Assembly: GCA_019973155.2 (NCBI GenBank)
Contig: BPQB01000104.1
Location: 1 to 64,000 of the forward strand
Length of the DNA stretch: 64,000 bases
Direction of reading: 5' to 3'
Source: Phanerochaete sordida
Lineage: Eukaryota; Basidiomycota; Agaricomycetes; Polyporales; Phanerochaetaceae
Part shown: positions 1 to 64,000 of the stretch, piece by piece
Layout of the letters: each line of letters opens with the position of its first letter
How positions within the stretch are numbered: the stretch's first letter is position 1
The notes under the pieces: generated by a model
The model's input: the letters and a program-made list of their open reading frames with translations, nothing else
What the model was told of the DNA's origin: nothing
The model's database searches: none
Translations under genes and position numbers: made by a program

Positions 1-3000
1 AGGCGTTTGCAGAGACCATGATGGCGCGTCTCCCTGGAAGCGCTCTGCTGTCCGAGCCTGCCTACAAAGCACAGATGGAAGCCTTCAGAGAGCAAGCCGG
101 ACGGTTCAGCAAAGGATGTGAGGTCCATTTCCGGTCCTCTGTCCAGCGTGTCAAGCAAGACTCCGCGCTCGTACCTGTTGAGCACGTGCAACTGCTCGAC
201 AACTTCGTTCATCTCGCGCTCAGCAGCAAGACATCGGCTGAGGAGTTTGATGAAGCGGTCTCCGACCTCAAGACCCGCTTCCCTCATCTCCAGAACTGGT
301 TGAAATGGTGGCTTCGACCGCAAATCGCACCTCTTATCTTCCCTGCCCGCCAGACGATGGACGACTCTCTTGCAAAGAAGATCCCGAAGACCTCGAACCC
401 GATTGAGACACAACACTCCTTGCTACACCACGCCTGCGGCAGAGACCACGATCCGCTGTCTGGCTTGAAAGAAATCAATCGGTACGCAGAGACATTCCGG
501 CTTCAATACGAGGCGATTCGAGGTGAGTTCTACCATCTAATTTGCACGATCCTCGTGTTCTGATATCGTACAGATGGTCACATACAGCCGTCCAATCGCA
601 TTCAGGCTGCGCGACCTAAGACGCAGAGGAATTACGGCGAGAATGACGGCAAGCCTCCGCAGACAATGCTCAGCCTCACCGCTGCAGACAGCCGACTGCA
701 AGCTCTCAAATCACGCGAGGCCGCAGAGAAGACCTTGGCCCACCCGGGACTATCCTCCCGTGACTTGTACACGCGCGACTTTGGGATGCGTCCATTCATA
801 TCCTATCGATTTCACGAGCGCTCGTGTTACATCGACACTGCGCAGGAGCTCTGGTTCCGTGCGTACGTTCTATGGGACCCTACGTTTCGCGAAACCTTCC
901 TCGCGATTGTGGTCGCCAAGGACAGCGCCCTCTTCTCGCTTTTCTGGAGCTACAGTCAGCGCCTTCGTCGTATCGCAAACGGTGACGGCGTACATGATGC
1001 TACACCTGAAAGAGACGAGGTCTCTCCCGCTCAGCATGACACTGCTATAGACAGCACTCGAGGACGTGAAGGTCGCGGAGGGCGGAAGCGTGGGCGCGGG
1101 CGTGGACGTGGGCGCGGACGTGGGCGAGGCCGTGGGCATGGGCGAGGAGGCAGGTCAGGAGGCCTTCCCTCCGGAAGCGAAAGCGATAGCGACGAGGACG
1201 ACGAGCTGGATCATCCCCCAAGGCCACGGCCTGCTCGCGTTCTGCGATCCGCTAAGGGCAAGGCCGTTCTGCGCACGCTTGACGCTACCGATGAGAGCAT
1301 CCGGCATGTCCTCGACTCACTTCGGACGTCCCAGCAAGCGGCGACGCATGCCATCACGCAGGAATGGTCCCTGTACAAGCTGGGAGAGGACGGTCAGAGT
1401 ACGCGATGGATGACGAGGGCAATCATGGTGCGTACCTGGTCCGAACAGCGCCTGCAGGTCGATATTGACACGGTGATCTAAAGGATAACACGAACGAGTC
1501 TACGCGGGCACTATTTGGCCTTCAGCACCACGCCCTACTCCGCTGCAAGTTCGGTCATTTCCATGTTGCCCTACGGACAGATCCTGTCCCCTTCTTCTCG
1601 GTCGGACGTCGCGATATCGAGCGTGCTCGCGCTGCTGCCGAGGACGAGTCAGATGGCGGGGTAGCCTTCGATCTTGGCCTCTTCTTTACGCATCTGCTGC
1701 CGCGTCAGGGGAAGAAAACCAGCATCGACTCCTTCGCATACGGAGCAGGACCGAAACTCACCGATCTATCCCTTACCGCGCAGTGCCCCCATCGTCCTAG
1801 CTGCTTAGAAGATGCCGACCTCTGCGCAGTTCAGACAGCATGGCCCCAAATTCTTCATGTCGAGCCAGAGCCAGGCGCGCTGTCTGGTGACGACGAGACA
1901 TCAAACTGGGACCTCTTGGCGACTTCTGAGACCTTCGTGATCAGCTCGAGATCTACGCGGCGGCAGAACGAGAGGCGGAACGCGGCCAACGGAGAGCTGA
2001 CCGTCGCGCCCGAAGGAGTGTCGTACCGGCTAGTCGGGCGACAACTGCTGAACAAAAAGGCCTCTCACTTCACCGCCCAACTTCTCATCGAAGGACGCAC
2101 CTACCTCTACGACGATCTGGCCAATCAGGGGGTCCTGGTCGATATCGGAGGTGTGGACGCCATTCTAGAGCCGCGTGAAGACGCCACATTCTGGGTGTAT
2201 CACAGGGAAACCGACAATTTCGTGAGTGAATATCATTTAGCCAAGCGATATCAAGGCTCACCCTGAGCAGGTGACCGAGCAGGATATTTCCTATCTTCGC
2301 TCGACACCGTCCGACGAGCTGTTCCGTCGTCAGGATGCGCCTATTGTGATCAGAGACACACCTGATTCCTCAAACAGGGACGTATCGACGTCTGACGCCG
2401 CTCCTGTCCGCGCACCCAAAAGGCCCGCCATATCAAAAGCCCCAGAACGACCAGGAGAGTCTGCAATCCGCAAGGCTGCGGATGACGATTCTCGCTTCGC
2501 CGATCTGCTCCGTGAATTTCATGAGCATCCTGATCAGATTGAGGAGCAGAGAGCGAAGCGCACCATCAACTGCGCCGTCTGCAATGCTACCGGAGCTGGA
2601 GGCAGCGTGCTGCATACGATCCAGTGCTCCAAGTGTCACCTTTGCTCGCACTGGAAGTGCATCAAGGAGCAGTTTGGTCCGGACCAGCTCGATCTTGTCG
2701 ATCTCGCCGAGTGGAAGTGTCCAGGGCGATGCAATAGCAGTGTCGCTCTTTGGAACGACAGGCTGTAAGTGTTGATCGTTTAACATACGCCAGATGACTC
2801 ACCAAATTCTCAGGGTTGGCCAGTTCATCTTTTACCACACAGTGTCGCACGGGAAGATCTACGCGGCAAGAATCACTGCAAGAGTTGAGAACCATGCGAT
2901 TCTGGAGTGGTTCGAGGGAAACATCTACGCGAAATCGCAGAAGCCCAAGGATCGCACCAGGAGAGTTCCTATTCATCAATGTGCCGCCGCTATGGCCGCG

Positions 3001-4126
3001 CAGGGCGAGGGATATCCTGGAGAGCAGGTAAAATGTCATGATACCCTGCATATATTATATCGAGACTCACAGTCACTTGACGTGCAGTTCGGCAAACTTC
3101 TGTGGCCCATCCGCTTCTGTGACGAGGCTCTGGACGCTCATGGATATGCGAATCCTGGTCTGCAAGGTCAGCTCGAGGGAGCATTCCATGCGATCCTGGA
3201 GATTCTCACCGGGAGGCGCGAACATCTCCTCATGCAGCGCTTCGAGATGTGCGTCTTGGGTGAGGGCCTCGCTTCGCAGAACCGGATCGTGCGATGGTAT
3301 GGCCTCTACAAGATCTCGATCCTTGACGGCGATGACTCGCTTGTTGGGCCACTTCTCCTCGACCTCACGCAGCGCCTTGAGCGTATTCCCTCTTCAGAGA
3401 GGATCTATGGGCCTCGAGGAAGTACAGGCGACCTTGTTAGTGGCCCAGGGAAGCTGCTATTCCGGCTGGTGATCCTGCGGGAGTACCTGGGTCGGCGGCC
3501 ATGTGACGACGACGAGATCTATCGACTGGTCGATCGGACCGTGGACTGGAAGGCCTTTGAGAAGATTAGCAAAGCAGGTACCTCAAACCATGTCAGCAAA
3601 GACGTACCGATGGACGACGATAGTGGTGCGTTCCTGGGATGACGGGTGCAGGAATCCGAGCTAATTGGACTTAGCAGAAACCGAACCATGGACTGAACCG
3701 TCGTACCGTATCCTGCGAAGGCTCACTTCCCCAGAACAAGCCTTAGCAGCGCGCCTCGGCTGGCAGGAGACGACCCGCGAAGTTGATGATAAGGCGTCGG
3801 TGCATCCACTCATCCCCAGTGCAGAGACGGTGCAGGTCGATAAGAAGGCCAAGTATGCCCTGCCAGAAAGCGAGCCGTCAGCGTACGTGATGGTCACGGA
3901 CGACTCACCTCCGCATACATGGCCTGTCTCGCTGTCGCAGGGGCTGAGCGGTGGTCCGGCATACACTCCTGGAGGACTCGACATGGAGATCGCCATCACA
4001 CAGCGTCCTCGGCCAAAGCCAAAGCCAGTGGTGAAGAGAAAGCCCCAGGGTCCCGCAAGTGACGAGCCAGTCGCCAAAAGGCTTCGTAGCCAAGCGGGCG
4101 AAGGAACTGCTGGCGGATCGGGATGA
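1..4126 (+). CDS. MULE-type transposon protein, C-terminal part, with USP-like and PHD-like modules (5' end missing)
   Basis: The gene is open at the left edge. Exons 3-522, 574-1427, 1484-2221, 2271-2764, 2814-3027, 3088-3625 and 3675-4126 join in phase into 1269 codons plus stop; introns are 49-60 nt. The first exon has a GCEVHFRSSVQRV stretch and a WLKWWLRP...SNPIETQHSLLHHACG stretch, as in the C-terminal half of basidiomycete MULE-type transposases. Exon 2 holds an Arg-Gly repeat (about 1070-1150), a possible nucleic-acid-binding patch. Exon 3 resembles the C-terminal half of a ubiquitin-specific protease: LFGLQHHALLRC, then SHFTAQ and TYLYDDL at the position of the USP His box. Exon 4 has a Cys-rich cluster (CAVCNATG, CSKCHLCSHWKC, WKCPGRC) like a PHD finger. 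I infer a chimeric element-encoded protein. Whether the USP-like part is active cannot be judged, because its Cys box lies off-window or is absent. Confidence 0.75.
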
Positions 4127-4454
4127 CGAGTACTAGTGCTGAGTTTAGCACTTTCCTATCTCGTCCATTGCCCAGGTGGCGTCTTTGTCGTTGTTTGGTG
4201 CCGTCGGGCCTTGACGATGCAGCCTATTTTTCCATATGTACCAAGTGTTTTCAGCTATAACGTATAGATGCGCACGTTTTGTGATACATACCTGAATGAT
4301 CCTTGTTGGGAGCATTCGACGAGGGTGCCGTCGAATGCTTCCATGATGCCATCCGCGTGACTCCTGGCACCGCGGACCCGGTGAACCATGTACCGTATGC
4401 ACCGCCGCTTGCACTGCAGCTCACGTTCCTGCACGATTTGAACAATACAAGCTT
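4127..4454. other. Intergenic stretch with no recognised gene
   Basis: Short open frames on both strands have no family resemblance and no splice-joined extension. It separates the MULE-type gene from the CGTTA-rich array. Confidence 0.5.
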
Positions 4455-4600
4455 GTTACGGTCAGTACACGTTGATTTACGTTACAAACCGTTCCACAAC
4501 GTTAGCCAAAGTCACTTAACGTTAACTCAAGTTAAGTCACGTTCGCTCACGTTAGCAAACGTTACCTCAAGTAACGTCAAGTTAGGGGCAGTAACAGGTG
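4455..4600. repeat. CGTTA/AAGTTA motif array, left
   Basis: About 140 bp are dense in short related motifs: ACGTTA, CACGTTAGC, TCAAGTTA and the palindromic TTAACGTTAA. Spacing is irregular, so it is not a simple tandem repeat. A second array with the same motifs in the same orientation lies at 5738-5840, on the other side of a gene fragment. Confidence 0.6.
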
Positions 4601-4611
4601 TCATTGGTCGT

Positions 4612-5650
4612 GCTTTGGATGTATTAGTTGCGTTGTGGATGACGTGCGTGATCATGCCGAGCACCTCAGCGTACTGCACGTTGTCGAGCCCGAACTTGTC
4701 GAGAGTGACTTCGCCCGCTAGTGAGACGAGCCGCGGGTCGTCGAGCACGTCTTCCGGAAGGCTTCGCTCGCGGAACGCGGCCTTTCCGCGCGCACGCGGC
4801 TCGGCAGACGCGGAGGGGCGATTCAGCGTGTATATGCGCGCGACGCATGGCTTGGCGAGCAGATACACGAGGATTCGCGATCCGATATTGCCGGTCGAGC
4901 CCGTAAGGAGCACGACCCGCTCGTCTTCGTCGGACCATGCGATGCCTTTGCCTGCGCGCGCGACGGGCAGGTCCTAGGTGCACTTGGCGATGGGCGCGCG
5001 CACGGCGTCCGTGGGGTCGCGCGCATGCGTCGCCGCGGAAGGGTCAACGATGGTGGCGAGGGCAGCTGCGAGGTCCGCGATCGTCGGGTGCTCGAAGACG
5101 ATGTTCCCATAGATGCGCTGGGCGGCCTGGCGCACACGCAGGCTGTCCGCGGCGCGCAGCGTGCCGATGATACGAGTGCGCAAAAAGGTCGCGCTGAGGC
5201 TGCGGGCGCATTATTCGTGGGCGTATATGCGGACAGCGCGGTGAACGCACCTGTCGAAGCCTTGCTGGAAGAGGTCGGCGCCGGGTACGATGGGCTGTCC
5301 GTGCGAAACGAGGTTCTGCGCCTACTCGGCGAGCCACGGCTCGAGGCCTGCGGCATCCCACATCCGGGGCGGCATGATGACTTAGCTGTTCGTGCTCTGC
5401 GCGATGGTGTCGTAGCTGCGCAGCTTGATGAGCACCCGCTCTGATGTGCCACGCCAAAGTACTCACAAAGCTTCAACTTCCTCCATGCGCACCGCCAACA
5501 CCTGCTTGCGTATGGTCGTCCCCCTCGCCGCGCGGGGTAAGAGCCTGTCGCACAGCAACGCCACCACGATGTGCGGGTCAGACTGCCCCGTAGATGTCGA
5601 TCCGTGCTTTCGAGCCCAAAGCACATCTGCAGGGACGAAGGAAGTCACAA
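4612..5650 (-). pseudogene. NRPS-like carrier-reductase gene fragment
   Basis: On the minus strand a fragment of an NRPS-like (adenylate-forming) reductase can be followed. The order is a linker with WDAAGLEPWLAE, an LFQQGFDS phosphopantetheine site (the Ser codon is made by joining exons across a GTGCGT...CGCAG intron near 5205-5255), the helix LSATFLRTRIIGTLR, then LLTGSTGNIGS, the NAD(P)-binding loop of a thioester-reductase domain, and VIHNA. It ends abruptly near 4615 in the reductase. In-frame stops interrupt the part upstream of the carrier (for example TAG after EPWLAE), and the adenylation domain is missing. Intact relatives are large NRPS-like enzymes of over 1000 residues. I infer a captured or stranded gene fragment without function. 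Confidence 0.75.
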
Positions 5651-5737
5651 GGTTTTGCAGTCTGTGTGACGTTCAGTAGCATAGAGATATAAAATAAACC
5701 GCAGAAGGTGCTGCGACATAGGAGGAGATGACCGCGG

Positions 5738-5840
5738 GGCTCACGTTAGCTCAAGTTAATTTGGTTCACGTTAGCTCCGTTGGCGCCTAATCTCAGGCGC
5801 GGGACAAGTTAGCCAAAGTTAGCACCCCAAGTTACTTTGG
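5738..5840. repeat. CGTTA/AAGTTA motif array, right
   Basis: About 100 bp contain repeated CACGTTAGC, TCAAGTTA and AAGTTAGC motifs in the same orientation as the array at 4455-4600. Together the arrays bracket the NRPS-like fragment. Confidence 0.55.
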
Positions 5841-6045
5841 GCAGCCTCACAGGGTAGTATTATCGACGGCAATAAGGTTGGATAAATTGATATTTGCGAG
5901 CCTTGTAAAATGCCTTTGGTACCGATCTGCCTCGAGGTCACCTTTGAACTGGGAAATTAGGGACAGATTGTGCTGACGGATTAGAAGACAAGCCTTATGT
6001 CCTAGTCGGTTCTCACCAGAGGCGCGCCTTATCGCGACGGCGATG

Positions 6046-7624
6046 TCAAGCGAGCTTCGAGGGACAGGGAGAGGAAGGGCCGGGCTGCGACGCCATTGTG
6101 TCGATGTTGGCACCGCTCCATTCCGTAGACGATTCGTCAGTGCCGCCGTACAGCTCCGGGACCTGGCTGTGCTCGAGAGGCTGGCCGATGGTTCCTAGGA
6201 AATCCGACGGGACCCTGAAGCTGACGGAGAACCGAGAGAAATGCTCCGGATCCGAGTTGTCTTCCGCGCGTTCCGACTTGTTGAACTCGCGAAGGTTCAG
6301 CATGAAGCGCTGCACCAGGATTGGGGGCTATATAACGAATGATGAGCCTCTTATATCTCTGCGTGCAGCGACACGACCGACCGTGTTCTGCAGGAATATG
6401 TCCACGAAGTTGCCCTAGGGGGTCGAACGGTCAGCGGCGTTACGGCGGCGGCGGCGGCCCACTCACCCAGGTTTCGTTCGACTCGGAGAACGTAATAATC
6501 TGAGCAACGTTCATAGCAAGAAGAGCGCTACGAGAGTAAGCTCCCGCGCAGTCGCCGCAAGACTACGCTAGACTCACAGAAAGTACAAGGTGCCTGCAAC
6601 CCGGTCCAGTAAGCGAAGATATACACGGGCCAGGCGCGGCGCACGTACCATCGCGCAAAAGTAGTGTCGCGACGGACGTGGTGTGATTTACCTGGCGTGA
6701 CTGCCGCCAGTGCTGAAAGGTTTTGATCCACGTCAAGACCAGGACCATCACGTCTACAGCGATGGCGCAGGACCGCGTGAAGACCACCACTGCGCTCGTC
6801 CTTGTCAGGAAGTCGCAGATTGATATGGTAAGCGGCAGAACATACTCCTGTAATTGCACCCATTTAGCAAATAGCAGAGATGAACACGGACAAAGGAGAC
6901 GTACGCATTAGTCACCTCGTGGGAGAGGTCTGCAGGTACGCTGCAGGTGTTGAAGGGTGCGCCTTCCCAGATAATAGCCGTCCGTGACCATCGAAACTAA
7001 AACGATACTCAGCGACCCACGCTCTCCCCCAGAGCGTCACAGAAGGGACTCACAATATTCGTCCAGACAGGGGCGAACCCAAGCATGAGTATGCAAAAGA
7101 GGAACCAGTATCGCAGCGAGGATCCGCTCCACAAGGCGTATACCCGCAGGCCTGAGAACACTGAGAGGCTGTCACCAAGACGCAGCAAGGAGAGATAGAG
7201 GGGGCACGTACGGGCAACCTGGGCATACGTGAAGAAGAAGAGCAGCTGGCGGACAACGTAGTACGCCACGCAGGTGACCCTCGACGAGAGGAACGGGATC
7301 CAGACCCAGATCTGGCTGAGGACCATAGTCCAGCGTGTGAGGAGAAGTAGGAGTGAGGTGGCCGTGAGTTTGCGCGCCCAGATGCACTGCACCTCACGGC
7401 CGAAGGTAATGGTGTACTCGTACGCAATGAGGCCTGCACACGCGCGTCAGTCAGAGTCCAGCAAGAAACGCGCGATCCACGTACAGAGGATGCTGCAGCT
7501 CTCATATTGGCTCGCTACACTGCGGATGTGAAGAGGATCTGTCAGGACTGAAGTGAAGACCAGCGGGCGGCGCGACTCACAGGAGCTCCAGGGTGTGGAC
7601 TTCGTCCGGGGACACCCCCGACAT
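6046..7624 (-). CDS. DUF6533 multi-pass membrane protein (M1)
   Basis: The spliced product has 344 codons. Exons in transcript order: 7624-7581, 7519-7485, 7433-7212, 7160-7054, 6996-6905, 6847-6846 (2 nt), 6789-6649, 6593-6578, 6527-6467, 6414-6382, 6327-6046. The start begins MSGVSPDEVHTLELL. The DUF6533 core (YEYTITFGREV...W) is followed by hydrophobic helices, FSGLRVYALW, LTW, the QRFMLNLR motif and a hydrophilic tail with FLGTIGQPLEH. Proteins of this family are fungal integral membrane proteins of unknown function. M1 and M3 have the same spliced length and tail, but M1 lacks one intron that M3 has (inside exon 7433-7212). A TATAAT lies 56 nt upstream of the start. The junctions are inferred from signals and paralogue comparison. 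Confidence 0.85.
6846..6847 (-). other. 2-nt micro-exon of M1 (GA)
   Basis: It is flanked by acceptor ..TTACAG and donor GTATGT. It completes the codon left open by exon 6996-6905 (GC+G) and starts ATG with the next exon (A+TG). Both adjoining introns have CTAA or CTGAC branch-like sites. Confidence 0.75.
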
Positions 7625-7679
7625 GGCTTCGTGCGCGAACGTCCGGGAGGGCGGCGAAGAATGCGACGAGGCCGATACT

Positions 7680-7685
7680 ATTATA
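7680..7685 (-). promoter_or_regulatory. TATA-like box of M1
   Basis: TATAAT on the minus strand, 56 nt before the ATG. M3 has the same hexamer at nearly the same distance. Confidence 0.5.
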
Positions 7686-8338
7686 GAGAGAGCCTTCTCA
7701 GGGCCTTCCGGTGATAAACGCGCAGTGTAGATGGACCCACTAGCGTGCGCCCGTGTGCGCCTCGGGGAGGGTGGCCAGGTACCCGAGCGCATGCGTCCGT
7801 GTCGGGGATAAAGGATGGCCCAGAGAGCGGTGCGCACGCAATTGCATGCTGGCGTCAGCAAAAGGATCGCCGCCGATACAAAGGACCCTCGCGGTGGGTG
7901 TCGGTATGGCCGACCTGCGCACATCGGACACTTGTATGACATCGACTGGTGAACGTGGTCGGATGGGAAGACGAGCCGGTACGTCCCAGGCGCGCAGATA
8001 GCGCATGCGAGAGAGGACCATGGGCGTTCGAACTTCGAACAAGGCGGGCAGCGGGGCAAGTAGGTGATCAATAGCGAAGCGGAGTCTTTCCATCCCGAGA
8101 ATGGCTTCTCTAGCACAGCTTGGCGATCACCAGGGTGTAGTGTACTGCGCGGAGACGCCACAAAGCCTCAGGCCACAGGGATCGCTGTGTCACAGTGCAG
8201 GCGGAGATTTCGCCGCCCGAAAAGCTGAGTTCTTCTGCTTCAAATGTCATGGGCTTGGGCCTTGGGCGATTCGTATGAGCTTCTTCCATTCAATTGTATG
8301 AGCATCGGGTCGTACAAATACAACATTACCAACGCTCG
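7686..8338. other. Intergenic stretch between M1 and the MDR reductase
   Basis: Overlapping open frames occur on both strands in GC-rich sequence, but none shows a domain or a paralogue in the window. It holds the upstream region of M1 and the 3' flank of the reductase. Confidence 0.4.
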
Positions 8339-9599
8339 CTACGCATCGAACTGCAAGTCCACCACGATCTTCTCCCCGCTGGCCTTGTTCATCCGGAGTA
8401 GCTCCAGGCCCTCGTTAACGCGGTCGAGCACGCTTCCCTCCTGCATCAGACGCACGGGGTTCGGGCGTATCTCGCCGCGCTCGAGCAGCCGCGGGAGGAT
8501 GACGGGCACGATGTTCTCGCGTGAGAACGCGTCGCCGTGCAGCTGGAACGTGTAGATTGGGAGCAGCTGTACGTTCTTGCCCGCGAAGAGTGCGTCGAGC
8601 CACGGCGGGAACGTGAAGTGCATCGCGCTCTCGGGCGCGTTCGTCACGCTGTCGCCGTCCTTGAATGGCGCAAGGATCGCGAGGCGTGTCGGCGCGCCCG
8701 ACGGAGCGCCGCTGGACTCAAGAATCGCGCTCAGAAGCGTCAGGCTCGAGCGCGCCGCGATAGGGTCTGCGGCGATGGCGAAGCGGCCGTGAGGGGTGGC
8801 GCCGACGCTGGTGCGGATCTGCGCGACTACGTCCGGCGCATGGTAGTCGAAGGTTTCGGTCGCGCCGAGGGTTCGGATGAAGGCGTGGTGACGGCTCGAG
8901 GCGACGGCGAAGATAGTCGTGAAACCCGCGATGCGCAGGGCTTGGACGAGGAACTGGCCCGCGGAAGAGCCGGCTCCGTAGACGAGCACGGGAGCGGAGA
9001 GGTCTACGGGCGCGCGTTCGGGGATGGCTGAGGACGGAACAAGGGATGGAGGGACGGGCAGCGCGAGGTTGGGGCTGCCGAATACAGTGTAGATTGCGGT
9101 GGTGTAGTTGTCTGTGATGGATGCTGCTTCGTGCAGCTCAACAGACTCCGGGATCTAAGCCAGGGGCTGTCAGGAAGGAAGTGCTTAGCGTACATGGGCG
9201 GTTTGACCGACCTTCGCAACTTGGACTCGCTGAACTAGAGTGTACTCTTGTGCAGCCTTGTTCTTCGTGTCTGGGAAGTTGTAGGCAGTAACCTTCACGC
9301 AAGTTAGAATGACAGAAAGTCTGCGAAGCAAACGGAACACGCACCCTGTCCCCTTCCTTCAAATCCTCGACGTTCTCCCCAACAGCCTCCACATATCCCG
9401 CACTCGCGAATCCAACCACGCGCGGGTAGTCGCCCTCGGAGAGCGCAAAGCCCGTGTCGAGCTGGTACTCGTCAAAGGGGATGAGCGTCGCGTATCGCAC
9501 GTGTATAAGGACTTCGTCAGGCCCTGGCGTCGGCGTCGGCAGGTCGATGACCTTGAGCGACCCGACGGCGGTGATGGCGACGGCGCGGTGCGTAGACAT
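8339..9599 (-). CDS. Medium-chain dehydrogenase/reductase (GroES-like, enoyl-reductase type)
   Basis: Exons 9599-9345, 9292-9212 and 9154-8339 join in phase 0 to 383 codons. The N-terminal GroES-like half starts MSTHRAVAITAVGSLKVIDL and has the usual VGFASAGYVEAVGENV segment. The Rossmann half has the VLVYGAGSSAGQFLVQAL nucleotide-binding loop and ends in EKIVVDLQF. The set of structural-zinc cysteines typical of alcohol dehydrogenases is not visible, so it fits the enoyl- or quinone-reductase branch of the superfamily. The product is probably a cytosolic NADPH-dependent reductase; its substrate is unknown. It looks intact, in contrast to the PTGR-type reductases further right. Its neighbours do not indicate a biosynthetic cluster. 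Confidence 0.85.
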
Positions 9600-9719
9600 G
9601 ACAGGAAGAGTCGAGTGGCGATATCGTGTCAGGAGCCCTCGCCTCCAGCTTTATGGCTTTCAGCTGACTGTGCACAGCTCGTTCGAAAGTGCTAGAGTCT
9701 CGCGTCATCGTCGCACTCT

Positions 9720-10130
9720 GAGAGAATCGCCCCGTTTCAGTCTTTGCTTCACAAGGCCCGGCTGTAACATGACATACCGTTCGTGTGAGAGACTTCGCAT
9801 CCCATTTCACGGAGACAACGGAGACATCCTGTCAGCCGGCCAGCTGCGAACGTTTTCAGGACCAAGGGTCTATCGACGCGACTCCGGGGAGGAGAGAGTC
9901 TGCCGACGCGTACGAGGGATGCGCAGGGCAGCGCAGGGCAGATTTCCATACTGATGACGGCTGTCAGTTGTGGTGGTGTGACTGCAAAACGAGGGAGCAG
10001 GGTTGTCCGATTGAATGCACGTAACGTAGCAGTAGCGGAGGCCCAAGTCGGAGATGAGAGTCAGGACCAAGTGTGCATCTGCGAAGCGCGCGAGGGCAGG
10101 CCTCTTGCGTTCCACGGCCATATGATTAAG
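9720..10130. repeat. Duplicated 3' flank of a BTB gene
   Basis: This non-coding stretch downstream of the BTB gene at 10405 resembles 17165-17510 downstream of the BTB gene at 17707. Matching landmarks are CAGTCT..GCT.CACAA, a shared GTCTATCGACGCGAC/GTCCATCGAAGCGAC segment and GAGGCCC.AGT..AGATGA.AGTCAGGACCAAG. I infer a co-duplicated flank. The rest of 9600-10404 shows nothing recognisable. Confidence 0.55.
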
Positions 10131-10404
10131 TACTTGGGCTCATTCAGTCAGACCGTAGACACTGCACGTGTATGCTGTTCACCAACTATTCACACATACT
10201 AACCCCAGTGCTGTTCAATTACTGCTGCGTTCTCCCGTCGTTAGACGTGCAACATTGCTGCATACATAAAGAGCCCGAAACATCCGGAGCGCAGCGTCCG
10301 CGACCAACAGTCACTGCGGGCTCGACTACCTCGATATGTGCATGGAGAAGTGCGCTGGAAGTAACTCAACGCCAACCCATGCGCGACATGGCTTTCAGGG
10401 CGTC

Positions 10405-12097
10405 CTATATAAGCGGTTGTGAGACGACTGTCCCGAAATGGCGAGCAATATCACGTACTTTCAGCACACTCTCCGTGCCATAGTTGACCTGGGCTTTCTT
10501 AACATCGCGTATGGCTGACATGCAGCGATCCATGCGCAGACGAATATCTTCACGGTTGGTCCGAACCAGTGACTGGCGAACATGAGGTGCAGCCGCTGAC
10601 AAAAGTTGACAGAAGAGTTGCAATTGACGTTCCCTGCGCTCGCGTTCTGGAGCGTTCGGCATCGATGCCTCGAGGACCTCACAGAAATCAGCTACGACGA
10701 GAAGCCCCTCTCGGGACAGTTCACCGATCAAGTTGGCGATATGAGTATCCCGGGAGGATGTCGCAGACGACACACTTTCTGCGTGTAAATTGTAAGCAGC
10801 ACGCCTGGCGTAGAATAGTTAGGCCCACCTGACCGAGACCGTATGCCTTCCATTTTGGCCAAGAATCGGTTGAATAGATACTTCTGCACATCCCGAGTTG
10901 CAAAAGCAGAGGTTCGCTCTGGTAGTTCGCGTACGAGCCACCCGCACAACTTGGCATGCCAAGTGCAGCCGTCTCCCCTCGCCACCTTGTCAAACAAGAC
11001 GTCGGCGGTGTACTCGAGGACTGTGTAGCCATGCTCGTTGTTGCCACTGTTGATCCACCGGGTGATTTCAGTAGCAACTTCGAGGAACGTCTCTTCGCCA
11101 AGTACGTCGAGAAGTCCGGAAATATCTGCATAGAAATCCGAAAATGTAGTGGGTGATGCCGTGAACGACGTGTTGTCCGTCGCGACGTCGACGGAGGAGG
11201 AAAGCGCAGGCGCGGAGGTTGGCTTCGCGGCCGGCGGCGCCTCCTCCGGTCCAACTGCTCCTGGCTCCATGGCCACGGCCACGGCCTCGGCGACGCGAGG
11301 ATAATCAACGCTGGTACCGGGCCACACTCCCTCGCGAAGAAGCGTCTCGCGCACCGACATGATCAGCGCGACGTCTTCAGCCTGCATTGCCGCGACTTCC
11401 GAGGCCGTCAGCGGCTCGTTGCGCGCACAGAGCGCCGTGTATGCTGCTGAACGCCATTCGGCGATGGCATGCGAGTAGCTCAAGACGAGTTTCTCGATGG
11501 GGCTTGCGATGGGCTCCAGCCTTTCGACAGCGAGCGCGCGGATGCCGTCGAAGGACCACTCGGTCGCGAGGCGGAGAACTGCGGACCATTCGCGCGTGGT
11601 CGAGATATCGGGAGAGCGGTAACACCTGTGAAGGGCATCAGTTTTCGCATGAGGATGGAGGTAGATGATCCATACGTCGAGTACAGCACGTCCAAGAAGG
11701 CGTCGAAGTCGTGAGTGTCCTTGTCGGCAAGGTCGAAGGTGTCGGAGTTCGACTCGCGCGGCAGCAGAGCCGACCAGTAGGGCGACTCCCGGGAGAAGAG
11801 GTATCGGTGGACCCGATAACTCAAACCTCCCACCTGTACGAAGGTCAGACATGGGTCAAACGACGCCGTCCCAGACGTGCTACTCACTAGGAAGAGGACT
11901 GAACCATCGTCAAAGTAATATTTAGGATGTTTGTACTGGGCTTGCTTCACAGAAGACACGTTCTGAGCTGTTTCGGTTGCAGGAATTGGAAGGTCTTGTG
12001 CTGAAGCCCTTGGAGATGACGTCGCCTGTATATCCATGAAAGACTCTGTGTCGCTGAGGGACACATGCAACTCCTCGGACGGTGTTCCAGACGACAT
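10405..12097 (-). CDS. BTB/POZ protein with C-terminal MIF4G-like region (copy 1)
   Basis: Exons 12097-11888, 11833-11676, 11625-10834 and 10774-10405 give 509 codons in phase; the last acceptor (AAAG) is weak. The start reads MSSGTPSEELHVSLSDTESF, a low-complexity acidic leader kept in all three copies. The BTB part follows: YKHPKYYFDDGSVLFLV, YRVHRYLFSRESPYW, DFDAFLDVLY, then CYRSPDISTTREWSAVLRLATEW. The C-terminal half (DISGLLDVLGEETFLEVATEI, LCGWLVREL, DVQKYLFNRFLAK, then IANLIGEL and QLQLFCQLL) has the helical-repeat pattern of MIF4G domains. Fungal BTB proteins of this kind are thought to bind partners through the BTB fold. The MIF4G assignment is mine, by pattern only. Function is unknown; the protein is probably cytoplasmic. 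Confidence 0.75.
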
Positions 12098-12298
12098 CGA
12101 AGGAACGTGACGCCGGTGCTCTGATTGATATACTTATGCTATGCCGACCGCGAGGACTCTAGATCTGTAGCATGAAATGGAAGGAGAGAGAGGAGACCCG
12201 GCGCGCGGACGCCAACATGAGCCATAAGGGACAGCATTTCTCACGCTCATCACCTTGGTTCCCACGCATACTCTGCTGGATTCGTATGTATTCAGGGT

Positions 12299-14441
12299 TC
12301 AAAAGCTATCCGATCGATAATTTCTTCGGCACCGCAAGCAATACGCTTTGGAGGGCTGGAATTTCGAAGCTTCGACGCGAGTAATCCAGCATGCGGTGCG
12401 AATGCGGACTGTCATTTCATGTGCTATTGACAGACGAACGATGCCACGTAGTCCGCACGTAAATAGTGCAGGAAGAGAGGGCACATTCATGTGGCATACA
12501 GTGCGTGACCTCGACCTTCTCTGTCCCACAGATAGACATTGTGCTGCCAGCCATTCTGCGACGCTGCGAGAACTTCCTGAAGAGCTCGTGAGACAATCTG
12601 TGTCACGGGATGGGGATGTAGGACATACCTGCACGTAATCCCCGTTGTAGGAAGGGTCCCTACACACAGCCTGGATAGCCGAGATATAGCGTATGGCGTA
12701 CTGGCGGGCACTTTCACGGCCGGATTGAGCCGACGACCGGCGAAGTTGACGGGAAGCTATTAGCAGAATCAAGCAGAACATCGATATTCTGCGGTTGTTG
12801 AGGGTTGCGTCTTCGGTGTCCGGTATCAATGCATCGAGGAGCTCGAAGAGATCGATAAGGACTAAGAACTCCACCTTCACAAGGTCATGAATGAAGAGGG
12901 CTAGGTGGTCAGCCTTCTCGAATGCTGGTATAATATATGCTTCTTCACATTTTCGAGGTTCCCGCAACGTACCAAAATTATTAGTAGCGTAACAGAAGCC
13001 AAAGAAATACGATGCATACCGTAATAATAGCCTGTAACCTGTTGAGTTGCCGAGTCGGCACATAGGCGATTCACTAGGGCTTTCTTGACGTCGCGACCCT
13101 CAGCCTCTCCATGTTGTAAATCTCCAAGCACAGTGACAGGATCATGTTGCTGCGCCGGCAGTCCGTGCAGCAGCTTTGCACACAGCTCTGCGTACTGGAA
13201 AGTATTGCTCGTCTTGGACGCCTTCTCGAAGATGAGGTCGATGGTGTAGACGAGTACCGCGTGTCCATGCCGCCCATTGCCGCTGTTTATCCACCTGATA
13301 ATCTCCGTCGCAATATCAGGCAAAGTGTCATGTGCGAGTAGATCGATAAGGTCTGCGATGTCCGCGCGGAAATCGAGGGACGGAGGAGGCAGTTCGGGGA
13401 CGGGGAAAGTGCTATACGCAGAGTCATCCGCAGGAGAAGAAGACGATGGAGGAGAGAAAGCGTTATCCACCTGTTCGTCTGCGGGAGAAGCAGGCGAAGA
13501 AAATGCGCCGTCAGGTTGTCCACGAGTAGGGAGAGGCCCGGCAGACACCGCGCCGCCCGTTGGAGTCGCTTCGGCAGGCGTAGAAGCCTGGGCCGCCTCA
13601 GCTGCTTTAGGTCCCATGGCCGTCTGCACGGCTTCGGTGACGCGCGCAGCGACGTCGTCCATCCCGAGCTGCGCGCCCCCGCGGAGAAGGGTCTCGCGCA
13701 CGGACACAATCAGCGCGACATCTTCAGCGTGGAGAGTCACGATCTCCGCAGCCGTGAGCGCGTGCGCGCGCGCACAGAGCGCGATGCACGCCTCGAGACG
13801 CCACCCGGGGATCACATGGGAGCAAGTGAGGATGAGCTTCTCGAAGGGGCTGGCGAGGGGCGCGAGCCGTGTAATCGCGAGCGCGCGGATGTCGTCGAAG
13901 GACCATTTAGTAGCGAGGCGGAGCACGGCGGACCATTCGCGCGTGGTCGACAGCTCGGGCGTGCGGTAGCACCTGTGTGGGCGTGAGGCTGGGACAAACG
14001 TGGTATGAACAAGGGCACATACGGCGAGTACAATACGTCTAGGAACGCGTCGAAGTCGAGGGCGTCCGTGTCGGCCAGGTCGATCGTGGCTTGCGAGCTT
14101 CGCGCAAAGGCGTCCGCCCAGTAGGGCGAGTCGCGAGAGAAGAGGTAGCGATGGACGCGGTAGTTTACTTCTCCGACCTGCGCGGCGGTTAGACAAGTGG
14201 CGCGACGCGACACGAACGTGCTACTCACCAGAAACCCGACGGAGCCGTCATCGAAGTAGTACTTCGGATGCTTGTACTCGGCTATCTCGTTGTCGTCGGC
14301 GCCGAAGGGAGCTTTGTGCTGCGCCGTCCCAGAGGTAGGAGATGATGGAGCATCGTCGGGGGACATGGCCTCTATGTCCGAGAAAGACTCGGTGTCGCTG
14401 ATGGACAGATGAGACACCTCTGAAGGTGTTCCAGAGGGCAT
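12299..14441 (-). CDS. BTB/POZ protein with C-terminal MIF4G-like region (copy 2)
   Basis: Exons 14441-14229, 14177-14023, 13972-13020 and 12942-12299 join in phase to 654 codons. It starts MPSGTPSEVSHLSISDTESF and has the same YKHPKYYFDDGSV, YRVHRYLFSRDSPYW and FDAFLDVLYSP BTB motifs as its neighbours, with introns at identical positions and phases. A Ser/Pro/Ala-rich linker (about 13380-13610) is longer than in copy 1. The MIF4G-like part runs from RADIADLIDLLAHDTLPDIATEII to LLIASRQL. The last 110 codons or so after VQ are doubtful: a GTATGT donor sits there, so the true C-terminus may lie in another exon. A 3' remnant of a fourth copy lies at 16800-17240. Confidence 0.7.
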
Positions 14442-14691
14442 GGGAGCGGTGCAGGACTCGCTCAGAACTGCGGAAATCTTGCTCTGAGAGTGCGAGAAGG
14501 TGGAAGTCGGAGACAAGGTGCTGCGCCAATCGAACCAGATAGCGTTACGTGTACACGTATAGCCTCGGCACACGAGGCACGCGACGTTATCTGAAGCTGT
14601 TAGAATGAGTTATGGATAGCCGAAGACTCAAAAGCGAGTTCGCTGGAACACGCCTTGTGTTTGCCGCGAGGGTCCTGCTGACTGGATGCGG

Positions 14692-15111
14692 CACAGGGTG
14701 GGCCTGGCGTTTTTGCAGGACAAGAAAATGTCATAAAATGGCCAAAGTAGATCTGCTACTTTAAGCGCTTTTCGCGGTCGAAAAACAAGACTGGAGCATC
14801 ATTTTTGACCGTATTTGTCTGCGAGACCATGATCAGACAACATTATTGTACTCTTGATTCGTGTTGTTGTTCGCACTTTTCATTCGGAGCCTTATCCTGG
14901 CCCACAATAAGAGATGGATCAACAATATGGTCGAAATCAGGCAATCAAGAATACTACAATGCTGTCTAATTATGGTCTTGCGGGAAAATGCGGTCAAAAA
15001 TGATGCTCCAAGCTTGTTTTTGAACCGCGAAAAGCGCTTAAAATAGCAGATCTACTTTGGCCATTTTATGGCCCTTTTAGTGCCCTGTAAAAACGCCAGG
15101 CCCACCCCGTG
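14692..15111. mobile_element. 420-bp fold-back MITE with CAC...GTG ends
   Basis: The two halves are long imperfect inverted repeats of about 180 bp each: left end CACAGGGTGGGCCTGGCG, right end the complement of CACGGGGTGGGCCTGGCG. The 3-bp direct repeat CGG flanks it at 14689-14691 and 15112-15114. It has no coding capacity. CAC termini and a 3-bp target duplication fit a non-autonomous CACTA (EnSpm)-type element. The related BTB upstream region near 19850 lacks it, consistent with an unoccupied site. Confidence 0.8.
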
Positions 15112-15454
15112 CGGGCAGGAATAGTGCGAGACGGTCAATTACGAGCACTAGCAAATATTGCTCTCACGCTCATAGCCTAAGTTCCCACGAATACCGAAGA
15201 TAAACGCCGAATCCTCCCGGGGTTTTAAAGCCCTGGCCTTCCGCACCTTTCGTTCTTCCTACGCTCTCAGACACATCTCATTCGTATCTGTCAATGATTA
15301 ATGTACACTTGGGTGTCAAAATGATTTTAAAGTGCATTCATACAGGGCGGGATGGTTGTAAACAGCGGCGAAAGCAGGGCGCCTCAGTTGAAAGCAGACT
15401 GAATCGAGCAATTACAGTGCTGGAAGTTGAAGGTATTCTCTATCGCGCGACTTC

Positions 15455-16592
15455 TCAAGCAGGCTGTACGCATAAATCCGATGATAAGTCCCTGGCCGCA
15501 ACAATGGATGTGACCGATGGCTTACAGTGCGCAGTCCATAGACGTTGTCGATATCGTCCCTAATCCTCTGGTTGAGATGCCTGCAAAGGGTCGACCGTTC
15601 ATGCTCAGTCAGCCGTACACATCAAACCAGCCGTGCACTCACAAGAGAAAGAATATTGGGTCCTCCTCGGACAGCTTGCACGCGATCTTCATCATGTCGC
15701 GCTCAATGTTCAGCGGCGTGTAGTACACGGACTCGATGCCGGGCGTCGTTGGCTTGAACGTGACCTGGCACATAAGGAGAGCGCCCGCGACAGAGACGTC
15801 GCGCGGCTCGAAAAGCACGCGCGAGATCTGGAACACGCGCCCGCCGCCGTTCGCGGTGTCGGGCACAGACGTGACATAGACGACGAGGTTGCGCTGCAGG
15901 CCTGCTTGCCGATTGTGCTCCATTCCGAGCACGAGATACGCGAAAGACTTGAGGAACATCAACAGCTCGCGCTAGTCCATCAGCCGTCGCGCGAAGAGCA
16001 GGAGTCCGTCGGGCACGCTGCCGCTCGTCCGCCGCATGCAGTATTGCTTGTGACGGGGCCTGTGAGGAAGATCGTCAGGCTGTTGCTCGGGGGATGTGCG
16101 GTGTGGTGTTACCAGTCCAGCGTTTGGCACTTGTGACGTCCGTCCGTCAGAATCATACACATGTCTAACTAGAGCGGATGCGCACCTCCTTGCTGCAGTA
16201 AGACACCTGCAAGCACTGCTCCAGCACAGTACATCAGCACTTTGTGGGCCAGGTAGATAACCAGCACGCACCCTGACACATCGTTTTAGCACGTTCTTGG
16301 TGGCATTGAACCCGAGAATACACTGTGGCTGCTCGCAAACGAGCCCCATCTTCGACGGACCGCATTTCTCGCGGGGCATAGACTTGACTTCTATGCCGAG
16401 CGATTCGTTGTGAACGCGCCTTCGCAGCGCCGTCTCGCGCGATTGATCCGGATAGAGACGGTTGGTGACATCCACCAGGTCGACGTCGATTCCGTTACTG
16501 GGAATGTCGCTCAGGTGAAAATTGCGAATGAATGTCGTGTCGCAGCCATGACCACTGTCGTGTATCTGTGTGAAGGGACGCCGAGTGGACAT
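15455..16592 (-). pseudogene. Family X gene, copy X1, with a nonsense codon
   Basis: Six exons match X2 and X3: 16592-16272, 16206-16186, 16129-16113 (17 nt), 16059-15643, 15580-15526, 15463-15455. The product starts MSTRRPFTQIH and has FIRNFHLSDIPSNGIDVDLVDVTNRLYP, then CQTLDW from the 17-nt exon, PRHK, a GLQRNLVVYVTSVPDTAN segment, EEDPIFFL, HLNQ...NVYGLRT and a terminal Pro-Ala. Exon 4 carries an in-frame TAG at 15974-15972, where X2 has GAG. All junction phases are otherwise kept, so the lesion looks recent. I do not recognise the family: there is no signal peptide, membrane segment or catalytic motif. It may be inactive, or the base may be an error. Confidence 0.65.
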
Positions 16593-16799
16593 TAAGCAGG
16601 GCGAGAATGGGGAAGGTGGGAGGGGCGCGGCAGCAAGAAGGAGGAGACCAGAGATTAATTAGGCTCTCGAATTTCATGGAGCACCTGCCAGAGGAAGCGA
16701 AGCGGCCAGAAAATTATGCATTTATGCCGTCAAAACGGGAAGCATTATATCAGAGGTCTCGATAAGGACCGGATTTAGAATACCGATTGCTGAAGCTCT

Positions 16800-17240
16800 C
16801 GACACGCAACGCGCCGCAAATCACTCCCACCTGACCAGGTGACCGACGGCGTTGCTTCTGAAGATTCCATGCACATGTGCTACTGTATTGAAATATTGAG
16901 AGACGAGCGATGCTACAAAGTACGCACATATATAGCGTTTGAGTAAGCCGAACAAAATTACGATATACGGGCCGTGACCTCTGCCATTCCTGTCCCTGAC
17001 ATAGACACTGTGCAGCCAGCCGTTCTGCGATGCTGTGAGGACGCGCTGAAGAGCTAATGAGATAATCTGCGTCACAGGATGGGGGTGTACGACATACCTC
17101 CACGTGCTTAATGGCCTCACCGCAGGGATATGTTGCTTCATCCTCTTCGCTCTGAGAGGCATCGCTCTGTGTCAGTCTCGCTCCACAAAGCTCGGCTATG
17201 ATACGGCGTACCATTCGCGTATATATTAATAAATTCAAAG
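16800..17240 (-). pseudogene. 3' remnant of a BTB-MIF4G gene
   Basis: Nucleotides 16980-17130 resemble 12510-12650 at the 3' end of BTB copy 2 (shared runs around CTGTGCAGCCAGCCGTTCTGCGA and the GGTATGTC splice region read on the minus strand). Only the end of the MIF4G-like part and the 3' flank remain; there is no BTB domain. Confidence 0.5.
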
Positions 17241-17706
17241 GATGGCTCTTGTCCTAGTCGCGCAGATTACCAAGATCAAGAGTCCATCGAAGCGACCCGC
17301 GGAAAGGACAGTCTTCTGGCGCGTACGAAGCGACGTAAAGGGACAACTCCTCGACTGTGTGCGGTCTCCATTGTAGTACTAAGGTTATGAAGTCCTCGCG
17401 CAATACCAGTCGAGCAGCTAGATGTACGGAGATCGTGGTTGGCGGAGGCCCGAGTTACAGATGAAAGTCAGGACCAAGCGTGCTCGCGTCTCCTGGGCCG
17501 TGAAGCATCTGCAGGTACGGTCCTGACACGCTGCGCGTGCCTCTCATTACCTCTCATAGCATCCTCCAGATTGTACACCATTCTGAGCATATGCGAGTGT
17601 GCAATACGAGATTTGTAAAGTCTGTACGCGCTTCTGTCAAACCAGGGTCTTTGTACATGCATGAGCTGTTGTTATACAACATCTAGGACCCCGAGCATCC
17701 AAGGTT
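17241..17706. repeat. Duplicated 3' flank of BTB copy 3
   Basis: It matches the flank at 9720-10130 up to about position 17510. Nothing else was recognised here. Confidence 0.45.
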
Positions 17707-19596
17707 TCAGTAGATGGATTGGCCTGCACTATTTGTGGGAAATCTAACGCCACCCCATACTCTCCATTGTTCGGAGAATATCCTGGAGGGCTCGTTAGAC
17801 GAGCTGCAGATCAATACTAAACTACCAACGAGACGTACCTGCGTCGAAGTCATGGTGGCTCGGCACACTCTAACCTTTCCGCTGCGCGCATCCTGTACGG
17901 CCGCTATGTAGCGACTCATACGCTGACGGAGCTCTTCGCGGCCTGCGCGCACCATAGAGAGGCGAAGTTCAGGAGCAAGGGCTTGTAGGAGCATGCAGAC
18001 CAGCTGGATCCGACGTTCATACTGCGCATCCTCAGTGCCCGGCACCACTGTCTCGAGGAATTCGTAGAGATCGGCGATAGTCAGGAAGCTTGCCTTGACG
18101 AGCGCATCGATGAACCGGACTAGGTTCCGGTCGCGAGTCGCTGGCGGGAGGTCTATGCGAATATATGACGTCCTAGACTGTCAGCGGCATGAAGTGACCT
18201 GGTAGATTATGCGTACCGGACGATAAATTCACGGACTGAAGCTCGGCAAGATATTCATCGACTAGGCACGTGTGGACACACCGGGCCCTCGCATCGTTTT
18301 GCGCATCCAGGATAGCATTACTGAACATCCCAGGACGTTTGAACTGCATCAGATTCCCGCACAATTGTGTACACAAGTGGGCGCAGTCGCTCTTCGCTGT
18401 CTTCTCGAATAGCAGATGGATCGTGTATTCGAGGACCATGCGCGCGTGTACCTCGTCGCCATCATTGATCCACCGAATGATCTCGGTAGCGACGTCGGGC
18501 AAAGTGTCTTCTGCGAGGAGATCAAGTAGCCCTGCGATATCCGTGCGGAAATCCGGAGATGCAGTGGGCGCAAGAGTCGATGCTGTGCTGCCTGCCGCGC
18601 TACCGGCAGGGGAAGAGGGAGGGAGAATGGCACTATCGGGCCGCCCAAGACCAGAGGAAAGTGGCTCCTCTTCCTGCGCGGTCTGCGCCGGAAACTCGTC
18701 CTTTGCAATCGCTTCGGTAGGTACGACCGCGTCCGGTTCCATAGCTGCCTTCACAACCTCGGCGACGCGGGCCGCGGCGTCGCTCGATTCGAGCTGCACC
18801 CCCTCGCGAAGAAGTGTCTCGCGCACTGACATGATCAGGGCGACGTCCTTGGCCTGGACTACTTCGATTTCGGAGGCAGTGAGTGGCTGGTCGCGCGCAC
18901 AGAGTGCAGCGTATGCCATCGGGCGCCATGCTGCTATGTTCTGGGAGTAGCTCAGGACGAGCTTCTCAACAGGGCTTGCGATAGGCTGCAGGCGCTCGAT
19001 GGCGAGCCTGCGGATGTCGTCGAAGAGCCATTCTGTAGCGAGGCGGAGTACCGCGGCCCATTCGCTTGTGGTCGAGATCTCAGGAGACCGATAGCAGCTG
19101 CGTGAATCATGAGGCAGGAATATATCAAGCTAATGAGTGCAAACATACGTGGCGTACAGCACATCCAGAAAAGCATCGAAGTCGAGAGAACTCTTATCGG
19201 CCATGTCGAACTTGTTGCCGGGCGACCCAGACGCGAGAACGGCGGCCCAATAAGGCGAATCGCGGGAGAGGAGGTACCGGTGGATACGATAACTCACGCC
19301 TCCTGCCTGTAAAAAGATCAGGTGCGTGTCGCGTGGTACGTCGCAAGTGCGCTACTTACCAGGAGGAGCACCGAGCCATCGTCGAAGTAGTACTTCGGAT
19401 GTCTGCGTTGGGCCAACTCACTGTCAGCATCGACGAGAGGGCCGAGCTGCACAGCTTCAGCCGCGGCGTCCGTAGAGGCACTCTTGGACGCTGTTGGGGC
19501 TGTTGGGGAAACCTCCATCGACGCCACTACGTCTGTGAACGATTCTGTATCGCTGAGTGACAGATTAGATACGTCGGAAGGCGGTCCTGAAGACAT
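17707..19596 (-). CDS. BTB/POZ protein with C-terminal MIF4G-like region (copy 3)
   Basis: Exons 19596-19360, 19306-19149, 19097-18217 and 18152-17707 join in phase to 573 codons. The start reads MSSGPPSDVSNLSLSDTESF; an in-frame ATG 84 nt upstream (19680) is the alternative. BTB motifs: RHPKYYFDDGSVLLLV, YRIHRYLLSRDSPYW, DFDAFLDVLYAT, CYRSPEISTTSEWAAVLRLATEW. MIF4G-like part: RTDIAGLLDLLAEDTLPDVATEIIRW, CTQLCGNLM, then NLVRFIDALVKASFLTIADLYEFLE and RRIQLVCMLLQALAPEL. First and second intron phases match the other copies. The last 55 codons or so beyond DARSGK read through a possible donor (GTTAGA) and may be replaced by another exon. Remnant X4 lies directly upstream, as a family X gene does for copy 2. 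Confidence 0.7.
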
Positions 19597-20149
19597 GGGA
19601 GAAGCGCGAGGGTTCAAATCGGAGTGTGCAGAAGTCGCTGTGAAGATACTGCGAGGCGCAGAGAGAGGGTGCTGCGCCAATCGAGCTGTGTGACGCGTGT
19701 GTATAGCCTCAGAACACGAGGCGCACGGATGTGGTCTGGAGTACGCACTCGTCAGAGCGGTTTGGGAACGACGTCTGCAGCAAAATTGGGGGAAGAGGAT
19801 GCAGCCTGCCGTCAGAGCACTGGTGGCTGTCGACTAGTACAAGCCTCGGACTGCAGGACGAGATGCTGCGCGTTCGTTTACGAGCAGTAGGGTCACGGTT
19901 CTCACGCTCATGAATTAAGTTCCCACGGTCACCAGCATCAAGCGTCGAGTGTAAGTCGGGCTTGTCTTCAACCTTGCGCCCGGCCTTCGAAATGCGCACC
20001 CCCCTACTTCTTCTTTTCTGTACCCGTGAGCGCGCACAGCTTGAATCAAGGTCATTTCTACTAGCGACGATGTGGAACGTGTGGGACATACACGCACAGC
20101 ACCAGATAGCGAAAGCGGCTAGCGGCCAAAGCAATCTCGGACTCCACAG

Positions 20150-20800
20150 TCGCACGCAACCTTCTGAGAGCATGCTGTCCCGCCAGTTGAGGAGCTGGAA
20201 GTAATCCACGATCCATCAACATTGCTTATACCATCTCTGACCCTCCGTTATAGCGGCCTATGGCTTGAAGGAGTCAGACGTCAGGCGTATGGCACGCCGC
20301 GCTAACGTTGCGCTTCTCGCAGGAAGAACTTTGGGTCCTCCTTGGACAGTATGCACGCCATCCTATGTATGGTGCGCTAGAGTCTGATATGACGTGGGCT
20401 TAATGCTGAGTGCCTTCATCTCAAACGTAACTTAGCACCTGCTGGGACTCAGGTTGGGCTGGAGGATTGTAGTCGCTACTGGACCGTCGCGCGCATCGAG
20501 GGGCGCACGCACGATCCCAAGCGCATGCACGTCACCGCTATCAGTGGAAGGAGCGCACGCAGTGAAGACGGTGCAGGCATTATGCATAACCACGCGCCGG
20601 TCATGCTGCAGGCCGAGCGCGCCGCCATTCCGAGACGTCGCTCAGGCACAGCATCGCTTCAAGCGCAACCTGTTGGCACGGGCCCGCCTTTACATCGCCA
20701 TTTCGCACGAATGGTCTGGGTAGAGGCGATCGATGACACAGAACAGGCCAACTTCGATACCGTACGTGGATCGGAATGCCGTCAGATTTGACGTACGGAA
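20150..20800 (-). pseudogene. Remnant of family X (X4)
   Basis: Decayed pieces align with X1: the IACKLSEEDPIFFLL region (here reading ACILSKEDPKFFL, about 20310-20365), the following HLN segment (about 20180) and the exon-1 stretch around the DIDLVDVT codons (about 20715-20765). No continuous frame remains. It sits 5' of BTB copy 3, just as X1 sits 5' of BTB copy 2. Confidence 0.5.
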
Positions 20801-21306
20801 CTAGAGCATCGCCCTGGGCGGCCGGAATGTTGTGGAAGCCATCATTGGTACACTCTTACAAACCTGTGCGCCACTGCAGAATGCTACATGGTCCGCTGTA
20901 TAAGGCGATCCGGACGACATTCGAACGACGGGTAGGTTCTTTCGAATACTCTCAGACCTACGAGGAAGTGTTGGCGACTGAATCGAAGACAATATCGTGC
21001 TTCCCCATACGAGGTAGGGCGACGGGTACGCAGCCGCAGAGCATTCATATGCGGCATCTGCCCGAACGCCTCTCCACAACATTGCTCGGTCTAAGTTTGA
21101 TGTGCCGAGCGGATTCATGGTGTTTCCTCCTTGTCACCGCTGCGACCGGCGTGATGCCATCTATCAACGAGGTCCCAATAGCCTGATATCGCCCCCATCC
21201 AGGACTGTAACTGCTTGAGCGTCCGCTGCGCGCGATGATGTGCATATTGCCTGGATGATACCGCGCGGACTGTCGCTGGACAGAGTTTATTCAGATATCT
21301 ACGGCA
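20801..21306. other. Intergenic stretch upstream of M2
   Basis: Only short unrelated open frames; nothing recognised before the TATA box of M2. Confidence 0.4.
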
Positions 21307-21312
21307 TATATA
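21307..21312 (+). promoter_or_regulatory. TATA box of M2
   Basis: TATATA, 43 nt upstream of the ATG at 21350. Confidence 0.5.
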
Positions 21313-21349
21313 GCCAGCGACAGATTTCATTCAGCTTCTACACTCAAGC

Positions 21350-22971
21350 ATGCCCAACTCGAGGGCTGCAAGGTCCCTACTGGAAATCTTGTGCGTATTT
21401 CGTTATCACCGAAGGGTGTGCATTCTAACATGTCTTTGTTGGCCTTTCAGCGCGACTGGTGCAACCGTAGTTCGACTGCGTATGATCCTCCTACACCTCA
21501 CGAATAAGTTCACAAGCTGATGAGTAGCCCTATACTCATCAGCACTCGTCGTCTATGAATACGCCGTGACGATTGACCAGGAGATTATCGCGGCGTGGAG
21601 GCGAAACTGTACAATGGCTTCCCTCATCTTGTTGAGCAGCAGGTGGCTCATGATCATCGGGCCTGTTCTCGGCATTGTTCCTGTGTCATCACAAGCAGGG
21701 TGTGAGTTCAGTTTTTTGGAAGCGCATATTCCATGTGGGTGACTCACCTGTTCACCAGGCGTGCATGTGGGCGCATTCTGGTCCTGCAGAATCTCAATAG
21801 TCTTCCGATAACTTAGCTGCCAGACGATATGGGCCCTGGGTATCTTGGTGGCTGTACTGAATCAGACTGTAGTAACGTGTGAGTCCCTCAGTCGCATATA
21901 AACTGCGCAAGCTTGATTTTGAGCAGTGTTCTCGGCCCTGCGTGTATACGCTATTCTAATGCATGGACGCCGACGCTATGTCGTGCCTACGATTGTCGTC
22001 TTCTTCGGTGTTATACCTATCGGAGCAGATATCGCAAGTATCTCGTCCGGACAACGTTTCAACAAAGCGCAGCCTCACATGTCTACAGATCGCATGGTTG
22101 CATACCGGTCAGCTATACCTCCACGCTAGATGCAACCAGAAGACTGAGCTTTCGAGCAGCCTATCCAACAGGTAGTCATATACCATATCGTATCCCCATT
22201 CTGCTTCTCATCGTGCTGCTACAGGTGTACGTATACTATATCTATTTCACTTGAAATGATCTTATGTGGGAGCACTACGCAGTGCTATTACTGACTAGGG
22301 TCAGTTCGATCGCCCTAGATGCTCTTGTCCTGGCCACGACATGGGCAGCGTCTTACCGCCATTTTCGAGAGATGAGACGATTGAAGATACGTTCATCAAT
22401 TACCACCATAATTCTGCGGGATGGTATGTGTCTAGTTTTTACGGTTCTCACTTGTAAAGTAGCTCACATATGCTCGGGTTACGTTCTAGGAACACTGCTC
22501 TTCATGTAATTGTGTCTGCGTGACTTTCTCATCTTGAAGCTCACGCCCAATGCTTGCAGAGCTTTGCTTTCACAAAACATCCTCCAGCTCTCGACATACG
22601 GCACAGGTCCTCCCCTAGTGGTAGCTCTCCTCCTTGATACCGCTACTCCCATCTGATAATATGTGCAGGGAGGTAGCTTGCCTGATTTTATTGAGTGGTT
22701 TGTAAGGCGTGTATTCAGAATCCGCATGCCGCACAACGACTCAAATCTCCTGCTCTAGCCGCCGTTTCTGGTGCAGCGTTTTATGCTGCACCTGCGGCAG
22801 AATTGCCAGGGCTCTTCTAGAGGCAGCATAGCAGCAGATCCGTTGGGTCTCGGCACTTCGCTCAACTTCAGAGCATCGTCGGTCTTCCTCGGAAATATTG
22901 GGGAGCCCCTTGAATACGGGCGAACGGAAGACTTGGAGAACGACGTGAATGAGGAATGGACTGGCGAATGA
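21350..22971 (+). CDS. DUF6533 multi-pass membrane protein (M2)
   Basis: Exons 21350-21390, 21451-21479, 21543-21699, 21817-21878, 21927-22033, 22089-22171, 22225-22226, 22283-22423, 22490-22505, 22560-22617, 22669-22701 and 22759-22971 give 313 codons. The core reads VVYEYAVTIDQEI...W, then FSALRVYAIL, ATTWAASYRHFREMRR, QRFMLHLR and the tail motif FLGNIGEPLEYG. The intron after 22033 begins GCAAGT, a GC donor with otherwise perfect consensus. The 2-nt exon is GT, giving TTG (Leu) instead of the ATG seen in most copies. M2 converges tail-to-tail with M3. It is the shortest of the family because of a shorter C-terminal tail. Function is unknown. Confidence 0.82.
22225..22226 (+). other. 2-nt micro-exon of M2 (GT)
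   Basis: It lies between acceptor GCTACAG and donor GTACGT. AG+G and T+TG give Arg-Leu, which keeps the frame into the 141-nt exon. Confidence 0.75.
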
Positions 22972-23643
22972 GTCTAAGAGACACGCGACAGAACGTAAAT
23001 TTGGTGGAGATTTTTATTTACATCAGGCCGTATATTCTACGCGTTACAAGTCACAAAAGAACATGACTCTCGCATATATGCACGTCGTACAATCTTGTTT
23101 AGAAGTCTAAGCCGATTTTACAGAGCCCGAGGGGCTACAATATCTGCCACCAGTTCGTGCTTTGCTAGATTGACATGCATACTTGCTTCGAGTACAGGCA
23201 CTCGAAACTGCATATGAGGGCATATGCCAGAGCTGGCATACAACGAAGGACAGGACTTGATGAAGGACGAGACCCTCATTCATGACGCGGACGCTTGGTC
23301 GCGCCGATCGAACAGCGTACGCCTTAGCTGCTCCACTGTCCGCGCTGAATCGCGAGCTGCAGCCGTGCCACAGGTCAAGTGCAAGCTGCGCGAATATTAT
23401 GAGGAGCGGCTTCGGCTCCAATATCATCACAGCGTGCGCTGCGCAACGTACAAAGATTTGTCGCGCATATGCTAAAGCCGTCCCTTTCCTTAATCATTCA
23501 TGAACAGCTGGTCATTTGGGGCCAAAAACCAAAAGATAGATTATCAGCGAGCCCTATGATCGCGACCCTACGGTACAACGGGTCATTTTGGTCGGAGCAG
23601 ACCGAAACGTTCTGCCTCTATACCACGTCTGGGCGCGATAAAA

Positions 23644-25315
23644 TCAAGCGGCCCCCGAGTGAGTGGAAGAGGAGGGGCTTCGCTCAGAGCCATACATATC
23701 CATGTTTGCCGAAACCCACTCGTTGTCGATGTCGCCGTCGTCTTCGCACAGCTCCGGAAGCTGACCGTGGTCGAGAGGCTGCCCGATGTTCCCCATGAAT
23801 CCCGACGGGACCCTGAAGCTGACAGAAAACCGAGAGAAATGCTCGAAGTCTGAGTTGCCCTCTGCGCTCTCTGCGCTGTTGAACTCGCGGAGGTTGAGCA
23901 TAAAGCGCTGCACAAGAATCGGCGGCTGTAGCACATAATTTCAGTATCGGGTCACGCGAGGAGGGCTGGGACTGACAGTGTTCTGAAGGAAGAGGTTCGC
24001 AAAGTTTCCCTGAAGATTGTCAGCACGCTTGGCGTGCAGGGCCTCAAGTTGCTCACCCAAGTTTCATTCGCCTCCGAGAACGTTATCACCTGCGCAATGT
24101 TCATGGCTAGAAGTGCGCTGGGAGATGTCATATCAGTGGCGCGCCCGGTTAGAACCTCGCGCTGTACATACAGAAAATATAGAGTGCCTGAGCCCTATTG
24201 AGCTTATAACGCAGTGGATGAAAAGCAGTGTTCGCCTACCATCTCGCAACAGCAGAGTCGCGACAGACGAGGCATTGTGAACTTGGCGCGACTGCCTCCA
24301 ATGCTGAAATGTCCTGATCCATGTCAGCACCAAGACCATGGCGTCCACGGCGATAGCACAGGTCCTCGTGAAGACCACCACTGTCCTCAGGTATGTCAGC
24401 GTGCCGTCGTCAGAAGAAGCTACGCAGCGCACGCACTCCTGAGAGCGCGAGTCAGTCAGCATCTTGTGGACACGTGCAGAACGAGTCAACCTACGCGTTG
24501 ACGACATTGAGGGGGAGATCAGCAGGGACGCTGCATGTGTAGTAAGGCGCGCCGGTCCAGCTGATAGTCGTCCGCGACCATCTGAACTACAGAGCGCTAT
24601 CAGCCATCCGGCCTCGCCTCTGCATCGGAAGAGCGCGGCTTACAACGTTGGTCCAGATGGGGACAAAGCCCAGCATGAGAATGCAGAACAAATGGAGATA
24701 GCGGTAAGGCGAGCCATTCCAGAGCGCGCACACGCGCAGCCCAGAAAACACTGCGGAGCGGTTCAGCGAGGGAACTCCCGTCCTAGCTTCGTGGAACTCA
24801 CAGGCGATCTGGGCATACGTGGAGAACAAGAGGAGCTCGCGCAGGACGTAGTACACCGCGCAGGTGGTCCTGTAGATGATCAGCGCGACGCCAATCTACA
24901 TGGCCGCCATCCTCCTGAAGGAATCCACGTGAGCACCACACAGAGATGCGCAAGGTGCAGACTGCCTCACACCTGGATGACAGAAACGGTATCCAGACCA
25001 GGACCTGGCTGAGGACCATGGTCCAGCGGATAGAGAGGAGTAGCAGCGACGTCGCCGAGAGCTTGCGCATCCAGATGCAGCGCACCTCTCGGCCGAACGT
25101 TATCGCGTATTCGTACGCGACAAGACCTGCATCGCAAGTGGGTCAGCGTAGGAAGCCGGTGTCGCTGGACTTGACATCTTACAGAGTATGCTGCAGTTTA
25201 TGTACTGGCTCGCCACGCTAGTGTGCGAGCTGGTCAGCAGGAGGTCATAGTCGTGGGAGGTCGGCACTCACAACAGCTCAAGGGTGTGGATGTCGTCTGA
25301 CGATGCGTCTGCCAT
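23644..25315 (-). CDS. DUF6533 multi-pass membrane protein (M3)
   Basis: Exons in order: 25315-25272, 25217-25183, 25126-24973, 24869-24802, 24750-24644, 24586-24495, 24438-24437 (2 nt), 24380-24240, 24187-24172, 24117-24057, 24009-23977, 23925-23644. They total 344 codons, the same as M1. The start reads MADASSDDIHTLELL; the core is YEYAITFGREVRCIW, then FSGLRVCALW, VLTWIRTFQHWR, QRFMLNLREFN and a tail with FMGNIGQPLDHG. The two introns beside the 2-nt exon both contain CTGAC branch-like sites. Its closest relative in the window is M1 (6046-7624), which lies 17 kb away in the same orientation and lacks the intron between 24973 and 24869. Confidence 0.85.
24437..24438 (-). other. 2-nt micro-exon of M3 (GA)
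   Basis: Acceptor CTCTCAG and donor GTGCGT flank it. GC+G gives Ala and A+TG gives Met. Confidence 0.75.
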
Positions 25316-25367
25316 TGTCGTGCGGGGCTAGCTGGGAAGCTGTTCATCTGCGCTGTGGTCTACAGCT

Positions 25368-25373
25368 ATTATA
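25368..25373 (-). promoter_or_regulatory. TATA-like box of M3
   Basis: TATAAT on the minus strand, 53 nt before the ATG, matching M1. Confidence 0.5.
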
Positions 25374-26505
25374 TCGAGGGCCAGCCGCAATGCGATAGCG
25401 GCGCGATGAAAGTGGTGTTCGAAATGCCCGCGAGCGGTAGCGCGCGCCCCGGAGAGAGCGGTCAGGCACCCGTGTGCGGAGCGGCGGGAAGCCTGATTTA
25501 AATACCCTAGGGCTGAACCCGTGCCAAAAGGTGGATGCGAACTGTCGAAGAGGTGCTGGAACCTGTAGGATATCGCTCACGATATGAGGGGTTCCTGTAT
25601 CGCGGCTGTGTGGGTGATCTAAACGCACCACTGTCAGCGTAAGCTTTTCGCCACAGGGACGAGCGTACCTATCGTTATAATGGGAGGCTGAGCTACCGCC
25701 TACGGAGGCGTGATTGGACCGAGAGATTTGCTGGCGAGAGTCAGGCACGCCGGTAGAAGGTACGGATAAACGTAGCTTGTTTGGCGTTTGATATCCACGC
25801 AGCTGATTCGAGGCGCGGGAGGCGGTACGCCACCGCGGCGTTCCTCGGGCATTGCGAGAGCGGGCTGCAGATCCCATGGAAGCGGACGATCTGCGGCGGC
25901 GTGCAGGCGACGCCACAATGCCACCGGGAAACATTGCTGATGCGAATGCGGCGCGCCCGGAATCGCGCTTGTTCAGGCAGAAAAGCTGGACAGCGCACGC
26001 CTGGGGCGGATCCTGAGCCCTTCGCGATCATCAACACTTGCAGGTTGAGCTACGAATACATTGGACTTACACGTCCGCTGGGAGTTATAACGCCAGCATC
26101 CCACGCCGGGGACCGACGTCCGACCGCCTGGAGGCGGGCTGTGGTCCCCAGTTTCACGGAGGTTCGTTCCCGTCCTGTAACGTTTGCCTCCCATTCCGAG
26201 CGCGTCTAGAGCCAAAGCACTCCTTGCCTTCCGAGAGAAAGTGAAGCGATGGAGTATGAAGTGCGCGAGCGCGTGCTGCGGCGCGAGGTCACCGAAAATG
26301 ACCACAGCTTCGCTGCGTCGAGCGTCTTCGGCTGCTGCACGCGCCCCGCATGACGACTTGGGCCCGGACTTTGCGGCCCTCGAGCAGGAGGAGTGCCGTG
26401 GTATTCCCGGCCATGGTGTGGAACGACCTGTTCCTGGAGTGCGCCGGGTATGGCTTGTTGGTGACAGGCGGCCTGATGCGTTAAAGTCGCGCTGTAGAGG
26501 AATGA
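25374..26505. other. Long intergenic stretch, no gene recognised
   Basis: GC-rich sequence with open frames on both strands (for example 25344-25934 minus and 25781-26209 plus) that overlap each other, lack family motifs and have no paralogue elsewhere in the window. Confidence 0.4.
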
Positions 26506-26507
26506 TA

Positions 26508-26783
26508 CTGTAGAATTACGACCAAATCGGATGGTGGTATGACAGTGACAGGTACGCACCGAACCGGATGACCGGATGACTACCGGATGACCTATGACAT
26601 CCGGTCGCCATCCGGATGACAGGTAGCAGGCGCCGCAGGCGCGAAAAAAAATTGGTATTTATTCGTATTTTATCCTGCGTGTCATGACCGGATGAGCTCG
26701 CGATGACACCTGACAAGTGCAGTTTACCGGACCGGATGGAGGTCCTATGACCGATGACATCCGATTTAGTCGTAATTCTACAG
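26508..26783. mobile_element. 276-bp TA-flanked MITE, copy 1
   Basis: The ends are CTGTAGAATTACGACCAAAT and its near-complement, about 26 bp of terminal inverted repeat. The dinucleotide TA is duplicated on both sides (26506-26507 and 26784-26785). The inside is mostly repeats of CCGGATGA and its complement, plus a GGCGCCGCAGGCGC palindrome and an A8 run. It has no coding capacity. TA target duplication fits the Tc1/mariner group. Copy 2 lies inverted at 38482-38757 with the same length. Confidence 0.85.
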
Positions 26784-26785
26784 TA

Positions 26786-27985
26786 AGGCGTAGAGGGCTT
26801 CTCGTACTGGGCGGTCCTGGCGAAAAGAAGCGGCGGCGGAGCGTCGAGGAGCGCTTCGTCATGAGACGGGCAAGGTCGCAGGGCGACGCATCAGTGCAAC
26901 GCGGCGCAGTGTGGCGCATGGTGCCGCAGCGCAGCGCGGGAAGCGCAGTCTTCAGGGCTCGAACGTCCTAGAAACGACGGAAGAACGCAGTTTCTGCGCG
27001 AAAGCGCGCGGGCGGGGCCATCGTGCGCGAAACCATATTCCACTTGGCTTTAGGCGGCCCAGCACGATGAGAACCCGCGAATTCTGGAGGTCAACGCACC
27101 AGGGCTGGTATTCCCACTGCATGCCCTGGGCGTATGACCCGTTTGGCGAACAGATGCAGCGCTAATTAGTGCACTGTCTATCTAGCACGGCAGTCAGAAT
27201 TTCAAATGACTGCAGCGCAGAATAGACAATAGTTGTCGCTAAACGCGAGACTGACCATATATACGTCTCCAGCGAGAAATGTGTGAACCGTGCCGGCGGC
27301 GCGGATGTCCAGCTGGGAATGTCTGGGGTCAAGCACAGTATCCAATACGTGTCGCTGTCGAAGTCGTGGTGGAGACACAAAATTAGACCGAGAAGATGAA
27401 CGTAGACGTCAAAATGATTTTTGGTGGTGGTGGAAAGCGACGTTCGTGAGCCGCCCGTGCCCGCCCGAGACCCCAAGTAGCGATGATGCGCCATCAGCCT
27501 CGTGGCGCATGCCGTCGATCCCGGCCCCGATGAGCGGTGACGCGCCCGGTTTGGGTCTTGGGGCCCGGTCACGTCGTATCCACCGTCGTCCAACAGCTCG
27601 CACTCGCACTCGAAGGCGCTGCCTTGGATAGGCTAGCCAGAGATTGCTCAGCATGACCACCCCACCATCACTCACGAATCCCGAATCACCGAGGCGGGCG
27701 ACGCAAGCGCGCGACGTGTTCCCGTCGTGAGTTGGCATGGCGATATCGTCCGCGACTTGAACTACATTTTAGGAACTGCGAGGCGTTTCAAATCGTGCGT
27801 GGGACACCCGGATCCAGAGGACGGGCGTCGCGCAGGAGCGCAAGAAGCTGAACATACCCTGTGCAGGCCCATCAGTGTGCCACGCACTGCAACTGAGCTG
27901 ACAGGATACCCTTTTTCCTAGGACTGTCGACCGGAATGTGTCGATACGGGGCCGAGACGGTAGTACCTCAACAAAGCGCCAACAC
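26786..27985. other. Intergenic stretch, no gene recognised
   Basis: Several overlapping open frames (for example 27162-27593 minus and 27290-27631 plus) without recognisable domains; some are Arg/Pro-rich shadows of GC-rich sequence. Confidence 0.35.
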
Positions 27986-28190
27986 GTACTTGCTGGAAGT
28001 GACCTCGCTCGGGGTTGAGCCAGCGGCGCGCTTGCGGGCCGTGCAAAGAGTGCAGTCGCGACAAGAGCTACCCCCGTACTCGGCCGGAGAACAAGCGGTG
28101 CGGACCCCGCGGCGCGTGGGAGCGCAACGGCGTCATGGCGTGCGCCAGATGTTCCTTGAGTAGCTTCTCCGTCGAGAGGAACATGGCGAG
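27985..28190 (-). pseudogene. PTGR-type reductase N-terminal remnant (P4)
   Basis: The minus strand aligns with the first exon of P3: a CAAGAAC..CC.CGGGCGC-like segment, GACGCCGTTGCGCTCCCACGC, and a stretch encoding RRWLNPE followed by RGHF. Only this N-terminal part is left, and it carries frame changes. Confidence 0.5.
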
Positions 28191-28229
28191 CAGTGCGAGG
28201 CCTGTTCTGCACGAGATCGCCTAGTCAGC

Positions 28230-28830
28230 CCGCTACCTCGAGCCCACACTCCAGACAGCCTGGCCTCAAAACCCAACGCTACGACTCCCGCACAACTCTG
28301 AGGTGAAGACATAGCGTTCTTTGCGGACGTGGTCTGTGCGTGTGTACAAGGAGGTCAAGACGTGCCCGGGTCGCGACGTCGGGGACGATACCCGGCACGA
28401 TGGCACTCCACCGTGGATTCGCGAATCACGAGGGGACCCGTCGGACCTGGATTGACCGTGCGGCGATTGGATCCGGCGGCGTCGGAAATTGGGTCGCTGA
28501 GGATCCACGATATGTCAGGCGTGATAAGAAAGGCAATCCGTGGGCGCATACATGGCATCATTCGTACGCTCTCGCGAATAGGCTGGCATCGCCTCCGATA
28601 CTGACAACAACCTCTTGGCAGCATGTACGACCGCTTCGTCATCGGTGCCTGGGAGTCGCAATTCGCGGAGTGGACTACATCTTTCGCGGGCGAAGAGGAT
28701 GCTCTTGACGATTCTTCCGCAGCTTCAGCGTTCCGATTCGGTCAAGGTTCCAGTATCTTTCGTATGATCTTCGATCAGCGCTTTGGAGCAGCTGTGCCGC
28801 TGTACGAAGCCTGTCTGAAAGCTCATCGCG
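28230..28830. other. Region 5' of M4
   Basis: A plus-strand frame at 28340-28708 contains a protein-like stretch (VGNWVAEDP, then HTWHH) but I cannot place it. It has no start context and no paralogue in the window. Confidence 0.3.
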
Positions 28831-28836
28831 TATATA
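28831..28836 (+). promoter_or_regulatory. TATA box of M4
   Basis: TATATA, 48 nt upstream of the ATG at 28879. Confidence 0.5.
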
Positions 28837-28878
28837 GTCCGAGCGTGGCCTCCACGTCGACGGCCCATATGCCAAAGC

Positions 28879-30512
28879 ATGTCCCAGCTTTCCGCAGCGG
28901 ACGTCTATGCCAGGTACGTGCCCTGTCCTGCGAAACGTTCCGGCATATCGTCTGACTTCCGACTCCGATATACAGGCTGGTCAATGATTATATCGCTCAC
29001 TGCCAAGTCGGTATGGTTCAACCTCAGTACAATGACCTCGCGTATCGACTGGAACCCGTTAGCACTCGCCGTCTACGAATACCTGGTGACGATTGACCAA
29101 GAGATCTCCATGGTGTGGAAGCGCAAGATCACGGCCGCCTCAGTTCTGCTCTTGGCCAGCAGATCGCTTATGGTGCTCGACCCTATATTCGAGGTCATTC
29201 CAGTCTCTTCACAGGCAAGGTGTGCGTAGACTGCATTTTCTGCACAGAATGCGCCTACCTGACGGGCGCAATGGCCGTCAGATGTATGGCTAAGCCCTCG
29301 TACGAGCTGTGGTACTGCCTGTTGATGCTACATACGCCACAGCTGCCAGGCAGGACTGTTTCTGAGCGACATCACGTTCGCCTTCAATCAGATCGTAGTA
29401 GCCTGTAGGTCTGTGCCTTATATTTGCGCTGCAAAGCTCTGAATGTGCCCCAGTGTTCTCAGCTCTGCGCGTATATGCAATATCCCAGCAGGTGCAGAAG
29501 AAGAAGATCATCTCTGGACTTGTCTTTGGTCTCAGCATAATCCCCCTCGCGACGAATATCGTGAGTATCATATCCGCGATTAGATGCGTTCATGCGCAGT
29601 CTCATGTCTGCATAGTTCAATTGGTCGCGCACTACAATCGTCTGGCAGCCAGACTCGGGAGGATGCGCCGTGATGAGCGCGCTTTCAGAGGACCTGAATA
29701 ACCGGTGAGCACCCATCGCACGTGTCCGCTAGTCTCGCTCTGACCGCAATCGCAGGAGTGCGTATGCAGCTGTTGCACCGGAGTCATCTAACGACGTGCA
29801 AGACAGTGCTGCTGCTGACGAGAAGCAGCGCGATTGTCATGGATGTCGTCGTCGTGGCCATGACATGGGCGAATTCGTTCCGGCATTTTCGGGAGATGCG
29901 ACGCTTGAAGCTGCACTCTTCCATTACGGCCGTACTACTCCGAGATGGTGCGTTCTCCACCAGGCTCTTCATTGGTTCATTGAATGACTTACCCGATATC
30001 GTAGGAACACTGTACTTCATGTAAGCGAGAGAGCGAGACAGACTTTCAGCGAAGTGTACTAACCATTACAGAGCCCTCCTTGCTATCAATGTAGCACAGT
30101 GCCTGACTTTCAACACGTCGAGCAACATAGTCAGTCGTTCAGCATTTCATTGCCCCCAATCTCTGACGACGTCTACCCAGTCAAACTACGTCCAGCCCTT
30201 CCTCCAGTTCATGGTGAATATGCATCGTTCACCGGATGTCTTGCTGAACGCTTATCAGACCCCATCCTATAGCCCTCCGTACTCGTACAGCGCTTCATGC
30301 TCAACCTGCGGCAGCTCAGCGAGCGCGCCGATGAAAGCAGGGCGAGCACCGGACCGTCGGCATCCCGCTTCTCCCTGCACTTCAGAGTCCCGTCGGATTT
30401 CCTCGGGAATCTTGGGCAGCCGTTGGAGCATGGGCTGGCAGAGCACGCAGATGAGGATGTCAGCGGGGATGAGTTTAGCGGTTCCGGGCGAGAGACTCTC
30501 TCCGTGATATAG
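28879..30512 (+). CDS. DUF6533 multi-pass membrane protein (M4)
   Basis: Exons 28879-28913, 28976-29010, 29063-29219, 29343-29404, 29454-29560, 29616-29704, 29756-29757, 29807-29947, 30005-30020, 30072-30129, 30181-30213 and 30273-30512 give 324 codons. The start reads MSQLSAADVYARLVNDYIAH. The core is VYEYLVTIDQEISMVWKRK, then FSALRVYAIS, MTWANSFRHFREMRR, VQRFMLNLRQLSER and the tail FLGNLGQPLEHG. The intron after the 2-nt exon has a perfect CTAAC branch site. M4 is more divergent from M5-M7 and M9 than they are from each other, and its 5' flank is not the duplicated block flank. It is tandem with M5. Confidence 0.85.
29756..29757 (+). other. 2-nt micro-exon of M4 (GA)
   Basis: Acceptor ATCGCAG and donor GTGCGT flank it. 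CG+G gives Arg and A+TG gives Met. Confidence 0.75.
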
Positions 30513-30529
30513 ACCCATACAGGGATCGG

Positions 30530-31449
30530 GCTCGCTCGGGCGTTTGGGGTTCAGATGTGGGTAGCAGCGGAACGTGATGGACACACGCTTCCCTCACGGC
30601 TGGGTACGGTTGCTTCCCTGTAATATTCCTGCAGAGCCTCAAGCCGCAAGCCGAGTATAATCATAGAGATATTGGTGTAGTAGAATGTAAGTAATCAGGT
30701 GGTGCGCAGTACATCGCTGTATTAGCTCTTATCTTGTTCAGAAGTTTTCGGGGTCATGTTCCGAGCTCTCATTCAGATACAGATGCGCGGGCGACTCGAT
30801 TGAAGAAACGCTCAGTAGTTGGCCACGGGGACTGTTCGACATCAAATACACCATCTGCATCTTGGCACGGCAGGGAGTTCCCGCTACATCTTTATGATGG
30901 CCGTGAGGTTGAAATTATACCGCGTGAGCCAACCGTTCAGTTCAGAGTTCTGGCATCTTTTGCAGGTGGAGGGTACAGTTAACAGACCCGCAAACGATCG
31001 TCCTACGATAGTCATTGAATATGGCGCTCCGCTAGAGCATTCAAGCTCCAGTGCGTAATGCTAGCGGGAGGAGAACAACCGGCGATGCATGCTGAGACGT
31101 TCACTCCGCGTCGCACGTCTTGCGCACAGCTGTTGATTTTACCTTCCACAGCACCTCAACCACGATATCGCACAAGGTGAGCCCATCTAGCTTGCTGGGA
31201 AGATGTAGAGACCAATTTAGTCCCGTTGGACGGTCTGAACAGAGAAACGAGGATTCCGGATACCTAGTCTAAGCGTGCGTGAAGCTTATACCCTCTTGCG
31301 CGACCGTCAGATCATTCCATAAGATCCAAACATCTCATCGCGCATCTTAGAAAGAGTCTAGAAAACTGTCTGCGACGCTGGCTCGAAAGATGGTATCCTT
31401 CCGGTCGTCGGGAAACTATGTATAATGCAGTGCTAACCCGCTTGAGCCC
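30530..31449 (+). repeat. Duplicated block, 5' flank, copy 1
   Basis: This is the first of four related flanks (also 38140-39328, 47780-48700 and 55600-56494). Shared landmarks in order: CAGCGGAACGTGATGGAC, GGCTGGGTAC, CATCTGCA..TTGGCACGGCAGGGA, a GAGGTTGA.AT.ATACC segment, CTTACCTTCC.CAGCACCTCA and GTGAGCCCATCTAGCTTG. It is non-coding; short frames are not conserved between copies. Confidence 0.7.
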
Positions 31450-31455
31450 TATATA
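31450..31455 (+). promoter_or_regulatory. TATA box of M5 in a conserved TGAGCCCTATA element
   Basis: TATATA 47 nt before the ATG. The element TGAGCCCTATA occurs at the same place in front of M6, M7 and M9. Confidence 0.6.
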
Positions 31456-31496
31456 CTGTGTAGGCCATCCACGTTTGTAGATACCGTCTCTAAATT

Positions 31497-33147
31497 ATGT
31501 CCCAGCTCTCCGCAGAGGCTGCTCAGAGCGTGTAAGTGTCGGTTTTTTGCGATGCTCTCGGGATGTTTTCTGACGCCTTGATTGAACATTACACGCAGTC
31601 TCGTGAATAACTGCGTAGCAGTCTCTCAACTCGGTATAGTTGGGCATGCGTACAAAAGCGGTCTATCTGCTCACTACCTTTGGCTGTGGCAGCCCTTTGT
31701 GTCTATGAATATGTCATTACATCTGATCAAGAAATAGCCGCAGTGTGGAGGCGCAGACGTACAGCGGCTTCGCTTCTGTTGCTAAGTAGCAGATGGATTA
31801 TGATAGTGGGTCAAGCAATATTCTTCGCTCCAGTGTCATCTTGGACAAGGTGTTAGTCAACGCCACAGTGTGGACGAGCTCAACAAGCTAACAAATGAAT
31901 TTCTGTTCCTAGACGTTCTCTAACCACTCTCAGGATCTCTATTATCCTCTTACCGGTGCCGCTATTATATGAATTATAGCTGCCGAGCCAGCCTTATTCT
32001 ACAAGATCTCGCATTCGCCGGCGGTCAGGTCGTGATGACCTGTGGGTTCCGTTGCCATACCTAACTTACAACGTCCTGATGTTAAACCAGCATTTTCGGC
32101 TTTGCGCGTGCATGCTATCCTGCTGCAGGAGCGGGGAAATTACGCCATTCCTATGATTGTCGTCATCCTTGGCACTGTCCCACTTGCAACGAATCTTGTA
32201 AGCACCGTGGTTCGACCACATGTCAGTCCCACGCTCACCTGCGCCTACACACAGTTTGGTTGGACACGTTCGAGGATTGTGTGGATAGGAGAATTAGGCT
32301 GCGAGCCGCTACACACGTATTCTGAACAGCTAAATAATCAGTAGGAATTCGTTTCACATGAGTTCATGAGGCCGTTTCTCATCTCTGTTTTAGGAGTACG
32401 TCCGCCATCTATGAATGAAGCAGCCTCAAAGAGCTATCAGCATAGTGCTTTTGCTCACACGAATTAGCGCTATCGCTCTGGACGGTATTGTCTTGGCGGC
32501 AACATGGGCGAAGTCCTTTCAGCACTTCCGCGAGATGAGACGCCTAAAGCTCAACTCTTCCGTCACCAATATATTACTCCGGGATGGTATGTGTTCAGGC
32601 TACGTACAGTTCCCTCGAACGCGCTCAGACGTTGGGATGGCGTTAGGCACACTTTACTTTGCGTAAGGGAAGCCTTCATGACAAGAATCCCAGGCTTATC
32701 ATTACAGAGCTCTTCTCGCTATCAACATAGCGCAAATCCTAAAGTTCAGCAACAGCTTTTTCTATGTAGCTCTGACCAATTATGTCGAGATTCTCAAAGT
32801 GCTAACTATGTGCGCATAGTTGGAATATATGACAATCATACTGCAATCCCTGGTACGGAACGTATTACCTATGAGGATTGCATTGCTCCTGAATACCTCT
32901 CCTCTAGCCCATCGTGTTGATACAACGCTTTATGCTGAACTTGCGGCAAATTGATCCTCAAGCTACCAAAAGCAGCGCAGCCGCGGGCCTGTCGGGCTCC
33001 CGTCTCAGTTTCAGGATCCCATCGGGCTTCCTCGGCAATCTTGGGGAGCCTCTGGAGCACGGAGCGGGTGAAGAGCTGGAGGACGAGACCGAGGAAGAAA
33101 ATCAGAGCGGCCAGGCACAGGAGGAACACGCTTCGAACTGGATGTGA
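31497..33147 (+). CDS. DUF6533 multi-pass membrane protein (M5)
   Basis: Exons 31497-31531, 31599-31633, 31693-31849, 31980-32041, 32091-32197, 32255-32340, 32394-32395, 32446-32586, 32647-32662, 32708-32765, 32820-32852 and 32908-33147 give 323 codons. The start is MSQLSAEAAQSV; the core is VYEYVITSDQEIAAVWRRRR, then LLLLSSRWIMIVGQ, FSALRVHAILLQER, LAATWAKSFQHFREMRR, QRFMLNLRQI and a tail with FLGNLGEPLEHG and a Glu-rich end. All donors are GT, although that of exon 3 (GTGTTA) is weaker than in M9. First gene of the four-copy block, with degenerate reductase P1 downstream on the other strand. Confidence 0.87.
32394..32395 (+). other. 2-nt micro-exon of M5 (GA)
   Basis: The introns on either side are 53 nt (32341-32393) and 50 nt (32396-32445), both of normal size. 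CA+G gives Gln and A+TG gives Met. Confidence 0.78.
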
Positions 33148-33429
33148 AGAGGAATATTTATTGGCGTCGGTACGTGCCGCTTGGCCTGCATATCGCGGAC
33201 AAAATAGACCCCACGCTGGCCACAGCCCGCATTGTGCAGCTATTTACGGATCCGAATCATTGTGTAAGGCCCAGGAGACCTCGCCTTCTATCAGACATCT
33301 CTAGATATATATCGAACGACGCTTCAATTGATGCAAGTACGGGCATATACACAGTTTCCTGCATAGTATACCGCAGAGCGCACGCATCTAGTAGACCAAA
33401 CTCTACATATCTGCGACCTTGACAACGCT

Positions 33430-34680
33430 AACAACAACGTTAGTGCAATTCACCGCCCCGCAAGCAAAAGGACACGTACAGCTTTCCAATGTTACCGCCA
33501 GAGAAGAGCACCTGGGACGCCTCGGAGGCGTTCTAGATGCCGTCGAAGACGTGGAACTGGCGCTTCAGCTTACCCTTGTAGATTACCTTCGCAGGCTCCG
33601 TGCGTAGCGTCTTTCGTAATCAGCGCTGCGGATGTATCCGAGTCAGCGTGCGAGGATGAGAAGGAGCAGTGGGCGTACATGAGGAAGTTCTTCGTCCGCG
33701 CGCGTACCACGAAGAGCTGAAAATAGTCGATAATACCCGAGGTCCGAGTCTGCGGCTGGTTAGCGGTGGGGTAGTATTGATGCTAACGTGCAGCTCACTA
33801 TATTCAGAGGTTGCACCTGCAGTAAGCCATCAGCGGTGCTCTCTGCCACGACAGAAAGCTGTAAGCGCACCACACAACATAATGCTCGCATCGCGCTTCA
33901 GCTGCGTGAGCGTGAGATCAAGTATATCGCCACCGAAGCTATCAAAATACACATGGGGCCTGGACGCCACCGTGCCCCAGTCCGCGCGGAAGCTCGCGCT
34001 CTCTTGTAGTAAATTGCTTTATCGACGCCGAGCTCACGCTTAAGCTGCGCAGAATTCTCGTACCCGCCGGGAATTGCGACGACGCGCGCGCCCGCGGCGC
34101 CTAGGACGACAACTATCTCGCCTGCTTCGAGGTGTGCGGCGTCGAAGAGGCCCTTTGTGCTTTGTGGAGACATCAGAGGAGCCAGGGTGTGCAATGCAGC
34201 ATAACTGATGAAGTATGCGGTAAGGCCTGAGCGTTTCGTTTGGGTCAGCGAAGAAGTGCATCGTCGTATGCACAGTCTACACACCTATTGTTCCAAGAGG
34301 TCCTCGCAGACGAGTGAAGTTGCAGTCCTGAGCGGGGTCTGAGCAACCCTTGCAGTGGGAGAGCGTGCTCGCGACCATGATGCGCCACCCGATGGAAGCG
34401 GACATGCTTACCCGATTCTCTGCAGCGCCTTCGCGTCGTGCACGCCTCATTCTGTCCTCCTGCGAACACGCGCGTTAGCATCTACAACCCTTTTAACAAG
34501 ATTTGCCACGCACCTCTCGATAAGATCTCCTTCTTCGAGGCTGCTACCCGCGCCGCTTCGACGACGACACCAAGACCAAGGCTGTGCATGACATCGCCCA
34601 TCTCGATTGATACGAGGAATCCCAGCTGGGGCTCGTCCGTAGAGGGGATCCAGCGAGAGGAGGAGCGATGTAGTCAGCCT
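33430..34680 (-). pseudogene. PTGR-type NADP-dependent reductase, degenerate (P1)
   Basis: Minus-strand pieces of a prostaglandin-reductase-like (LTB4 12-hydroxydehydrogenase-type) MDR enzyme are visible: a GLTAYF segment, GLFDAAHLEAGEIVVVLGAAGA (cofactor loop, shortened), AQLKRELGVDKAIYYK, and near the 3' end KLKRQFHVFDGIEN and GNIGKLYVS. The frame shifts several times and the catalytic-half exons do not join. Intact relatives are about 340-350 residues and reduce alkenals or enones with NADPH. Opposite strand to M5, tail to tail. Confidence 0.7.
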
Positions 34681-34689
34681 TCGTGCTTC

Positions 34690-37290
34690 CCAGGTCGTGT
34701 AACTAGCGCACCAAACTGAGCAGCCCGCTCATCATGATCGATGTGCTCCAGGCCCTAGGGCAATGCTACCATCCAGGACGTTCTGAAAGAGGCTGAGAAG
34801 CAATCCGGCCTCAACAGGAGTAACTCAAATTACTATCCGTCGTGGTCGCTGATGGTGTCGACCGAAGGGCTTATCAATCCAGACGCGCTTTGCGGAGAAA
34901 TATGCGACCGCAGCGATTCAGTCGTCGGTCCTCTTGCTAAATCCGCAGGCGTAGGACCTTGTCCGGGCTGGCGTCGTGTCGCCGACGTCGAAGAGACCCT
35001 GCAAAAGACGTTAGAATCGGGAGATGAAGCGTGCCATGCCGCGCTACGTACGAAGATTGTAATGCGGCTTGTAGTGCGTGGGTAGAGCCAGTGCGCAGAT
35101 CATGCTCATATGTCCACCATCATCACATCTTGTGGACAGTCCTAGTTTGCCGATAAAATGGCGCGGCTGAGCCGCGCTGCGAAAAGTGGTCAGGTCTATA
35201 CGACGAGCCCCTTGTCTGGACGCCTTACTAACACCTTCGCAAGATTCGCGGGACCGTATCTCGGCCGCGCCTTCGCTCATCCAAGCTTTTCGTCAAACGC
35301 TTCAGCAACACCGCTGCATACTAAAATGAATGAGACTTACCCGACATCCCGCAGACCAAAGCTGAGATGCGGACATCCTCGCGGAGTTAATAACGGCGGT
35401 GCTCCTTGCCGCCGCGCCGCGTATGGGGCATCGTGAACTGGCCTGATGACTGGTCAAATGCCGCTACGTATATTCGCCGCGCAAGATCGGGACTCGGTAG
35501 GCTAGATGCCCTTGACGAGTATCTCCTGGCGCGAGAGATAGAGATGATGTTTGACGGAATGGGCTATACGCAAAGAGTGCACGCCGATGCAGCGCACAGA
35601 ACTCGGACTCCAAGGGCTCTATTGTCGGCGGAGGCATGGGCGAGGTATGGCGGGCGAGTCCGGAGACGACGGCGTGGGAGTACCGGTATATGTGCCGCCG
35701 CGCGTGGCTATGACTGGATGGTGGACGTGTGGATTGATTGACAATCATTGGGCGGCAGAGATGTCTTGAGGTCTTGTTGTGATAGGGAAGTTCGGCGCGC
35801 GCATGCGCCCGATTTCCGAGCACGATGTCTAGGTGGAATGCTCAATAGGGGCAAGACGGAACTGTGTATCTGATGGAGGGAAGCAGATAGCGCTTCATGT
35901 TATCGCGGCGGGGCGCGCGTTGTACGACAGTGTTGGTTGTTCGAGGCTCTTGTCGAGTGTGCCAGAAAGGATCCAAGGCGAGCGTTGAAGCGGCCTGGAC
36001 AAGACGCGCACGCGACATCTGATCATGGCGACAGAATCAGCGAGGGCGTTTCAAGACAGCTTGCCGCAACTTTTCGTACCCGTATCTTCAATACGTGGGG
36101 ATGTCCAGGATTTTTGGCTTCTCCAGCGAGCGGGAGTTGAAGACCGCGCACCCAGAAAGTACGCGCGAGGTGTTCTTGCCATGCAAAAGGATGGGAGTGC
36201 TTGGCGACGTATCGAATCATGAGCTGGCTTGGTTATAATTTGCGGTCGAGTGACAAAGCGTGAGCAGATTGTCGTCCGGAGCATGAGATGGGGCGAGCGG
36301 CGCATGTTCGTTCATTGTGTCTGGAGCCGTATTGCAATCGACGATCTCTGAGCACGGCTGACTTCACCTGCGAGCTCAAAGTGGGCGCACCTTCTTCTAT
36401 CGTATTATCTGCCTCTCGCCATCAGCTCTCCGTTTCGTCACAGTGCATGTTCACGACCGGACGTGCTTCCGGCGCACAGCTGGGGACTCAGACGGGAAGC
36501 CTGTGGCAGTGGCACGTGGAGGACAGAGAGGAGGCCAATACGGATGAATATTGATACTTCGCTCTAGCATAGAATGTAGTGGACGAGTGTACGCGGAAGA
36601 AATGTGAGTCAACGGAATAGCTGTCTGAGTTGTCGTCGCGTCGAGTCGGCGGCTCAAAACGCCACCAAGCTCGCGGCATTAACCGGCACCACTCACCGGT
36701 GTCTTCAAGCCCTCCGGCCGTCTCCCCAACGTTCCAGATTCACTGCGCGGACGGCTGGCGATACTGTCTGCGGGTCTTGGTATAGTGGATTACCCTCATA
36801 TAAGTGAGTTACGACAGTATATATGCGGCACCTAGCTTCTCCCGGACGGCCAGCCGAGTCTGAATAAAGCTGCGCTGCGCGCATCTCCGCAGGTCAATGG
36901 ACTGGCAGGACAGCGTCATACCCCGTACCCGGGACAGCGAGTCTGCCCCAGACAGCGTTGGACGGCAAACCACCGATCCGCTGTGACCTGGGTGGGACAA
37001 GGCGGACGGAGGAACCTGACCTCTTCGCTTTTGCCACGACGCATGCGCTGTGAGTCCTAGTGCAGCTTGTGTGACCTATGGTACTGGAGATTTTGCTGAC
37101 CAGCGTCCTTGCCCTAAAGCGTCTGCTCCTGCGCTCGTTTGCCTCTCAATTCAGTATAAGTCGAGCTATGCGCCGCAACGATCCCTGCTCCGTTGCTGAC
37201 AGGTTGAACAAAACACGCTCGCGGATACCAGCCGAGCGGCGGGCGGTAGGTCCCATTTCTCTTACTACGCGAGCTTGAGGCCCTCACATT
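34690..37290. other. Long stretch without a recognised gene
   Basis: Plus-strand frames at 34852-35085 and 35158-35436 are free of stops but show no motif, no convincing introns and no paralogue in the window. The rest has only short frames. Confidence 0.4.
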
Positions 37291-37299
37291 GCACTGGAC

Positions 37300-38139
37300 T
37301 GAAAATATCAGGCCCGATTGCGGCCTGTCCTCCCTTAGGCACGCCGCACTGCGGCAGCACCAGGATTTGCCCTCCCATCTGCGCTCAGAGATATGATGCT
37401 GAGCTGTTGGGTGTGCGTCTCCCCTCCCTCGTTCCGTTGCGAAAGCTGATCATGTTTCTTCCGTACATTGCAGACGCTGCGCTTTGCTGCCAGTTCAGTC
37501 ACTTCAGGGTACATGATGAGTGGAGATTAGGCACCACCCTGCGATACGTCGATACGTCGCCTGGTTCATGCCGAGGCGTGCAGAGGCCGCTTGGAGAGTG
37601 CGCTCGTTCTGATCTTCTGTTATCATTCCGGCGCATCTGCGTCTGACCAGAATCATCGCCACCGCTTCCGTCACATCTGATCAGCTTCGCGAAGCAGGCG
37701 TAGGAGCCCCCACATTCCTACTATGCGGGGGTTACGCCCGTGTCAGATCGCTTGCTCCTCTGCGCACAGGGTGTGCTGTCCGCGTGGAGCGGGTACATGA
37801 GTGAGTTTGGCGAAGCGGACACAGCTATGAAGCCTGGCGCAGATTGGAGGGCCATCGACATCTGATAGCGACTCCCGACAGCTCGCTCAATGCCATATTC
37901 TACCTCTACATGCGCGCAGTACGCTAGTTAAGAAGCTGGTATAGTTTGCTCTGCTCCAAACCCGATCACGATACCCTCCTCTTCGAGCTAATCTCGATCC
38001 GTTTACCATTCACGTCGATGAGCCGGGCTATGCCTGCATGGGCTACATGAGCTTCTCGAGCAGATGTATGATTTATGCGAGCTTCTAGGCCAATTGAATG
38101 CTGGTATAGCGTCTGATAGGTCTCAAGCTCCCTTCACGC
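37300..38139 (+). repeat. Decayed duplicated stretch 5' of block 2
   Basis: It resembles 54560-55600 upstream of block 4. Shared runs include GCAGCACCA, CCCTCCCATCTGCGCTC.GAGATA, GAAAGCT.ATCATG, GATCAGCTTCGCGA-like and TTTGCTCTGCTCCA. Fragments such as PSHLRSEI suggest an old coding region, but no family can be named. Confidence 0.5.
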
Positions 38140-39328
38140 CTAACCTTAGTTCAGACCATAGCAGCGGAATGTGATACACGCACACTTACCCCAAGGCTGG
38201 GTACAGTCGCATCCCTCCAATATCATGGCACAGTGCCACGCCTCAAACTCATCATAGCCCTGCATATGACAGTGTATTATTATGTTACCGATTGGGCGGT
38301 GGGAAGTACGTCAATGTATTAGCTTTCATTCTGTCAGAGCCTCTCCCGCGCATGTTCCGAGATCTCATTCCGACACAGATGCGCGGGCCACTCAATTACA
38401 GTGCCGCTCCCCCGTCGGCACAGGGAGTGTTTTACAGCCAATGAATTATCTGCACCGTCGCACAGCAGGGAATTCCTACTACTGTACTATTACGACCAAG
38501 TCGGATGTCATCGGTCATAGGACCTCCATCCGGTCCGGTGTATGGCACTTGTCAGGCGTCATCGAGGGCTCATCCGGTTATGACATGTAGGATAAAATGC
38601 GAATAAATACCGATTTTTTTTCGCGCCTGCGGCGCCCACTACCTGTCATCCGGATGGCCACCGGATGTCATAGGTCATCCGGTTGCCATCCGGTCATCCG
38701 GTTCGGTGCGCAGGTGTCACTGTCATACGACCATCCGATTTGGTCATAATTCTACAGTACAGCTCCGGGGAGACCGTGAGATTGAGATGATACCATGGAA
38801 ATCGATCCTTTGATTCAGCATTCTGACAGTACTGCAGGTGGATAGTAAGCTGACAAGGCCCATAAGCAGTTCATCTCGGCCCGTTTTTTCTCCATGGCTA
38901 TCGCTCTGATAGAGCGTCCAATTTTCGACGCACCATACTAGAGGATACTAGAGGGGGACGACCAGATGACGACTCTGGGACGTTCGTACCGGCGCATCGA
39001 TGATCGTACGACTTGGGCACGGCGACGTATCTTACCTTCCTTAGTACCTCAACCTGAATAGCAGCTAAGGTGAGCACATCTAGCTTGTTGGAGAGATGTT
39101 GAGCCTGATTTGGCCGTGTCGGAGGTCTGGAAAGAGAAACGAGTATTTCGTATACCGATTATGAGCGTGCCTAAAGCTTGTACCCGCTTGCGTAACCGTC
39201 AAGTCGGTACATAGCATCCAGGCACCGTATCGCGCCTCTTAGTAAGGATTCCTAGGAGACTGCTTGCGACACTGATTCGGAGGTCGTTGGAAAACTGCGA
39301 TTAATGCAATACCATTCTTCTTGAGCCC
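38140..39328 (+). repeat. Duplicated block, 5' flank, copy 2 (interrupted by a MITE)
   Basis: Same landmarks as copy 1, but 276 bp longer because of the MITE at 38482-38757. Confidence 0.7.
38482..38757. mobile_element. 276-bp TA-flanked MITE, copy 2 (inverted)
   Basis: Reverse-complement copy of 26508-26783 with about 90% identity by eye and identical length. TA is duplicated at 38480-38481 and 38758-38759. The matching place in block 4 (about 55950) reads CCTACTACCGCTCC without insertion, against CCTACTA-element-TACAGCTCC here. The insertion is therefore resolved to the base. Confidence 0.87.
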
Positions 39329-39337
39329 TATATATAT
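39329..39337 (+). promoter_or_regulatory. TATA box of M6
   Basis: TATATATAT within TGAGCCCTATA context, about 45 nt before the ATG. Confidence 0.6.
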
Positions 39338-39379
39338 CATGTAGGCCACCCCACGCTTTGTATATCACACCTCGACATC

Positions 39380-41012
39380 ATGTCTCAGCTCCCCGCTGCG
39401 GCTGCTCAGAGCACGTAAGTTTCAGTATCTTGTGATGCTCCCGGCATGTCTTCTAACGGCTTGATTGAACATTACTCCCAGGCTTGTTGCTGACTCCATA
39501 TCTTTCTCTCTACTCGGTATAGTTGGACATGCGTATGAACCCGATCCGCCCGCTCACTACCTTTGCCCATGGCAGCCCTCACCTTCTATGAATATGCCAT
39601 GACATTTGATCAAGAAATAGCAGCAGTGTGGAGTCGCAGGCGTACAGCGGCTTCGCTCCTGCTGCTAAGTAGCAGATGGATCATGGTACTGGGTCAAGCA
39701 ACAAACTTTATTCCACCGGCATCCGGGACAAGGTGTGAGTCAACGGTAGAGGGCGGACGGGCTCAGCAAGCTAATAGCATTTCTGTCTCTAGACCTGTCT
39801 CTAGCCACTCTCATGATCTTTTTTAATCATCTACCGGCGTCGCTGTCGTATGAATCACAGCTGTCGAGCTAGCATTGCTCTGTGCGATCTTGCATTCGCC
39901 GGCGGTCAGATCGTGTTAACCGGTGAGTTCCTTTGCCATACCTGGCCCACAAGGTCCGTTGATGTTGAACCAGTGTTTTCGGCTTTGCGCGTACATGCTA
40001 TCCTACTGCAGGAGCGGGGAAGATACGCCATTCCCATGGCTGTCGTCGTCCTCGGCACTGTCCCACTTGCAACAAATCTTGTAAGCATTCTGTTTTGACC
40101 CCATGTCAGTCCCACACTCAACTTCGTCCACACACAGTTTGGTTGGATACGTTCGAGGATTGTGTGGATAGAAGGATCAGGCTGCGAGCCCATACACGCA
40201 TTCCCAGAGCAGCTGAATAATCAGTAGGAATTGGTTTCACATGAGCTCATGAGGCCCTTTCTCATCGCCGTTTTAGGAGTACGTCCGACATCTGCGCTCC
40301 ATAATAAGCTTACGCAAGTATGCAACACAGTGCTCTTGCTCACGCGGATCAGTGCTATTGCCATGGACGTGATCGTCTTGGCAGCAACATGGGCACAATC
40401 TTTTCAGCACTTCCGCGAGATGAGACGCTTCAATCTCAACTCTTCCGTTACAACTATATTACTCAGGGATGGTACGTGTTTAGCCTGCTTTAGCATGGAC
40501 ATCTTTGCGAAGTAATGCTGTGACGTTGCTAGGAGCAGTTTACTTTATGTAAGCGAGACCAGGCTGGAATGAATGTTCGACTTATCATCACAGAGCTCTT
40601 CTCGCTATGAACATACTTCAAGTCCTAATAGACTGGAATCTACCCACCTCTGTAACTCTGTCCAAATCATTCTTGGATTATCAAGCTTCTGACTATGTGC
40701 ACATAGGCGGATTTTGTGGATGCCATACTGCAGTCCATGGTAACATATGCATGAACGTACACGTAGCGATTGCACGGATGCCAACCACTTCTTCTCTAGC
40801 CCCTTGTACTGGTGCAACGCTTCATGCTGAACCTACGGCAAGTCAACCGGCAAGCCATAGAAAGCAGCGCAGCTGCGGGTCCTCCGGGCTCCCGTCTCAG
40901 CTTCAGGATCCCATCGGGCTTCCTCGGAAATCTTGGGGAGCCCCTAGAGCACGGAGAAGCTGAAGTGCCGGAGGATCATGCCAATGAGGAAGAGATGCAC
41001 CCCTCAAACTAG
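39380..41012 (+). CDS. DUF6533 multi-pass membrane protein (M6)
   Basis: Exons 39380-39414, 39482-39516, 39576-39732, 39861-39922, 39974-40080, 40138-40223, 40277-40278, 40331-40471, 40533-40548, 40594-40651, 40707-40739 and 40800-41012 give 314 codons. The start is MSQLPAAAAQST; the core is FYEYAMTFDQEIAAVWSRRR, then FSALRVHAILLQER, LAATWAQSFQHFREMRR, QRFMLNLRQVN and the tail FLGNLGEPLEHG. Without the 2-nt exon no in-frame acceptor exists before the 141-nt exon, so M6 is a strong test of the micro-exon model. Degenerate reductase P2 lies downstream on the opposite strand. Confidence 0.85.
40277..40278 (+). other. 2-nt micro-exon of M6 (GA)
   Basis: Acceptor GTTTTAG and donor GTACGT. Introns of 53 nt (40224-40276) and 52 nt (40279-40330) flank it. 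Confidence 0.78.
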
Positions 41013-41279
41013 GTGTATCAGTAGGAATATTTATGGGCGCCGGTACGTGCCGCTGTTCCTGCACATAGCGGACAAAATGCACTTCATGCTGACCACAGCG
41101 CGCATAGTGCAGCTATGTACCAATCAGAATCGTTATGCTAGGTCGAGTAGACCTCAGCCTCCATCAGAGCATCTCTAGATATATATTGAAGGACGCTTGC
41201 ATGATGCAAGTACGGAAAATACATGTTGCGACCCACGTTTAGTTTTTATTATCGGTATACAGCTGCTTTGATAGCATGC

Positions 41280-42700
41280 GGCAGAGCGCACACATCGAGT
41301 AGACGGTGCTCTACAAATCGGCGTCCTTGACGATCCTAGCGACGACGTCAGCGCGACACACCACCACGCGAGCGAAAGGACACGTACAGCACTACAATTT
41401 CCCCGCCAGATAAGAGCAGCTGGAATGCATCGGCGGTGATATAGATGCGGGTCGACGACGTGGAACTGGCGCTTCAGCTCGCCCTTGCGGATCGCCTTCA
41501 CGAGCCCTGCGCGGCCATGTATGCGTAGCGGCTCTCGTAGTCGAAGCTGTGGAGGCGTCAGCGCAGCACGGCGAGCTGAAGCGGAAAGTATACACCAGGA
41601 ATCGTTTCATGATCGCCCGCGCCATGACGAGCTGGAAGTAGTTCGTGATGCCCGTTAGTTTCGAGTCTGCGGAGTGTCAGCGGGAGGATCCAGATGTACG
41701 CCAGCGAAAAGCTCCTTATACCCTGAAGTTGCGCCTGCTGCATAACGTCAGACGCGCCCTCCACCATCACAGAACGTGGGGCCGTACCACACAATATGAC
41801 CCGCACGCCGCGGTTCAGCTGTGTGAGCGCAAGATCCAGAATCTCGCCGCCGACGTTGTCAAAATACACATCCAGCTTCGGCGCCGCCGCAGCGAAGTCT
41901 GCGCGAAAGCTCGCGCTTTTGTAGTCGACGGCCTTGTCGACGCCGAGCTCGCGCTCGAGCCACGCGCACTTCTCGGGCCCGCCTGCGATCGCGACGACGC
42001 GCGCGCCGGCGCGCTTCGCGAGCTGGCATACGACGTTACCGGTCGCGCCCGCGGCGCCGGAGACATCAAGTGTCTCGCCTGCTTTGAGGTGCGCGACGTC
42101 AAAGAGGCCCTATGGGGCGAGATCAGATGGGATGGGATGGGTCGAGCGCAGCAGGACTGACGAAGTACTCGGTAAGGCCTACGCGTCTAGGTCAACAGAA
42201 AGGTGGATTTTTATGCGCGCTGTCGACGTACCGGTCGTACCAAGCGGCCCGAGCAGGTCAACCGCGTCGCAGCCTTGGGGGATGCTTGCGGGAGAGCGTG
42301 GCCATGGTCATGGTGCGCCGGCGCCCGATCGAAGCGGATCTGCTTATTCGACGCTCTGCAGTCCCTTCGCGGCCTGCACGCCTTACTCCGTCCATCCTGC
42401 CTGTCGGCAGTACAGCTATGCACAAATAACTTCACCACGCACCGACGAGCCCACTGACGAGGTCGCCCACTGACGAGGTCGCCCACCTGGAGGCTGCCGC
42501 CTGCGCCTGCCTCGACGACGACGCTTAGCCCGAGGCTACGCATGGCCTCGCCAGCCTGGACGTGCGCGGGGCGGTTTAGCGGGAGGTTCAGCTAGCGGTG
42601 CGCGTGCGAGTTGAGCGAGAGGTGGAGTGTCTTGACGACGACCTCGCTTGCCTGTGGACGCAGATCGAGCAGATATAGAACTCTCGAGCACAGGGACTTT
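41280..42700 (-). pseudogene. PTGR-type NADP-dependent reductase, degenerate (P2)
   Basis: The minus strand retains a VVVKTLHLSLNSHAHR segment followed by a stop, GEAMRSLGLSVVVEAGAG, a central piece with the cofactor loop GAAGATGNVVCQLAKRAGA and WLERELGVDKAVDYK, YFDNVGGEILDLALTQLNRGVRVILCGT, and KGELKRQFHVVD near the end. Reading-frame breaks separate these pieces and the quinone-binding region is garbled. Same family and same relative position as P1 and P3. Confidence 0.72.
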
Positions 42701-43576
42701 AGGGTACGATGTCCCTGTAAAAATGTCAGAGATGTTGCACGGAGCTCACAGTCGAGGAGAGTGTATTTCCCATAGTCCTGTTCTGACTTCGTATAAGACA
42801 ATCGTGGCTGTATGGTTGTGCCTTGGCACGCCTGCCGTCACTCATAATTCAAGATATGTGGGGCATAGGCAGCTGTTGTGCTCCTTGTTGTGCCCCAAAT
42901 CACCTACAATTCTATTGCAATCTGCAGGTAACACATTGCGTTACTGTCAGGCATAGATAGATTACAATAGATCTGCTGCATCGACATCGTCAGCAGACCA
43001 GTCGCGGGAAGTGCGCAGGATTTCGTGCGACGCACACGCCTCGTCTCTCTGGCCCCGCCGAGGAAGAGCAGCTAAACATCTCGGGTACATCTTCTGAGTT
43101 CCCGACGTATTAGTAGATCTGGCATTCTGAGTCTCGCTTGGCCTCGTGGTCCGCCTTATCTGCAATACCTTCCGGATCTCGCTCTAGCCGCACCTGTATC
43201 CCAGCTTGCAGGTTATGACGAGGCCCGCTCGAGATGTTACGAAGATGTGGCCGCGATCCGAAGAGCTCAGGCGGGAACTCGGAGAAGGTACGAGTTCTCG
43301 ACCATAGTTTCTAGTCCGTAATAAATACAGGGTTGGCGAAAGCGAGTCCGTGGACGACGAGGGTTGCCGCATACACTATTATACATACACAGAAGGAGTG
43401 CAGGATTCTGACCGATTTGCTGGGATCCATGGAGACTGCTAGCGTACAACGGCGACAGCGAAGGCACGGCGCGAAAGCGGGATGCAGGGAGAAAAAGCTG
43501 GTGCGAACCACAGCGACGACGAAGATGCAATGCGAAAGCGAGATGCACGGAGGACAAGCTGGCGGAACGTGCCACG
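42701..43576. other. Intergenic stretch, no gene recognised
   Basis: Short frames only. The part from about 43300 is the 3' flank of X2. Confidence 0.4.
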
Positions 43577-44693
43577 TTAGGCGGGCTGTAGACGCAGTGC
43601 AGCCCATCAGTAATTGACAGGGCATGCCGGTCAGTTCACGTACGATGCGGAGTCCATATTTGTCGTTAGTGTCTTCCCAGATAATATGGTTGAGGTGCCT
43701 GCGACAAAAGTCAGTGCAGAGTATGGGTGACAGGCCGAAATACTTACAGGAGGAAGAAGATAGGACAGTCTCCGAACATCTTCTCGCACAGGAGGCTGAC
43801 GATGTTGTGTTTGATGGTAAGGAGCGTAGAGTGCGTGAACTCGCCGTTCGGTGTGCAGAGCTTGAAGACCGCATGGAAGACGTCGTTCCCTGTGGCAAGC
43901 TGAGTCCTGCGCTCCCAAGGATCATCATCCCGTTTCTCGAGCGAGATGCGAGAGATCTGCAGGACACGTCGGGAGCTGTTCGCGATGTCGGAGAAGGTCT
44001 TGCAGTAGATTACGATGCTGTGCTGAAGATTTGCGCATCGGTTGCTCTTCATGTTGAGGACCGCGAACGCGAACGCCGTGATCATCGCCATCAGCTCTTT
44101 CTCGTCCGCAAGGCGGTCAGCGGCGCGCACAAGGCCGTCATGAGCGATGCTCAAGTTGAAGGGACGCCGGCAGGACGTCTTGTGGCGAGGCCTGATAGCA
44201 GAATGTGAGTAGCCTACAGCGGCACTGATAGCAAAAATGTACCAATCAAGGGCTTGGCACTGATGTTGTGTCATGGTCGGTCATAGCAGAGATCAGCAGC
44301 GCATACAGTGACCGCTGAGCATAGGCACCACCCACCTTCGCGCTGCAGTATAGCACCTGGCGACACTAAGATGGGCGGCCGTGGTTTATCAGCGAGCCAG
44401 AGACATGAAAGCGCGATGAGACTAACCCGACTGCATCGCTGCAATCCCACGTCCACCTTAGGACAATCTGGCTGCTCGCGGTTGGCGCACCCATTGTAGG
44501 GCGCCTGCGGCGGGCCATCCGTCTGAAGGAGCATATCACACTGGTAGTTCGGATAAAGACGCCCGGTGACAGCCACAAGGTCGATGTCGAGGCCGTTTCC
44601 GGGGATATCGAGCAGGTGGAAGTTGCGGACGAACTGGGGGTCAGCGCCTCCTAGCGCGCCGACGATTCTGGTGAAGGGGAGTGGCGCCGTCAT
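43577..44693 (-). CDS. Family X protein of unknown function (X2)
   Basis: Exons 44693-44427, 44356-44336, 44259-44243 (17 nt), 44191-43748, 43698-43644 and 43585-43577 give 270 codons and a TAA stop. The start is MTAPLPFTRIVGALGG. FVRNFHLLDIPGNGLDIDLVAVTGRLYP lies in exon 1; RCSR, VLYCSAK and CQALDW cross the small exons; then PRHK, LQHSIVIYCKTFSDIANSSRRVLQISRISLEKRDD, CPIFFLL, HLNHIIWEDTNDKYGLRI and a final Pro-Ala. All six junctions have the same phase in X1 and X3, and all three end in Pro-Ala-stop. I see no signal peptide, membrane helix or known motif. An upstream in-frame start would lengthen the N-terminus, but X1 and X3 favour this one. The partner gene upstream is the LRR gene at 45352. 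Confidence 0.7.
44243..44259 (-). other. 17-nt exon of X2
   Basis: It encodes CQALD plus two bases. Equivalent 17-nt exons occur at 16113-16129 (X1) and 62302-62318 (X3) with the pattern TGCCAA....T.GA.TG, each between consensus splice sites. Confidence 0.7.
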
Positions 44694-44996
44694 TTCGGGT
44701 GAGGATGTATCGATGGGTGTTGCCACGCCGAGGGCCGGAGGTCGTCCGAAGGTTTTGCTGGATGGTGGGGGAGCGGGGGAAAGTTGTGAACGACGCGCAC
44801 ATCTGAGGCCCTGACTTATTATATGTGACGAAAAGAAGCATGTCACGTCAGTGACGCAGTTGACAGGGGAGCAGGCAATGAATCGGAGGAGCTCTGCCAT
44901 GACAGCACCAAGAGTCCAGACCCTAGGATGGGCCCGTGCTGCTCTCGTAGCTAGCTGCAGGCTGGTCGCTGCACTTCTACGATCGTAAAAAATTCC

Positions 44997-45310
44997 ATGG
45001 GCAGCGCATCGGCGAGAAGCACGGCTCGGCATGTTGCCCGTGGAGCTTCAAAGCCTCCAGCCAGTCGTGGAGGAGCGCGAGAGACAGCCCACGCTTTGTC
45101 ATCGAACGCCACAAAGCCTTACCACAACAAGGCCAAACACGGATATGCGAGACAGGAGGATCTGGGATACCCTGCCGACGGGGCTTGGCTAGCTTCCTGC
45201 GCAATTTGCATCTTTCGCGTTCAACTCATTCGTTGGTCTCATGTCTTGAATTCTATAACATTTCTGCACGTCCACGACATTCAGGAACAAGCATACTATA
45301 CAGTAATCGT
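44997..45310 (+). repeat. Conserved stretch between X2 and the LRR gene
   Basis: The plus-strand frame here (ARSTARHVARGASKPPASRGG and on) is preserved at 63034-63290 beyond X3 (ARHVAHGAAKPPASCGG). It could be a conserved 5' flank of the X genes, a 3' flank of the LRR genes or a small gene. Confidence 0.4.
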
Positions 45311-45351
45311 ACATTTATTCGGAAGCACACCTTGTATCTTCCCGCTGGATA

Positions 45352-46430
45352 TCACACCTTGACCGTCCTGACTTCATACCTCGCCTTCTCGCCGTCGCGC
45401 ACGAGGACGACGACCTTGCCGGCGCCCTCCTCCCAGTGGTCGACACGCCGGAGCTTCGCGCTCTTCCACACCAGCGTCGACGCGATCTCCCCGTTCTTGC
45501 GGAGCCGACTCCGTTCCGAGAGCGACACCGCGCTCGTCGTGTCCGTCGCGGACACCTCATATAAGAGGCGCACGCCATGTAACGTCGTCAGCTCCGCGAG
45601 CGGCGAGAGCACGGTGAGCCATTCTGCCTAAGGAGCAGTGAGACACGCGCGTTGGGGACCAAGGGCGGGGACTTACCAGGTTGGCCGACGCGGACGACGT
45701 CGCGACGGGCGCGCCGTTGGTGCGCTTGCCGACGTCGAGCCAGACGAGCTTCGGCACGCAGGTCACGAGACGCCGGACATCCTCGACCTCGTTCCAGCCA
45801 GACAGCTCAACGCGCTTCATGTTCGCGCCGGCGGTCTTCGGCCCCGCCAGGAGCTTGTCGTCCCACCCACACCCGCTGAGCTTCACCCCTTGAGGACCTC
45901 GAGCGGCCGTCCGCCGTCTGCGGAGCACGGGCAGTGCAGGAGCGTGCTCGCAAAGTCACGGTTACTCCGCAGCTCGCGCAGGCGCGGGAGGGAATCGGGC
46001 GGGAGCACGAGCGTGCCGGCGGCGTCGCTGAGGGAGAGATCGAGGTGCAGAACTTGTAGATTCGCATGCGCAGACAAGCAGCTCGCGATGACATGGGCCA
46101 GCCGGCTTTGCGGCGAGTAGCAGAGGTCGGTCAGGGAGAGCGAGTGGAGCTGGAGCCCGCGCCCGCATAGCAGAAGGTCGTCCGCGATAGGGTTCAGATA
46201 GTCTTCCACCGCGACGTTGGGAGTAGCTTACGGTCAAGTCCTGGGGAGCCTATCAGTTATCGCCTTGGAGGATATAGCCTGGTGACGTACCTCCAGATTG
46301 GGACAGTTGTGCAACATCGTCGACACACGCGTCAACGACGGAGTGTTGGTCGCACTAAAAGTGTGCTTCGTTGACTTTAGGGAAACGGTCCGCAGCTTGG
46401 GCAGCTGTATCATCGTCAGTTAAAGCGCAG
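45352..46430 (-). pseudogene. Leucine-rich F-box-type protein, frameshifted (copy 1)
   Basis: Exons can be followed from about 46418 (LPKLRTVSLKST...TMLHNCPNLE), through 46250-45677 and 45627-45352. The sequence has leucine-rich repeats (LQLHSLSLTDLCY, LQVLHLDLSLSDAAGTL, LPRLRELRSNRDF, MKRVELSGWNEVEDVRRL, LVWLDVGKRTNG), typical of the C-terminal part of basidiomycete F-box proteins; no F-box was identified. At about 45885 one base is missing relative to copy 2 (AAGGGGTGAAG against AAGGGAGTGAAG), which creates a stop after EVLKG. The last exon (LSPLAELTTLHGVRLLYEV...) is otherwise intact. A second frame change may exist near 46225. A frame at 46637-46918 may be its N-terminal part. Confidence 0.6.
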
Positions 46431-46919
46431 TAAAACATGCAAAGTGAACGCACGATAGCGGGTCTCGTGCTCTATCCAGCGCCACCACTCTCTTCTGCTC
46501 GTGGCCGTGCTTGAGCGAAGATTCTGGAGGACAGTAGATGCGTACGCCGACAATGCGATAGCATGGGTGTTGCATATGTGGAGGACGCAGGGCTAGTATT
46601 CGTGTGTGTACCGCGGTTTGAGGCCGTGCTCGGAAATCATGCGTGCGTGCTTGAACGACGTGCTTGTCGAGTCTTGGGTGTAGGTCTGATGCTAGGGAAA
46701 GCAGATGTCACGTCGTGCTCGTTGAGATGATAGAGCAGGGTGTGCGTACACGTCCAGAAACTCTGAAGATGTTCTTGAGGACTGGTTTGGAGTGTATCCC
46801 ACGCGTCAAGATGTGTCCACAGACCGTTGTCGGAATTGAAGATGCAAAGCGGTGTCGGGAAACTATGTGTGCCTTGGGGTCTGAGAGAGAACTTCACGTC
46901 TCGCAGTGCTGCTGGCAAG

Positions 46920-47779
46920 ACAAGACCTTAACAAGTTGAGGGGTGGACGAGCGTGGGTGCGAGGGGGCGACCAGCCGACGAATAAGCGAGCGGGAATCGG
47001 ACTGGTTCACGCGAGCGACGATGAGTGCGAGCGTGAAGCCAGGACTACGAAAACGCAATACGAGCGGGCGCTACTCCGGCGTCCCGATTAGGCATACGTA
47101 GTTCAGCTGGCTCTGCCGAGCCGTACTTTTGTCCACTACCACGTCTACTAACCCCTTCTTTAAACAGAACTCTGGCAAAGCTCGAAGAGACGGAAATGTT
47201 GGTGATTCAGTTTACCCTGATTGTGCTTGGGCGCACGCGGTAAGGTAGCGAATGCTGGTGCAGCGTAGGCTTGCTCGACGCGCGCAGAACGCAGTACCGC
47301 AGCCTCGGACAAGTCTGACGCGTGATCAGGATAGATCCACTTTAGTCAGTCGTAAAGATCCGCACCTCATGCCCGACACATGCTTTTAGCCCAACAACTC
47401 GCCCTTCGGAATACAACACCCGGAGACTCCGAGCTAGCAGGTCGATGTAAGGCGTGCTACCAGTGCTAGACATCGGTGGTGCTGCCACGGGCATTCCGGA
47501 GTGCAGGATACAGTACTTGGTATGATAAACAAGTAATTTGAGTCTGAATCTGGCTTGTGGTGAGAGGGTGGTACAGAAAGCGACGCGACCCGGACGCGAG
47601 AGACGGCGGCGCGTGGTTCCGGTGATGGTCTGCGACACGTGCAGGCATAAGTACGGCAGCGTAGGCAGTGTGTAGTAGAGCACCAAAATGGCTCGAATCA
47701 TACTTGTATGGCAGCCGGGGTGTTTACGACGTCGCCAGTCGGAGCAATAGAACATGGTGGTGCGAAGTGCTGGTGAAGC
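46920..47779. other. Intergenic stretch, no gene recognised
   Basis: A minus-strand frame at 47342-47755 of 137 codons has a hydrophobic run (ILVLYYTLPTLPYLCLHV) but no start context, intron or paralogue that would support it as a gene. Confidence 0.35.
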
Positions 47780-48700
47780 TTGACGCCTAACGTTACTTCA
47801 GACCATAGGAGCGGAACGTGGTGGACGCACGATTCCCTCACGACTGGGTACAGTTGCCTACCTGAAACCTTACGACAGAGCCTCACGCCTCGCACCCATT
47901 ATAAGCTTGCTAATAATGGTGTAACTGATCAGGCGGTGCGCAGTACATCAGTGTATGAGCTTTTATTCTGGTTCGATGATTTCGTGGTCATATTCCGAGC
48001 TCTCATCCAGATACAGAAGCACAGGAAACTCGGTTGAAATGCCGCTCTGTAGTTAGCACGTGCGGTGACCTACATCACATATACCACCTGCACCTTGGCA
48101 CAGAAGGGAGCTCCCACAACAGCTCCATGGTGACCGTGAGATTGGAATGATACCACGAGAATCAACCGACCGATTCAGAGTTCTGACATTGTTGCAGGCA
48201 GAGGGTACATTTAACAGACCCGCAAACGAGTCATATCGACCCAATTGTTTTACGATAGTTATCGAAGACGCCACTCTCCGAGCATTCGGACTCCAGTGCA
48301 TCATACTATCTGGGGGAGAACAAACGGCTATGTACGCTGAGACGTTCACGCCGCGTCGTACCTCTTGCGCACAGCGATGTTTCTTACCTTCCTCAGCACC
48401 TCACCCGAGATAGCGGACAAGGTGAGCCCATCTAGCGTGTTGGAAATATGTCGAGACTGATTTGGTTGTGTCGCAGGGTCTGAGCAGAGAAACGAGGTTT
48501 CCGTATAAGTACGTGGTATGGGCGTACGTAAAGCTTGTACCCTCTTGAGTGAGCATCAGGTCACTGCATGGTATCCAGGCACCTCATAGCGCCTCCTAGG
48601 AAGGATCCCTAGGATACTGCGTGCAACACAGACTCGGAAAACGTTATCCTTCCGGACATCAGGCAACTGCGTGTAATGCAGTGCTAACCCGGATGAGCCC
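47780..48700 (+). repeat. Duplicated block, 5' flank, copy 3
   Basis: Same landmarks as copies 1, 2 and 4, from ACTTCAGACCATAGGAGCGG to the TGAGCCCTATA element. Confidence 0.7.
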
Positions 48701-48708
48701 TATATATA
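48701..48708 (+). promoter_or_regulatory. TATA box of M7
   Basis: TATATATA after TGAGCCC, about 45 nt before the ATG. Confidence 0.6.
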
Positions 48709-48751
48709 CTATGCATGCCACCTTGTGCTTTGTACATCACACCCCGCAATC

Positions 48752-50421
48752 ATGTCTCAGCTCTCCGCAGCGGCTACTCAGATCCTGTAAGTGTGAGCTT
48801 CGTGTGATGCTCTCCGGATGTCTTCTGACGCTTTGGTTGAACATCACACGCAGTCTCACTTCTGACTACCTAGCTATCTCTCTACTCGGTATAGTTGGGA
48901 CATGCGTACGAAAGCGATCTTTCGCTCACTACCTTTGCCTATGGCAGCCCTGTGCGTCTATGAGTATGCCCTGACATTTGATCAAGAAATAGCCGCAGTG
49001 TGGAGGCGCAGACGTACAGCGGCTTCGCTCTTATTGCTACACAGCAGGTGGATTATGGTACTGGGTCAAGCAGTAATATTTGTTCCAGTGACATCCTGGA
49101 CAAGGCGTGAGTCAACGCCGCAGTGCAGACGGGCTGAACAAGCTAATAAATGAATTCTGTCACTAGACGTGTCTCTAGCCACTCTCAGAATCTGTTTGAT
49201 TCTCTTACCGGCCTCGCTATCATATGAATTACAGCTGCCGAGTTAGCCTTGTTCTGAACGATCTCGCAGTCGCCGGCGGTCAGGTCGTGATAACCTGTGA
49301 GCTCCTTCGTCAATTCTGGCCCACAAATGCCTAATGTTGAACCAGCATTTTCGGCTTTGCGCGTGCATGCCATCCTACTGCAGGGGCGGGGTAAGTACGC
49401 CATTCCTATGGCTGTCGTCGTCCTCGGCACTGTCCCACTTGCAACAAATCTTGTGAGCATTTTGTTTCGACCATGTGTTAGTCCCACGCGCAGCCTCAGC
49501 TATCCACAGTTTGGTTGGATCCGTACTAGAATTGTGTGGATAGAAGGGTCATATTGCACACCCGTACGCATGATTTCAGTCCAACTAGATAACCAGTAGG
49601 AGTCCCTTTCACACCAGATCGCCGCAGGCTATTTCTCATCGCTTGTTCAGGAGTACGTCTGCAACCTACACATTAGACAGTCTCAAGGAAGTAGTAGCAT
49701 AGTGGTCTTGCTCACGCGAATCAGTGCTATCGCCCTGGACGCTATCGTCCTAACAGCAACGTGGGCAAAGTCCTTTCAGCACTTCTGCGAGATAAGACGC
49801 CTCAATCTCAAGTTTACCGTTACAGCTGTTTTACTCCGGGATGGTACGTATCCAAGCTACATAACGGTTCTCTCGATGGCCAGGCGGGACATCGAACGTG
49901 ATCAGCCGCTGAAATGGTACTAGGAACATTCTACTTTGCGTAAGGGAGACCATCATAACAAGAATCCTTGGCTGATCATTACAGAGCTCTTCTCGTTATG
50001 AACGTAATTCAAATTCTGACGTACAACAACGACGATTTCTCAGTAACTCCGTCCAGATTATCTTGATTTCCTCAACCTGCTGACTATGTGCACATAGACG
50101 GACTATATGATCAGCATACTGCAATCTCTGGTAGCGAATGTATTACCTCCCACGTATTGCCTTGTTTTCTAAACGCCTCTCCTCTAGCCCCTTGTGTTGG
50201 TACAGCGCTTCATGCTGAACCTGCGGCATCTCAACCGGCAAGCTGTTGATAGCAGCGCAGCAGAGGGCCTACCTGGTTCACGTCTTAGCTTCAGAATTCC
50301 ATTGGACTTCCTCGGAAATCTTGGGGAGCCTCTGGAGCACGGATCAGCTGAAGAGCCGGACGATGACGCCAATGAGGAGGAACATCGGGGTTCAACGCAG
50401 GAGACACACGCCTCGAACTAG
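48752..50421 (+). CDS. DUF6533 multi-pass membrane protein (M7)
   Basis: Exons 48752-48786, 48854-48888, 48948-49104, 49235-49296, 49346-49452, 49510-49595, 49651-49652, 49703-49843, 49924-49939, 49985-50042, 50098-50130 and 50188-50421 give 321 codons. The start is MSQLSAAATQIL; the core is VYEYALTFDQEIAAVWRRRR, then FSALRVHAILLQGR, LTATWAKSFQHFCEIRR, QRFMLNLRHLN and the tail FLGNLGEPLEHG. The donor after exon 3 reads AAG|GCGTGAG where M6 and M9 have GTGTGAG. The GT two bases later would shift the frame into a stop, so this copy needs a GC donor or has lost splicing there. No reductase remnant follows; the block is truncated near 50690. Confidence 0.75.
49651..49652 (+). other. 2-nt micro-exon of M7 (GA)
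   Basis: Acceptor TTGTTCAG and donor GTACGT. CA+G gives Gln and A+TG gives Met. Confidence 0.75.
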
Positions 50422-50689
50422 CGGCGAGTAGGAATGTTTATGGGCCCCGGTCCGTACCGCTTGACCTGCATACCACATCCAAATGGAGCGGCACGCTGAC
50501 CACAGCCCGCGTAGTGCCGCTACACACCAATCAGAATCGCTACGCTGGATCCAGGAGACCCATCAGAGCTTCGCCAAACATATATTGAACAACGCTTCTA
50601 TGACGCAAATACGGGCATATACACGCTGCGCCCCAAATTTTGCATTTATTATCGGTATACGGCCACTTTGATAGCGTACAGCAGACCAA

Positions 50690-52050
50690 GCATCTTTATC
50701 TAATACAAGAAATCCCTTCGCTCCGCTCCGGGGAGGAGATTGATTTTAACAGAAACTCTCCCGCTCCCATACAGGGCGGGCGCACTTCCGAGGATTGCGG
50801 CGCACAACTGCGGCCAGGACGGTATTGAAGACGAACCTCGAGGTCGAGCGCACTGCTCTATATCTCGACCCAGAATAAGTATTTGCCTTGCGTGAAACGG
50901 AGGGCTGCGTGGACCCAAAATCTTGCCGATATATCTAGTACCCTGTACGCCGTCCAAAATGGGTCAGTCGTAGTGAGCGACGCCCGGGTGCATGCTCGCG
51001 TCGAGCGCGCCGAGCGAGTACGCGGGATCGTGCCTGGCGCGCAAGGCCGATGACCCCGAGTGGCGACACGCCACATATTTTTTCCCGCTGTACAGCTCAC
51101 GCCTGCGCGTCGCAAATGGTACCGCGACTGGTGGCCCTTTAGCAAGGTGATGTCCGCAAATCGTCGTCCACTCCAGCAAACCGAGGCGGCGCTGCGCGCC
51201 GCCTCCCTCGACTGCAAATATGCCCATGCCCGAGATTCTAGACTGGATGTCCTCGGTCTTGCGTGCCGGCGGCGCGCACATGCGCTAAACTGCGACTGCG
51301 ACTGCGACGCAGAGCCGAGGTCTGACCTCAATGATGAGGCCGTAGCTACCCCTGCAGCCGGCCCACAGCACGATTCACCTGCGCGCGACGAGCCTGCGCG
51401 GTGTGTACATGTGGTCGCGCCCGCCGTGTCGGAAATTTGGCACAATTCAAATCGCCGCGCCCGTGCTGCTCACGCGAGTGACCTTTGGTAAAGCAATGAT
51501 AACTCAACCGAGATGACGAAGGACATACCGCTGCTGCTAAACGGACTGAAGCTTCAGGGGTCGAGTCGCTGTGGTGGCTGAGAGACAGAAAACGAGGGGA
51601 ATTGAGAGCGCCGCCTGCGGTGAACCTATTTCCTTCGAACGGGGAGAATGCTCGTGGAACTGCCACGTCTGAGGCCGTGATCATGATCGCAGTAGATGAT
51701 GGGGCGTACGAGGCCTCGGTGCAGGACCCAAGTGACCAGACAGAGATATAGGCTGGTCCAGGATCAGACGGGGTCCTCAGGTCAATAGGCCTCTCGTTGT
51801 ACGGTTGAATGGAATTGTTACCTACGGTCGATGTGGATAATAATAGAGTAATAATAATAATAATCGCGCTATCGCTGTCTTTGACGTAGGTGTGGACTGA
51901 GCAGCTAGACCAAGGAAAGCCCATCGAGACGCATCTGTGTACATCAGCGTTCTTGCTTTATACTGTCAGCGATAAGTGCTCATGGTTGGATCTCTTATCG
52001 GACGTCGTAAATACCATAGAAGCGGGAGAGAAGGAGGAGATGATGCGCAT
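50690..52050. other. Region between M7 and M8 with unassigned open frames
   Basis: Opposed frames (50858-51445 minus, 50964-51281 minus, 51060-51491 plus) overlap in GC-rich sequence. The minus frame ending at 50964 (ALRARHDPAYSLGALDAS) looks protein-like but cannot be assigned. The reductase remnant found at this place in the other blocks is absent. Confidence 0.35.
51838..51866. repeat. Short AT-rich microsatellite (ATA/TAA)
   Basis: Imperfect run of AATAATAATAATAAT type. Confidence 0.6.
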
Positions 52051-52052
52051 AC

Positions 52053-53749
52053 CTAAACTACGTCTGCCGACGACACAACAGACCCCAGCGTGGAAGTGCC
52101 CGCGGACGACTCGCTCTCATCACGCCCCTCTCCCTCTCCCTCGACGCCGCACTCGCCGCCGCCCTCCATCCCCCGCGCCGACCCCTCACCCTCGAGCGGC
52201 TCCCCGATATTCCCGAGGAAATCCGTCGGGACGCGGAAGTGCAGCGAGAAGCGCGAGAGGCGCTGCGCGTCGCTCGCCGCGGCGTCGCGCGGCGCGCCGA
52301 GCTGGCGCAGGTTGAGCATGAAGCGCTGTACGAGGAGCGGCGGCTGGCGGGCGCGGGCGGTCAGATGTGTGCGCGCTCGTGTGGGGCGGCGGGCGTACTA
52401 GAGATTGTACGAAGACGTTCGCGTAGACGGCGCCCTGAGGACGGAGCGTCAGGATGGGCGGAGAGGAAGGGTTGGATGGCGCACCCGGTTCAGGCCGTTC
52501 GCGTAGGTGAGGAGCTCGAGGACGTTCATCGCGAGGAGCGCTCTGCGGAGACGACTATCAGTGCCCTAAACGTGCTAACGTACAACGTCACAGAGGTGAT
52601 GCTCACATAAAGTACAGCGTTCCTGGTGCGCACTCGAGGTTAGACGTGCTGCGTGGAAGAACCTGAGTGCGGAAGCTCACCATCGCGAAGCAAGACTGCA
52701 GACACAGACCCGCGGAGGCCAAGCCTGCGCATCGCCCGGAACTGGCTCAGCGACTTCGCCCACGTGAGGGCAAGCACGAGCACGTCGGACGCGATGACGC
52801 AGCACCTCGTGAGGTAGACGACTGGGCTCGAGAAGTGTCGTGAGTTGACGGCGCGAGCGCAGAAGTGCTCGACGTACAGCTGGGGGCCAGGTGAGCGGCA
52901 GATCGTAGAAGTTATGCCGGTACGTACAGGTTTCCGACATTATCCGTCAGGTCCGTCCATTCCTCGCATGATGAGAGAACGGGCAAACGCACGTATTCAA
53001 ACGAGGTTTGCGTCCAGCCGTACTGGGCGCACATCAGAACACTTCGCACGTGGCGGGGCAAATGAGTACACTCACGATGTTCGTCCCCACCGGCACCAGC
53101 CCAAGCACGAGGACTGCGACGGAGAACGGCCATCGCGCCGGCGAGCCTTGCCAGAGTGCGTAGATCCGGAGGGTCGAGAACACTGCGAGCGGGCGGTCAG
53201 ACGGGCGGCGCGCAGGCGAGGAACATGCTGACATGCGATGTTGGCCGTGACTGCCATGTAGAAGAGCTCGACAAATACATAGATTTGTCTGCATCTGCGG
53301 CGCCCTCGTCCGCTCAGGGAAGAGCCCTACATGAACCAGCGCAGCGGACATCTAAGATGCATGTAAATACGTGTCGACCATGGGAAGGAGCAGACGGCTT
53401 ACACGCTTTCGGACCGACGTGCGCGAAGATTACGATGGAATTGAGGACCATGAGCAACCGCGTGCTGAGGAGGAGCAGCGAAGTGGCCGTGAACTTCCTC
53501 CGCCATCCCAATGCGATCTCCTGGTCGAGTGTGATTACATACTCGTAGACGACCAGGCCTGATGATACGCCGTGGGTCTGGTCGCATACGCACTGCGTGA
53601 GGAGGGCCTACATAGCAAGGCGCAGTACACATATTCAGTCGTTTGGCTAGAAGTACAGAATGATGTCAGCTGCTGACGTGTGAAAACTGTAAACGCAGAG
53701 CGTACAGGTCGTACAGCTCCTATGCGATACCGTAGTCTGGCTGAGACAT
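52053..53749 (-). CDS. DUF6533 multi-pass membrane protein (M8)
   Basis: Exons in order: 53749-53731, 53686-53657, 53558-53405, 53294-53233, 53182-53076, 53022-52928, 52879-52878 (2 nt), 52821-52681, 52622-52607, 52542-52485, 52434-52399, 52343-52053; 336 codons. The start is MSQPDY; the core is VVYEYVITLDQEIALGWRRK, then FSTLRIYALW, ALTWAKSLSQFRAMRR, VQRFMLNLRQLG and a tail with FLGNIGEPLEG followed by a Gly/Glu/Ser-rich end. If exon 1 had the 35-nt length of its relatives it would contain a TAG; the shorter 19-nt exon 1 and 30-nt exon 2 given here avoid this and keep phase, but that part is the least certain. The 2-nt exon is CT, giving TTC (Phe). It is the most divergent and GC-rich copy, on the opposite strand to its neighbours. 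Confidence 0.78.
52878..52879 (-). other. 2-nt micro-exon of M8 (CT)
   Basis: Acceptor GCCCCCAG and donor GTACGT. CT+C gives Leu and T+TC gives Phe. The bases differ from all other copies while length and phase are kept. Confidence 0.75.
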
Positions 53750-53815
53750 GTTTCGTCCCTCGAGAGGATGGAGGCAAAGTTAATGCAGTGCAGAGACCAC
53801 ATGCGTGTCCAGCAC

Positions 53816-53823
53816 ATATATAG
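53816..53823 (-). promoter_or_regulatory. TATA box of M8
   Basis: TATATA-containing run on the minus strand, roughly 70 nt before the ATG. Confidence 0.4.
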
Positions 53824-53829
53824 CGAAAA

Positions 53830-54555
53830 AGATGAGTAATTCGCTCGCCGCAGACCCATGTGTGCGCAGTGTGCGGCAGTTAGCATCCTTCCTGTGACCC
53901 CTACGGGTTTTGACCGCGCCCCATGACAGCGAGGACGTGGGAAGTGAAGCTTGCGCAGCGCGCTCCTCGCAAAAATTGGCCAAAAGACGTAGGTTCGGTT
54001 GCTATTCGGGCGTCGGGACGGACATACCTGCCGATGCCTCCGGGGAGTTCGGAACTCCGCGTCGGCGAGACAGGAATCGGCGACGCATCGGTGCACAGTA
54101 TGGATGGAATGCCCCCTGTATGCAAATCGATCAGCAACGTGCACGAAGCTGAGGGCAGTGCAGGATGGAGTCTCTTCCCTGGTGGTCCGCTCGACCTGTG
54201 GGCCTCAGACTGCCGAGAGAAAAATCACATTGAGCTGGTTAAAAATGTACCTCAGAGAGCACGGGACCATGATAGGGCCGTGGTCGTGACACCGCTGCGC
54301 AAGAGTACGAACACGTCACGCACACCATTTGGCGCATGCGCTTCGTCTGTCGGAGCAGCGTAGGACCTACGAGGGCCTGGGGTGATCGGAGGATACGTGG
54401 GTGTGCTCACAGAAGGCATAGGGCGGAGGTCGAGAAGAAAACAAATTTGGGACATCGTGGAGGGAAGGATACCATCGACCGGCCGACCGACCGTTGCGCG
54501 GCCCAGAGCGCCACGAAGTGCCCGGCTATCACCGCTAGGCCGTTTGCGTCCTAGT
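53830..54555. other. Intergenic stretch 5' of M8, no gene recognised
   Basis: A plus frame of 146 codons at 53923-54363 has no motif and no paralogue in the window. Confidence 0.35.
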
Positions 54556-54559
54556 ACGA

Positions 54560-55599
54560 GCCTCGCGAACAATCATCCTCCCTTGGGCACGTCGCAGTCG
54601 CGGCAGCACCAAGACGTGCCCGACTTTCCCTCCCATCTGCGCTCCGAGATACGATCCTGGGCTGTTGGTTATCTCGTACGTGCGCCTCTCTCTTTCCTTG
54701 TTCGGTGCGGAAAGCTAATCATGTGCCAGATGCTGCACCATTTTTCTCACATAGCTGCGTCAGTATATCTGTCAGATCTGGATGTGGTGCGAAGAGCCAC
54801 CCCTCGGGCGTCTGCCCGCGCCCGTCGCGTAGCTGGGAGTGGATGAGATGGTTTTCCATGGACGTCTGTGGCTCTGCCTGGACGGGCTTTTCATTGGGAG
54901 ATCTGAATGTGGTACTGCCTTGCGACACGTCATATGCCTCAGGCCGTGGCGCGCAGAGGCCGCTAGGAGAGACGTTCGCATTGAGTTGTCGCTTCCATTC
55001 TGTCGCATCTGCTTCTGACCCGCAGCATTGCCACCGTTTCCGTAGTACCTAATCAGCTTCGCGAGGCAGATGCAAAACCTGTCGCCTTTCTAGTACGCGG
55101 AAGCTACGCCTGTATCAGATCGTTGACTCCTCCGCGCAAAGGATCTGCTGTGCGCGTGGCGTGTATCTGCGGCGTCGATTTCCCTCACATTCTAATTAGC
55201 GGGCGACCTACCCATTGGGAAGATAGCTGACTTTATGCGATAGGCTTTGACGAGCATGCGATAGGCTTTGACGAGGCGGCTACAGCTGTGAGGTCTCGCG
55301 CAGCTTACGCACGGTAGCGCAGATCGTAGGGGCATCGACATCTGATGGCGACTTCCGAGAACGCCTTCGACGTGTTGTTCTACCTCGACATGCATGCGGT
55401 ACATTGGATATGTACGTGGTAACGTTTGCTCTGCTCCATGCCCGATCAAGATACCATCTTGCCTCGTGCTCCCTTCTATTATCCGTTCACCGTCCACTTC
55501 GGTGAGTGGGCTATACCTGCCGGAGTTGCATGAGCTCGTCTGGCAGATGTATGATGCCATGCGAGCCGTGTGTATCCTGGTGTAGCCTCTGTTGAGTCA
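54560..55599 (+). repeat. Decayed duplicated stretch 5' of block 4
   Basis: Counterpart of 37300-38139. It also contains a perfect 21-bp tandem duplication (TGCGATAGGCTTTGACGAG core) at about 55236-55276 that the other copy lacks. Confidence 0.5.
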
Positions 55600-56494
55600 C
55601 GGGCTTCATTCACGCCCAACATCACCTCATACTATAACAACGGGGCGTGCTGGACGTATCAATACGCCCAGGCTGGGCCAGTAGCGTCCCCTCAGGCAAT
55701 ATCAAGATGATACCTCCTATCTCACGCCCATCATGATCCTGTAGGCAATCGAATAATAGGATGCAAGCTGTCAGATTGTGCGCCGTACATCATGGTATTA
55801 GCTTCCATTACGGTGAGAGATCCCACTGCGCAGGTTCTGAGCTCTCATCCCGACACAGGTGCGCTGGCACCTCAATCACAATGCCACTCACTAGTCAGCA
55901 CGTGGAGTGTTCTACATCCAATGCACAATCTGCATCTTCGCAAGAGATTCCTACTACCGCTCCGTCGAAATCGTGCGATTGAGATGATACCATAGAAGTT
56001 GACCGTTTGATTCAGAGTTTTGGCATTATGACAGGTGAATGGTACATTGAATAGACCCGCAAGCGATTGATATCGACCCAAGCGTCCTACGACTGTTCTT
56101 GAAGATGGCAGGAGGAGAACAAACGGCCATGCACGCTGAGACGCTTACGCCACGTCGTACGTCTTGCGCACTGCGATGTATCTTACCTTCCTCAGCACCT
56201 CACCCAAGATAGCAAACAAGGTGGGCCCATATAGCTTGCTGGGAAGATGTTGAGATTAATCTGGTCGTGTTGGAAGGTCTGGACAGAGAAGCGAGGACTC
56301 TGTATACCTCGTATGAGCCTTCGGAAAGCTTGTACCCTCTTTCGTCACTGTCAGGTCAGTGCAAAGGACCCAGGTATCTCATCGCGCCTTCTAGGAAGGA
56401 TTTCTAGAAACTGTCTGCGACACTGACTCGGAAGATGTTATCCTTCCGGTCATCAGGCAACTGCGTGTAATGCAGTGCTAGCTCGCTTGAGCCC
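55600..56494 (+). repeat. Duplicated block, 5' flank, copy 4
   Basis: Same landmarks as copies 1-3. It gives the uninterrupted MITE target site around 55950. Confidence 0.7.
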
Positions 56495-56500
56495 TATAAG
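56495..56500 (+). promoter_or_regulatory. TATA-like box of M9
   Basis: TATAAG after TTGAGCCC, 46 nt before the ATG. Confidence 0.5.
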
Positions 56501-56545
56501 TACTCCGTAGGCCACGCCACGCTTTGTACATCACACCTCGCAATC

Positions 56546-58191
56546 ATGTCCCAAGTCTCCGCAGCCATTGCTCAGAACTTGTAAGTGTCGGTTTCCTGTG
56601 ATGCTCTCGGCATGTCTTCTAACGCCTTGATTGAATGTTGCACGCAGTCTCGTGAATAACTACATAGATGTCTCTCAACTCGGTATAGTTGGACATGACT
56701 ACGAAAGCGGACCGCCCGCTCACTACCATTGCCCATGGCAGCCCTCTGTGCCTATGAATATGTCATGACATTTGATCAAGAAATAGCCACAGTGTGGAGG
56801 CGCAAAACCACAGCGGCTTCGCTCCTGTTGCTGAGTAGCAGATGGATTATGGTACTGGGTCAAGCACTAGCTTTTGTTCCAGAAACATCCTTGACAAGGT
56901 GTGAGTCAACGCCACAGTGCAGACGGGCTCAACAAGCTAATACATGAATTCTGTCACTAGACTTGTCTCTAGCCACTCCTAGGATCTGCTTTATTCTCTT
57001 ACCGGCGTCGCTATCGTATGATTTACAGCTGCCGAGCCAGCCTCATTCTACAAGATCTCGGATTCGCCGGCGGTCAGGTCGTGATGACCTGTGAGTTCCG
57101 TTGCCATACCTAGCTCCCAAAGCTCTGATCTTGGACCAGCATTTTCGGCTTTGCGCGTGCATGCTATTCTACTGCAGGAGCGTGGAAAATACGCCATTCC
57201 TATGGTTGTCGTCATCCTCGGCACTGTCCCACTTGCAACAAATCTCGTAAGCACAGCATTTGGACCACATGTCAGTCCCACGCTCAGCTTCACCTACACA
57301 CAGTTTGGCTGGATACGTTCAGAGGTTGTGTGGGAAAGCGGATCAGTTTGCGACACCATATACACGTTTTCTGAGCAACTGGATAAAACGTAGGAGTGCG
57401 TTTCACATAGGGTCATTAGGCTATTTCTTATCACTGTTTCAGGAGTACGTCCGCAATCTACGCATGAAGCAGTCTCAAGGAGCTAGTAGCATAGTGCTCT
57501 TGCTCACTCGAATCAGTGCTATCGCCCTGGACGCTATTGTCTTGGCAGCAACATGGGCGAAGTCCTTTCGGCACTTCCGCGAGATGCGACGGGTAAACTT
57601 CAATTCTTCCGTTACCAATGTATTACTCCGGGATGGTGTGTGTTCAGGCTACATAATGCCTCTCTTGGACGTACTCAGCCGTTGGGATGGTTGTAGGAAC
57701 ACTTTACTTTGTGTAAGGGAGGCCTTCATGACGAGAATCCTCGGCTGATCATCACAGAGCTCTTCTCGCTATCAACATAATTCAAATCCTGACGTTCAGC
57801 AACAACCTCTTCTTCGTAACTCCGTCCAATCGTTCGAAGATTCTCAAAGTGCTGACTATGTACACATAGTCGGACTATATGACCTTCATATTGCAATCCC
57901 TGGCAGCGAATTTATTACCTACGCGGATCGCATCGTTTCTAAATACTTCTCCTCTAGCCCATTGTGTTGGTACAGCGCTTTATGCTGAACTTGAGACAGA
58001 TCAATCGGCAAGCAGGCGAGAGCAGCGCAGGAGCGCGCCTACCGGGCTCCCGTCTCAGCTTCAGGGTCCCATCGAGCTTCCTTGGAAATCTTGGGGAGCC
58101 TCTGGAGCACGGAATACTCGAAGAGCCGGAGGACTACGTGGGCGAGGAGGGGCATAGTGAACCGGCACAGGAGGAGCACACCTCAGACTAG
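56546..58191 (+). CDS. DUF6533 multi-pass membrane protein (M9)
   Basis: Exons 56546-56580, 56648-56682, 56742-56898, 57029-57090, 57140-57246, 57304-57389, 57443-57444, 57495-57635, 57697-57712, 57758-57815, 57870-57902 and 57958-58191 give 321 codons. The start is MSQVSAAIAQNL; the core is AYEYVMTFDQEIATVWRRKT, then FSALRVHAILLQER, LAATWAKSFRHFREMRR, QRFMLNLRQIN and the tail FLGNLGEPLEHG. The donor after 57902 reads CTG|GCAGCG where M5 has GTACGG and M7 GTAGCG. Read-through of that intron gives a different, frame-shifted C-terminus lacking the QRFMLNLR tail. The gene is otherwise intact, with PTGR-type pseudogene P3 downstream. Confidence 0.8.
57443..57444 (+). other. 2-nt micro-exon of M9 (GA)
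   Basis: Acceptor CTGTTTCAG and donor GTACGT. AC+G gives Thr and A+TG gives Met. Introns of 53 and 50 nt flank it. Confidence 0.78.
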
Positions 58192-58469
58192 CTGCGAGCA
58201 GAAATATCTATGGACGTCGGTACGTGCTGCTTGACCTGCAAATCGCGGACAAAATGGACCTCACGCTGATCACGGCCCGCACAGTGCAGCTAGGTACCAA
58301 TCCGAATCGTTGTGCTGGGTCCAGGAGACCTCAGTTTCCACCAGAGCTCCAGTAGGATTGATATTTAACGACGCTTGCATGATGCAAGCACGGACATATA
58401 ACCCTGCGACCCAGGTTGTCTTTTTATGATGGGTACATACAGTCGCTTTGACAGCGTACAGCAGACGGC

Positions 58470-59923
58470 ACGCATCGTGTAGACGGTGCTCTACAGATCG
58501 GCGACCTTGACGACAGTAACGACGACGTCAGCGCGACACTACACCGCACGAGCAAGGAGACACGTACAGCTTCCCAGTGTTCCCGCCAAAGAAGAGCAGC
58601 TGGAACGCCTCGGGGGTGTTCTCGATGGCCTCGACGACGTGAAACTGGCGGTTCAGCTTGCACTCGTGGATCGCCTTCACGAGCTGCGCGCGGCCCTCTG
58701 CGTAGCGGCTCTCGTAGTCAAAGCTGGGGAGGTGTCAGCGCGAGAGGATGAGCAGGAACAGTGGGCGTACATGAGGAAGCCCTTCATTGTCGCGCGCGCC
58801 ATGACGAGCTGGAAGTAGTTTGTGATGCCCCTCGGCTTCGAGTCTGCGGCGGTTCAGCGGATAGGCTCAGATCGCTACTGAGCAATGAACTTACTGTACT
58901 CAGAGGTCGCGCCTGTGGAAGACTGTCAGCCGTTTTCTCTGCCATCACAGACCATTGGGAACGTACCACACAATACGACCCTCGCACCACGGTTCAGCTG
59001 CATGGGCGCAAGATCCAGGATCTCGCCGCCAACGTTATCAAAACACCTATCGAGCTTCGGCGCAGCCGCAGCGAAGTCCGCACGGAAGCTCGCGCTCTTG
59101 TAGCCGACAGCCTTGTCGACGCCGAGCTCGCGCTCGAGCCACTCGCACTTCTCATGCTCGCGACGACACGCGCACCGGCGCGCTTCGCGAGCTGGCACAC
59201 GACGTTGCCCGTCACGCCCGCGGCGCCTGAGACGACAAGGGTCTCACCTGCTTTGAGGTTCGCGACATCGAAGAGGCCCTGTGGGAGGATGTGAGACGAG
59301 GCGGGACGTGTAGTGCGGCTCCACTGACGAAGTATGCGGCGAGACCTGCTCATCTGAGTGAGCGGAAAGGGCCATCTCGGTGCGCGCTGTTCACGTACCA
59401 GTTGTGCCAAGGGGCCCTAGCAGGTCAATGGCGTCGCAGCCCTGGGGAACGCTGGAGCGAGAGCGCGGTCACGACCATGATGCGCCGCCCGATCGAAGTG
59501 GACCTGCTTACTCGACTTTCTGCAGCGCTTTCGCGCCGTGCACGCCGTACTCTGTCCATCCTGCGATCGTGCCCGTCAGAATCTCAGCCCCGCCGCACCA
59601 ACCTTTCTACTCACCGACGAGCCCATCGACGAGGTCCGAGTCGCCCACCTTCAGACCGCTGCCCGCGCTCGCCTCGACGACGACGCCGAGCCCGAAGCTG
59701 CGCATGACATCGCCGGCCTCAATCGGCGCGAAGTGCCCCGACTCGGGGTTCAGCCAGCGGCGCGCGTGCGGGTCGAGCGAGAGGTAGAGCGTCTTGACGA
59801 GGACTCCTCGCCCGTCTGTGGATGCAGGTCGAGCGGCGCGCGCTCCGCGCGGAAGTGCGACGGCGTCGCGGCGCCCGTGGGGCGTTCTTGCAAGACGATG
59901 CGCGTGTAGGTCGTAGAAGACAT
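58470..59923 (-). pseudogene. PTGR-type NADP-dependent reductase, best-preserved but frameshifted (P3)
   Basis: ATG at 59923 opens MSSTTYTRIVLQERPTGA, then DLHPQTGE. Two extra bases (GGCGAGGAGTCC) shift the frame before VLVKTLYLSLDPHARRWLNPESGHF and DVMRSFGLGVVVEASAGS. The middle exon keeps GLFDVANLKAGETLVVSGAAG and VTGNVVCQLAKRAGARVV (NADPH loop), but the frame is lost shortly after, before WLERELGVDKAV. The end reads LNRQFHVVEAIENTPEAFQLL and NTGKLYVS. Exon order and sequence match prostaglandin-reductase/alkenal-reductase MDR enzymes. At least two frame breaks make it a pseudogene as it stands. Confidence 0.75.
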
Positions 59924-59929
59924 GGTGTA

Positions 59930-61640
59930 CGGTGTGTGGCATGTGGCGCGTGTAGCGCTGCTATATGTACGGGTCCCCCGGCGGCCGCCATCGTGACTCA
60001 GCCCAGGCGCGTCCGATGTGACGAGCCGCGCTGAGGACGCGGATGCTGCGGGAGCTGGGCGACATTGTCCCAGGGGATGTCAGAGAGTATGCGAGGCCCG
60101 GCGCAGCGCCATTGGTCGAATAGGCGTTGGGCCCGACGTACACGGATGAAGATCCTGCCTCGGCCCGGGTCCTAGAGAACGTTCGTTATTTGTAGAATTG
60201 ACGATATAGCGTCATCAGCCTGCTTCTGAACGAGGTCAGCGTGAGCGCAGTCGACAACGTCTCACGATCGTCTGAGTCACTTCGCAGGGAAGGCGGCTGG
60301 GCACCGTCGGAGGTAGGTTCCGAGGAGCGCCTACAGCGTCGTTGACGAGATTCGTGGACGTGGAGGCCGATAGGCGTGCACATGAAACACGAGCCAGCGG
60401 AAGAAGCATGTATGTGGATTTAGAAGCAGCTGAGAGGGACCGTGACCGGCGCGCGAAGTACGGCGGCGGCAGAGCAGCATCGGCGCGATAGACGAAGGTA
60501 CGGTCTTTATATTCGAGGATGAGACAAGGCTGAGGGGTTTCACGCAGCACCGTCCAAATCATAGCGCGAAGCGTATCGAATGCTTCTCTTTCGCGTCTAC
60601 GATGCTGCAAGTGTTAGGCCATGTTGAGAGACTAAAGGTGTATATATGCGCACCTCGATGCCTTTGCATATCTTTTACACAGCATATAGCCATACCTCGC
60701 CTTTGTCAAGAAAGGTGCAAGGCCTCAAGGAGCCTCCGTTCGACGGAGAAGAGCTGCACTCGCGGAGTTCAGCTGGAGACGAACGATGTGCCACGGAGCG
60801 TCGTAATAGGTCGTCAACTACTTTTGCGGTAGAGTTAATCAGTATTACACTTGCCTCGGCTGCATGTCCTGCGCGTGTAGACATAGTCTCAAGGCTCTTG
60901 TATTCCAGTCCGTGTTGAAAGAGTGTGGCCCAGCCATCTGTCGAAGTCATGAGACGGCCTACTATAGCTCTGAGTTGTATTCGAGCGTTGTTCGCGGGGC
61001 GGTAGTTGGCTCCATCCTGATGCTTCTGAGCACGTGAAAATTGCCTTCATCCAGCAACACAAGAGTACTTGACTCGAAAAAGGTAGGTGGTGGTGGTGGT
61101 AAGACGAGAGCGCCACGGGACGCTGGCGAAAGAGAGAGAAACGCGTGGCGGTAAGCGCCCTGATTTTCCGGCTTGGATGGTGCGTTCTTCGCTGCGTGTA
61201 CCATCATCATGACAGTTCCCCTTGATAACCCCCTTGCGGAGTCACAGGGACTGGACTTTGGACAGGGCATATCCCGTGCCGGCGAGGACTTGTATGCCAT
61301 GCGCGACATCCGCTCGAACGGCACGGGGCACGCGAATCCGACGCCGGATACGGCGGGTTGTACATGGCTTGGCATACGGACACATGCTAGTATGGTGTCC
61401 TCAGGGCGATTCGACGAACATGCTCGAGCGCTGCAACATGACGCGTTTATTCGGCTGAGAAATGATGCACGATCTAGGAAGACAGGCTACTGCTTACTAG
61501 TGGACGACTGAGGTCTCCGGCTGCGCCAGTATAGTACATACACACGAAGAGCTGCTGGAGGTCATGCGGCAAAGTAGAGTACAGAGATCAGGAAAACGGC
61601 AGATGCGAAAGGAGGGGGCAAGGAGTACAATCTAGCGCGA
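59930..61640. other. Intergenic stretch, no gene recognised
   Basis: Overlapping frames at 60236-60610 (-), 60962-61375 (-) and 61173-61511 (+) lack motifs and paralogues. A (GGT)n run lies at about 61086-61100. Confidence 0.35.
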
Positions 61641-61649
61641 CGCGCCACA

Positions 61650-62734
61650 TTACGCGGGCTATGGACCAGTCAGTAATTGCCAACAACTTATGATTCAACC
61701 GACGTACGATGCGCAGCCCATATACATTGTGGACATCGTTCCAGATCATCCGATTGAGGGACCTTCACGGAACTTCAGCTCAAGGCAAAATTGAAGTGCC
61801 GAGCTACTCACACGAGTAAGAAGATTGGACACTCCTGGAACCTCCTGCTGGCGTTGCTGATGTCGTTGTGGTTGATGTTTACACGAGTGGAGTACTCGTA
61901 TTCGTTATCGCGTGACCAGAATTTGAAGGTGATGTAAAACGCATCGTTCCCAGTGGCAGCCTCATAGAAGACGTCCTTAAGATCCTCGTCACGCCGCTCG
62001 AATGAGACACGATGAAGTTGTAGGACGCGTTGAGCTTCGTTTGCGATGTTAGGAAAGGTCGTACAGTAGACGATGATCGTTCGCTGGAGGCCAAGGCCGC
62101 GATTGTGCTCTGCACCGAGGAAAATCACGGCAAAGCCGGCCAAGATCTGTATCAGCTCGTTATCCTCTCCGAAGCGACGTGCTGCGTTCAGGAGAACGGA
62201 GGGCGTAATGCTTTCGTTGGAAGGAGAAACGCAATGCTTCTTGTGACGGGGCCTGATAATAGACTGAGTGTCTCTCTAGCGTTCTGAAGGAAGAGGAATA
62301 CCAATCGAGGCGTTGGCACTGATAATTGCGGGAAATTGCGTTGACAACTGATCAGCGGCGTATACAGTGATGTCTTTGCACCTCTCGTACCTTTGTGCAG
62401 CAATAGTACGACCGAGAACACTAAGAAAGGCGTCGATTGACTATCAATGACCCGGAGACGGCGAAGATAGTACTACTACATATACGAGACTGACCTTGCT
62501 ACATCGGTGCAGCGCTGTATCTGCCACAGAGGGACAGCCAGGCTGCCCGTACCTGGAGCACGTATTAGGCGAGGCAGGGGGTGCTCCATGCGTCTGCCGA
62601 CGCATATCGGGCTGATAATCCGAATCAACATGCTTGGTGGCAGCCACCAGATCGACGTCGGCACCGTTCGGGGGGAAACCGGATTGCAGGAAAATGGAGG
62701 CGAGCTGCGCGTTGGAAGAAAGCTGAGCATTCAT
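61650..62734 (-). CDS. Family X protein of unknown function (X3)
   Basis: Exons 62734-62495, 62420-62391, 62318-62302 (17 nt), 62252-61812, 61762-61708 and 61658-61650 give 263 codons and a TAA stop. The start is MNAQLSSNAQLASIFLQ; GADVDLVAATKHVDSDYQ corresponds to the IDLV segment of X2. The small exons give CSRSYYCCTK and CQRLDW; then PRHKKHC, GLQRTIIVYCTTFPNIANEAQRVLQLHRVSFERRDED, CPIFLL, SLNRMIWNDVHNVYGLRI and Pro-Ala-stop. Exon 2 is 30 nt instead of 21, still in phase. Divergence from X2 is substantial while all splice phases hold, which argues for a translated gene. Function is unknown. The upstream neighbour is LRR copy 2, as for X2 and LRR copy 1. Confidence 0.7.
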
Positions 62735-63033
62735 CTTAAGTAATGGCAGAATGACGAGCGTTGCGACGCAGAGGGCCGGGTGGCAGTCGGAAGATAGTCG
62801 TGGATGGTGAGGGAGCGGGGGAAAGTTGCGAACGGCTCGAGCATCTGAGGTCTTGGCTCCTTATATGTGACAGTGAGAAGCACGTCACGCCAGTGACGCA
62901 GTTGACATGAGAAGGGGGAATGAATCAGGGGAGCTCTGCGAGATGACAGCACCAGAGGTCCAGACCCTATGATGGGCCCGCACCTCTCTCGTAGGCAGGG
63001 TGGTCTCTGCAGCTCTACAATGTTGCAAATTTC

Positions 63034-63300
63034 ATGAGCAGTGTTTCGGAAAGAAGCCCAGCTCGACATGTCGCCCATGGAGCTGCGAAGCCCCCAGCGA
63101 GCTGTGGAGGAGCGCGAGAGACAGCACATGCTTTGTCACCGAACGCCACAAAGGCTTACCACAACAACGCCAAACACGAACATGTCAGGCGCGAGACCTC
63201 GATATCCTCGACAGCAGGGCTTCGCCCACATTCTGCAGGTTTGCACCTTTCCATTCGATTCGTTGCAAGTCTACATATCTTGGGTTCTATGAGTACCTCT
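63034..63300 (+). repeat. Conserved stretch between X3 and LRR copy 2
   Basis: Counterpart of 44997-45310, with one plus-strand frame kept in both (ARHVAHGAAKPPAS). Confidence 0.4.
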
Positions 63301-63381
63301 ACATGTCCACGTCGTTCAGGAACAAGCATATAACCATCCATCCATTTGGAAGCACACCTTGCGTAAAATCCCAGCCGAGCC

Positions 63382-64000
63382 TCACACCTTGACCCTCCTG
63401 ACTTCGTACTTCGCTTTCTCGCCATCGCGCACGAGAACGACGACCTTGCCAGCGCCCTCCTCCCAGTGGTCGACACGCCGGAGCTTCGCGCACTTCCACA
63501 CGAGCGTCGACGCGATCTCCTCGTTCTTGCGGAGGCGACTCCGCTCCGAGAGCGACACGGCGCTCGTCGTGTCTGTCGTGGACACCTCGTAGAAGAGGCG
63601 CACGCCGTGGAACGTCGTCAGCTCGGCGAGCGGCGAGAGCACGGTGAGCCATTCTGCCTGAGGGGCCGTCAGAGGCGCGCGTTCGGGGACAATGGCGGGA
63701 ACGTACCAGGTTGGCAGGCGCAGACGACGTCGCGACAGGCGCGCCGTTAGTGCGCTTGCCGACATCGAGCCAGACGAGCTTCGGCACGCAGGTCACGAGT
63801 CGCCGGACATCCTCGACCTCGTTCCAGCCAGCCAGCTCGATGCGCTTCATGTTTGCGCCAGCGCTCTTCAACCCCGCGAGGAGCTTGTCGTCCCACCCAC
63901 TCCCGTTGAGCTTCACTCCCTTGAGCACCTCAAGCGGCCGTCCACCGTCTGCGGAGCACGGGCAGTGTAGTAGCGCGCTCGTGAAGTCGCGGTTGCTCCG
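63382..64000 (-). CDS. Leucine-rich F-box-type protein, C-terminal part (copy 2, runs off the right edge)
   Basis: The exon from the right edge to 63707 and the last exon 63657-63382 join in phase 0 across a GTACGT...CCTCAG intron. Visible repeats: LEVLKGVKLNGSGWDDKLL, ANMKRIELAGWNEVEDVRRLV, LVWLDVGKRTNGAPV; the last exon encodes WLTVLSPLAELTTFHGVRLFYEV...VDHWEEGAGKVVVLVRDGEKAKYEV and ends at 63382. The base missing from copy 1 is present here, so this copy reads through. Such LRR proteins usually act as substrate adaptors of SCF ubiquitin ligases, but the F-box itself lies outside the window or is absent. Confidence 0.7.

Follow-up and report, generated by a model that had tools for sequence, protein, structure and literature searches.

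How exons whose reading frames do not fit can be joined is the question raised by nine genes of the DUF6533 type in a 64,000 nt stretch of the Phanerochaete sordida genome (GCA_019973155.2, contig BPQB01000104.1, positions 1 to 64,000 of the forward strand; hereafter the window). The upstream exon (exon B) ends in phase 2, and its direct joining to the downstream transmembrane exon (exon C) breaks the frame. A preliminary description of this DNA had placed between them an exon of only two nucleotides (NN), flanked by two short introns (introns 1 and 2).

The structural part of this description holds throughout the window. The arrangement AG-NN-GT is present in all nine genes, three of which (6846, 24437 and 52878) lie on the minus strand. 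Exon B measures 83-95 nt and leaves a remainder of two on division by three in 9/9 copies, intron 1 is 48-57 nt and intron 2 49-56 nt long, close to the 50-60 nt given earlier, and exon C is 141 nt in every copy, starting with TG in eight and with TC in one. The two bases vary as had been reported, being GA in seven copies, GT in 22225 and CT in 52878. Leaving them out results in a single intron of 102-115 nt and a broken frame in 9/9 copies; with NN included the frame is open in 9/9, as checked across the exons around the junction. The parts of the nine genes are the following.

6905..6996, minus strand: exon B (92 nt, ends in phase 2)
6848..6904, minus strand: intron 1, GTACGT...CAG, 57 nt
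6846..6847, minus strand: putative 2-nt exon GA
6790..6845, minus strand: intron 2, GTATGT...CAG, 56 nt
6649..6789, minus strand: exon C, transmembrane exon, 141 nt
22089..22171, plus strand: exon B (83 nt, ends in phase 2)
22172..22224, plus strand: intron 1, GTAGTC...CAG, 53 nt, weak donor
22225..22226, plus strand: putative 2-nt exon GT
22227..22282, plus strand: intron 2, GTACGT...CAG, 56 nt
22283..22423, plus strand: exon C, 141 nt
24495..24586, minus strand: exon B (92 nt, ends in phase 2)
24439..24494, minus strand: intron 1, GTAGGT...CAG, 56 nt
24437..24438, minus strand: putative 2-nt exon GA
24381..24436, minus strand: intron 2, GTGCGT...CAG, 56 nt
24240..24380, minus strand: exon C, 141 nt
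29616..29704, plus strand: exon B (89 nt, ends in phase 2)
29705..29755, plus strand: intron 1, GTGAGC...CAG, 51 nt
29756..29757, plus strand: putative 2-nt exon GA
29758..29806, plus strand: intron 2, GTGCGT...CAG, 49 nt
29807..29947, plus strand: exon C, 141 nt
32255..32340, plus strand: exon B (86 nt, ends in phase 2)
32341..32393, plus strand: intron 1, GTAGGA...TAG, 53 nt, weak donor
32394..32395, plus strand: putative 2-nt exon GA
32396..32445, plus strand: intron 2, GTACGT...TAG, 50 nt
32446..32586, plus strand: exon C, 141 nt
40138..40223, plus strand: exon B (86 nt, ends in phase 2)
40224..40276, plus strand: intron 1, GTAGGA...TAG, 53 nt, weak donor
40277..40278, plus strand: putative 2-nt exon GA
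40279..40330, plus strand: intron 2, GTACGT...CAG, 52 nt
40331..40471, plus strand: exon C, 141 nt
49510..49595, plus strand: exon B (86 nt, ends in phase 2)
49596..49650, plus strand: intron 1, GTAGGA...CAG, 55 nt, weak donor
49651..49652, plus strand: putative 2-nt exon GA
49653..49702, plus strand: intron 2, GTACGT...TAG, 50 nt
49703..49843, plus strand: exon C, 141 nt
52928..53022, minus strand: exon B (95 nt, ends in phase 2)
52880..52927, minus strand: intron 1, GTACGT...CAG, 48 nt
52878..52879, minus strand: putative 2-nt exon CT
52822..52877, minus strand: intron 2, GTACGT...CAG, 56 nt
52681..52821, minus strand: exon C, 141 nt
57304..57389, plus strand: exon B (86 nt, ends in phase 2)
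57390..57442, plus strand: intron 1, GTAGGA...CAG, 53 nt, weak donor
57443..57444, plus strand: putative 2-nt exon GA
57445..57494, plus strand: intron 2, GTACGT...TAG, 50 nt
57495..57635, plus strand: exon C, 141 nt

The assignment of all nine genes to DUF6533 stands for eight of them, which were among the 150 PF20151 (DUF6533) matches scored, the 22225 paralogue being recognised by its exons only. The gene model of 6846 scores 43.3 bits against a gathering cut-off of 24.1, and its best 19-residue hydrophobic window begins at the codon containing the second base of NN. The residue encoded at this point, which had been said to be always Met, Leu or Phe, has exceptions genome-wide (Ser, Tyr, Cys, Trp or Thr in 10/72 loci), and the occurrence of Met, Leu or Phe is largely due to exon C starting with T, at codon position 2.

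The analysis covered 109 DUF6533-type loci of this one genome, 100 outside the window and the nine within. A recognisable exon C is found in 73/109, and eight further loci were parsed by eye, giving 81 paralogous loci read with a 2-nt exon. The junction could not be parsed in 12/109 (L002, L009, L012, L045, L046, L053, L054, L056, L070, L075, L076 and L080), and seven RTWA-type loci are uninterrupted at the junction, where their loop is not alignable to base level. L031 was counted with an exon C about 1.7 kb from its PF20151 match, which may belong to a neighbouring gene. L072, with apparently one intron at the junction and another loop, was left out of the counts. The one viral-contig scan found no relative.

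AG-NN-G[T/C] occurs at the same place in all 73 loci with exon C: 63 (including L067) carry the strict form YAG-NN-GTNNGY, eight a looser GT match and two a GC donor. When the spacing k in YAG-N(k)-GTNNGY is varied from 0 to 15, k=2 is found in 62/73 loci versus 1.8 expected (at most 5 in any of 200 dinucleotide shuffles), and the other spacings are near expectation, except for k=6 (12/73 versus 1.7 expected), an excess probably caused by GTACGT overlapping itself. A zero-length recursive site AG|GT was rejected, since k=0 occurs in 2/73 loci (1.2 expected) versus the 62/73 at k=2. Control windows contain the strict motif in 0/36 cases before exon B and 0/73 after exon C, and random windows of the same loci in 92/3354. 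The looser AG-NN-GT is common in random windows of 57 bases (559/3375, 17%; control windows 4/39 and 10/73) and is therefore weak evidence when taken alone. Ten of the 73 loci lack the strict motif, and AAG precedes the 2-nt exon in 5/72. The 73 sequences are all distinct, and 35 of the 39 clusters formed at 60% identity of exon C include at least one member with the strict motif.

The best-scoring donor upstream of NN is in phase 2 in 35/39 loci. In these 35 models intron 1 measures 47-67 nt, with one outlier of 95 nt (L057), and intron 2 48-68 nt, the remainders by three varying for both; the introns preceding these measure 49-67 nt (27 models). A CTNAY branch-like site lies 6-35 nt before the AG of intron 1 in 65/72 loci (shuffled mean 19.2) and of intron 2 in 57/72 (shuffled mean 16.6). 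In the 34 loci with both flanking exons placed, inclusion of NN keeps the frame open in every case and is, of the parses tested, the only one to preserve the frame in all 34. Seventeen core models align without gaps between the invariant Cys and the junction. These data support the putative 2-nt exon as the one parse found to work in every copy tested.

A deeper, sister subfamily of seven loci carries at the same place, and with the same phases, an exon of 8 nt (2+6), which yields an open and alignable frame in 7/7 loci; AAG is the first acceptor in 4/7 and the second in 4/7. In L066, a relative of this subfamily, the homologous 8 nt are fused to exon C and intron 2 is absent, an indication from the genome that this segment has a coding role. 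Fusion was seen for the 8-nt form only, and among the loci examined none has the 2-nt exon itself fused to a neighbouring exon; three loci whose long open frames suggested possible fusion (L007, L051 and L031) were rejected, as the frame lying upstream is not the exon.

The explanation which we consider very probable is a constitutive 2-nt exon between two introns spliced in two steps, inclusion in the mRNA and two-step removal both being deduced from genomic sequence. It is called constitutive because its omission always shifts the frame. The product of each gene would be a DUF6533 protein that crosses the membrane several times. Exon B would encode the loop preceding a transmembrane helix and exon C would continue into that helix, with NN lying between two short U2-type introns of the ordinary kind. 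The first base of NN would complete the last codon of exon B and the second would open the codon completed by exon C. As two bases are too few for acceptor and donor to be bound simultaneously, introns 1 and 2 are most likely removed one after another by intron definition, and stepwise splicing can reasonably be inferred. If intron 1 left first, a complete donor would arise at the new exon end; if intron 2 left first, a complete acceptor would remain, and both orders would give the same mRNA.

The same interval could be read as a single long intron, of 102-115 nt in the window genes, the frame being kept by another donor or acceptor and AG-NN-GT being an intronic element. At least one such alternative is present in 17/34 loci (an in-frame acceptor in 14, a phase-1 donor in 7), and the intron 1 donor is weak in five of the nine window copies (GTAGGA in four, GTAGTC in one). 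However, the other 17/34 have no alternative at the thresholds used, the alternatives lie at no constant place, both halves of the interval have a donor, mostly a branch-like site, an acceptor and a normal intron size, and L066 has the 8-nt homologue continuous with exon C; we hold the long intron to be very improbable. Extremely improbable is a stwintron, in which an internal intron interrupts the donor of an outer one and the whole interval is lost in two steps with no exon. Ascomycete stwintrons do resemble the present case in having a pair of short U2 introns at a single site and consecutive removal, here probable (PMC8469720), but they leave no exon between their introns, whereas here two coding bases would remain. 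All six bases of the intron 2 donor lie 3' of NN, a D1,2 stwintron requires an exon B ending in G, found in 3/35, and URWGY directly after the internal AG, and full removal joins phase 2 to phase 1, which is out of frame.

Normal retention of intron 2 (or intron 1) as coding sequence, with a single ordinary intron left, would agree with those copies, such as 57443, where intron 2 contains no stop in the exon C frame. Yet translation coming from exon B would enter a different frame, and the frame joining intron 2 to exon C varies among copies, with stops in 22225 and 32394. Retention is both in frame and open in 2/34 loci for intron 2, in 3/34 for intron 1 and in 0/34 for both, and the four closest window copies show 6 gap columns in each intron against none in exons B and C; we give retention practically no credence. 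A point against the 2-nt exon is that conservation among these four copies is no higher in exon B (0.71) than in intron 1 (0.77). Tandem intron duplication was rejected as an origin, the likeness of introns 1 and 2 being 0.34 within and 0.30 between loci (35 loci).

The constitutive 2-nt exon might in addition act as a regulatory switch, skipping or retention giving a frameshifted mRNA and the efficiency of inclusion setting the protein level family-wide. Omission of NN does always break the frame, introns flanking plant microexons are more often detained (PMC8831610), and a 20-nt microexon switch has been reported in Trichoderma (PMC11121469). The intron 2 donors, by contrast, have a mean score of 7.33, as high as the 7.31 of the next intron's donors, on which the score was trained, and this fits constitutive use; we think a switch unlikely.

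Selection on exon length and phase is clear from the sequences, and the signs of selection on the two letters, the missing G apart, are weak. G is never the second base, neither in 72 loci, nor in nine others read, nor in the seven 8-nt exons. A tentative proposal, which we regard as possible but rather doubtful, is an obligate ordered two-step device throughout the family, in which intron 1 would be removed first and a second base other than G would weaken the exon side of the intron 2 donor, avoiding competition between sites. If this were true, exon length and letters would be set by the mechanics of the spliceosome and not by the protein, and one splicing checkpoint would be common to the whole expanded receptor-like family.

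Ultra-short exons between two introns are known from other systems. The CYP621A P450 genes of Fusarium have a single-nucleotide exon, always G, with AGGGT in 24/24 genes, which was deduced from conflicting exon phases and a conserved AG-N-GT block, with transcript reads and an intronless relative added (PMC12940212). The present case is likewise fungal, with a phase clash and a conserved block, but differs from that single 1-nt exon in one gene by its putative length of 2 nt, its variable letters, the lack of G beside the donor in the copies read, and its 81 paralogous loci in one genome plus an 8-nt variant. Single-nucleotide exons missed by annotations are also flanked by two introns in APC11 and VPS55 of land plants; in APC11 the identity of the base is unimportant for splicing, successive intron removal is favoured, and intronless copies keep the base inside one exon (PMC4674806, PMC8831610). 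These plant cases differ in being of 1 nt and in one or two families with few copies each. The P450 genes of Phanerochaete chrysosporium share the basidiomycete host, short introns, tiny coding exons and a large family, but the shortest exon stated is of 6 bp and the microexons are described as spread over families and not as sharing one position (PMC1184071); an 8-nt case in these genes is cited in PMC12940212. Compared with these published systems, the paralogue-wide scale, the fixed length with free letters and the missing G as second base look new.

The same Pfam family as the window genes includes SNB1 (Snowball) of Coprinopsis cinerea, a DUF6533 protein with seven predicted transmembrane helices; the word "microexon" is absent from the main text of its description (PMC10949477). 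Since fruiting-body patterning in Coprinopsis is reported to need snb1 and DUF6533 is described as basidiomycete-specific (PMC10949477), correct proteins matter here. Gene finders usually require longer exons (PMC8831610), and members of the family are therefore likely to be mis-modelled from the junction onward. The length of the exon is fixed gene after gene and its letters are free, and loss of the two bases would garble the protein. The 81 natural copies, which differ in NN, introns and splice sites and come from a group of organisms that includes laboratory models, would form a panel for how the spliceosome handles exons that are too small for recognition as exons.

The nine DUF6533-type copies of the window, named by the start of their 2-nt exon (6846, 22225, 24437, 29756, 32394, 40277, 49651, 52878 and 57443), are composed of an upstream exon ending in phase 2 (exon B), intron 1, two exonic bases (NN), intron 2 and a downstream transmembrane exon (exon C). 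All nine AG-NN-GT sites claimed in the preliminary description were found at their coordinates, with 6846, 24437 and 52878 on the minus strand, and the anatomy proposed there holds: the length of exon B (83-95 nt) is 2 mod 3 in all nine copies, intron 1 measures 48-57 nt and intron 2 49-56 nt, the two letters vary (GA in seven copies, GT in one, CT in one), and exon C is 141 nt in 9/9, the frame being open through all nine. In the four closest copies exons B and C align ungapped and both introns with gaps. Identity among these four is highest in exon C (0.84), with 0.77 in intron 1 and 0.71 in exon B; as exon B is not above intron 1, identity alone is no proof of the exon B boundary. The 22225 copy carries a 55-nt intron preceding exon B (22034-22088) which apparently begins with GCAAGT, i.e. 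a GC-AG intron.

The genome (40.8 Mb, 222 contigs, the window being the opening 64 kb of contig C104) contains 203 candidates for PF20151, the DUF6533 Pfam family; 150 were scored and all 150 are matches, eight of the nine window genes among them. One hundred further loci fetched around PF20151 matches, together with the nine window loci, gave a set of 109, all from this one genome, which was searched with a profile seeded with 15 exon C sequences at a threshold of 25 bits. Exon C reached at least 25 bits in 73/109 loci, with 73 distinct sequences, and the 2-nt exon is readable in every one of these, 63 of them having the strict form YAG-NN-GTNNGY. Eight loci with a weaker exon C (L010, L013, L014, L021, L032, L040, L044 and L069) show it by eye, which brings the loci read with a 2-nt exon to 81/109; the junction was unparsed in 12/109. 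Judged by their sequences the loci are non-independent by kinship, yet old: median pairwise exon C identity is 35% and the 73 loci fall into 39 clusters at 60% identity. Leaving out L067, the strict motif is present in at least one member of 35/39 clusters and in all members of 30/39, and in several clusters the NN letters differ with exon length constant. Large clusters of DUF6533-type exons were seen on contigs C2, C54, C58, C85, C86 and C104; C85 carries seven exon C matches, yet none of the 150 scored PF20151 matches.

When YAG-N(k)-GTNNGY was counted for k = 0 to 15 in the 85-base window 5' of exon C in the 73 loci, k=2 was found in 62/73 against 1.8 expected (200 dinucleotide shuffles, maximum 5). 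Other spacings were near expectation except k=6 (12/73 against 1.7), which we read as an echo of GTACGT within itself. The strict motif was absent from 36/36 control windows before exon B and from 73/73 after exon C, and occurred in 92/3354 random windows drawn from the same loci. In L067 the strict form (CAG/GT/GTAGGT) lies farther upstream because intron 2 is long; this intron contains a MITE-like insert of about 320 bp (1672-1995) with perfect 30-base inverted repeats at its ends, and the exon C acceptor lies inside the second repeat arm. AG-NN-GT comes with a weaker donor or with AAG as acceptor in L017, L038, L060, L068, L082, L083, L088 and L090, while a GC donor replaces GT directly 3' of the 2-nt exon in L049 (AC/GCAGGT) and L071 (AC/GCAAGT). 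AG-NN-GT is present at the junction in 70/73 loci versus 559/3375 random 57-base windows, and in 4/39 and 10/73 control windows; being this frequent elsewhere, the looser matches are weak by themselves, and their distance to exon C is the same as for the strict ones. The branch-like sites claimed for the flanking introns were recovered genome-wide: CTNAY lies 6-35 nt 5' of the acceptor in 65/72 first introns (shuffled mean 19.2), mostly at 10-16 nt, and in 57/72 second introns (shuffled mean 16.6).

Exon B was also located by profile in 39 loci. The donor scoring best there has phase 2 in 35/39, phase 1 in three and phase 0 in one, and in the four latter loci exon B scores just 6.4, 6.7, 6.8 and 12.9 bits. 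Ways of joining exons B and C were compared wherever the donor was in phase 2 and intron 1 shorter than 75 nt, which applied to 34 loci. Inclusion of NN gives an open frame in 34/34. Skipping of NN, previously said to break the frame, is out of frame by construction, and retention is in frame and open for intron 1 in 3/34, for intron 2 in 2/34 and for both in 0/34. Alternative sites exist in 17/34 loci (in-frame acceptor in 14, phase-1 donor in 7) and their position is not constant; the remaining 17 have no alternative donor or acceptor under the thresholds applied. Between the invariant cysteine and the junction, 17 core models align with zero gaps.

An 8-nt exon occupies the same place, with the same phases, in L003, L006, L035, L047, L050, L055 and L078. 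Models are open in 7/7 and similar across the junction (C-HPMISSE-TANR-LAIAW in L006, C-TIASPRH-TAIR-YATAW in L047); their introns measure 50-55 and 46-60 nt. AAG serves as first acceptor in 4/7 and as second in 4/7, and L003 can also be read in frame with 14 nt. L066 has a single 61-nt intron, after which the homologue of the 8-nt exon continues directly into exon C, intron 2 being gone; its junction, C-HAASSLT-SAIH-IAVAW, equals that of L006 in length. As read from the genome, this structure is the remnant to be expected from loss of intron 2 via a spliced message, and the fusion is the best genomic evidence for the piece being in the mRNA. Such a loss of the intron following the 8-nt microexon, with fusion to the next exon, was seen in L066 only. 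In seven loci, all with an RTWA[IV] motif (L004, L016, L020, L048, L052, L062 and L089), the place is uninterrupted and the loop shorter, allowing no base-by-base alignment, and L072 has apparently one intron and a different loop.

The second base of the 2-nt exon is T in 38, C in 17, A in 17 and G in none of 72 loci; G is also absent there in L067 and the eight loci read by eye, and as last base of 7/7 8-nt exons. The next intron in the same genes is, unlike this one, preceded by G. Either the residue cannot be valine, which G would encode given that exon C mostly begins with T (valine occurs at the next three codons in 14, 4 and 11 of 72), or G next to the intron 2 donor is avoided. As valine is not at issue in the 8-nt exons, we lean to avoidance of G beside the donor. 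A pyrimidine followed by A, creating a new YAG, is rare (1/21 pyrimidine starts against 16/51 purine starts; Fisher p 0.016, kinship of the loci ignored), and L021 has CA.

An acceptor and a donor separated by just two bases are unlikely to be held by the spliceosome simultaneously. The introns would therefore most likely be removed stepwise, as the preliminary description had supposed, with intron definition as the mode, and either order would give an identical product. Successive removal has been argued likewise for the 1-nt exon of APC11 (PMC4674806). The ultra-short constitutive exon is a known kind: 1-nt examples have been described from plants (PMC4674806, PMC8831610) and, since 2026, from Fusarium (PMC12940212); the Fusarium paper also cites, for Arabidopsis, Drosophila and humans, exons 2-5 bp long and, for Phanerochaete, one of 8 nt. 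There the single base of Fusarium CYP621A is described as always G, the opposite of the P. sordida loci read, whose second base is never G. A 2-nt exon fixed at one place across about 80 paralogues was not found in open-access PMC text, the main text of PMC8831610 contains neither "2-nt" nor "2 nt", and DUF6533 is named once each in two open-access PMC papers, in passages that do not treat its gene structure.

With 43.3 bits against a cut-off of 24.1, the protein modelled for 6846 belongs to PF20151; compared with the sequences of solved structures, it gave no match up to E 1. Of its 19-residue stretches, the most hydrophobic begins at the codon containing the second NN base. According to PMC10949477, the family member SNB1 of Coprinopsis cinerea has seven predicted helices and is needed for fruiting-body patterning.
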